The notes under the pieces: generated by a model
Database searches by the model: none
The model's input: the letters and a program-made list of their open reading frames with translations, nothing else
Told to the model about the DNA's origin: nothing
Shown here: positions 1-25,275 of the stretch, piece after piece
Layout of the letters: every line of letters starts with the position of its first letter
Numbering within the stretch: the first letter of the stretch is position 1
Made by a program: the position numbers and the translations under genes
Virus record (IMG/VR): IMGVR_UViG_3300042002_000093
Location: 1 to 25,275 of that record
Strand: one strand, 5' to 3'
Length of the DNA stretch: 25,275 nucleotides
Origin: a virus

Positions 1-32
1 CGGGGGGGGGGGGGGGCCGACCCCCCCCCCCC
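1..32 (-). terminator. G/C homopolymer hairpin, likely terminator
   Basis: A run of about 15 G, the tetranucleotide CCGA and a run of 12 C form a perfect stem of 12 or more GC pairs with a tetraloop. It lies about 44 bases after the stop of the leftmost structural gene, so it would close the leftward structural operon. There is no T-tract, as in the other hairpins of this window. Homopolymers this long are also prone to sequencing or assembly error, so exact lengths are uncertain. Confidence 0.55.
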
Positions 33-75
33 ACGGCCCACCCGGCATGTCGACGGTGACCGCCACGGCGCCGCC

Positions 76-798
76 CTACGAGGAGACGGGGGCGGCCAGC
101 GGCACGCACCCGTCGGTGACATCCGGCGGCGCGATGGTGGTGCGCCGGATAAGGTACGGCTGGTCTTCGGTGATCGGGTCGATGAGCGGCGACGGCGCGC
201 CCGTCTCATCGGCGATGACGTTGAACGGGCCGTCTTCCCACGCGCCACCGGTGAAGGTGTTGAACGTGATTTCGGAGGCGTCGGTGTTGTTCGAGGAGTT
301 CGGCGCCGTCGCCCAGCGGCCGTGCGTGTTGAACGGCCACAGCAGGTATGCCCACTCCTCCGCGCCGGAGGGGCACACCGCGGAGTTGCGGGCGGTGGCG
401 AGCGCGGCCCAGATTTCCAGCGCGAACTTGCTTGTGCCCCAGTTCCTCGCCGACGGCCGGTAGCCCACGAAGTCCTGAGTCTGCGCATCGACCTCCACAT
501 AGGAACTCATAGTCATGAGCTGGATGATGGGGTCGATGTCGTTGATGGCGAGCGTGCCCGACGTGTATTTGTAGGTCGGGTCGGTCATGTCGAAGAACTG
601 GGAACGCCCGTTGTCGCACGGGATGTTGAATTCCTCGGGGTCCTCGAACTGGTCTTCCCACGTGTAGGACACGTGGCAGTCGCGAACGTAGTAGGTGCAC
701 CCGTCGGGGTCCGCGGTGTAGGCGGGGACGCCGCAGGCGTCCAGCGCGGTCCACCGGGTCCGAACGATGTACCGAGGACGGAATGTCCGGTTAGCCAT
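76..798 (-). CDS. putative tail structural protein (major-tail-like)
   Basis: A 240-residue protein rich in Trp, Tyr, Asp and Thr with several Cys (residues about 22, 34, 41 and 61 and a late GC pair). The central segment FALEIWAAL followed by a single C, and the later WAYLLWPF and GAWEDGPFNVI, resemble a protein family commonly found just after the capsid genes of actinophages and usually annotated as a tail or head-tail structural protein. The call rests on remembered family pattern and on position, last in the capsid operon. The ATG overlaps the end of the preceding gene by 8 bases, so the two are translationally coupled. No signal peptide or membrane segment is visible. Alternatives are a head-tail connector or a minor capsid protein. 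Confidence 0.6.
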   Translation of the reverse strand: MANRTFRPRYIVRTRWTALDACGVPAYTADPDGCTYYVRDCHVSYTWEDQFEDPEEFNIPCDNGRSQFFDMTDPTYKYTSGTLAINDIDPIIQLMTMSSYVEVDAQTQDFVGYRPSARNWGTSKFALEIWAALATARNSAVCPSGAEEWAYLLWPFNTHGRWATAPNSSNNTDASEITFNTFTGGAWEDGPFNVIADETGAPSPLIDPITEDQPYLIRRTTIAPPDVTDGCVPLAAPVSS

Positions 799-1006
799 CG
801 GAGCCTCCCTTGCGAGCGTTGCCCTTCGCGGTGTAGAGCGTCATGAGGTACTTGACGGCCGATGAGTCGTCCACCTCCACGCCCGACACGTTGCCCTTCA
901 CGATGCGCACCGTGGCCTCCGGCGCGGCTTCGAGGATGCGTTCGGTGAGGTCGGTGATGGACACCCACGAACCGTCGTCCTGTTTGGACTCGATGATGAT
1001 TGCCAT
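791..1006 (-). CDS. small head-tail region protein, unknown function
   Basis: A 71-residue protein beginning MAIIIESKQDDGSW. Its ATG shares one base with the TAA of the upstream gene (TAATG), and its end overlaps the next gene by 8 bases, so it is tightly coupled inside the structural operon. I do not recognise the family. Beta-rich character (IIIE, TVRIVKG) and position between capsid and tail genes suggest a small structural or connector protein, which is inference only. The longer ORF in this frame, extending far upstream through the neighbouring gene, is a shadow: the TAATG junction marks this start. Confidence 0.75.
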   Translation of the reverse strand: MAIIIESKQDDGSWVSITDLTERILEAAPEATVRIVKGNVSGVEVDDSSAVKYLMTLYTAKGNARKGGSDG

Positions 1007-1782
1007 TACGCGAGCACTCCCAACGTGATCCGGGCCGTGAAGCATTCCCACGCGGCGATCCAGTCGCGTTGCCCGACCATCTTGTATTCGTTCGTGGTCC
1101 TGTCGAGCGCGGCTTCGGCAGGCGGAATGAAAGCGGTCCCCGAGCGCCACAGCACGAGGAGCCCGGTGACGTATGCCTGTGTGGTGAGCCCGGCGTTGGG
1201 TGCGATGACCGTGCCGAGCGGGGTTCGCCACACGCCCGTCGATGACTCGCGGGTGATCTGCGAGCCGTCGGCGAGGTGCGCGAACCCGGCGATGGGCATG
1301 TGAATCACGGCCGTCGGCCCGTAGCCTTCGGTGACGTAGGCGTGGTTTTCCAGGGCCGAAACTACGTCCACAATGGTCGTGCCGCTCCCGAGGTCGTCGG
1401 GGGTGGCGGCGGCGAGCTGTGCGGCCACCGCCCGCTCCACGAGCACGTGTTCGGAGGCGTCGAGCCGGTCGCGCATGTACCGCTCGGCGTCGGCCGGGCT
1501 GATGCCGTGCGCGGTGCACTGGAACGTCCGGGACACCGTGAACGCGATGCCGTCGACAATCGAGAGCGGCCCTTCGGCCACGTTCGGCGGCGGCGTGTCG
1601 CAGTCCGGCGCGAGGATCGCGCCGCCGGGCCCGCACCACGGGACGGTGTAGGCCACGTCGACCAGGCGGCCGCCGTCGGGCATGTCGAGCGGGCCGACGG
1701 CGGCATTCAGGATGGAGTATCGCCGCGCCGCCACCCCGTTCGTGGGCGGCGCGGCGAGCGCGAGAGCTGGCGCGATAGGCAC
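1006..1782 (-). CDS. phage structural protein downstream of major capsid
   Basis: A 258-residue protein starting at GTG 13 bases after the capsid stop, with a G-rich Shine-Dalgarno (GGGGG) about 8 bases upstream. Segments such as YSILNAAVG, VPWCGPGG, a Cys pair separated by a Pro-rich loop, and the helical RYMRDRLDASEHVLVERAV recall a head-associated family commonly found directly after the capsid gene in actinophages. It has no catalytic motif, signal peptide or membrane segment. Coupling to the next ORF through TAATG supports co-assembly products. A head-tail connector, a capsid accessory protein or a T-number accessory subunit are all possible. Confidence 0.65.
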   Translation of the reverse strand: MPIAPALALAAPPTNGVAARRYSILNAAVGPLDMPDGGRLVDVAYTVPWCGPGGAILAPDCDTPPPNVAEGPLSIVDGIAFTVSRTFQCTAHGISPADAERYMRDRLDASEHVLVERAVAAQLAAATPDDLGSGTTIVDVVSALENHAYVTEGYGPTAVIHMPIAGFAHLADGSQITRESSTGVWRTPLGTVIAPNAGLTTQAYVTGLLVLWRSGTAFIPPAEAALDRTTNEYKMVGQRDWIAAWECFTARITLGVLA

Positions 1783-1797
1783 GTCAGTAACCCCCGG

Positions 1798-3696
<1,899 letters not shown>

Positions 3697-3788
3697 GACG
3701 GATGAACTCCATTCGTGATGCGTGTTGGACACGGGACGGTGAGCCGGTCGTCCCCGCTGTCCCAGGCATCACGAGTCGGGCTACCGCG

Positions 3789-3817
3789 AGGGTAACACGT
3801 GCCTCCCCGGACGTGAA
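3789..3817 (-). promoter_or_regulatory. candidate promoter for the capsid operon
   Basis: On the minus strand the decamer GTGTTACCCT (3798-3789) matches the extended -10 of the repeated promoter modules. A TTCACG hexamer lies exactly 17 bases upstream (3817-3812) as a possible -35. The CGCAAACAAG leader box is absent, so this is a different promoter class from the accessory cassettes. Transcription would start near 3782, leaving an untranslated leader of about 85 bases. Confidence 0.4.
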
Positions 3818-3958
3818 TACGTCAATCTGTCGGATTCACAGAATCGGGTGTTTTGGCCCGATCTAGACACCTCAGAAATACTCACAAAATAGGGCATACG
3901 TTACTTATGAGAACAATGATTCCCACAAGTAGCGTCCGGGAGTGTCGTGACACGAGCA

Positions 3959-3988
3959 TGGGCCCCTCGCACCGACACCAGGGGCCCA
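3959..3988 (-). terminator. hairpin terminator after 4001-4336
   Basis: Perfect 9-bp stem TGGGCCCCT / AGGGGCCCA with a 12-base loop, starting 12 bases after the stop of the small head-region gene. It separates the portal-protease operon from the capsid operon. Confidence 0.7.
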
Positions 3989-4000
3989 CACGCGTTCGGG

Positions 4001-4336
4001 TCAATCCTTCGGGTTCGGCACACCGAACAGTCGCTTATGGAGGTTTTGGCAGTATCCCCACACGTCATCACTGGTCATGTCCTTCGACGGCACCTCTTGC
4101 ATGACCTCGCGGTGACACCGCGTCAAGTCCCCGTCGGTCCCCCACTTGATGCGGGCGCCCCCGGGGCCGATGGTCCAATAGCGTTTCAGCGCTTCGGCGT
4201 TGCCGTCGCCGACGGCGGCCACAGTATCGCCGCCGTCGGCGCTGGCCGCGGCGCCGGACACCTCCGCTTCGGTGTTCGCGATGAACGCGAGCTGTGCACG
4301 GAGCCACGCGGCGTTGTCGTCCCCCGGTGTCGTCAT
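4001..4336 (-). CDS. small head-region protein with YWTIGPGGARIKWG motif
   Basis: A 111-residue protein. The C-terminal half carries YWTIGPGGARIKWG, then GDLTRCHREV, then WGYCQNLHKRLFG. This pattern of a YWT-G-G-KI-WGT-GD--RC block and a later C--LH is a small domain commonly encoded beside or fused to capsid maturation proteases of actinophages. I recall it as an uncharacterised head-associated domain. The N-terminal half is Ala/Asp-rich and probably flexible. ATG 4336 lies just after the TAA of the preceding small gene, with AAGGTG as a weak ribosome site, so the two are coupled. A terminator follows. Confidence 0.7.
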   Translation of the reverse strand: MTTPGDDNAAWLRAQLAFIANTEAEVSGAAASADGGDTVAAVGDGNAEALKRYWTIGPGGARIKWGTDGDLTRCHREVMQEVPSKDMTSDDVWGYCQNLHKRLFGVPNPKD

Positions 4337-4339
4337 GGC

Positions 4340-4501
4340 TTACACCTTCGGACGCTCACGCGAGTTGATGGGCGCCCCGGTGGCGCCGTGCTGGCGGCGG
4401 GCCACGATGGCGTCGTAGTGCGTCTTGCGCACCACCTCTTCGCCGGTCTTGGGGTCCACGAAATACCAGTCCTTTTTCTGGCAAGACGGGCAGTCGTTCA
4501 C
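4340..4501 (-). CDS. 53-residue CxxC protein
   Basis: A short ORF beginning with GTG at 4501 and reading MNDCPSCQKKDWYFVDPKTG onward to PKV. A strong ribosome site AAGGAG sits 6 bases upstream, directly at the TAA of the protease gene (TAAGGAG). It has a single CPSC knuckle at residues 4-7, so it may bind zinc as half of a zinc ribbon by pairing with another chain or as a dimer. Its place between the protease and the YWT-domain protein suggests a head-assembly role, but this is inference. Tight packing on both sides and the good ribosome site support it as a real gene. Confidence 0.75.
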   Translation of the reverse strand: MNDCPSCQKKDWYFVDPKTGEEVVRKTHYDAIVARRQHGATGAPINSRERPKV

Positions 4502-4511
4502 TGGTGTCTCC

Positions 4512-6197
4512 TTACTTGCGGGTGATGGCGGCCAGCGCCGAGCGGGACGCGGCGGCGGCCAGGCTACGGCGGAGGGTGTCGGCTTCGCGTTCGCGTTCCA
4601 GTTCCTCGCGCACGAGGCGGCGCACCGCGTCGTCCGGGTCGGCGATGTCGGCGGGGCCGGTGGCGGCGATGAGGGTGAACGCGGCGGCGTTGTGCTTGGT
4701 GCGGTGGGTGAATCCGGGCTCGGCGTGATCGAGCGCGAGGACTTCGATGAGTTCGGCGCCGGTGCCCCACGGGCGCCAGTCGCCCGACCACACGCGGCGC
4801 TGCAAGACGCGGGCGGCGCCGTCGGGGAGCGCCGGGCGGAGGATGCCCGCCACCCACACCGACCCGGCCTCGTTCTCCCCGATCATCACATCGGCGACGG
4901 TGGCGCACTGGTCGTAGTGGGCGATGGCCGCCGCGGCGGAGCGGGAGCCGGGGCAGTAGTGGTCATCAATGACGCCGCCGCCGTGGCAGGTGCACCCGGA
5001 GCCGACGGTGCCGAGCCCGGTGGTGACGCGTCCGACTTCGAGGGGACCGGCGGCGGTGATGACCTCGTATCGGTTCGCCACGCTGTAGTTCGAGGGGGAC
5101 TCCGGCGGCGTCACGCACGAAGCGGGCCACGAGCGGTGGCAGGCGGCCCGGTTGGTGAGGTGCCCGAAGATGCGGGCGCCTTCGATGCGGTAGCCGGGCT
5201 GGTAGCCGTCGAGCGCCGGTTCGGTGAACGCGTCGGCCGGGAGCGGTTCGCGGACGGTGGCGACGGCCGCGGCGATGAGCGCGGCTTCGGCCTCCTCCCA
5301 CGGAGGGGTGAGGTCGGTGTCAAGGGCTTCGTTGATGCGCTCGTAGAGGGTATCCACGGTGTCGCGCAACGTTTCCTGTTGCTCCTCGGGGATGTCCGCG
5401 CCCCCGCGGGCACCTTGCAAGACGGCAGCCACAGCGATAACGCCCGCGGGGACGACGGTGAATTCGCCGTCAATGATGTCGGCGTAGCCGAGCTTATAGG
5501 CGCCCTTGGTGTCCGGGTCGGCGGCGTCGTCGCGGTACAGGAATGCGCCGCCGTAGCACTCCCATGCGCCGCCGTCGGCGTCGTCGGCGTCCACACCGCA
5601 GTGAGCGGCGACGCGCTCGGCGGCGGCGGCGCCATCCCACGGGTGGTCGCGGGGCGCCACGGGGAAGTCGGGCACGAGGTCTTGCGCGGCGGCCACGACT
5701 GGCATATCCGCTGGCATATCTTCGGCGAGTTCGTCGGGCTCGGTGGGGTCCTCGGGGAGGAGCGTGATGGAGGTGCCGGTGAACCCGGGCATGGACACGA
5801 GCGTCACGCCGGGGATGTCCGCTTTCACCACCGACATCTCGCCGTCGCCGTTGTCCATGACCTCGATGACGGCCGGGTCGACGGACGGCCATATGGCGCC
5901 TTCGGCGGCGAGCGCGATGGCCTCTTGCACCCACGGCTGTACGCGCTCCATCCCCGCCCGGCCGTCGAAGAACTCGCCGGTGGCGGTGATCTCCGCGCCC
6001 TCCTCCTCGGGGATGTCGACGGTGTAGAGGTTGCCGACACGGACGCCGCCGTGGTGGGCGGGCACGTTGTCGGGCTGGTAGAACGCCGCGGCCGGGAGTT
6101 GCATGGCCGACCACATGGCGTCCGCGATCATGTTGCCGCGGAGGTCGCGGTAGGACTGGCCCCGGCGCCCCAGGACCATTGTGAACAGTCGGCCCAT
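4512..6197 (-). CDS. capsid maturation protease, long two-part form
   Basis: A 561-residue head protein. The C-terminal half (about 335-500) has the hallmarks of actinophage capsid maturation proteases: RIFGHLTNRAACH (342-354), CVTPP (361-365), AIAHYD (424-429), VWVAGILRP (447-455) and SGDWR (471-475). Within it is an insert with GCTCH (401-405). The N-terminal part (about 60-300) looks like a second, degenerate protease/prohead unit: GVTLVSMPGF (130-139), HPWDGAAA (185-192), KGAYKLGYADIIDGE (231-245) and GGADIP (265-270), a pattern seen in other prohead protease proteins. Residues 515-561 form a charged helix. ATG 6197 has AAGGAG upstream, 10 bases after the MuF-like gene. A much longer reading start is a shadow of that gene. 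Whether both parts are catalytic is unknown. Confidence 0.8.
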   Translation of the reverse strand: MGRLFTMVLGRRGQSYRDLRGNMIADAMWSAMQLPAAAFYQPDNVPAHHGGVRVGNLYTVDIPEEEGAEITATGEFFDGRAGMERVQPWVQEAIALAAEGAIWPSVDPAVIEVMDNGDGEMSVVKADIPGVTLVSMPGFTGTSITLLPEDPTEPDELAEDMPADMPVVAAAQDLVPDFPVAPRDHPWDGAAAAERVAAHCGVDADDADGGAWECYGGAFLYRDDAADPDTKGAYKLGYADIIDGEFTVVPAGVIAVAAVLQGARGGADIPEEQQETLRDTVDTLYERINEALDTDLTPPWEEAEAALIAAAVATVREPLPADAFTEPALDGYQPGYRIEGARIFGHLTNRAACHRSWPASCVTPPESPSNYSVANRYEVITAAGPLEVGRVTTGLGTVGSGCTCHGGGVIDDHYCPGSRSAAAAIAHYDQCATVADVMIGENEAGSVWVAGILRPALPDGAARVLQRRVWSGDWRPWGTGAELIEVLALDHAEPGFTHRTKHNAAAFTLIAATGPADIADPDDAVRRLVREELEREREADTLRRSLAAAASRSALAAITRK

Positions 6198-6207
6198 GAT
6201 CGTCTCC

Positions 6208-7020
6208 TTACGCTCGGCGGGCAATGTTGATGTTCTGGCCGGGCCGCACGAGGATCGTGGTGCATCGGCACTGGATGGTCTCTTCGGGGGGCCCGAGCGG
6301 GTCACCGGGCCACCGCAGCATCGAGGGCGGGTCACCGACGGCGAACGCGCCGTCGAGCGCGGCGCGCTGGCCTTCGGCCTTGCGGTGGGAGTCGCGGGTG
6401 CGGGTGTCGAACGTCGCGACCCATACGCGTTCGAAGGCGCCCCCAAGTCGACCAGCGGTCCACACGTGGCCGTCGTAGCGGCCGCCGTTGAGGGCGGCGA
6501 GGGTTTCGGTGCGGGCGACGACGGTGGCGCGGTTCTCCCAGTAGGGCGTGCCGGTGGTGTCGAAGATGCCTTCGATGATGTCGGCGAGGTCATCGCCGGA
6601 GGTACCGGTGTTGACGGCCTTCGCGACTTCGGCTTGCACACGGGCATAGACCTCATCGGCGACGCGCACGAGGAGGTTGCGCCGCTCCAACGCGCGGGCG
6701 ACGGCGAGCGCCCGGCCGTCGAGCGAGTAGGGCTCGCCGGTGACGCGCTCGAAGCCGTCTTGCATGGTGTCGGTGATGTCCTCGGTGGCGTATTCGGTCA
6801 TCGCGTCCCACCATGCCGAGCGGAGCCCGGGGATGACGGTGGGGTCGTAACGCGCTTCCCTCGTGCGGTCGCGCGCGAGCGTGAGCCAGTCGCGGAGGAA
6901 CCGCCAGAACGCTCGGAACATGCGCGCCTCCGCCTTCGCGGCGTCCAGGAGGGCGGCGAGGCGTTCGGGCATCCACGGGTCGGGGCCGCGGCCGTTCCAC
7001 ACCGGGGGTTCATCGGGCAT
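6208..7020 (-). CDS. MuF-like head morphogenesis (minor capsid) protein
   Basis: A 270-residue protein of the phage Mu gpF-like family, which acts inside the head near the portal during assembly. The N-terminal half is helical. The diagnostic C-terminal blocks are VVARTET (167-173), WVATFDTRTRDSH (200-212), a short loop with FAVGD (226-230), WPGDPLGPPEETIQCRC (237-253). The Cys pair and His are the usual conserved residues. Its ATG overlaps the end of the portal gene by 11 bases, the standard portal-MuF coupling. Length is normal for the stand-alone family, with no toxin-like C-terminal extension. Confidence 0.88.
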   Translation of the reverse strand: MPDEPPVWNGRGPDPWMPERLAALLDAAKAEARMFRAFWRFLRDWLTLARDRTREARYDPTVIPGLRSAWWDAMTEYATEDITDTMQDGFERVTGEPYSLDGRALAVARALERRNLLVRVADEVYARVQAEVAKAVNTGTSGDDLADIIEGIFDTTGTPYWENRATVVARTETLAALNGGRYDGHVWTAGRLGGAFERVWVATFDTRTRDSHRKAEGQRAALDGAFAVGDPPSMLRWPGDPLGPPEETIQCRCTTILVRPGQNINIARRA

Positions 7021-8890
7021 GGGAGGCTCCGGTGAGGCGGGCGAATCCGAGGATGGCGCCGAGCGCTTCGGGCTCGTGGTCGCGGCCGCGCACGATGAGT
7101 TCGACGGTGTAGGCGTTGAGGGCGTTGGTGAGCTGGTCGGTGTCCACGTCGAGCCCGGCGGCGAGGTTCGGAACGTTGTCCCACACCCCGGCCAGCGCGC
7201 GTTGCGCCTGTCCCTTGTTCGGGGGGGTGGTGAGGGTGGTGTGGAGGCGGGCGCGGTCGGCGCCGCGGGGCCACGTCTTCACAAGGCGCCCACCCGCGTA
7301 TTCGAGGGCGCGGTGTACGGCGGTGTTCGCCAGGACGGTCACGGCGGCGTCGTTGGGGAGCTGGGCGAGGAGGGACGCGGTGAGCGTGTCGGCGCCGGTG
7401 GGGGCGTCGGAGCCGTCGCGTTGCTGTGGGGGCCCTTGGACGGCGCGGGGCGTCGGCTCGACGGCCGGGGCCGCCGGTGCGGGTTCGGGGGTGGTGGTGC
7501 CGTCGATGATGATGCGTTCGTTGATGTCGAGCCCGGCGAGGACGCCGAGCGGGCCCGCGGCAAGCTCGGGGTTGGCGAGCACGAGTTCGCGGGCAAGGCG
7601 TTCGGCCTTTTCCTTCTTGCCGGGGGCGTCGGCGTCGGTGAAGTCCCCCGCCTTCAACGTGGCGGCGTCGGAGAGCAACCCGAGTTCGCGGAGCTTCACG
7701 GCGTCGCCGAAGCGGTCGGCGCGGACGCGGAGCGGGGTGGTGTCGAAGGCGTAGGCGTATTCGTCGGGGTTGAGGCTGGTGGTGGTGAGGCCGGGCCGGA
7801 GGTAGACGGTGGTGATGCTGTCGGCCATGCGTGAAAGCAACGGCTCGTAGTGGGTGGTGATGGTCTCTTCGGCGATGCGCCACAGGTTCCAGTGGTTCGT
7901 GTTCCCGGCGCCTTCGAGGGTTTCCACGGGGGCGTCGAACGCTTGTGCGAGTGCGCGAATCTTGCGGTCGGAGAGTTCGCCGAGCGCGGCGGACAGCTCC
8001 GACCAAAAGTTGATGAGCTTGACTTTTTCGATGTCCTCGCCGGGCACCTTGAGGATGTAAGGGATGATGCTGGACGGGTGCGAGGGGTCCGAGATTACTT
8101 CTGAGGCAATCTCAATCAAGTCGTCCATGAGGTCTTGGACGGTGCCGGGGTTGCCGTCCTTACCGGGGAGCGTGAACGAGTCGGGCACGAAGAGGATGCC
8201 CGCACCAGCCAAGCGCGAGTCAAGCTCGGCCGACTCCCGCTTTTTGATGGTGTGCAGGATATTCAGGTCGGGGATGGCCGCCCTAAAGGGACTGTCGGCC
8301 TCGCGGGAGTGCATCGGGTGCGGCGTCCACGTCCGGGACACCACGTCGCGGCCCTTGCGCTTGTCGGTGCCGGGGTCCAAGACGGCCTCGCCGCCGCCGT
8401 ACATCGGCGGCCGGTCGCACAGTAGCGACGCTTCGGAGCCGCCGCCGCCCTTCTTTTTCTTGAAGTCGAACGGGCTCACGACGTACCAGCGGTCGCGCTC
8501 CCCCTCGCCGCGGGCGCCCTCGCCGACCTGGAAATACTCCCCGCACACGAAGAGGTTGAGGGCCGCCAGGCGCACGTTTTCGCGGCGCCGGTCGCCGGTG
8601 CCGAACGGCGACGCCACATAGGGTTTCAGTGCCTCGTCATCGGCCTCGCCGAGTATTTCGCCGGTGTCGGGGTCCAACTTCGCGATGTAGAGGCGGCACC
8701 GGCTCACCGCGTTCGCGACGGTGTTGGCGACGAACCGCGCGGCCCCCACCACGTCGTAGAGGCGGTACGCCTCCCGTTGCCACTCCGCGGGCTTGACTTC
8801 GAGTTTCGTGCCGGGGCGGCCGTACATGGCCGCGCTGGCGGCCACGATGGACCGGGCCGTGGGACGTGCCGCCGTCGTGCTTCGTGCCAT
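7010..8890 (-). CDS. phage portal protein
   Basis: A 626-residue portal-like protein forming the DNA entry/exit ring at the head vertex. The N-terminal region has EWQREAYRLYDVVGAARFVA (37-56), followed by a beta-rich segment ending in LYIAKLDPDTGEI. The middle holds SPFGTGDRR, VCGEYFQVGEG and a KKKKGGGGS loop. A stem-like region contains NTNHWNLWRIAEETITTHYE, a pattern typical of actinophage portals. After about residue 490 a Pro/Ala-rich linker leads to a C-terminal helical extension of roughly 100 residues. I chose ATG 8890, with a G-rich ribosome site, 22 bases after the membrane-protein gene; a start at 8962 would overlap that gene. MuF, protease and capsid genes follow, as expected. Confidence 0.85.
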   Translation of the reverse strand: MARSTTAARPTARSIVAASAAMYGRPGTKLEVKPAEWQREAYRLYDVVGAARFVANTVANAVSRCRLYIAKLDPDTGEILGEADDEALKPYVASPFGTGDRRRENVRLAALNLFVCGEYFQVGEGARGEGERDRWYVVSPFDFKKKKGGGGSEASLLCDRPPMYGGGEAVLDPGTDKRKGRDVVSRTWTPHPMHSREADSPFRAAIPDLNILHTIKKRESAELDSRLAGAGILFVPDSFTLPGKDGNPGTVQDLMDDLIEIASEVISDPSHPSSIIPYILKVPGEDIEKVKLINFWSELSAALGELSDRKIRALAQAFDAPVETLEGAGNTNHWNLWRIAEETITTHYEPLLSRMADSITTVYLRPGLTTTSLNPDEYAYAFDTTPLRVRADRFGDAVKLRELGLLSDAATLKAGDFTDADAPGKKEKAERLARELVLANPELAAGPLGVLAGLDINERIIIDGTTTPEPAPAAPAVEPTPRAVQGPPQQRDGSDAPTGADTLTASLLAQLPNDAAVTVLANTAVHRALEYAGGRLVKTWPRGADRARLHTTLTTPPNKGQAQRALAGVWDNVPNLAAGLDVDTDQLTNALNAYTVELIVRGRDHEPEALGAILGFARLTGASHAR

Positions 8891-8912
8891 GCCCGCCCCC
8901 CGCGTCCCCGGC

Positions 8913-9278
8913 TTACCTGGTCCTAGTGGCGAGCATACCCGCCGCGAGCGCAAGGGCGGCAATCACGAGGAGCCATCCGATTACGGCGGAACCGGGATAG
9001 AGGAGCGCGATGACAACGGTGAAGGGGCCCGCGGCGAGCGCGTCGAGCCCGGCGACGGCGCCCGCTACCCACACCGACACGCACCATCCACAGTTGATGA
9101 GGATGGCGATGGGCCGGGTGATGCGGCGGCGGTCGGCGCGCTCGGTGACCCACACCCGGGGCGTCTCCGTGATGGAGTCGGTGGTGACGAGTTGTGTGAG
9201 CCGGGCGGCGGCGAAGGCGGCGAAGGTGAAGGCGATGGGGAACGCGAGGAGTTGCGCCCACAGCGGGAGTGCGGTCAT
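8913..9278 (-). CDS. DUF1360-like membrane protein
   Basis: A 121-residue integral membrane protein. It has a hydrophobic N-terminal segment (about 5-26), a conserved-looking ARLTQLVTTDSITETPR loop (25-41), a basic stretch (48-55), then CGWCVSVWVAG (63-73) leading into a second segment and a third at about 84-118. The R-T-D-R loop plus a CxWC-x-VW motif matches what I remember of DUF1360, found in phages and Gram-positive genomes with unknown role. It has no clear ribosome site: ATG 9278 lies 11 bases after a hairpin. TACGCT just upstream could be a -10 element giving a nearly leaderless transcript. It sits directly before the portal gene. Confidence 0.7.
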   Translation of the reverse strand: MTALPLWAQLLAFPIAFTFAAFAAARLTQLVTTDSITETPRVWVTERADRRRITRPIAILINCGWCVSVWVAGAVAGLDALAAGPFTVVIALLYPGSAVIGWLLVIAALALAAGMLATRTR

Positions 9279-9289
9279 GGGACAAGCGT

Positions 9290-9319
9290 ACGGCCCCCGG
9301 CGGATTCGCCGGGGGCCGT
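9290..9319 (-). terminator. hairpin terminator after 9335-9601
   Basis: Perfect 13-bp stem ACGGCCCCCGGCG / CGCCGGGGGCCGT closed by a GATT tetraloop, 15 bases after the stop. It isolates the accessory block from the head operon. Confidence 0.75.
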
Positions 9320-9334
9320 CGGTTCGCGGGTGGG

Positions 9335-9601
9335 TTACGCGAGTTCGTTGTGCTGTTCGCAGTAGCGCACCGCGTCGTCGTGGTTAAGGAACCACTTGGT
9401 GACGTTGTGGTCGATGTGGATGCCCTTGTGGAGCTCGACGCGGAACCCGTTGTCGATGGGGGTTTCGGACCACTTGGGGTGCATGAACAGGTGGATGATG
9501 TGGTAGTTGCCGGTGTCGCCGGTCGCGATGTCGGCGGGGCCGTCGTGGGTGATGGTGCGGGTGAAGTCCAGGGCGGTCATGAACTCGGTGTAGTGCGGCA
9601 T
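9335..9601 (-). CDS. unknown accessory protein, 88 residues
   Basis: I do not recognise this protein. It starts MPHYTEFMTALDFTRTITHD and is rich in His, Asp and aromatic residues (HIIHLFMHPKW, HKGIHIDH, CEQHNE), with mixed alpha/beta character and no membrane segment. ATG 9601 follows a promoter module and the ribosome site GGGAG. The gene forms a single-gene cassette with its own promoter and hairpin terminator. The upstream in-frame extension only translates the promoter and is rejected. Confidence 0.8.
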   Translation of the reverse strand: MPHYTEFMTALDFTRTITHDGPADIATGDTGNYHIIHLFMHPKWSETPIDNGFRVELHKGIHIDHNVTKWFLNHDDAVRYCEQHNELA

Positions 9602-9612
9602 TTTCGTACTCC

Positions 9613-9639
9613 CTTGTTTGCGTACGAGTATCGTATCAC
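9613..9639 (-). promoter_or_regulatory. 27-bp promoter/leader module for 9335-9601
   Basis: Reads GTGATACGAT, ACTCGTA, CGCAAACAAG on the minus strand: extended -10 TGATACGAT, 7-base spacer and the common leader box at the expected transcript start. The ribosome site GGGAG follows at once. A GTTCG-N7-CGAAC dyad (9643-9659) lies at the -35 position. Confidence 0.8.
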
Positions 9640-9660
9640 GCGGTTCGGGAGGCACGAACA

Positions 9661-9686
9661 CGGCCCCCCACCGAAGCGGGGGGCCG
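9661..9686 (-). terminator. hairpin terminator after 9702-9893
   Basis: 9-bp stem CGGCCCCCC / GGGGGGCCG with an 8-base loop, between the stop of the Pro-rich ORF and the next promoter module. Confidence 0.7.
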
Positions 9687-9701
9687 TTGTCTCATGTGCT
9701 G

Positions 9702-9893
9702 CTACTGGGTGCCGCTCCACCGGCCGGGAGCGCGGGTTTCGTTGCCGCGCGGCCCGAGTCGCGGGTCACCGAACGGCATTTCCCACGGTGAGAGCACTGG
9801 CGCTTTCGGCGGGTGCGGTTGGATGTCGGATGCCCGCAAGTTCGGGCGCGGCGCCTCCGGCGGCCGGATACCGGCGGTGTCGTCGCGTGTCAC
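9702..9893 (-). CDS. proline-rich small protein (second part of amber-split gene)
   Basis: A 63-residue Pro/Arg-rich ORF from GTG 9893: MTRDDTAGIRPPEAPRPN and onward, ending GRWSGTQ. It lies in the same frame as the upstream 35-residue ORF, separated only by TAG and three sense codons, and has the same Pro-rich composition. There is no good ribosome site ahead of the GTG, so it would be made by reinitiation after the TAG, by amber readthrough, or not at all if the TAG is a recent mutation or sequencing error. A hairpin terminator follows. Function unknown; likely disordered. Confidence 0.55.
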   Translation of the reverse strand: MTRDDTAGIRPPEAPRPNLRASDIQPHPPKAPVLSPWEMPFGDPRLGPRGNETRAPGRWSGTQ

Positions 9894-9902
9894 CAGCGGC
9901 GC

Positions 9903-10010
9903 CTACGGCTTCGGCTGGACGGGGTTCGACGGCGGCGGCTTCGGTCGGTCGGTGGGGCGTCCGGTGTCGGTGCCCGGCTTCGGGTGCGATCCTGCGCCAG
10001 CTCGATACAT
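9903..10010 (-). CDS. proline-rich 35-residue leader ORF (first part of amber-split gene)
   Basis: ORF from ATG 10010 reading MYRAGAGSHPKPGTDTGRP and ending PSNPVQPKP before TAG. The ribosome site GGGAG lies 6 bases upstream, right after a promoter module, so this is the start that ribosomes should use. A nearby ATG at 10015 in another frame is only one base from GGGAG. In-frame coding continues after the TAG (GTG 9893). The whole frame without the stop would be about 102 residues. Confidence 0.6.
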   Translation of the reverse strand: MYRAGAGSHPKPGTDTGRPTDRPKPPPSNPVQPKP

Positions 10011-10025
10011 TGCATACTCCCTTTT

Positions 10026-10052
10026 GTTGTTTGCGGTCATAAAACATATCAC
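10026..10052 (-). promoter_or_regulatory. promoter/leader module (divergent copy) for 9903-10010
   Basis: GTGATATGTT, TTATGAC, CGCAAACAAC on the minus strand. The -10 differs (TATGTT) and the last base of the box is C, but the 7-base spacing is kept. It abuts the hairpin that ends the upstream transcript. Confidence 0.65.
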
Positions 10053-10080
10053 GCGGGCGGTGCGGTGACGCACCGCCCGC
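10053..10080 (-). terminator. hairpin terminator after 10087-10416
   Basis: Perfect 11-bp stem GCGGGCGGTGC / GCACCGCCCGC with a 6-base loop, 6 bases after the stop codon and directly joined to the next promoter module. Confidence 0.75.
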
Positions 10081-10086
10081 GCCCGT

Positions 10087-10416
10087 TCACCTTGCGGCGA
10101 CGAGCGATCGAATGTGGCGCTTGGCGCGCTCGGAACGTTCGGCGTAGGGGAGCGTCATGGGGTGCCCGGGGGCGCCGGTGGTGTCGAAGATGTCGGGGAG
10201 TTCGGCGATGCGGGCGATGGTGCCGACCAGTGCTTGCACTTCGGCGGCGACGTGCTCGGTGAGCGCGGCGTCGGCGTACTCGATGACGGCGCGCTGTGCG
10301 CGGACGGCTTCGGCCCACAGGATGTCGGAGCCGGGGTTGCGGGTGCACGCGCGGACGGCGACGGGGAGGTAGTCGAGCGCGGCGGAGAACTCGGTATCGG
10401 TGGTGAGGGCGGCCAT
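10087..10416 (-). CDS. unknown accessory protein, 109 residues
   Basis: Not recognised. It begins MAALTTDTEFSAALDYLPVA and looks mainly helical and soluble; it ends with the basic stretch YAERSERAKRHIRSLVAAR. ATG 10416 follows the stop of the small membrane-protein gene by 9 bases, with GGAG spaced 6 bases away, so both are on one transcript from the module at 10604-10630. A terminator follows. Pairing of a one-segment membrane peptide with a small soluble helical protein is noted, but nothing shows that they interact. Confidence 0.75.
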   Translation of the reverse strand: MAALTTDTEFSAALDYLPVAVRACTRNPGSDILWAEAVRAQRAVIEYADAALTEHVAAEVQALVGTIARIAELPDIFDTTGAPGHPMTLPYAERSERAKRHIRSLVAAR

Positions 10417-10425
10417 GGCGGACTC

Positions 10426-10593
10426 CTAGCGGTTGCGGCCAGCGCGGCGGGTGACGGCGGCGGTAGCGATGATGACGGTGGCGGCGTAGGCGCCGATGAT
10501 GGCGAAGGCGGTGGGGTGGTCGGTGATCGCGCCGGGGATGGCGGCCACGAAGTCGAAGAGGTGGGACCACGTGGTGGTGATCGTGTCGAGCAT
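10426..10593 (-). CDS. small single-pass membrane protein, 55 residues
   Basis: ORF from ATG 10593 reading MLDTITTTWSHLFDFVAAIP and ending TRRAGRNR. A hydrophobic segment at about residues 27-47 (FAIIGAYAATVIIATAAV) is followed by a basic tail, which predicts one membrane span with the C terminus inside. The ribosome site GGGAGG is placed right behind a promoter module, the best support that it is real. It is the first gene of a two-gene cassette. A holin-like or membrane-anchoring role is possible but unsupported. Confidence 0.75.
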   Translation of the reverse strand: MLDTITTTWSHLFDFVAAIPGAITDHPTAFAIIGAYAATVIIATAAVTRRAGRNR

Positions 10594-10603
10594 GGGAACC
10601 TCC

Positions 10604-10630
10604 CTTGTTTGCGTATGGGTATCGTATCAC
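10604..10630 (-). promoter_or_regulatory. 27-bp promoter/leader module for 10426-10593
   Basis: GTGATACGAT, ACCCATA, CGCAAACAAG on the minus strand. The -35 position is occupied by the stem of the preceding hairpin, so the promoter must work through its extended -10. Confidence 0.8.
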
Positions 10631-10639
10631 AAGGGGTTA

Positions 10640-10660
10640 GGGGGCCGCGTACCGGCCCCC
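10640..10660 (-). terminator. hairpin terminator after 10674-12158
   Basis: 7-bp stem GGGGGCC / GGCCCCC with a 7-base loop, 13 bases after the stop of the Cys-rich protein gene and only 9 bases ahead of the next promoter module. Confidence 0.65.
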
Positions 10661-10673
10661 TCCGATCGGATCG

Positions 10674-12158
10674 CTACGACTTCAACAGCTTCGCGTCCTC
10701 GCACGGGTACGTGACGCCCGGGTGATCCGGGGCCACGAGCTTCACCAGCTTCGAGCACGCGGCGCACACGATGAAGTCGCCGCCGCCGATGCGGGCGTTG
10801 ATGGGCCGGTGGCGCTGGGCGATGGCGTCGAGCTTCGCGCGGTACTCCCGCGCGCAGTCCTCGCACTGGCCGAACGTGCACGAGCAATTCGGGTTCGACG
10901 CGATGGGCGCGAACGACGGGGCCTCCGCATCGGCGGCGGCGAGCGCGTCGGAGGCCATGGCGGCGCGGTCGGCGTCCTCACGGGCGGCCAGCGCGGCGGC
11001 GGCCGCGGCTTCGGCGCCGTGGCGCACACACGTGGTTTCGCCGGGCTCGGCGTCGGCGTAGCACGTGAACACGGTGCACTTTCCGGCGGCGGCCGCCGCG
11101 GCAAGGAACGTTCCCCACGCGTCGTCGGCGGCGAGCCGGTCGGCGGCGGCGCCCGTCTCTTCGAAGCGGTCGGCGGCCACCATGTATGCCTTGCGGGCGT
11201 CGTCGTAGGCGGGGAGCGGCGTGCCCTCGCCGTCGCCGTGCACGGTGGCCGTCCACCATGCGGCGCCCAAGCGGGTGTTGTGCTCGACGTGCTCGCCGCG
11301 CTTGATGCACGGGTAGCCGATGCCGTCGACAGTGGTGCGCTCGCCGCAAGCCGTGTCGTCGTCCTCGATGTCGTCGCGCAAGTCGTGCTCGGGGCAGTAG
11401 GCGCGGTAGGGGTCGGTGGTGTTCTCGCACCCGAAGATGAGGCACCGGTCAATGGCGTCGGCGGCGTCGCGGTACCGCTCGTAGGCGGCTTCGGCGGCCG
11501 CGTCGGCGGCGTCGTCGGTGACGGCCGCGGCGCGGTCGGCGGTGTACTTGGCTTCGCGGTAGGCGAGTTCGTAGGCGCGCTGGCGCTCGTGCTCGGTGGG
11601 CTCGGCGTCGGCGATGGGGTCCACCCATGCGCCGTCGCCGTCGGCGGCGTCGTGGTCGAAGAACTCGAAGGATTCCACGGTGTCGTAGGCGACTTGGCGG
11701 CGGCGTCCGGTGATGAAGGCAGCGACCATCGCGCCGTCGGTGCCGGTGCCCGCGATGGTGCCCGTGATGGTTTCGCCGCTCGACGTGTAGAGCTGGACAT
11801 CGGTTCCGGCCGGGAGCGCGGCGAGGGCGGTGGCGTAGGTGGGGGCGGCCGGGGCCGCGGGGGCGGCGTTCTTGGCGTCCTCGATGGCGCGGAGGGCGGC
11901 CCGCTCGCAGTTCTTGCACAGCTTGCGGCCGGTGGCTTCGCATGAGGCGCGGGCGTCTTCGAGGGCGGCGGTGAGGTCGGCATTGGCGGTGAGGATATTC
12001 ATGCGGTGGGCGGAGCGGGTGAGGGCGCTGCAAGCGCTGTTGGCGTAGTAGCCGACGACGCCGGTGGTGGCGGAGTTGTCGGTGGCGGGGCCGGTGGTGC
12101 GCTCGGGGATGCCTTGGATGTGGGTGGTGGCCCGGGTGGCACAGATGATGTACGGCAT
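10674..12158 (-). CDS. large Cys-rich accessory protein with repeated C4-C10-C2-H fingers
   Basis: A 494-residue protein of unknown family, the largest of the accessory block. It has several probable metal sites: C73, C81, C84; C239-C244-C255-H258; C271, C284, H290, H293; C361-C366-C377-H380; C425, C427, C432, C435; and C465, C468, C486. The second and fourth have exactly the same C-x4-C-x10-C-x2-H spacing and a shared CxxF core (CLIFGC and CTVFTC), so they look like copies of one finger. Ala/Asp-rich helices separate them. A beta-rich segment spans about 115-168. ATG 12158 follows a promoter module and AGAGG. A nucleic-acid or protein-binding scaffold is inferred from the fingers only. Confidence 0.8.
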   Translation of the reverse strand: MPYIICATRATTHIQGIPERTTGPATDNSATTGVVGYYANSACSALTRSAHRMNILTANADLTAALEDARASCEATGRKLCKNCERAALRAIEDAKNAAPAAPAAPTYATALAALPAGTDVQLYTSSGETITGTIAGTGTDGAMVAAFITGRRRQVAYDTVESFEFFDHDAADGDGAWVDPIADAEPTEHERQRAYELAYREAKYTADRAAAVTDDAADAAAEAAYERYRDAADAIDRCLIFGCENTTDPYRAYCPEHDLRDDIEDDDTACGERTTVDGIGYPCIKRGEHVEHNTRLGAAWWTATVHGDGEGTPLPAYDDARKAYMVAADRFEETGAAADRLAADDAWGTFLAAAAAAGKCTVFTCYADAEPGETTCVRHGAEAAAAAALAAREDADRAAMASDALAAADAEAPSFAPIASNPNCSCTFGQCEDCAREYRAKLDAIAQRHRPINARIGGGDFIVCAACSKLVKLVAPDHPGVTYPCEDAKLLKS

Positions 12159-12172
12159 GGCCTAACCTCTTT

Positions 12173-12199
12173 CTTGTTTGCGTACTAGTACTGTAACAC
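12173..12199 (-). promoter_or_regulatory. 27-bp promoter/leader module for 10674-12158
   Basis: GTGTTACAGT, ACTAGTA, CGCAAACAAG on the minus strand, with the -10 variant TACAGT. The ribosome site AGAGG follows the box. Confidence 0.78.
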
Positions 12200-12219
12200 A
12201 CTGGGTTGAGGGCATGGCA

Positions 12220-12249
12220 CCGGCCCCCCACCATACGGTGGGGGGCCGG
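12220..12249 (-). terminator. hairpin terminator after 12261-12875
   Basis: Perfect 13-bp stem CCGGCCCCCCACC / GGTGGGGGGCCGG with a 4-base ATAC loop, ending the four-gene cassette that starts at 14478. Confidence 0.75.
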
Positions 12250-12260
12250 ATGTCCAGGGC

Positions 12261-12875
12261 TTACGCCGCGGCCACGAGCCACGCCCGAGCCGCGGCGCGG
12301 CGCCGCTCGATGCGCTCGCGCTGGCGGTTCGCGAGGGCCCGCCACTCGCGGCCGGAGCGCCGGAGCCGTTCGGGGAGCGGGGCGGCGTAGGCGGCGTAGT
12401 CGTATCCCACCAGGCGCCCGTCACGGCGGGCGCCGTTGAGTATCCCGGCGAGGAGCACGGTGCCCTCCTCGATGCGCTGTTCGATGGCCGAGTTGCGGGC
12501 GGCGTCGGCGTGGCCGTCGCGGGCGATGTCGGTGAGCGCGTCGGCAAGCTCGCCGACGGTGCTGAGGAGCCGCCACGTTCCGGCTCCGTTGGCGGTGGCG
12601 AGGTTCGAGCGGATGGCGCCGATGTGTCGCCACGCGGTGATCGCGTCGGCGTCGGCGGCGGCGAGGTGGCCGATGGAGCGCGCGCCGCGCGGGTACTCGT
12701 GGAACAGGCGGTAGTAGCGGAGACCGCCGGAGCCGAGCGGCCAGCGCGCGGCGGAGGCGATGAGGTCGGCGATGTAGGCGTGGTCGTGGCCGCGCTGTGC
12801 CAGGAGCGCGCGTTCGGCGTCGGTGACGCCGAGCGTGGCGAGTCGGGCGAACTGTGCGGAGGTGGGGAACCTCAT
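12261..12875 (-). CDS. unknown accessory protein, 204 residues, basic C terminus
   Basis: Not recognised. It starts MRFPTSAQFARLATLGVTDA and is mostly helical; the end (about 165-204) is strongly basic with many Arg (RLRRSGREW, NRQRERIERRRAAARAW) and could bind nucleic acid. It has no Cys cluster or membrane segment. ATG 12875 has AAGGA upstream, 17 bases after the preceding stop. It is the last gene of a four-gene cassette driven by the module at 14494-14520, followed by a strong hairpin. Confidence 0.75.
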   Translation of the reverse strand: MRFPTSAQFARLATLGVTDAERALLAQRGHDHAYIADLIASAARWPLGSGGLRYYRLFHEYPRGARSIGHLAAADADAITAWRHIGAIRSNLATANGAGTWRLLSTVGELADALTDIARDGHADAARNSAIEQRIEEGTVLLAGILNGARRDGRLVGYDYAAYAAPLPERLRRSGREWRALANRQRERIERRRAAARAWLVAAA

Positions 12876-12892
12876 GGGTGTGTCCTTACTGG

Positions 12893-13258
12893 CTAGAGGG
12901 CGTTGAGGTGGATAAGGGTGTAGCGGAGGCGTTCGAGTTGGTTGTCAGCGTCGGCGAAGCGGCGCCGGATGTCATCGAGGCGTTCGGGGGCGATGGTGAT
13001 GGAGTCGAAGGTGGACGCGGTGGTGAGCGCGTCGCGGAGCCGTACGTGGTCGGTGACGGCGCGCGGGAGCGCTTTGAGTGCGTGCTCGGCGTGCATCCGC
13101 TCGGCCGGGTCGGTGAGGACGGCGGCGGCGGCCACGAGGTCGGCGTAGATGTCATCGGCGACGGCTTTGATGGGCAACGCGATGGCGTCGAGCACGCCGC
13201 CGGAGGGCGGGAGCCGGTCGGCGGCCGCGGCGGCGCGGATGTAGTGGTTCACGAGCAT
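12893..13258 (-). CDS. unknown accessory protein, 121 residues
   Basis: Not recognised. It starts MLVNHYIRAAAAADRLPPSG and appears all-helical, with a charged C-terminal half (APERLDDIRRRFADADNQLE) that may form a coiled coil. ATG 13258 follows GGAAGG at a suitable distance and comes after an intercistronic hairpin (13278-13304) with no promoter module. It is therefore probably expressed by read-through from upstream or from a processed message. Confidence 0.75.
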   Translation of the reverse strand: MLVNHYIRAAAAADRLPPSGGVLDAIALPIKAVADDIYADLVAAAAVLTDPAERMHAEHALKALPRAVTDHVRLRDALTTASTFDSITIAPERLDDIRRRFADADNQLERLRYTLIHLNAL

Positions 13259-13277
13259 GTGGTGTTCCTTCCGTTCG

Positions 13278-13304
13278 GGGCCCGGCGCGGGATGCGCCGG
13301 GCCC
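13278..13304 (-). terminator. intercistronic hairpin between 13312-13947 and 12893-13258
   Basis: Perfect 11-bp stem GGGCCCGGCGC / GCGCCGGGCCC with a 5-base loop, just after a stop codon. No promoter follows before the next gene, so it is either a leaky terminator or an mRNA end-protecting/processing hairpin. Confidence 0.6.
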
Positions 13305-13311
13305 TGGTGGG

Positions 13312-13947
13312 CTACTTGGGGTCGGTGACGCCGAGGAGTTCGGCGAGCTGTTCGAGGGGGACGCGGGCGGGCGCGCCATCGCTGTATGAGTCGTAGGTGA
13401 ACCCGGAATCGGCCCCGAACCGGGCTTGCCACGCGGTGAGTGCCTGGTCGTAAACGCCGCGGAGGCGTTCGCGCTCGGCGCGCTGGTGTTCGCGCTCGGC
13501 GGCTTCGGCGGCCTCACGCCGGTCGTAGGCGGCCACGACGGGGCGCCAGCGGCCGTGAAGCTGGCGCGGTTCGATGACGGTGAGGCGCGCCCCGCCGGGG
13601 GTTTCCTTCGCGAGCGCGGCCACGGTCTCGGGGGTGAGGGTGTGGGGGTCGTCCAGGCAGGAGAACCACAGTGCCATTTCATCGGCGGAGTGGTCGCGCT
13701 TGTCGGTGTCGTAGGTGGATTCGGCGACAAAGGCGAGGAGTCCCCACCACTGGGAGTCGTACGACCCCCCGCCGCGGCGGCCGGGCCGGGTGGCCTCCGT
13801 GCGCTTCCACGTGTGGGTGTTGTTGAAGCGGTGCACGGAGTGCTCCCACAGTGTGGAGGTGTCGAGCACGATGGCGGCGCGGTAGCCGCCGGAGGCGCCC
13901 GCGCGGTAGGCGAGGAGTTCGCCGGTCTTGATTTCCTTGCGTTGCAT
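13312..13947 (-). CDS. unknown accessory protein with central coiled coil, 211 residues
   Basis: Not firmly recognised. It starts MQRKEIKTGELLAYRAGASG, a short beta-rich N-terminal domain with YRAAIVLDT, then an Arg/Gly-rich loop, a segment with SQWWGLLAF, and a charged helix at about 150-180 (RREAAEAAEREHQRAERER) that is a likely coiled coil. The opening KEIKxGxxYAY-type pattern resembles small uncharacterised actinophage proteins. ATG 13947 has GAGAGGA upstream. It lies second in the cassette, between two intercistronic hairpins. The start at 13983 is rejected because it has no ribosome site and reads into the hairpin. Confidence 0.75.
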   Translation of the reverse strand: MQRKEIKTGELLAYRAGASGGYRAAIVLDTSTLWEHSVHRFNNTHTWKRTEATRPGRRGGGSYDSQWWGLLAFVAESTYDTDKRDHSADEMALWFSCLDDPHTLTPETVAALAKETPGGARLTVIEPRQLHGRWRPVVAAYDRREAAEAAEREHQRAERERLRGVYDQALTAWQARFGADSGFTYDSYSDGAPARVPLEQLAELLGVTDPK

Positions 13948-13967
13948 GGTGATCCTCTCGGGTAGGT

Positions 13968-13997
13968 GGCCGGGCGCCCCCATCGTTGCGCCCGGCC
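13968..13997 (-). terminator. intercistronic hairpin between 14008-14478 and 13312-13947
   Basis: Perfect 10-bp stem GGCCGGGCGC / GCGCCCGGCC with a 10-base loop after the stop of the first cassette gene. It has no T-tract and no promoter follows it. Confidence 0.55.
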
Positions 13998-14007
13998 GGG
14001 TGCGGGT

Positions 14008-14478
14008 TTAGGCGGCGAGCGCGAGCATGTGGCGCTCGACTTCGGCCAGCTCGGCGTTGAGCTGTTCGAGTTCGTCTTGGCGGGCGGCGAGGGTGCGGTA
14101 TTCGGTGAGGTCGGTGGCGTCCAGGAGGGCGCGGGCGGCGGCGACGCGTTCGAGGGCGCGGGCCATGGCGCGCTTGTAGTAGTCGGTGGCGTCGATGCGG
14201 GCGGCGGCGCTCGCGGCGCGGGAGACTCGCGCCTTGGCGACGGCGGCGGCGCCGGGGATGAGGGCGTAGGAGCCGCGGGTGATGACCTCGCGCACTTCGT
14301 TGCCCCAGCGGTCGCGGGCGCCGGTGATGCGCCAGGCGATGAACCACACGCGGCCTTCGCCGGGGTCGGTGGTCACGTCGGCGATGACGCGGCGGCCGGA
14401 GTTGGGGGTGGCGAAGTAGGTGCGCGTCCAGGAGTGGGGGCGGTCGGTGGCTTTCCAGGGCTTCGCGGTCGCGATCAT
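14008..14478 (-). CDS. unknown accessory protein, 156 residues, C-terminal coiled coil
   Basis: Not recognised. It starts MIATAKPWKATDRPHSWTRT. The N-terminal part (about 20-75) looks like a small beta domain (RRVIADVTTD, GRVWFIAWRI, EVITRGSYALIP). The C-terminal half is helical and ends with heptad-like RQDELEQLNAELAEVERHML, a good coiled-coil candidate. ATG 14478 follows a promoter module with TGGAG about 9 bases upstream. First gene of a four-gene cassette. It diverges from the plus-strand gene at 14605. Confidence 0.78.
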   Translation of the reverse strand: MIATAKPWKATDRPHSWTRTYFATPNSGRRVIADVTTDPGEGRVWFIAWRITGARDRWGNEVREVITRGSYALIPGAAAVAKARVSRAASAAARIDATDYYKRAMARALERVAAARALLDATDLTEYRTLAARQDELEQLNAELAEVERHMLALAA

Positions 14479-14493
14479 CGTGGCGGCTCCATT

Positions 14494-14520
14494 CTTGTTT
14501 GCGTTTGAATAGCGTATCAC
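14494..14520 (-). promoter_or_regulatory. 27-bp promoter/leader module for 14008-14478
   Basis: GTGATACGCT, ATTCAAA, CGCAAACAAG on the minus strand, 14 bases behind the ATG. It is back-to-back with the plus-strand module at 14565-14591; about 44 bases separate them. Confidence 0.78.
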
Positions 14521-14564
14521 GGGGGAGGTGAGGGGGCGCACCGGGGGTCCGTCGACCGGAAGGC

Positions 14565-14591
14565 GTGTTACGCTAGCCTCACGCAAACAAG
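14565..14591 (+). promoter_or_regulatory. 27-bp promoter/leader module on plus strand for 14605-14931
   Basis: GTGTTACGCT, AGCCTCA, CGCAAACAAG, then GAGAGG and an ATG at 14605. It is the mirror-oriented copy of the leftward modules and shows that the element moves with the gene it serves and not with the operon. Confidence 0.8.
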
Positions 14592-14604
14592 AGAGGTTCC
14601 ATCG

Positions 14605-14931
14605 ATGAAGGTCTCATTTCACCAAGGCCCCAACGGTGTCGGCGTCGCCACCTACAACACCGACTGGCACGAGCGCGACGGCGTGCGGTTCTACCGCTCC
14701 ATCGCCGTCGAGCGCCACTTCACCCGCACACCGATGATGCGGCGCGAGGTGAGCATGTACCGCATCGTTGTCACCGAGCACCGCGCCGACGGCACCGCGC
14801 GCACCATCCGGCCCGGATACGGCATCCACACGTTCGCCGACGCGCTCGACGCGCTCGGCGCCGAGCTGCAAGCCGCCATCCGCGACGGGCTCGCCGCCAA
14901 GTCCGACTTGGAACGCCTCCCCATCGCGTAA
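14605..14931 (+). CDS. unknown rightward accessory protein, 108 residues
   Basis: One of only two plus-strand genes. It starts MKVSFHQGPNGVGVATYNTD and appears alpha/beta: beta-rich first half (GVRFYRSIAVERHF, MYRIVVTEHRADG) and a helical end (DALDALGAELQAAIRDGL). Not recognised. Support for being real is a promoter module, a good ribosome site (AGAGG) and a strong terminator downstream. It runs toward the leftward gene ending at 15069, and two facing terminators separate them. The opposite-strand ORFs here are shadows. Confidence 0.8.
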   Translation: MKVSFHQGPNGVGVATYNTDWHERDGVRFYRSIAVERHFTRTPMMRREVSMYRIVVTEHRADGTARTIRPGYGIHTFADALDALGAELQAAIRDGLAAKSDLERLPIA

Positions 14932-14953
14932 GATCACCGGCGGTAATCGACGC

Positions 14954-14989
14954 CGAAGGGGCCCCGGAGCACAAGCCGGGGCCCCTTCG
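14954..14989 (+). terminator. terminator of plus-strand gene 14605-14931
   Basis: Perfect 14-bp stem CGAAGGGGCCCCGG / CCGGGGCCCCTTCG with an 8-base loop, 22 bases after the stop. Confidence 0.75.
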
Positions 14990-15030
14990 CTGTGCCCGCC
15001 AGCGCGGCCGTGGAGGGCCGTGCACGGCGA

Positions 15031-15059
15031 AGCGCCCCCGGGGATATCCCGGGGGCGCT
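15031..15059 (-). terminator. hairpin terminator after 15069-15764
   Basis: Perfect 12-bp stem AGCGCCCCCGGG / CCCGGGGGCGCT with a 5-base loop, facing the plus-strand terminator at 14954-14989. Confidence 0.75.
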
Positions 15060-15068
15060 GGCGGTGTC

Positions 15069-15764
15069 TTAGAGGGTGACTCCGGCGCTTTCGAGGGCGT
15101 CGAGCCACCGGCGGTATGCGGCGCGCTCGCGGGCGTCGGATGAGGTGTTGTAAGCGCACGCCCACAAGCGGTCCACGGTGAAGTCCGCGAGCTGTTCGCG
15201 GGTGCCGGTGATGCGGAGGGAGCCGCGGGCGCCGCCGGGGGCGGTGTGGAGGCCGTCGAGCGCGTCGGTGTCGGCGATGATGTCGCGGAGGGCGGCGGGG
15301 AACGTGACGGTGACGGTGGGTTCGGCGTCCACGGGCGCGGGCTCCTCTTCGACGGCGGTGGTCGTGGGGCGGGGGAACTCGCCGTGAAGGTAGCGGACCC
15401 ACAGCGCCCACGCGGCGGTGTCGGCGTCGGCGTTGCCCATGCCCTCGCGGCGGAAGGTGTCGCACAGCGTGGAGTAGGTGGTGGGGTCGGCGCCGTCGTG
15501 GTCGGCGAGGGCGTGCACGAGGGCGATGCGCTCGGGGGTGGCGGTGTCGGCCGGGGCTTCGGTGCCGACCTCCGGGGCGTAGTTGAGCGAGTAGTGGAGT
15601 TCGAGGGCGCCATACATGGCGGGGTCGTGCTCGGCGAGGGCTTCGATGGCGGCGCGGAGCTGTGCTTTGTTCATCGTGGAGCGGCGGTTGATGTGGGCGG
15701 CGGTGGCGAGGCGGTAGAGGTCGGCGCGGGTGAGGGCTTCGAGGTTCATGGCGGTCGCGTTCAT
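15069..15764 (-). CDS. accessory protein with N-terminal SAP/Rho-N-like module (paralogue of 16250-16957)
   Basis: A 231-residue protein. Residues about 6-61 (from MNLEALTRADLYRLATAAHI) form a helix-extended-helix module of the SAP/Rho N-terminal type, with the conserved-looking MNKAQLRAAIEAL. By hand alignment 37 of 56 residues are identical to the start of the gene at 16250-16957. The remaining part differs: an acidic, Pro-rich linker (about 130-150) and a C-terminal domain with beta-rich VTVTFPAALRD and a helical end. ATG 15764 is preferred since GAAGGAG is 6 bases upstream; ATG 15749 is the alternative that aligns with the paralogue. Such modules often bind nucleic acid. Function unknown. 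Confidence 0.8.
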   Translation of the reverse strand: MNATAMNLEALTRADLYRLATAAHINRRSTMNKAQLRAAIEALAEHDPAMYGALELHYSLNYAPEVGTEAPADTATPERIALVHALADHDGADPTTYSTLCDTFRREGMGNADADTAAWALWVRYLHGEFPRPTTTAVEEEPAPVDAEPTVTVTFPAALRDIIADTDALDGLHTAPGGARGSLRITGTREQLADFTVDRLWACAYNTSSDARERAAYRRWLDALESAGVTL

Positions 15765-15778
15765 GGTTTTGCTCCTTC

Positions 15779-15805
15779 GTTGTTTGCGTACGAGTATCGT
15801 ATCAC
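15779..15805 (-). promoter_or_regulatory. 27-bp promoter/leader module for 15069-15764
   Basis: GTGATACGAT, ACTCGTA, CGCAAACAAC on the minus strand; the first 26 bases are identical to the modules at 9613 and 16971. The ribosome site GAAGGAG follows. Confidence 0.8.
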
Positions 15806-15819
15806 GGTCGAATCAGGGT

Positions 15820-15840
15820 GCCCGCCGGGGGGGGTCGGGC
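15820..15840 (-). terminator. weak hairpin after 15851-16189
   Basis: A short stem GCCCG / CGGGC around a G-rich loop, 10 bases after the stop and just ahead of the next promoter module. Its place matches the other terminators but the stem is only 5 bp. Confidence 0.35.
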
Positions 15841-15850
15841 GAACCGCGCC

Positions 15851-16189
15851 TCAGTCGTCCCCGAGGTGGTCGGGGTGGCCCGCGTTGTGCCGGGGGTGCC
15901 AGTACCAACCGCGGACGCGCCGGAGCGGGTCGGCGCGGTATTTCAGGTGCCCGTCATGGTGCGTGAAGGTCCGCTCGAAGCGCACCGCCGCACGCTTGGC
16001 GTGCGCCGCGCTCGTGTAGTCGGCGAACTTATACGCCATCGCAGAGGGCCGCGTGCCAGCGCGGCGGACGCGGAGGCTCGCGCCGTTGCCGTAGTCGATG
16101 ATGGAGTATGTCCAATCGCGGGTGGTGGCGACGGTGGCGAGTCCGGCGGTGGCCCATTCGATGGGGTCGGGTGTGTCGTGGTGTTCCAC
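15851..16189 (-). CDS. unknown accessory protein, 112 residues, His-rich C terminus
   Basis: Not recognised. It begins at GTG 16189 (MEHHDTPDPIEWATAGLATV) with AAAGGA about 8 bases upstream. The middle has WTYSIIDYGNGASLRVRR and AYKFADYTSAAHAKRAAVRF, suggesting a small alpha/beta fold that is basic overall. The C terminus is rich in His, Trp and Arg (GWYWHPRHNAGHPDHLGDD) and could bind metal. It lies after an intercistronic hairpin with no own promoter module, so it would depend on the transcript of 16250-16957. Confidence 0.72.
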   Translation of the reverse strand: MEHHDTPDPIEWATAGLATVATTRDWTYSIIDYGNGASLRVRRAGTRPSAMAYKFADYTSAAHAKRAAVRFERTFTHHDGHLKYRADPLRRVRGWYWHPRHNAGHPDHLGDD

Positions 16190-16213
16190 GGTGATGTCCT
16201 TTCATGTCGCGTG

Positions 16214-16242
16214 CGGCCGGGCCCCTTCGCGGGGCCCGGCCG
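16214..16242 (-). terminator. intercistronic hairpin between 16250-16957 and 15851-16189
   Basis: Perfect 12-bp stem CGGCCGGGCCCC / GGGGCCCGGCCG with a 5-base TTCGC loop, 7 bases after a stop codon. No promoter follows before the next gene. Confidence 0.6.
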
Positions 16243-16249
16243 GTGGTGG

Positions 16250-16957
16250 CTACTTGCCGTTGTCGATGACCACGACGTTGCGGGAGAACCCGCCATCGGT
16301 GCGTGAGCCGGTGCGGTCGCTCGGGATGGTGTTGCGCGACGGCTCGGGGATGGAGACGCGCACGAGCCCGACATAGAACCCCTTGCGGGCGTTGGTGGCG
16401 CGGGCCCGCGCCGGGTCCTGCGCGCTGGATTCGTTGAACCATCCGATGATCCTCGAATCGGGGTCGTCGGATTCGAGGATGGCCCACGCGTAGCCGTACT
16501 TGGTTTCGAGGTACTTGGCGGCCACGAGGTTGCCGTCAAGGTCGAACAGCGCGTGATAGTCCCACGTCCATCCGCGATCGGCGAGGGTCGCGAGGTGGTG
16601 GTAGCGGTTCGCCATCTGATTCGCGGCCCACTGCGACAGGAAACCATCGGTGTCGGAGCGCTCCTCGGATTCGATGCGGCGCGCGTGGCACTCGCGGGCC
16701 CGGCCGCGCCAGTATTCGGCGCTTTCGGTGTCGGGCGTCAACGGGTGGGCGTCGGCCGGGTCGGCGGCGGGCTCGGTGTCGGCGGTGGTGTTGAGCGTGT
16801 GCGCGAGTTCGAGCGCGGCGAACATGCCCGGGTCGGTGGTTTCGAGCGCTTCGATGGCGGCGATGAGCTGGGCTTTGTTCATGGCCGAGCGGCGGCGGAT
16901 GCGGGCGGTGGTGGCGAGGGTGTACAGCTCGGGCCGGGTGAGTTCGTGAAGGTTCAT
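16250..16957 (-). CDS. accessory protein with N-terminal SAP/Rho-N-like module (paralogue of 15069-15764)
   Basis: A 235-residue protein. Residues 1-56 (MNLHELTRPELYTLATTARI, then RRRSAMNKAQLIAAIEAL) are the same helix-extended-helix module as in the protein at 15069-15764. The rest is unrelated to that paralogue: an acidic linker (about 57-80), a helical part with EYWRGRARECHARRIESEER, and a C-terminal domain with LFDLDGNLVAAKYLETKYG, SRIIGWFNE and VGLVRVSIPEP that looks beta-rich. Not recognised. ATG 16957 follows a promoter module; GGGAT is a modest ribosome site. A shared head with different tails suggests a common docking or nucleic-acid-binding module. Confidence 0.8.
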   Translation of the reverse strand: MNLHELTRPELYTLATTARIRRRSAMNKAQLIAAIEALETTDPGMFAALELAHTLNTTADTEPAADPADAHPLTPDTESAEYWRGRARECHARRIESEERSDTDGFLSQWAANQMANRYHHLATLADRGWTWDYHALFDLDGNLVAAKYLETKYGYAWAILESDDPDSRIIGWFNESSAQDPARARATNARKGFYVGLVRVSIPEPSRNTIPSDRTGSRTDGGFSRNVVVIDNGK

Positions 16958-16970
16958 TTCAACATCCCAT

Positions 16971-16997
16971 CTTGTTTGCGTACGAGTATCGTATCAC
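16971..16997 (-). promoter_or_regulatory. 27-bp promoter/leader module for 16250-16957
   Basis: GTGATACGAT, ACTCGTA, CGCAAACAAG on the minus strand, identical to the module at 9613. It is also preceded by a related GTTC/GAAC dyad at 17001-17017, at the same distance as in the 9613 copy. Confidence 0.8.
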
Positions 16998-17018
16998 GAC
17001 GTTCGGAGGGCATGAACA

Positions 17019-17052
17019 GGGGCCCCCACCTTCACGACTCGGCGGGGGCCCC
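17019..17052 (-). terminator. hairpin terminator after 17070-17861
   Basis: Perfect 9-bp stem GGGGCCCCC / GGGGGCCCC with a 16-base loop, 17 bases after the stop and just ahead of the next promoter. Confidence 0.7.
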
Positions 17053-17069
17053 GTCTCGGGAGGCAAGCT

Positions 17070-17861
17070 CTACACGGTGCCCGTCATGGTGCGGCGCGCG
17101 GCGTAGCTGGCGGCCGCTGTGCGCCGGTCGCGGGCGAAGGCGGCGGCCATGTCCGCGCGGGCGCGGTCCAAGCGCGTCGCCAGCGCGGTCATGATGTCGT
17201 CGGCGACGGCGGCCGCGTCGTCGCCGATGGGGGCGGCGAGCGCGCACCGATGGCGCATGTAGTGCGGGAGCGCCACGAGGAACGCGGTGTAGGCGGCGGG
17301 GGCGAGCCGGGCGACGCCGTAGCGGGTGTCGGCGCCGTCGGCGACGGCGGCGGCGCGGTGGACGTTGCCGAGCGCGTCACCGGCGCCGGTGAAGGCGCCC
17401 ACGAGGCCGCGGTGCGCGGACTCGGTGTCGTCGAGCGCCGACAGGAGCCCGATGGATTCGGGGTAGAGCGTGATGATGGCGAGGTGCGCGTCGAAGCGCT
17501 GGACATCGCACGCGGCGAGGTAGCGGTCACGCGCGGAGAGCACGGTGTCAGCGCGGGTGATGGCGTCGCCGTAGCGGGTGAGCGCGGCGCGCATGGCGTC
17601 GGCGTAGTCGCCGTGGTTGGCCGGGTCGGTGCGGCGGGTGTGCATCCGGTCGATGAAGTGCTTTTCGATGACGGTGAGGGCGGCGTCCAGCTGGGCGTCG
17701 GTCATGGCCTCGTGCTCGTGGCGTCCGCTGGTGGCGGGGCCGTCGGTGGTACGGGCGTTCTGGGTGCGCACGATGGAGGTGAACTCGCGGCGGAGGGCGG
17801 CGCCGTCGTCGTCGTGGCGGTCGGCGAGTCGGACGGTGGGCGCGGGTCGGCTTGCGGTCAT
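17070..17861 (-). CDS. accessory protein, 263 residues (paralogue of 17872-18822)
   Basis: Not recognised as a known family. It starts MTASRPAPTVRLADRHDDDG and is mainly helical and Ala-rich, with no membrane segment. A block YPESIGLLSALDDTESAH (133-150) matches YPGAAPLLSVLDDIEDAY (130-147) of the upstream gene at 10 of about 20 positions and the same place in the chain, so the two are probably diverged duplicates. ATG 17861 lies 10 bases after the upstream stop, with only a weak ribosome site (AAGTAGG), so translation may be coupled. A terminator follows. The longer ORF reaching 18038 is a shadow. Confidence 0.75.
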   Translation of the reverse strand: MTASRPAPTVRLADRHDDDGAALRREFTSIVRTQNARTTDGPATSGRHEHEAMTDAQLDAALTVIEKHFIDRMHTRRTDPANHGDYADAMRAALTRYGDAITRADTVLSARDRYLAACDVQRFDAHLAIITLYPESIGLLSALDDTESAHRGLVGAFTGAGDALGNVHRAAAVADGADTRYGVARLAPAAYTAFLVALPHYMRHRCALAAPIGDDAAAVADDIMTALATRLDRARADMAAAFARDRRTAAASYAARRTMTGTV

Positions 17862-17871
17862 GTCGGGTTGC

Positions 17872-18822
17872 CTACTTTCGGTTGGGTTCGCGGATGAGGA
17901 TCGTGAGGCCGTCGGCCTTGACGGTGGTGCCGAAGGCGAGGACACGGGCGGCGGCAACGCTTTCGGGGTCGGCTCCCTTCTTTTCGAGGACTTCGGCGGC
18001 GGCCGCGCGGGCGCTGTCCAGGTCGGGGAACTCGGCATAGGAGGGTTTGTTCAGCGTCTTGTAGCGCGTGTACGCGTTGCCGTATCCGCGGGCGTTGCGT
18101 TCGGCGTCGGTGGTGGCCGGGATGACCACGAGCGCGACGGGGCCGGTGTGCGCGGCCGGGGCGAGGTAGTCGCGGGCGAGAATCGCACGGGCGGTGTCGA
18201 GGCTGTCGGAGGCTTCGGCGAGTTCGGTGGCGCGGTCGGAGACATCGAGGGTGATGGACAGGAGCGTCCGGTGGTGGACGCTGGCGAGGTAGGTGCCGAA
18301 GGCGTCGCCGACGGTGCCGCCGAACATGGCGGTGAGTGCGTTGATGGTCCGCGCGAGGCGTTCGGCTCCGGCGCCGGAGGCGTAGGCGTCTTCGATGTCG
18401 TCCAGGACCGACAGGAGCGGGGCGGCGCCGGGGTAGGTGACCAGTGTGCCGATGTAGGCGGCGGCCCGGCCGGTGGCGCTGGTGGCGAGTACGGCGGCGC
18501 GCCGGTTGTCGTGGAGGTTGGCCGCGATGGCGGCTCCGGCGTGGCGGTGGTACTCGTTCACCGACCAGGCGAGAGCGTCGTGGAACTTCGCCTCCACACC
18601 CCGGCGCGCAACGGTGTCGGGGGCGATGCGTGCGAGTGATTCGATGATGCGTTCGAGGGCGCCACGGCGGTCGGCTTCGGTGTCGTATCGGTTGGTGTGG
18701 GTCGGGGCGAGGCGCCCGGGGTGGGCGTCGCGCATTCCCTCGTGGGCGATGTCCTGGATTTCGATGAACAGCGCTTCGACGGCCATGTGTGCGGCCGGGG
18801 TGAGCTGGTCGGTGTCGCTCAT
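17872..18822 (-). CDS. accessory protein, 316 residues (paralogue of 17070-17861)
   Basis: Starts MSDTDQLTPAAHMAVEALFI. The first 230 residues are helical, with the YPGAAPLLSVLDDIEDAY block shared with the next gene. The C-terminal part after about residue 235 is different: ALVVIPATTDAERNARGYGN, a segment YAEFPDLDSARAAAAEVLEKKG resembling a small alpha/beta unit, and a beta-rich end (VLAFGTTVKADGLTILIRE). Not recognised. It is first in a two-gene cassette, with ATG 18822 after a promoter module and GGGAGG. It is the first gene after the terminase. Confidence 0.76.
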   Translation of the reverse strand: MSDTDQLTPAAHMAVEALFIEIQDIAHEGMRDAHPGRLAPTHTNRYDTEADRRGALERIIESLARIAPDTVARRGVEAKFHDALAWSVNEYHRHAGAAIAANLHDNRRAAVLATSATGRAAAYIGTLVTYPGAAPLLSVLDDIEDAYASGAGAERLARTINALTAMFGGTVGDAFGTYLASVHHRTLLSITLDVSDRATELAEASDSLDTARAILARDYLAPAAHTGPVALVVIPATTDAERNARGYGNAYTRYKTLNKPSYAEFPDLDSARAAAAEVLEKKGADPESVAAARVLAFGTTVKADGLTILIREPNRK

Positions 18823-18834
18823 TGGTGAGCCTCC

Positions 18835-18861
18835 CTTGTTTGCGGACGTATATCGTAACAC
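18835..18861 (-). promoter_or_regulatory. 27-bp promoter/leader module for 17872-18822
   Basis: GTGTTACGAT, ATACGTC, CGCAAACAAG on the minus strand, followed by GGGAGG. A GGTTC-ACG-GAACC dyad (18872-18884) lies upstream between the terminase stop and the promoter. No strong terminator separates it from the terminase gene. Confidence 0.8.
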
Positions 18862-18889
18862 GACGCTGGTGGGTTCCGTGAACCGGCCC

Positions 18890-20524
18890 TCACCCGAGCG
18901 GGGACAGCCCTTGCCGTGGCAGGCGGGCACCGCGCGAGGGCCGCGAGGCCGCGGCCGGGGCGCCCCCGGCGGCATCGATCCAATAGGCCATGACCACGGC
19001 GTCCCCGTAGTCCGGGCTCCGGCCGAGCCGCTTGATGAGGTCTTCCTTTTTCTCCATACGGAGCTTCGGCGGGATGCCCGTGAGCGGTTCCAGCATCTTC
19101 GGCGTGGTGAGGTCGGCGGTGAGCTGTTCGTGCGGCGGGAGCATGATGGCGGCGCCGGTGTCGGGGTTCAACAGCTCGCGGAGGTGCCAGTAGGCGGCCG
19201 TGCGGGTGTTCGCGAACCCGAACGAGCGGTCACCGGTGCGGCGCTTCGTGGACGCCGACCCGGTGTACTTGATGACGCGGTAGCCGAGTTCATCGAGCCG
19301 CGAGGCCACACCCGACCCCACCCCGATCATGTCGACGGCCACCGGCGCCGACTTCACCTCCGCCTTGCGCACCGTGTTCTGTACCTTCGCCGTCACCCCC
19401 ATCACGGAGTTCCCTTGCGTGTAGACGAGTTCGACGGTGTGCACGCCGACGCGGCGCGCGATCACGGAGGCGTCGGCGCCGGTCGTCGCCACGTCCACGC
19501 CGTACGACGGGAGGCCGTCGGCCACCGGGCTCCCGAGCGCGGCCCACGCCGCGAACGCCTCGTGACCGGTCGGCACGTCGGCGACGGACTTGGGGCGCCC
19601 GGCCGCGCGCCAGGCGTGCCAGCGCTCCATAGCCGCCTCCACCCACGACAACGGGATGATCGCGTTCTCATCATCGGCGGCGAAGTCGCCTTCCACCTGT
19701 TGGCGGTACAGCGCCGAGTCGGTGCCCCAGTACTGCGCGCGGCGCTCGACGGACGCGAGGGACACGCGCCCGGCGGCCACGGCGTCGGACTTCGTGACGT
19801 GCACGGCGCGCCACCCCGCAACGCGGCCCTGGTGAATCTGGTAGAACCGCCCGGCCGGGGGGCCCGGGGTGGAGAGCGCGAGCACGTATTGGCCGTCTTC
19901 GCCGGTGAGCGAGCCTTCGAGCGCGTCGAATATCGAGTCGGGCACCGACTTCGCTTCATCGATGATGATGAGTAGCTGGTCGGCGTGCGCGGATTCGATC
20001 ATGTCGGGGTTGCGGGCGACGGCGGCGAACGCGGAGCCGTGCGGGAGCTGGATGGCCGCGGTGAGGAGTTCCCGTTCGGGCCGGAGCGGGAGGTAGAGGC
20101 CGCCGACGCGGGGCGCCCACTTGTGGACTTCGGGCCACAGCGCCCGGTAGAGGTGCCGGAACACGCCCGCCGTCGTCAGAATCTTCCAGTCCTGGCCGAG
20201 CGCTTCGCGGGTGCGCGCGAACCAATGCACCGCGGCGCTCGCAATGGTCGTCTTGCCCATGCCGCGGGGGCCGCGGACGGCGGCGCGGCCGTGCTCGGCG
20301 AGCGCGTCGAGCACGTCGAGTTGGTAGGCGGCGAACTCGCGGCCGGGCGGCATGGTGATGCACTCGCGACAGAACGCCGACGGGCGCGCGGCGTACAGCT
20401 CGTGGCGCTCGCGGGAGGCGGCGCCGCGGACGGCGGCCGCGCGCGCTTCGAGGTCGGCGAGGAGTTGCAACCGGCCGAGCTGGGAGCGCGCGAGTTCGAG
20501 GCGCCTATGGAGTGTCTGTTCCAT
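18890..20524 (-). CDS. terL: terminase large subunit
   Basis: A 544-residue DNA-packaging motor. The ATPase part has Walker A GPRGMGKTT (85-93), Walker B LLIIIDE (184-190) with its catalytic Glu, and a following STPGPP segment (218-223) in the place of the coupling motif. The RNase H-like nuclease part has GVDVATTGADASV (342-354) with D344, VAVDMIGVGSG (395-405) with D398, and SPDYGDAVVMAYW (503-515) with D506 and D509, a full set of acidic residues. I start it at ATG 20524, which overlaps the small subunit gene by 20 bases; the 34-residue longer start is a shadow. It is separated from the portal by about 10 kb of accessory genes, which is unusual. Confidence 0.93.
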   Translation of the reverse strand: MEQTLHRRLELARSQLGRLQLLADLEARAAAVRGAASRERHELYAARPSAFCRECITMPPGREFAAYQLDVLDALAEHGRAAVRGPRGMGKTTIASAAVHWFARTREALGQDWKILTTAGVFRHLYRALWPEVHKWAPRVGGLYLPLRPERELLTAAIQLPHGSAFAAVARNPDMIESAHADQLLIIIDEAKSVPDSIFDALEGSLTGEDGQYVLALSTPGPPAGRFYQIHQGRVAGWRAVHVTKSDAVAAGRVSLASVERRAQYWGTDSALYRQQVEGDFAADDENAIIPLSWVEAAMERWHAWRAAGRPKSVADVPTGHEAFAAWAALGSPVADGLPSYGVDVATTGADASVIARRVGVHTVELVYTQGNSVMGVTAKVQNTVRKAEVKSAPVAVDMIGVGSGVASRLDELGYRVIKYTGSASTKRRTGDRSFGFANTRTAAYWHLRELLNPDTGAAIMLPPHEQLTADLTTPKMLEPLTGIPPKLRMEKKEDLIKRLGRSPDYGDAVVMAYWIDAAGGAPAAASRPSRGARLPRQGLSPLG

Positions 20525-21005
20525 CGGTGTCCGCTTGGGGGTCGTGCTCGGCGAGGAACGCCGACAGCTCGGCAATGCGCGTCTCCACCGCGTCGAAGCT
20601 GATTTCATGCTTGACGGGCTGGTCAAGGCCCATCATGCGGGAGCGGTGGGCACTGATCTTGAGTACCGTCTCGATGGCCTTGAGTGCCACGGTGGGCTCG
20701 GGGAACGCGGTGTGCTGCCACGCGAGCGTCTGGAGCGTGTCGAGCCGCGCCAGTTCGACGCGGCGGGCGGTGTCGACGGTCTGTTCATTCTCCGCGGTGA
20801 TCGCGTCGAGCGCGCGGTGGTAGTCGGCGTTGGCGTGCTGGCGGGAGCCGTAGCCGAGCGCTTCGGCGATGGTCTGGAAATCATGCCCTTGCAGGCGCAT
20901 CTTGAGGTTTTTGGTCTGGCGCTCGCGGCGTTCGGCTTCGCGTTGTTCGCGTTCGGCCTTCGCCGAGCGGCGCGCGCGCGTGGATTGGCGCTTGTCGCCG
21001 CCCAT
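20505..21005 (-). CDS. terS: terminase small subunit
   Basis: A 166-residue protein overlapping the large terminase gene. The N terminus is very basic (RQSTRARRSAKAEREQREAE), followed by a helix-turn-helix-like segment GHDFQTIAEALGYGSRQHAN (39-58) for recognising the packaging site, then long helices for ring assembly. The acidic tail may contact the large subunit. The ATG at 21005 has GGGAGG upstream. The leader carries a 9-bp stem-loop (21033-21060). The call is supported by the HTH-plus-helices layout and the overlap with terL. Confidence 0.82.
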   Translation of the reverse strand: MGGDKRQSTRARRSAKAEREQREAERRERQTKNLKMRLQGHDFQTIAEALGYGSRQHANADYHRALDAITAENEQTVDTARRVELARLDTLQTLAWQHTAFPEPTVALKAIETVLKISAHRSRMMGLDQPVKHEISFDAVETRIAELSAFLAEHDPQADTDGTDTP

Positions 21006-21032
21006 GCCCGAACCTCCCTGTACGTGCCGCGG

Positions 21033-21060
21033 CGTCGCTCATGGGAAAACGTGAGCGACG
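21033..21060. other. perfect stem-loop in the terminase leader
   Basis: CGTCGCTCA / TGAGCGACG form a perfect 9-bp stem around a 10-base loop, about 28 bases before the terminase small subunit ATG. It is less GC-extreme than the terminators. It could be an operator, an autoregulatory site or part of the packaging site bound by the small terminase. None is proven. Confidence 0.5.
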
Positions 21061-21068
21061 TGTGGCCC

Positions 21069-21074
21069 ATCGTA
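21069..21074 (-). promoter_or_regulatory. possible -10 element for terminase genes
   Basis: TACGAT on the minus strand, the same hexamer as in the repeated modules, but with GG in place of TG before it and without the CGCAAACAAG box. A transcript starting near 21062 would begin with the stem-loop. Confidence 0.35.
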
Positions 21075-21120
21075 CCCGGATGGCATGTAGGGGACCTGGT
21101 ATGCGGTCACTACCAGCCAT

Positions 21121-21147
21121 GTGTTACGGTACTAGCGCGCAAACAAG
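21121..21147 (+). promoter_or_regulatory. 27-bp promoter/leader module on plus strand for 21161-21301
   Basis: GTGTTACGGT, ACTAGCG, CGCAAACAAG, then AGAGGAG and ATG 21161. Second rightward copy, divergent from the terminase promoter region. Confidence 0.8.
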
Positions 21148-21160
21148 AGAGGAGTTAGTC

Positions 21161-21301
21161 ATGTGGACTAGCGAAACGCAAGCCGAGTACGCCGACGCCA
21201 TGGAAGGCATCGAGCGCGAGGAGTCCGGCCCCGGGCTCCTGGTGCTCATCGACGCCGGGGAGCTGGACATGGACGCGTTGGCGGCCCTGTTCACGGAGTA
21301 G
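21161..21301 (+). CDS. small acidic rightward protein, 46 residues
   Basis: ORF from ATG 21161: MWTSETQAEYADAMEGIERE and ending DALAALFTE. It is strongly acidic and looks helical, with a hydrophobic VLI patch. Support comes from a full promoter module, the ribosome site AGAGGAG and an own terminator. An in-frame start at 21041 is rejected because it precedes the promoter. It resembles in size and charge small phage inhibitor peptides or DNA mimics, but there is no direct evidence for that. It sits divergently between terminase and the winged-helix protein gene. Confidence 0.75.
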   Translation: MWTSETQAEYADAMEGIEREESGPGLLVLIDAGELDMDALAALFTE

Positions 21302-21304
21302 ACG

Positions 21305-21340
21305 ACAGCGCCCCCGGTGTTTCGATCCCGGGGGCGCTGT
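21305..21340 (+). terminator. terminator of 21161-21301
   Basis: Stem of 13 bp, ACAGCGCCCCCGG / CCGGGGGCGCTGT, with a 10-base loop, starting 4 bases after the stop codon. Confidence 0.75.
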
Positions 21341-21368
21341 GATTCAACTCTACGCACGGTCACCGTAG

Positions 21369-21406
21369 CGAAGCGGCCCCGAACCTTCCGGTTCGGGGCC
21401 GCTTCG
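21369..21406 (-). terminator. terminator after 21415-21858
   Basis: Perfect 16-bp stem CGAAGCGGCCCCGAAC / GTTCGGGGCCGCTTCG with a 6-base loop, 9 bases after the stop. It faces the rightward terminator at 21305-21340, a convergent pair. Confidence 0.78.
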
Positions 21407-21414
21407 CGTATCGG

Positions 21415-21858
21415 CTACTTGTGGTGCGCGGCGCGCGGTGCGGGCATTCCCGCCGCCTGCCACTCGGCGACGGACTCCAAGTCGAGCCGCCACACCCCGG
21501 CGCCGTCTTTCTGGCCGTCGATGAGTCCGGCGTTGACGGCGCGCCACACGCGCATCTTCGACACCTTGAGGTCGGTGGCGACGGTGGACAGGTCACCGGA
21601 GGGGCGGCCGCCGGGGTCCGGGTCACCGGCGCGGGCGTCCTCCCACGCCTTGAGGGCGTCCAGCGGGTATGCCTTGATCTTGCCGTTCGGGGACATGGCG
21701 ATGGCGTCGGACTCCTCGCCGAGGAGCCCGAGCCCGGCGGCTCGGCGCACCTGGTCGGCGCTGGTGCCCGGTGTCATGCGCGCCCACGCGGCGGGGGTGG
21801 CGTAGTCGCGGCCGCCGCGGGTCACGATGCCCGGCCGGGTGGTCGTCGTGGCGCTCAC
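21415..21858 (-). CDS. putative DNA-binding protein with two winged-helix-like segments
   Basis: A 147-residue protein from GTG 21858 with GAGAGGAG 7 bases upstream. The segment LSTVATDLKVSKMRVWRAVN (90-109), then GLIDGQKDGAGVWRLDLESV, reads as an excisionase/MerR-like helix-turn-helix with wing. An earlier stretch (about 22-75, with ADQVRRAAGLGLLGEES and IKAYPLDALKAWED) has a similar layout, so there may be two tandem units. A role as regulator of the promoter modules or of packaging genes is inference. It has a promoter module that overlaps the end of the previous gene, plus its own terminator. Confidence 0.72.
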   Translation of the reverse strand: MSATTTTRPGIVTRGGRDYATPAAWARMTPGTSADQVRRAAGLGLLGEESDAIAMSPNGKIKAYPLDALKAWEDARAGDPDPGGRPSGDLSTVATDLKVSKMRVWRAVNAGLIDGQKDGAGVWRLDLESVAEWQAAGMPAPRAAHHK

Positions 21859-21874
21859 GCGGTCACTCCTCTCA

Positions 21875-21901
21875 TATGTTTGGGGGACTTCATCGTATCA
21901 C
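21875..21901 (-). promoter_or_regulatory. promoter/leader module (degenerate box) for 21415-21858
   Basis: GTGATACGAT, GAAGTCC, CCCAAACATA on the minus strand. The -10 is perfect while the leader box is only partly kept (CCAAACA). The -10 hexamer overlaps the stop codon of the preceding gene. Confidence 0.65.
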
Positions 21902-22291
21902 CGGGGGTTCGGCCCACTCGACTACTACCAGCGCATCGCCCCACTTCCGGTCGGCGTAGGCGTCGAACGCGACCGTGATGACCACCTGTTCCGCGTAGAG
22001 GTCGGTGAAGAACGTGGCGTTCGCCTCCGACGACGCGACCACGGCGGCGCGCACCCACCGGCGCACGGCACGAGCACGGAAGGCGTACCGGCGGGCGAGT
22101 CGCGGCGGGAGCGTGAGGTTGACGGTGACCGTGGCCGAATGGCCGTAGCGGACGTGCCCGAGCATGGCCGCGAGCGCGGCGGCGTAGCGGCGGGCGGTGC
22201 GCCGCCTCGTGCGGCCCACCAGGAGCCACCACCACGGTTCGAGGCCGGGTACCGGGAGCGCGGCCGGGGCGACGGCCGACAGGGCGCTCAC
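21890..22291 (-). CDS. unknown basic protein, 133 residues
   Basis: Not recognised. GTG 22291 overlaps the TGA of the preceding gene (GTGA), so translation is coupled. The start MSALSAVAPAALPVPGLEPW is followed by WWLLVGRTRRRTARRY and a second Arg-rich stretch (RLARRYAFRARAVRRWVRAA), and the end is beta-rich and acidic (VVITVAFDAY, ALVVVEWAEP). No clear membrane span. A longer start at 22558 is a shadow of the overlapping upstream gene. Its last codons contain the promoter of the next gene. Confidence 0.7.
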   Translation of the reverse strand: MSALSAVAPAALPVPGLEPWWWLLVGRTRRRTARRYAAALAAMLGHVRYGHSATVTVNLTLPPRLARRYAFRARAVRRWVRAAVVASSEANATFFTDLYAEQVVITVAFDAYADRKWGDALVVVEWAEPPVIR

Positions 22292-22803
22292 GACGTTCTC
22301 CCGAGGTGCGCGAGCCACGCGTGGGCGTGGGTGAGCCGGTCGTCGGCGGTAACGAGCGCTCCGGCCCGTGCGGACACCTCTACGGGGTTGCCCGGCTCGG
22401 GGTCGGTGGCGAGGTACAGGAGGGCCGCCGCGCCTTGCAGCGCGAAGCTGGCGGCCTTCGCGTAGGCGTTCTGTTCCCGGGAGGCGTTGTCGTGGGCGAC
22501 GGCGCCGATGAGGTCGGCGAACACCGACAAGATGGCGGCTTCGCCGCTGGTGTCGCAATTGGATACGTCAACCAAGTCGGCCCACCCGCGGGAGAACCGG
22601 GCGCGGACGCCATCGGTGCCGACTTCGGCGGTGCCGTGGTCGACGGTGGAGCACGTGAGGTCGGCGAGGCGGAAGGCGGTGGCCCCGGCGAGCACGATCG
22701 TCCCGTCATAGGCGTCCATGGTGGGGTCGGTGACGGCGGCGACTTCGAGCGCGGCGAGCGCGGCGGCGAACTGGTTGCGGAGAGCGGTGAAGTTGGCAGG
22801 CAT
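22288..22803 (-). CDS. unknown protein, 171 residues
   Basis: Not recognised. It starts MPANFTALRNQFAAALAALE, contains a short beta-rich region (GTIVLAGATAFRLADL, then GVRARFSRGWADLVDV) and ends in Ala-rich helices (EQNAYAKAASFALQGAAALL). No catalytic or metal motif is visible. ATG 22803 has GAAGGA 7 bases upstream. A hairpin (22826-22857) separates it from the large upstream ORF, with no promoter module between. Coupled to the following gene by GTGA. Confidence 0.73.
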   Translation of the reverse strand: MPANFTALRNQFAAALAALEVAAVTDPTMDAYDGTIVLAGATAFRLADLTCSTVDHGTAEVGTDGVRARFSRGWADLVDVSNCDTSGEAAILSVFADLIGAVAHDNASREQNAYAKAASFALQGAAALLYLATDPEPGNPVEVSARAGALVTADDRLTHAHAWLAHLGRTS

Positions 22804-22825
22804 GATGGTCCTTCGCGGTAAGGGC

Positions 22826-22857
22826 GGGGCCCGGCGCTGTCGGAGGCGCCGGGCCCC
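22826..22857 (-). terminator. intercistronic hairpin after 22870-24390
   Basis: Perfect 12-bp stem GGGGCCCGGCGC / GCGCCGGGCCCC with an 8-base loop. The stem sequence is the same as that at 13278-13304, plus one pair, although the neighbouring genes are unrelated. Confidence 0.6.
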
Positions 22858-22869
22858 GGTGTCGAGCGG

Positions 22870-24390
22870 CTAAGCGTTGAGTTCGTCCCGGATGCGTTCC
22901 CACTCCGGGAGGCGTGCGGCGAGCGATGCGGCGCGGTGTTCGTCGCCGTCGCACCACTCGGCCACCTTCGCGTTCACGAGGTCCCGGAGGGCGCCCACCT
23001 GGCGGCGCGTGATCTCTTCGGCGTCGGCGAAGTCCACGACGCTCCCCCACGCGCGGATGAGCTTCGTGTCGGCGCCAGCGGTCATGCCGCCCATGGCGAT
23101 GTCCTCGATGACCGCGCGGAGGGCGCGGTAGTTCACCCCGTGCGTCACGTTCGAGTTCTTGCCGAGCGGGTAGGCGTCCACGAGGGCCCGGAGTTCCTTG
23201 GTGTGGTCGGCGAAGGGACCGCCGTCCACGAGGCGGCACCCGGTGCCGGTGTTGGACTCCTCGAACCGGAGGAGGATGCCGATGTGGATGTTGTCGCGCT
23301 GGTCGTCGGGGAGCGGCGTGGCGAACTTCCACACGTCCACGAGTTGACCGGTGGACACGGCGAAGTCAACGGCGTCGTACAGCGCGTAGTAGAGCGCTTC
23401 GAACGTGTCCGACAACGCGTCCGGCGCGGGGGTGTCGGCGCCCAGAATGGCGCGGGCGGCGTCGACGCGGTTGGCGTAGGCGCCGGTGCGCCACTCGTCC
23501 AGCATGGCGAAGAGGTCTTGCGCGGTGTCGGACTTCGGGCCGTAGCCGTGGTTGTCGACGCCCATGCGGTTCGCCGTCTTGTAGACGAGCGCCATGTGCT
23601 TGTCAGCGATGCGCCGGTGTTCGTCCCACGCCGGGCCGGTGAGGTCGGAGGCGTAGGCGGCGAGCCGGGCGTAGGTCTTGGCGCCGTTGATGGTCTGTCG
23701 GGCGCGCATCGTGGCGAACGGTTCGAGGACGGGGACGGCGAGCGCGTCGGCGCCCTCTTCGGTGTCGGCCTTCCACTGTTCGATTGCTTTGGCGACGCGC
23801 TCGGCGTCCCCGGCGGGTTCGTTGCCGACGACGCCCGCGACGGCGGCGACGCGGGCCATGTGGCGGTCGTAGGTGTCGGCGTCGATGGTGCCCGCGAGGC
23901 GTTCGCGGTTGAGCGCGTCCACGCATCCCAGAAGGTGCATGTTGTCGAAGGCGTACCACTCGTAGTCGTCGCCGTCGTCGTGGCCTGCGAGCGCGGTGAG
24001 CATACGGCCTTCGTTGATGTCGGCGGCGCTCCACGGCCGCGGGTTGGTGATGAGCCCGTTGTCGAGTTCGATGCGGACGGCGCTGGCGCGCCGGGCGATG
24101 CTGGCCGCGAGGGTTTCGACGGCTTCGAGCGCTTCGGCGAGCGTGATGGCGTACACGGAGTCGACGGCGGTGGGGACGACGGGGGGAGCGTCGCCGACGG
24201 CGACGGCGGCGGCGGCGTCCAGGTGGAGCGCGAGCGCGTCGTGGAGGGGTCGTTCCCGGTCGGTGGCGTCCTCGAACGGGCACGCCTTCGCCAGGCGCGC
24301 GAGCGTGTCGGCGTCGTTGCCGACGGCTTCGAGGGCGCGGTGTGCCTTCGTGATGTCCAGGTAGCGGTTGAGGTCGGTTTGCGAGGTCAT
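22870..24390 (-). CDS. large unknown protein, 506 residues
   Basis: Not recognised. It starts MTSQTDLNRYLDITKAHRAL and is mainly helical and acidic. Features seen include DNHGYGPKSDTAQDLFAMLD near the middle, a Trp/Phe patch (WKFATPLPDDQRDNIHIGIL), CRLVDGGPFADHTKELRALV and a C-terminal helical region with AEWCDGDEHRAASLAARLPE. No nucleotide-binding or nuclease motif is evident. ATG 24390 lies downstream of a hairpin that follows the ERF gene and has GGGA upstream. The place beside ERF suggests a recombination or replication-related role, but that is position only. Confidence 0.75.
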   Translation of the reverse strand: MTSQTDLNRYLDITKAHRALEAVGNDADTLARLAKACPFEDATDRERPLHDALALHLDAAAAVAVGDAPPVVPTAVDSVYAITLAEALEAVETLAASIARRASAVRIELDNGLITNPRPWSAADINEGRMLTALAGHDDGDDYEWYAFDNMHLLGCVDALNRERLAGTIDADTYDRHMARVAAVAGVVGNEPAGDAERVAKAIEQWKADTEEGADALAVPVLEPFATMRARQTINGAKTYARLAAYASDLTGPAWDEHRRIADKHMALVYKTANRMGVDNHGYGPKSDTAQDLFAMLDEWRTGAYANRVDAARAILGADTPAPDALSDTFEALYYALYDAVDFAVSTGQLVDVWKFATPLPDDQRDNIHIGILLRFEESNTGTGCRLVDGGPFADHTKELRALVDAYPLGKNSNVTHGVNYRALRAVIEDIAMGGMTAGADTKLIRAWGSVVDFADAEEITRRQVGALRDLVNAKVAEWCDGDEHRAASLAARLPEWERIRDELNA

Positions 24391-24410
24391 GGTGGTCCCA
24401 TTCGGGGTCG

Positions 24411-24438
24411 GGGCCCCGCCGAGCTGGCGGCGGGGCCC
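24411..24438 (-). terminator. intercistronic hairpin after ERF gene
   Basis: Perfect 10-bp stem GGGCCCCGCC / GGCGGGGCCC with an 8-base loop, 9 bases after the ERF stop codon. No promoter module follows. Confidence 0.6.
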
Positions 24439-24447
24439 GTGGCGGTG

Positions 24448-25275
24448 TCAGGCGGTGTGGAACTCGGCTTGCGGGTCGGCGGCCGCGGCGGCGGCCTCCT
24501 GTTTCTTGAGCACTTCGATGCGGCGCGTGGTGAGGTTGTGGAGGTGTTGGCCGTCCTTTGCGGACAGCTTTCCGGCCTCGCACTCACCCTTGATTTCGTC
24601 CCACACGAGGCGGAGCGAGTCGTTGTTGCCGGACGCCTCGATGGCGCCGCGGTAGTAGGTGACGCGCTCGGGGTTGTCGTCGGCCCACGGGTCGTCGTCG
24701 GCGCTGGCGCGGCGGCCGGACACCTTCGGGGCGGCCTGGCGCTGGCGCGGCGCGGCGTCCTCGCGGCCGGGGGCGGCGACTTCGTACACGTCGTGGTCGG
24801 GGTCGCGATCCTCGGTGGGGATGGCGAACACTTGGAGGAGCATGGTGCGCATGGCGACGCTCATGGCCTTCGCGGTCGACTTGTCGCCGGTGTCCATGCC
24901 CTCGCCGGGGATGGGGCCCACGGTGTACTCCGAGCCGTCGGCGGCGGAGGTGAAGCGGTAGCGGACCTTGACGACGGTGTTCATGAGGCCGCCGCCGCCG
25001 TTCGAGGTGAACCGGTTGTGCGTGGATTCGACCAGCTCGGGGGAGATGAACAGGCAGTGCGAGCGGAGGAGCGGCGCCAACACGTTCATCACGTCATCGA
25101 TGCCGCGGAACTTGAAGTTCCCGTGCTCCGACCGCTTGTCTTTCCCGATGGCCCCGATGGCGTTCATGACCTCGCAGATAGCGCCGATGACGCCGGGGAC
25201 GGATTCGCGTTCGATGATGGGCACCACCTCGCGCTCGGGGGCGGCGGGGGTGTGCTCCTCGGGGGTGGGGTCGGG
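24448..25275 (-). CDS. erf: ERF-family single-strand DNA annealing protein (5' end outside window)
   Basis: ERF (essential recombination function)-type recombinase, which anneals single-stranded DNA during phage recombination. Counting from GTG 25227, the core shows GNFKFRGIDDVMNVLAPLL (36-54), VVKVRYRFTSAADGSEYTVG (85-104) and GEGMDTGDKSTAKAMSVAMR (108-127) followed by LQVFAIPTEDRDPD, all diagnostic. A linker (about 150-187) with ADDDPWADD precedes a helical C-terminal domain, a usual ERF layout. The frame stays open for 16 codons above GTG 25227 to the window edge with no ribosome site near that GTG, so the gene probably starts further upstream. It is the first gene seen of the early-type block. 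Confidence 0.88.
   Translation of the reverse strand, partial: PDPTPEEHTPAAPEREVVPIIERESVPGVIGAICEVMNAIGAIGKDKRSEHGNFKFRGIDDVMNVLAPLLRSHCLFISPELVESTHNRFTSNGGGGLMNTVVKVRYRFTSAADGSEYTVGPIPGEGMDTGDKSTAKAMSVAMRTMLLQVFAIPTEDRDPDHDVYEVAAPGREDAAPRQRQAAPKVSGRRASADDDPWADDNPERVTYYRGAIEASGNNDSLRLVWDEIKGECEAGKLSAKDGQHLHNLTTRRIEVLKKQEAAAAAADPQAEFHTA

Follow-up and report, generated by a model that had tools for sequence, protein, structure and literature searches.

Start-associated repeats have been reported in actinobacteriophages since 2011, and their function is still a puzzle. In cluster K mycobacteriophages the SAS, a short asymmetric repeat of unknown role, is present in 11–19 copies, and roughly one SAS gene in two is additionally preceded by an ESAS, which in Adephagia has been proposed to hold a SigA-like promoter (PMC3203893, PMC11373665). 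Microbacterium cluster EC phages such as Quhwah carry an 18-bp repeat, TAGaCTATaGGTgTaAgC, in 12 copies located 21–30 bp before start codons (PMC7302621). In M. smegmatis a -10 element alone suffices for SigA, and there is no -35 consensus (PMC6448022). The modules described here come from a soil phage of actinobacteria, the relatives of which keep the cassette almost letter for letter.

The window, the whole 25,275-nt stretch of IMG/VR virus record IMGVR_UViG_3300042002_000093, contains 11 matches to GTGWTACGNT-N7-CGCAAACAAG at ≤3 mismatches, with 0 expected from 100 dinucleotide shuffles (Table 1). This pattern search reproduced every coordinate and strand that the initial annotation had given for 11 copies. 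The fixed geometry it described also holds, as the spacing is 7 bases in every copy and searches permitting 6 or 8 found none. The full pattern is exact in 7 of the 11 copies, those at 10026, 12173, 15779 and 21875 being inexact. Within the window, CGCAAACAAG at ≤1 mismatch occurs only at ten of the module sites, and 10 of the 11 occurrences of TGNTACNNT lie inside a module. Four related phage contigs (G001, G002, G003 and G006) were compared with the window; all four have orthologous copies of the module at 12173, and the divergent pair formed by the modules at 14494 and 14565 is kept in G001, G002 and G003. Despite its divergent box, CCCAAACATA, the module at 21875 is regarded as genuine because its G001 ortholog has CGCAAACATA. 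The products of 15069–15764 and 16250–16957 each have a weakly Rho_N-like N-terminus. An Rfam search of the window gave no match.

Table 1. Module copies, boxes without a promoter and associated features
Feature	Contig	Position	Strand	Sequence features	Gene or context
Module	Window	9613..9639	(-)	-10 9639-9630; putative start A 9623; box 9622-9613	Drives ORF 9335-9601 (88 aa)
Module	Window	10026..10052	(-)	Divergent, GTGATATGTT/CGCAAACAAC	Small ORF downstream, start codon ambiguous (ATG 10015 or 10010)
Module	Window	10604..10630	(-)		Drives ORF 10426-10593 (55 aa) and probably 10087-10416
Module	Window	12173..12199	(-)	Inexact, GTGTTACAGT	Drives ORF 10674-12158 (494 aa)
Module	Window	14494..14520	(-)		Drives 14008-14478 (156 aa) and probably genes down to 12261
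Module	Window	14565..14591	(+)		Drives 14605-14931 (108 aa)
Module	Window	15779..15805	(-)	Box end AAC	Drives 15069-15764 (231 aa)
Module	Window	16971..16997	(-)		Drives 16250-16957 (235 aa)
Module	Window	18835..18861	(-)		Drives 17872-18822 (316 aa)
Module	Window	21121..21147	(+)		Drives 21161-21301 (46 aa)
Module	Window	21875..21901	(-)	Divergent, GTGATACGAT-gaagtcc-CCCAAACATA	Drives 21415-21858
147-aa protein	Window	21415..21858	(-)		MerR/excisionase-like winged-helix C-terminal domain, BldC- and Xis-like
Extended -10	Window	3789..3798	(-)	GTGTTACCCT, as in modules; no box	Upstream of major capsid gene
Capsid gene leader	Window	3697..3797	(-)	Conserved, predicted structured	Replaces box
Promoterless exact box	G002	24763	(-)		13 nt before GTG of gene within operon; orthologs without box
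Promoterless exact box	G001	37669	(-)	Then Shine-Dalgarno-like stretch	
Promoterless exact box	G006	29576	(-)	Then Shine-Dalgarno-like stretch	

A scan of related phages, as proposed with the initial annotation, brought the total to 34 strong copies in the five contigs (weight matrix score ≥25 bits; 35 copies at ≥16 bits), with the consensus GTGWTACGNTA-N5-ACGCAAACAAG; the reversed matrix gave 0 matches in the contigs scanned. The -10 lies within called intergenic DNA in 30 of 31 copies from four contigs, in sequence that is ~90% coding, and 33 of 35 copies are located 10–20 nt from a start. Nor was the motif equally frequent inside genes of a 50-kb relative, the outcome that had been named in advance as contrary to a promoter/leader module. 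Modules are start-proximal at non-structural genes, in a single orientation relative to the gene, and none was found before the terminase, portal and capsid genes of G001. Beyond the five contigs, high-GC IMG/VR matches to the box resemble chance, and neither megablast nor a search with a 32-base module matched any named phage. Origin from a host genome or prophage was rejected, as none of the 84,980 bacterial genomes searched has the 18-base core or encodes a closely related portal protein.

The first block had been read as an extended -10 of the TANNNT type, and its core, TGNTANNNT, is indeed present in all 31 copies from four contigs; the TGN-TANNNT form of a -35-less extended -10 appears as TGNTACNNT in 10 of the 11 window copies. 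The reported lack of a shared -35 was borne out, since none of the motif columns between -20 and -1 is strongly informative and no TTGACA-type promoter was found. No conserved inverted repeat was found in the flank columns or spacer, and a spacer dyad, TACGA-TAC-TCGTA, was dropped as an operator since it is seen only in copies with the spacer ACTCGTA. Although the spacer has the 7 bases first described, it is not variable throughout, with A as the first base in 28/31 copies and as the last in 24/31. The base preceding the putative start is C or T in 27 of 31 copies and the start base itself A or G in 26 of 31; this pyrimidine/purine signature just before the box supports the proposed transcript start there, probably on the A directly preceding CGCAAACAAG. 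A Shine-Dalgarno stretch after the box, also predicted, is -2 to +5 bases away in 32 copies. The spacing from -10 to box has zero variance, and the distance from box to start codon is 10 to 16. Terminator-like stems, initially noted at some copies, number 8 near the copies of this region against 6.6 expected, no clear excess over chance; one strong stem does overlap the copy at 10026.

Divergence in orthologous pairs, which are not independent of one another, is 7% in the box, 9% in block 1, 42% in the inner spacer and 47% upstream. Motif positions 19–23 are unchanged over 30 such pairs. As four-fold codon sites are 24% divergent, between the values for the box and the inner spacer, both blocks are under selection, in agreement with the original argument. 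It is therefore extremely improbable that one promoter was recently duplicated and that the box is under no selection: copies 9613, 15779 and 16971 do have even the spacer ACTCGTA in common, but between orthologs the spacers and flanks differ while the box is preserved, which already contradicts such an origin.

Two kinds of exception separate the blocks. Upstream of the major capsid gene the same extended -10 occurs without a box, and thus recognition by polymerase does not depend on the box; this promoter serves as an internal control, and the box is a mark of non-structural genes. Conversely, exact boxes (23 seen versus 0.16 expected by chance) include three without any -10. The latter point to a role in RNA, beside the Shine-Dalgarno, over a DNA operator, without amounting to proof, and together with the boxless capsid promoter they weaken a purely transcriptional reading of the box. 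Box leaders are also predicted to be less structured, with 0.80 unpaired versus 0.57 in other genes of these phages (p about 5e-9) and an energy per base of -0.135 versus -0.259 for leaders of other genes.

The explanation preferred here, which stands at about an even chance, is that each copy is the start cassette of one non-structural transcription unit, joining a host SigA-type promoter to a box that works in the RNA leader. Host RNA polymerase with a housekeeping (SigA-type) sigma factor would recognise the -35-less extended -10 GTGWTACGNT and initiate on an A seven bases past it. Because the start would be fixed on that A, the RNA 5′ end would always be ACGCAAACAAG, and the Shine-Dalgarno would be reached within about five bases. 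The box would most likely be a fixed, single-stranded 5′ leader adjoining the ribosome binding site, which may raise, select or protect translation of these genes, working like a start-associated sequence. Three points count against action in RNA. The invariant spacing from -10 to box couples the box more closely with the promoter, or with the 5′ end of the RNA, than with the ribosome site; in the copies at 37593 in G001 and 29495 in G006 the box is mostly preserved, yet what comes after it is a hairpin in place of a typical ribosome site; and A-rich composition alone gives low structure and does not require the exact letters. A bolder and rather unlikely version treats the 5′-terminal ACGCAAACAAG as a recognition tag, read on the non-structural mRNAs of this phage by a phage protein or modified ribosome, the fixed spacing placing the tag exactly at the 5′ end; such a tag could also be placed within an operon before a single gene.

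A doubtful alternative, though with some real chance of being correct, is that the 27 bp act as a target in the DNA: a DNA-binding phage protein would touch the box, possibly the -10 too, and so switch all eleven promoters off or on in concert. The geometry fixed in all copies would suit such a target, as would the asymmetric, strongly conserved two-block form, which resembles the stoperators bound by a monomeric two-domain mycobacteriophage repressor (PMC9283540). Cluster A stoperators are likewise asymmetric and bound by an immunity repressor; the modules have fixed places at promoters and starts. The best candidate regulator, as yet unproven, is the 147-aa protein with a BldC/Xis-like domain, whose own gene has a divergent copy. 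However, its structural model is of low quality, with a mean pLDDT of 57 and nothing in the PDB matching below E 0.001, and beyond the C-terminal domain it was set aside as unusable. No integrase was found among 50 G001 proteins scanned, so that a lysogeny repressor is not evident, and at least one of the three promoterless boxes precedes a ribosome site within an operon.

It is unlikely that the box is instead an initial transcribed sequence tuned to host polymerase, giving faster promoter escape or start-site choice with no separate reader. The box does begin one base past the putative start at fixed spacing, and at the phage T5 N25 promoter productive initiation is strongly changed by the initial transcribed sequence (PMC12464699). 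Many sequences are tolerated in that role, yet positions 19–23 do not change between orthologs; moreover, at the capsid gene the same -10 is combined with a different start sequence, and promoterless boxes exist. Very improbable is a phage-encoded RNA polymerase or sigma factor that reads the entire 27 bp. Phages that encode their own polymerase typically have many identical promoters, and cluster EC and EI phages, with similar repeats, have an annotated sigma factor. Against this, the -10 fits host sigma and is shared by the capsid gene. No RNA polymerase or sigma family was found by Pfam in the 50 proteins of G001, which is near-complete by inference (the window being a fragment), nor among the 25 PHROG families shown for G001, and tblastn with the EC and EI sigma proteins gave no meaningful match (best E 0.15); a phage polymerase or sigma was dropped on these grounds.

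The arrangement offers a clear geometry of promoter, transcript start, leader box and ribosome site, with five phage contigs to compare. The boxless capsid promoter and the promoterless boxes would allow reporter swaps to separate a transcriptional from a translational role, and the cassette could also find use as a small expression element in high-GC bacteria. Since close relatives keep the cassette almost unchanged, the letters that open the RNA seem to serve some function.

Among described systems, actinobacterial SigA-type promoters share the TANNNT core, the purine +1 and the lack of a -35, but have no fixed transcribed box (PMC6448022). The Actinoplanes phage phiAsp2, related through its terminase (41%) and portal (34%), was found in this analysis to have about a dozen near-identical early-type promoters, TTGACACTTCACAGTCAAGCCTGTAATGTT; there, unlike here, conservation is upstream (-35 and spacer), with none downstream of the start. 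Fixed-geometry repeats were sought in TurkishDelight, Beagle, Kithara and MementoMori and not found, MementoMori having two weak EC-like sites only. In the EC repeat a -10-like TAGACT leads into invariant transcribed bases (PMC7302621), the T/purine start signature is as far from the -10 as in the module, and the leader that comes next is A/C-rich. Its sequence, TAGACTATAGGTGTAAGC, differs from the module, its block is unbroken through the start site, and upstream it conserves the element TAACC..GATTAGAC, in phages that carry an annotated sigma factor; the module has a free 5-base gap, no upstream element and a longer fixed leader. Like the module, the SAS stands directly before start codons of non-structural genes (PMC3203893, PMC11373665), and the repeats here are confined to such starts in one orientation. 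As with SAS and ESAS, promoter plus box is usual and a box without promoter also occurs. The sequences are unrelated, since GGGATAGGAGCCC of the SAS overlaps the Shine-Dalgarno and is not found at the ribosome site here, where the box is upstream of the Shine-Dalgarno. Whereas the ESAS has a -35, a -10 and an inverted repeat at variable spacing (PMC3203893, PMC11373665), the module is -35-less, lacks the 15–17 bp inverted repeat, and has its promoter fused to the box at fixed spacing. The nearest known kin of the module are thus the cluster K SAS/ESAS and the cluster EC 18-bp repeats, of which it is a new variant.

Searching the window (25,275 bases, 70 % G+C, a complete IMG/VR virus record) with GTGWTACGNT-N7-CGCAAACAAG at ≤3 mismatches returned 11 matches, 7 of them exact, with none in 100 dinucleotide shuffles; these lie exactly where the initial annotation had placed eleven copies of a promoter/leader module. 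A start codon is found directly downstream of every copy, and no box CGCAAACAAG with ≤1 mismatch was found in the window outside the module sites. Long G and C runs at the beginning of the contig (1–34) are probably a sequencing or assembly artefact.

Relatives were sought among 2.9 million viral contigs using the motif and the portal protein, and four were recovered: G001 (3300049586_000065; 49,963 bases; terminase and portal each 90 % identical), G002 (3300031824_000013), G003 (3300031731_000024) and G006 (3300037440_000208). The gene order of G001 runs from the contig end into its beginning, matching the window, thus G001 probably represents an almost complete genome in permuted form. A divergent module pair (window 14494–14591) is conserved with its arrangement unchanged in G001, G002 and G003. 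A scoring matrix made from 31 sites and scanned over the five contigs gave 35 sites of ≥16 bits, 34 of them ≥25 bits, although the contigs are closely related and the independent observations therefore number fewer than 34. The reversed matrix gave no sites in those contigs on which it was run. All eleven strong copies in G001 are intergenic, with genes called by a simple codon-usage script, not a standard gene finder.

Coordinates of modules, boxes without a promoter and the capsid leader
Feature	Contig	Position	Strand	Context
Module copies	window	9613, 10026, 10604, 12173, 14494, 15779, 16971, 18835, 21875	minus	
Module copies	window	14565, 21121	plus	
Promoterless box	G002	24763	minus	13 bases 5′ of the GTG of a gene within an operon
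Promoterless box	G001	37669	minus	after a hairpin, then Shine-Dalgarno-like stretch
Promoterless box	G006	29576	minus	after a hairpin, then Shine-Dalgarno-like stretch
Hairpin, promoterless box, Shine-Dalgarno-like stretch, full module, second hairpin	G001	37440–37760	minus	upstream of membrane-type protein gene
Same array	G006	29360–29670	minus	upstream of membrane-type protein gene
Capsid leader	window	3697–3797	minus	after box-less extended −10
Capsid leader	G001	16747–16847		after box-less extended −10

Across 30 orthologous module pairs, divergence is 8.7 % in block 1 (the extended −10) and 7.3 % in the box vs 42 % in the inner five spacer bases, a contrast given without a P-value because the pairs share ancestry. 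In the same pairs the 30 upstream bases are 47 % divergent, and in the genes downstream the four-fold codon sites have diverged by 24 %. Motif positions 0–2, 4–6, 9, 10, 16 and 19–23 are unchanged in every pair. Drift alone could hardly produce such a contrast between neighbours, and the proposal that both fixed blocks are under selection is upheld. The fixed-geometry start cassette is real and selected, and its leader box probably acts in the RNA.

The 31-site consensus is GTGWTACGNTA-N5-ACGCAAACAAG, and the distance from the −10 to the box is invariant in all copies. The 20 bases 5′ of the motif carry no strong signal, which agrees with the earlier statement that a common −35 is absent. Position 15 is C/T in 27 of 31 sites and position 16 A/G in 26, as is usual immediately ahead of a transcript start and at the start itself; this start would lie seven bases past the −10. 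In Mycobacterium smegmatis SigA promoters TANNNT suffices, a −35 consensus is absent and transcripts start on A or G (PMC6448022). From this signature and the SigA start pattern, the module RNA would begin with ACGCAAACAAG, and a SigA-type sigma factor would act at the promoter part, which is ordinary for actinobacteria. The start codon follows 10–16 bases after the box, whose end is −2 to +5 bases from the Shine-Dalgarno.

Exact boxes number 23 in the five contigs (0.16 expected), 20 inside modules and 3 outside. The existence of promoterless boxes suggests that the box works in RNA, next to the ribosome site. The box ahead of the G002 gene is missing from its orthologues in the window, in G001 and in G003. 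The hairpin 5′ of the G001 and G006 boxes keeps its pairing despite change (GAGCCGCC/GGCGGCTC vs GAACCGCC/GGCGGTTC), and both stems of the array pair through inter-phage changes. Module leaders are less structured than those of other genes, although this is not tied to the exact box letters since any A-rich box would give low structure. The same extended −10, GTGTTACCCT, lies ~100 bases upstream of the capsid gene in the window, G001 and G003 (GTGTTAACCT in G002), with no box in any of the four; the box is replaced by a conserved 90-base leader with a predicted long stem, whose pairs are almost invariant, so that covariation speaks neither for nor against the fold. If this −10 is the capsid promoter, polymerase recognition would be independent of the box. 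A short A+T-rich stretch lies 5′ of it in the 70 % G+C window (3840–3950) and is absent there in G001.

In G001, 25 genes have ≥40 bases of upstream gap, and the module precedes 9 of them; it also precedes one further gene with a gap of 39, and the eleventh copy is ~70 nt ahead of a membrane-type protein gene. Module genes encode small proteins of unknown function, an ERF recombinase (G001 46041) and a winged-helix protein (window 21415–21858); no module precedes terminase, portal or capsid genes. Two module-driven proteins, at window 15069–15764 and 16250–16957, have a common N-terminal segment weakly resembling Rho_N/SAP nucleic-acid-binding domains.

Pfam detected neither an RNA polymerase nor a sigma family among 50 G001 proteins, and the first 25 of 46 PHROG families matched include none of this kind. 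The lead candidate regulator of the modules is the 147-aa winged-helix protein, which carries a C-terminal domain similar to excisionase families (phrog_66, E 9e-4), with likeness to BldC and Pukovnik Xis in a low-confidence structure model; its gene has its own divergent module copy. One of the 50 scanned G001 proteins gives a hit to the Acb2/Tad1 hairpin domain at E 4e-13; proteins of these families sponge immune signalling nucleotides.

Members of the portal family are almost confined to phages that infect Mycobacterium, Gordonia, Microbacterium, Arthrobacter, Streptomyces and Actinoplanes, which makes an actinobacterial host very probable. The search for a related prophage gave none. The closest known systems are the start-associated and extended start-associated sequences (SAS, ESAS) of cluster K mycobacteriophages (PMC3203893), with a promoter proposed in the ESAS (PMC11373665), and, in Microbacterium cluster EC phages, an 18-bp repeat (PMC7302621). 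Eleven sites extracted from the EC phage Quhwah (2777 to 45587) extend from a −10 TAGACT across a T/purine start as far as +6. Given the conserved upstream element TAACC..GATTAGAC and the A/C-rich leader that go with it, the EC repeat looks like a promoter. In phage phiAsp2 (terminase 41 %, portal 34 % identical) the repeated promoter conserves the −35 and spacer and nothing downstream; about a dozen GTTGACACTTCACAGTCAAGCCTGTAATGTT copies lie ahead of small genes (e.g. 32631–36624). In none of the other phages examined was a −35-less cassette found that combines a free gap with a fixed 5′ leader box. Taken together, cluster K, EC and phiAsp2 indicate that repeated promoter cassettes, with differing conserved parts, are not rare in actinophages.

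Follow-up and report, generated by a model that had tools for sequence, protein, structure and literature searches.

A modular, putatively zinc-binding phage protein whose N-terminal domain also heads a phiC31-type repressor

We describe a viral protein of 494 residues, built of separate Cys/His modules, in which modules have been duplicated and shuffled among related viruses, the presumed metal ligands are conserved, and the N-terminal domain is common to a phiC31-type repressor and to other fusion proteins. Its gene, preceded by a promoter-like element of its own, lies in the record IMGVR_UViG_3300042002_000093, the whole of which (25,275 bases) was analysed and is called the window. Multi-zinc mosaic accessory proteins are a known kind in actinophages; the modular family described here is undescribed in the libraries searched. 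A first-pass annotation had pictured a multi-finger scaffold in a single-gene cassette, with an internal duplication, several further Cys clusters and no known family; the duplication, scaffold build, cassette and lack of a known family all stood, whereas the clusters proposed at residues 73-84 and 465-486 did not stand as proposed.

The gene, its virus and searches for known families

The gene is read from 12158 to 10674 (Table 1), and the start codon at 12158 is backed by alignment of the N terminus with those of relatives. Portal and terminase genes of phage type are present in the window; megablast of the window against 50,697 phage records gave no match, and its portal finds its best-covered match, 34% identical, in Actinoplanes phage phiAsp2. 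The single-domain relatives treated below point to Streptomyces-type actinobacteria as the probable host group. Cysteine makes up 4.0% of the residues, the highest share among 25 window open reading frames measured (next, 2.5%). The protein is also acidic (pI 4.7, net -31; relatives pI 4.8-5.4), but acidic proteins are numerous in this phage, a capsid-region protein among them (net charge per 100 residues -6.7, as against -6.3 for the 494-residue protein), so this acidity is not special.

As first supposed, no annotated family accounts for the protein: whole-protein searches of Pfam, PHROGs, NCBIfam and PADLOC gave no match, and the isolated fingers, for which a remote homology search had been suggested, had no Pfam match at E 10. 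Among the 50,697 phage records, tblastn with the finger modules matched none, and the C-terminal modules gave chance-level matches only. Sequence searches of the PDB with the N-terminal and finger profiles returned chance-level or no matches, and a PDB fold search with the C-terminal model returned generic helical matches only (best E 3, Z under 7). The classical zf-C2H2 family was considered, but the spacing does not fit it (C-x4-C-x10-C-x2-H, not C-x2-4-C-x12-H-x3-5-H), and homology between the finger and a C2H2-type module was not established. Finger 1 of the window protein and finger 2 of the relative L067 are weakly like the N-terminal finger of HNH endonucleases (phrog_144; E 0.038-0.11), both matching one stretch of it at positions about 18-47; a search of the window record for the HNH catalytic domain gave no phrog_144 match at E 0.01, and the HNH protein of phiC31 has CxxC where the window fingers have CxxxxC.

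Table 1. Position and basis of the features described
Feature	Position	Strand	Basis
Gene of the 494-residue modular, putative zinc-finger protein	10674..12158	minus	Open reading frame and translation; four full-length relatives in viral contigs
Putative N-terminal zinc domain, residues 1-97, candidate ligands H13, C43, C81, C84	11868..12158	minus	Conservation; AlphaFold2
Predicted Sm/Hfq-like small beta-barrel, helix and five strands, residues 104-168	11655..11849	minus	AlphaFold2, pLDDT about 81-95; Foldseek; VIA-align
Predicted helical hairpin 1, residues 189-236	11451..11594	minus	AlphaFold2 helices H4-28, H31-51 (numbering of 186-494), pLDDT 74-85
Finger 1, residues 239-258, C239-x4-C244-x10-C255-x2-H258	11385..11444	minus	Spacing pattern and ligand conservation
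C271-x12-C284-x5-H290-x2-H293 module, residues 271-293	11280..11348	minus	Invariant in five relatives; also in L011
Predicted helical hairpin 2, residues 316-358	11085..11213	minus	AlphaFold2 helices H131-150, H153-173 (numbering of 186-494), pLDDT 70-81
Finger 2, residues 361-380, C361-x4-C366-x10-C377-x2-H380	11019..11078	minus	Spacing pattern and ligand conservation
CxC-x4-CxxC group, residues 425-435	10854..10886	minus	L002 at 74% identity over 23 residues; absent from L010
CxxC...H479...C486 group, residues 465-486, C-terminal	10701..10766	minus	Window only; AlphaFold2 confidence low
Promoter-like element GTGTTACAGTACTAGTACGCAAACA, 16 bases before the start codon of the 494-residue gene	12175..12199	minus	10 window copies; 19-copy alignment
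Element copies in the window	9615-9639, 10028-10052, 10606-10630, 12175-12199, 14496-14520, 15781-15805, 16973-16997, 18837-18861	minus	
Element copies in the window	14565-14589, 21121-21145	plus	
G+C-rich hairpin GGCCCCCCACC-GTAT-GGTGGGGGGCC, end of upstream gene	12222..12247	minus	Visible in the sequence itself
Full-length relatives in viral contigs: L002/L009, 593 residues; L010, 571; L067, 672; L069, 641			
Repressor-family loci with swapped heads	L004 3998-6031; L071 1075-3126; L072 310-2631; L073 1022-2386		

Twin fingers and their duplication

Both fingers noted in the first pass are real. Shuffling the residues of the protein 20,000 times produced at least one match to C-x4-C-x10-C-x2-H in 12 cases and two matches in none, and the spacing is identical in four relatives (L002, L010, L067 and L069), of which L067 carries three hairpin-finger units spaced as in the window protein. 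The CxxF core is found in both fingers, and the duplication to which it had been taken to point proved larger than the fingers themselves, taking in the helices ahead of each. Locally aligned with each other, the two modules of the window protein scored above 498 of 500 shuffles and those of L009 and L010 above 500 of 500 each; the many alanines of the region make these shuffles a rough test. An AlphaFold2 model of residues 186-494 places a helix pair before each finger, followed by C54 and C176 of the model (pLDDT about 70-85), and the repeated unit, as predicted, is a finger headed by a helical hairpin.

Across five aligned sequences, none of the 12 ligand positions of finger 1, the C271 module and finger 2 varies, as against 23% invariance in the remaining ungapped columns (hypergeometric P about 7e-8). 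Such constancy in divergent relatives shows the three sites to be under selection; their ligands would presumably bind zinc.

The remaining Cys/His groups fared unequally. The group proposed at 271-293 is confirmed as C271/C284/H290/H293. That at 425-435 is kept in L002 and in no other relative, with only related CxxC groups in L067 and L069, while the one at 465-486 is private to the window virus (no convincing counterpart in relatives, best E 0.08), as is C6. In the group at 73-84, C81 and C84 are conserved and C73 is not, being a gap or Ala in all other sequences; the real set is H13/C43/C81/C84.

Mosaic build among relatives

Finger 1 stands ahead of the barrel in L010 and behind it in the window protein, and the C-terminal part of L002, L010, L067 and L069 is missing from the window protein; the missing domain pair was not found elsewhere in the window. 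By these alignments the protein is a mosaic whose modules have been duplicated, rearranged and exchanged among related viruses. Such duplication (two or three copies) and reordering are typical of interaction scaffolds rather than of enzymes.

The zinc-finger gene is present in 5/5 viruses of the group. In the window, L002 and L067 the portal gene follows shortly after it, the neighbourhood in L010 being comparable, and a homologue of window gene 12261-12875 precedes it in L002, L010 and L067. A small protein of probable membrane type (ARLTQLVTTDSI...ILINCGWCVSVWV) is encoded just before the portal in the window (8913-9278, minus), L002 (2451-2825) and L067 (5181-5540).

The N-terminal domain and its link to a repressor

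Six residues of the N-terminal domain (H13, G16, C43, R48, C81 and C84) are invariant in the 28 aligned sequences, which belong to one family, and AlphaFold2 models residues 1-97 with pLDDT mostly 87-98 and a low loop at 21-40. A profile of these residues matched 56 loci in viruses and a single one in a Streptomyces genome. Judged by its matches, this H-C-CxxC domain is an undescribed, widespread family of Streptomyces-type actinophages, which occurs as a lone protein of 82-83 residues (L043 type) and also fused ahead of many unlike C-terminal parts. Hypothetical proteins of Streptomyces phages (Gibson gp97 and its relatives in Rooney, ShakeNBake, Dryad and Wentworth; 236-259 residues) carry it at 40-45% identity, and differ from the window protein in an unlike second half without C-x4-C-x10-C-x2-H fingers; the best BFVD match, A0A411AY56 (236 residues, E 4e-7), equals Gibson gp97 in length.

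In Streptomyces phage Shawty, gp22 begins with this domain and continues into a phiC31-type repressor (PF25746, Phage_Repressor_c; E 1.8e-132, 442 bits). The N-terminal H-C-CxxC domains of gp22 and the window protein are 40% identical, and Foldseek aligned 200 columns of the predicted structure of gp22 with the window protein. The window protein has no such repressor domain: a Pfam search of it at E 1 did not return the C-terminal PF25746 domain. A PF25746 search of the five records of the virus group also gave no match, a negative of little weight since the control genomes likewise gave none. The phiC31 repressor has a different H-C-CxxC head in this slot (VHYSTT...ACGG...VTCKRC) and TG1 a further one; a profile comparison of the window family with the phiC31-type domain aligned the CxxC end alone, at a probability of 9%, and so did not establish homology. 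What the window-type and phiC31 heads have in common is their slot and their ligand pattern. Within the phiC31-type repressor family, unlike H-C-CxxC or H...CxxC heads are swapped between phages ahead of a common repressor part (Table 1).

The domain is slightly basic in the window protein (net +2), and a pI of 9.3 was computed for one lone version. In L061 it is followed by a phrog_5855 domain, which in window gene 16250-16957 is preceded by a weak Rho_N/SAP-like N terminus; the domain thus fills slots of candidate nucleic-acid-binding heads, with which its conserved arginines R9, R48 and R78 fit. That window gene and 15069-15764 (both minus) have a common Rho_N/SAP-like N terminus (LTRxELYxLATxA...RRSxMNKAQLxAAIEAL) and unlike C-terminal parts, phrog_5855 ending the former. 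Genes judged by eye to be thyX-like, deaminase-like or recombinase-like lie near the domain in L043, L048 and L061, and in Shawty the gene that carries it lies between those for a dNMP kinase and a Cas4 exonuclease; these surroundings are early-type.

A predicted small beta-barrel

Residues 104-168 are predicted to adopt an Sm-like fold, for which membership of Hfq is not claimed. The best Foldseek matches are to Hfq (E 0.018, rmsd 1.0 over 47 columns), and VIA-align gave Z 7.1-7.4 for Hfq and 7.8 for YaeO, values under 8 and hence below the level that excludes a common arrangement, many unrelated small barrels fitting too. The barrel (residues about 107-176) matched no Pfam family at E 10. 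It differs from Hfq in having AYDT in place of the Y-K-H motif, and from Sm/Hfq-like barrels in being acidic (net -9) and embedded in a multi-zinc chain. Among the loci compared, its sequence occurs in the window, L002 and L010 only, and not in L067 or L069.

A promoter-like element specific to the virus group

The pattern GTGWTACGNTAN6CGCAAACA lies upstream of ten open reading frame starts in the window, on both strands, against 0 expected. An alignment of nineteen copies, drawn from five viruses, has fourteen invariant columns, and the core TGnTAnnnT corresponds to the extended -10 pattern; a scan for two-hexamer promoters found nothing. The element probably combines an extended -10 promoter with a leader and would act as a promoter. 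A copy stands before the 494-residue gene, which agrees with its earlier description as a single-gene cassette. Across 2.9 million viral contigs (IMG/VR), the exact pattern was found only in four contigs encoding relatives, and therefore marks an undescribed phage group. A short conserved motif before gene starts is known from another phage group, the start-associated sequences of cluster K mycobacteriophages (PMC12699233): the placement of the cluster K sequence GGGATAGGAGCCC and of the window's GTGATACGNTAN6CGCAAACA is alike, but the sequences differ and, unlike the cluster K motif, the window element looks like an extended -10 promoter with a leader. The hairpin at the end of the upstream gene is possibly a terminator without a T-run; a terminator scan did not list it.

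Two copies of the element (14496-14520 and 14565-14589) lie back to back and serve the divergent genes 14008-14478 (minus) and 14605-14931 (plus). Such a pair, about 50-80 bases apart, is kept in three relatives (L010 near 1295/1375, L068 near 471/537, L069 near 3576/3643). A degenerate copy, GTGATACGATGAAGTCCCCCAAACA, at 21877-21901 (minus) shares bases with the end of one gene and closely precedes the start of the following one (21858), and a similar copy occurs in L090 near 15735. Roughly twelve small accessory genes, many of them preceded by a promoter-like element of their own, fill the interval between terminase and portal (9335-18890), which is an unusual location for genes of this kind.

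Possible functions

The protein may have an undescribed function, plausibly in gene control or host takeover. We tentatively favour, at somewhat less than even confidence, a non-structural interaction scaffold in which the head would contact nucleic acid or the machinery that acts on it, and the acidic arms would hold proteins. The gene, with an extended -10-type promoter of its own, would yield an accessory chain of beads on a string; the weakly basic N-terminal H-C-CxxC domain would dock on nucleic acid or on the transcription or replication machinery, and the Sm-like barrel and acidic hairpin-finger arms would then engage at least one protein of the host or the phage. The acidity of the whole protein (pI 4.7, net -31) makes it less likely that the finger part simply binds DNA or RNA. 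Against the scaffold reading, the gene sits between terminase and portal, in the structural block.

Alternatively, the acidic arms may mimic a defence or regulatory protein of the host or attach to one, for instance as a nucleic-acid mimic, in host takeover or anti-defence, and the shuffling would then record an arms race. Strong acidity, rapid shuffling with a swapped C terminus among close relatives, and a moron-like cassette with its own promoter element all speak for this; yet PADLOC gave no match of note, acidity is common in the proteins of this phage, and the zinc sites are conserved rather than changing, and we regard it as unlikely.

Less likely still is a virion-associated or packaging accessory protein, as its location between terminase and portal, shortly before the portal in three viruses and in a comparable neighbourhood in L010, might suggest: the gene has its own promoter-like element, apart from the structural block, and its N-terminal domain is found elsewhere among early-type genes or on a repressor. 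Several zinc-type Cys sites would also be unusual for virion proteins.

A bolder version of the scaffold, to which we give a lower rating again, is a new class of phage multi-zinc scaffold in which a repressor-type docking head, an Sm/Hfq-like barrel and a variable number of hairpin-finger arms would serve, where the host lacks Hfq, as an adaptor for RNA or for the transcription complex. Lowest of all we place an RNA-binding regulator with the barrel as its working part, an RNA chaperone for a host group without Hfq: the predicted helix and five-strand barrel has Hfq as its best Foldseek matches, and an Hfq orthologue is reported to be absent from Streptomyces (PMC11678152), but the barrel is missing in L067 and L069, has AYDT for Y-K-H and net -9, and is without a Pfam match, and its Z under 8 fits many unrelated small barrels. 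Equally improbable is that the protein is a mosaic of small zinc modules drifting neutrally, with no one role conserved; the unlike C termini of window and relatives and the varying module order agree with this, but the ligand invariance (P about 7e-8) and the presence of the gene in 5/5 viruses do not.

Significance

The analysis defines an undescribed family of putative zinc modules under selection in actinophages, and identifies a mobile N-terminal domain, presumably zinc-binding, that heads a phiC31-type repressor. The predicted hairpin-finger module, which varies in copy number, is small and open to direct test; the promoter-like element specific to the virus group offers a handle on the timing of gene expression. 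It is the link between head and repressor, together with the copy-number-variable hairpin-finger unit, that gives the finding above-average interest.

Follow-up and report, generated by a model that had tools for sequence, protein, structure and literature searches.

A SAP/Rho_N-like N-terminal module on two neighbouring phage proteins with unrelated bodies

Two nearby genes of a phage encode proteins that begin alike and continue differently. How did a common N terminus come to head two different bodies, and what may it do there? We analysed the locus within a 25,275-base IMG/VR virus record, referred to below in its whole length as the window, which derives from a high-GC tailed phage. Recognised genes in the window are those for terminase, portal, head morphogenesis, major head proteins and an Erf-like annealing protein, and the nearest cultured terminases, from Streptomyces and Actinoplanes phages, are ~41-46% identical. 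The two genes, g1 (protein P0001) and g2 (protein P0002), belong to a block of small unknown genes that lies between terminase (18890-20626) and portal (7010-8962). Terminase and portal are separated by ~10 kb (8962-18890) of mostly small unknown genes, several with a start element of their own. An AAGGAG-type ribosome-binding site lies 8 nt 5' of the first ATG of g1. The parts of the locus are as follows.

15069-15764 (read from 15764 to 15069), minus strand: g1, encoding P0001 of 231 aa, with a MNATA leader, a SAP/Rho_N-like module and body 1
15750-15764, minus strand: MNATA, five codons ahead of the module in g1
15570-15749, minus strand: SAP/Rho_N-like module of P0001, residues 6-65, with predicted helices at 13-22 and 33-46 and a structural match to the FAN1 SAP
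15363-15548, minus strand: three-helix repeat of body 1, residues 73-134
15072-15320, minus strand: C-terminal alpha/beta domain of body 1, residues 149-231
15851-16189, minus strand: ORF of 112 aa with a GTG start, between g1 and g2
16250-16957 (read from 16957 to 16250), minus strand: g2, encoding P0002 of 235 aa, with a SAP/Rho_N-like module and a phrog_5855 body
16778-16957, minus strand: SAP/Rho_N-like module of P0002, residues 1-60
16253-16732, minus strand: body 2, residues 76-235, family phrog_5855

An earlier note on this DNA had counted 37 identities among 56 N-terminal residues and had found the C-terminal regions dissimilar. Both statements hold. Aligned without gaps, P0001 residues 6-61 and P0002 residues 1-56 show exactly this count, and the module alignment scores 170, compared with 24.6 +/- 4.7 for shuffled sequences (maximum 46 in 5000 shuffles). 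The two bodies align with a score of 29, where shuffled sequences average 30.6 and 62% of them score as high, and hhalign detected no residual similarity between body 1 and body 2 (E 0.54). Full-length P0001 and P0002 share 42/70 identities by BLASTP (E 4e-19), and are the only related pair in the window (self-BLAST of ORFs of at least 60 aa, E 1e-3, low-complexity filter on). Ordinary divergence over the full length, the alternative that the note had named as its test, is excluded by sequence, and the two predicted folds do not suggest it either. A SAP/Rho_N-like N-terminal module on two proteins with unrelated bodies is thereby supported. The further idea, that the module might head many unrelated bodies, was not borne out, as we found it only on P0001, P0002 and an orthologue of P0002. 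With each 60-aa module, tblastn at E up to 10 returned weak partial matches only (best E 0.03; 12 and 16 records), and viral and genome scans returned a contig discussed below, G001, and one Ku-like protein, nothing else. At this sensitivity, the collections thus do not show a wide range of bodies behind the module.

What does the module resemble? All three copies match Pfam Rho_N (PF07498) below its cut-off (best E 2.6e-4), P0002 reaching 17.7 and P0001 13.2 bits where the whole-protein gathering cut-off is 24.9 bits; one of the three matches FANC_SAP (PF18081; E 0.013), P0002 scoring 13.5 bits where 23 bits are needed. In the PDB, the closest sequence is that of transcription terminator Rho (7oqh, E 0.062). 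A genome collection of 84,980 species yielded a single match, to the helix-loop-helix at the C terminus of a Ku-like protein, which we take to be a Ku from its sequence features. For Streptomyces Ku, helix-extended-helix or SAP extensions have been described (PMC5124664, PMC11936186). In predicted models of moderate confidence (P0001, mean pLDDT 73.5, pTM 0.39, module confidence ~60-85; P0002, mean pLDDT 82.2, pTM 0.62), both modules form the two helices with an extended loop that mark SAP/HeH/Rho_N-like domains, at 13-22 and 33-46 in P0001 and at 8-21 and 28-41 in P0002. A single protein, human FAN1, takes the first eight places among structural matches of the P0001 model, each time with its SAP domain (Z 6.8-8.1, rmsd 1.8-3.0, over 57-65 residues within residues 1-67 of the model), and the next protein follows at Z 5.8. 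The best FAN1 match (Z 8.1, rmsd 2.1, 63 residues, 21% identity) has a score that common helical arrangements can also attain, at ~8. Charge reversal at four basic residues of the fission-yeast domain is described as giving a null-like mutant, and the FAN1 SAP as binding DNA (PMC4045212, PMC12078616).

The window modules thus share with the Rho N terminus, the bacterial Ku C-terminal extension and the FAN1 SAP a helix-loop-helix pattern, a conserved basic loop and sub-threshold Rho_N and FANC_SAP matches, and, like these, they are an add-on domain fused to differing bodies. They differ in falling below the curated cut-offs and in a third predicted helix after the core (48-61 in P0001, 45-58 in P0002). 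They also sit N-terminally, whereas the closest phage matches, Gordonia phage Hanem gp76 and Pseudomonas phage ZRG1, carry such a domain C-terminally. The likeness to SAP and Rho_N domains, in sequence and in predicted fold, makes a putative nucleic-acid tether the most likely and best-supported role of the module, with DNA as its presumed ligand.

Alternatively, the module could be a docking or dimerisation helix pair that brings P0001 and P0002 to a common protein partner or to each other. Some related helix-extension-helix and LEM domains bind proteins, the third helix lies beyond the two-helix SAP core, and the net charge of the modules is not positive, with 6 basic and 6 acidic residues. 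However, the closest matches in sequence and fold are all nucleic-acid-related, and the RRSxMxKAQL segment of loop and helix 2 is kept in all three copies, with RR and K in the inter-helix loop. We consider docking possible, though on the unlikely side.

The bodies have different distributions. Residues 55-234 of P0002 match positions 35-215 of the 220-position phrog_5855 profile (E 1.1e-38), which places P0002 in this family, widespread in phages and usually a stand-alone protein of ~150-175 aa. Its actinobacteriophage members (e.g. Kumao gp108, Muddy gp37, Brusacoram gp68) have the signature SDTDGFLSQWA in common with P0002. Complete proteins of 166-172 aa with no N-terminal extension are found in the cultured phages Kumao, Muddy, Horseradish and Brusacoram. 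The phrog_5855 proteins compared differ from P0002 in being without the SAP/Rho_N-like module, and those of TG1, Tonitrus and JustBecause begin with N-terminal extensions of another kind. By tblastn the body occurs in 134 phage records, none of which reaches 80% coverage of P0002. An IMG/VR alignment search for relatives of the body obtained 132, of which 80 were kept; one locus, L086, is truncated 5'. For 65 of the 80 loci, the highest-scoring start falls no more than 25 residues from the match. The module profile finds one locus, L033 of G001 (E 6.5e-41; next 0.83), and this match is by construction, as the G001 module itself supplied one of the profile's three rows.

Structure and annotation searches with body 2 returned little beyond the family itself. 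The phrog_5855 profile had no sequence match in the PDB, and Foldseek with P0002 gave nothing in the PDB at E <= 0.001 and four viral models at that threshold, those of TG1 and Kumao, known phrog_5855 proteins, and two nameless ones. DUF2399 matched 2 of 41 family members (best E 0.01), a weak lead that we left unused, and no publication naming both Muddy and gp37 was found in the literature searched. One further locus, L084 (2330-4777), encodes an 815-aa phage protein with its phrog_5855 part near the N terminus and a long unknown C-terminal part, which has no Pfam match at E <= 0.1. An impression by eye that L084 shares the C-terminal domain of P0001 was rejected, as it is absent from the profile-search matches at E <= 1. 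That so large a family is tied, in one lineage, to a nucleic-acid-binding-like domain hints at work on or near DNA.

Body 1 is far rarer. P0001 matched none of 50,697 phage records at E <= 1, and Foldseek against viral models gave nothing at E <= 0.001. Weak leads to HalOD1 (Pfam), to HTH-like folds over residues 67-134 and to KH-like folds over residues 148-228 (Z ~4-5) were not used. Neither protein has an NCBIfam match, and PADLOC assigned 0 families; nothing suggests toxins or defence effectors. P0001-type genes occur in two IMG/VR contigs, G001 (locus L005) and G002 (locus L004), so that three are known including that of the window; further relatives sought through the promoter element described below yielded G001 only.

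These contigs permit a direct comparison of g1 with and without the module. In G001, the g1 homologue lies directly behind the orthologue of P0002, in the same place as in the window; it has its own promoter and no module, while the orthologue, 64% identical to P0002 over its full length, does carry one. The 112-aa ORF between g1 and g2 has no counterpart in this syntenic relative, and PHROGs, NCBIfam, Pfam and the IMG/VR scan yielded nothing related to it. In G002, another ORF precedes the g1 homologue. The g1 homologues of both contigs start with MNIT or MNTTNAT and run straight into DTATPERI; in P0001, module and linker sit between MNATA and DTATPERI. At the junction, 26 nt are identical in the three phages, homology is absent just upstream, and the homology of the body DNA begins abruptly at codon 73. 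MNATA is possibly a remnant of the original g1 start, a suggestive resemblance to the starts of the relatives. The relatives also carry the three-helix repeat twice (L005:5344-5988, 137 and 39 bits; L004:427-1053, 138 and 22 bits), compared with once in the window; the second repeat was either lost in the window lineage or gained in the relatives.

Both bodies thus occur elsewhere without the module, which argues for a graft onto existing genes and not for a fixed module with swapped bodies. The module was most likely added to pre-existing genes, the bodies being the older part. For g1, the neighbouring genes bear on the order of events. Identities of orthologous neighbours (window-G001/window-G002/G001-G002) are 76/51/52, 77/69/62, 76/58/57 and 44/39/35%, and those of body 1 are 71/66/67%; the exception is the gene at 8913-9278 (61/64/73%), for which G001 is nearer to G002 and which weakens the parsimony argument. 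Because the window is nearest to G001 in four of five comparably aligned neighbours and in body 1, one gain of the module by g1 is simpler than two losses.

The modules themselves are about equally distant from one another. DNA identity is 74% between g1 and g2, 77% between g1 and G001 and 75% between g2 and G001, with dN of 0.26-0.31 and dS of 0.29-0.37, a star-like pattern that resolves no donor. The copy would then date back to the divergence of these phages, or would have come from a third phage; recent copying from the adjacent gene is unsupported. The 5' leader of g1 is slightly closer to the g2 leader of G001 (score 9) than to those of its own orthologues (5 and 2), so that promoter, leader and module may conceivably have been transferred into g1 as a block.

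These ages also fit another history, in which g1 had the module from the outset and each relative lost it separately. An old duplication is consistent with copies as old as the split of the window and G001 (74-77% DNA identity in all pairs), and the comparison extends over three P0001-type genes in all. However, both relatives are without the module at the same boundary, the neighbours mostly group the window with G001 and so require two separate losses, and the 102 nt of intergenic DNA upstream in G001 contain no module remnant. We regard an ancestral module in g1 as doubtful.

A different origin had been proposed in the earlier note, on the ground that the two genes have almost identical promoter modules: promoter and N-terminal module would have been duplicated as one cassette before the effector part was exchanged. 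The elements concerned are these.

15780-15805, minus strand: start-associated promoter-like element of P0001, 26 bp
16972-16997, minus strand: start-associated promoter-like element of P0002, 26 bp
9614-9639, minus strand: third identical 26-bp copy, ahead of an unrelated gene
10605-10630, 12174-12199, 14495-14520 and 18836-18861: further copies of the element
14565-14590 and 21121-21146, plus strand: further copies of the element

The elements before g1 and g2 are indeed identical (26/26), but they are not specific to the pair, since the same 26-mer precedes a third gene and the element has nine sites in the window. A script search for CGCAAAC[AG] with flanks gave ten window sites, nine matching the 26-mer at 20-26 positions and one at 18, each with an ATG 11-16 nt downstream (that at 10613 judged from the printed sequence). 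The element has an extended -10-like form, GTGnTACnnTA...CGCAAACAAG, followed by a ribosome-binding site and ATG, ahead of single genes. Similar elements precede genes in G001 and G002, along with two sites matching only 11 and 12 of the 26 positions. Judged from these sequences, the repeated element is a start-associated promoter-like system of this phage group's own. It recalls the start-associated sequences of Cluster K mycobacteriophages (PMC3203893), in which a short conserved element likewise lies just upstream of many small genes. The consensus described there is GGGATAGGAGCCC, which the window elements do not match; compared by eye, the window element ends in CGCAAACAAG after TGnTACnnTA.

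An element that precedes nine window genes and many in the two relatives cannot serve to show that promoter and module were duplicated together. The identity of the two 26-mers and the slight likeness of the g1 leader to the G001 g2 leader would agree with a cassette, but the g1 relatives possess the element without the module, a different leader and five extra codons lie between the g1 promoter and its module, and both bodies stand alone elsewhere. Duplication followed by effector exchange is thus not supported, given an element found phage-wide and a syntenic g1 without the module, and we judge it improbable. That the module is a reusable DNA-tethering tag, spreading from one accessory gene to its neighbour and letting small accessory proteins from the terminase-portal interval ride phage DNA, possibly into the capsid and the next host, seems to us very improbable.

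The explanation that we prefer overall, with a probability of about 60%, is that P0001 and P0002 are two-part fusions, each consisting of a module of 56-60 residues, an unstructured Ala/Pro/Glu-rich linker and an unrelated, older phage protein, and that the module was grafted in this lineage and serves as a nucleic-acid tether, the bodies presumably acting on DNA. The anatomy of the fusions and the module-less forms can be read directly from the sequences. The module would have been copied between the neighbouring g1 and g2, or taken from a g2-type gene of another phage, and inserted near the 5' end of a g1 that already had its own start-associated promoter; g1 in the same lineage may have lost its second three-helix repeat. 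Once in place, the module may act as a weak, largely sequence-independent tether that raises the local concentration of the body on phage or host DNA, a role modelled on the one proposed for SAP domains in Ku and FAN1.

The pair is a clear but fairly ordinary case of domain shuffling in phage proteins. No publication on this module fusion was found in the literature searched. Its value is a near before-and-after view of domain grafting, with the same g1 place present with and without the module in close relatives and a sharp DNA junction between. Domain mosaicism is described as well documented in phage proteins (PMC10684548), and the window pair shares with such cases the presence of one fragment on otherwise unrelated proteins. 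With the chimeric nuclease of ICP1, described as having a borrowed DNA-binding domain (PMC8263062), it shares the joining of a DNA-binding domain, DNA-binding-like in the window, to another body. It differs from the mosaicism cases and the ICP1 nuclease, as described in these sources, in that donor-type and recipient-type genes are neighbours in one phage and that module-less forms are found in close relatives.
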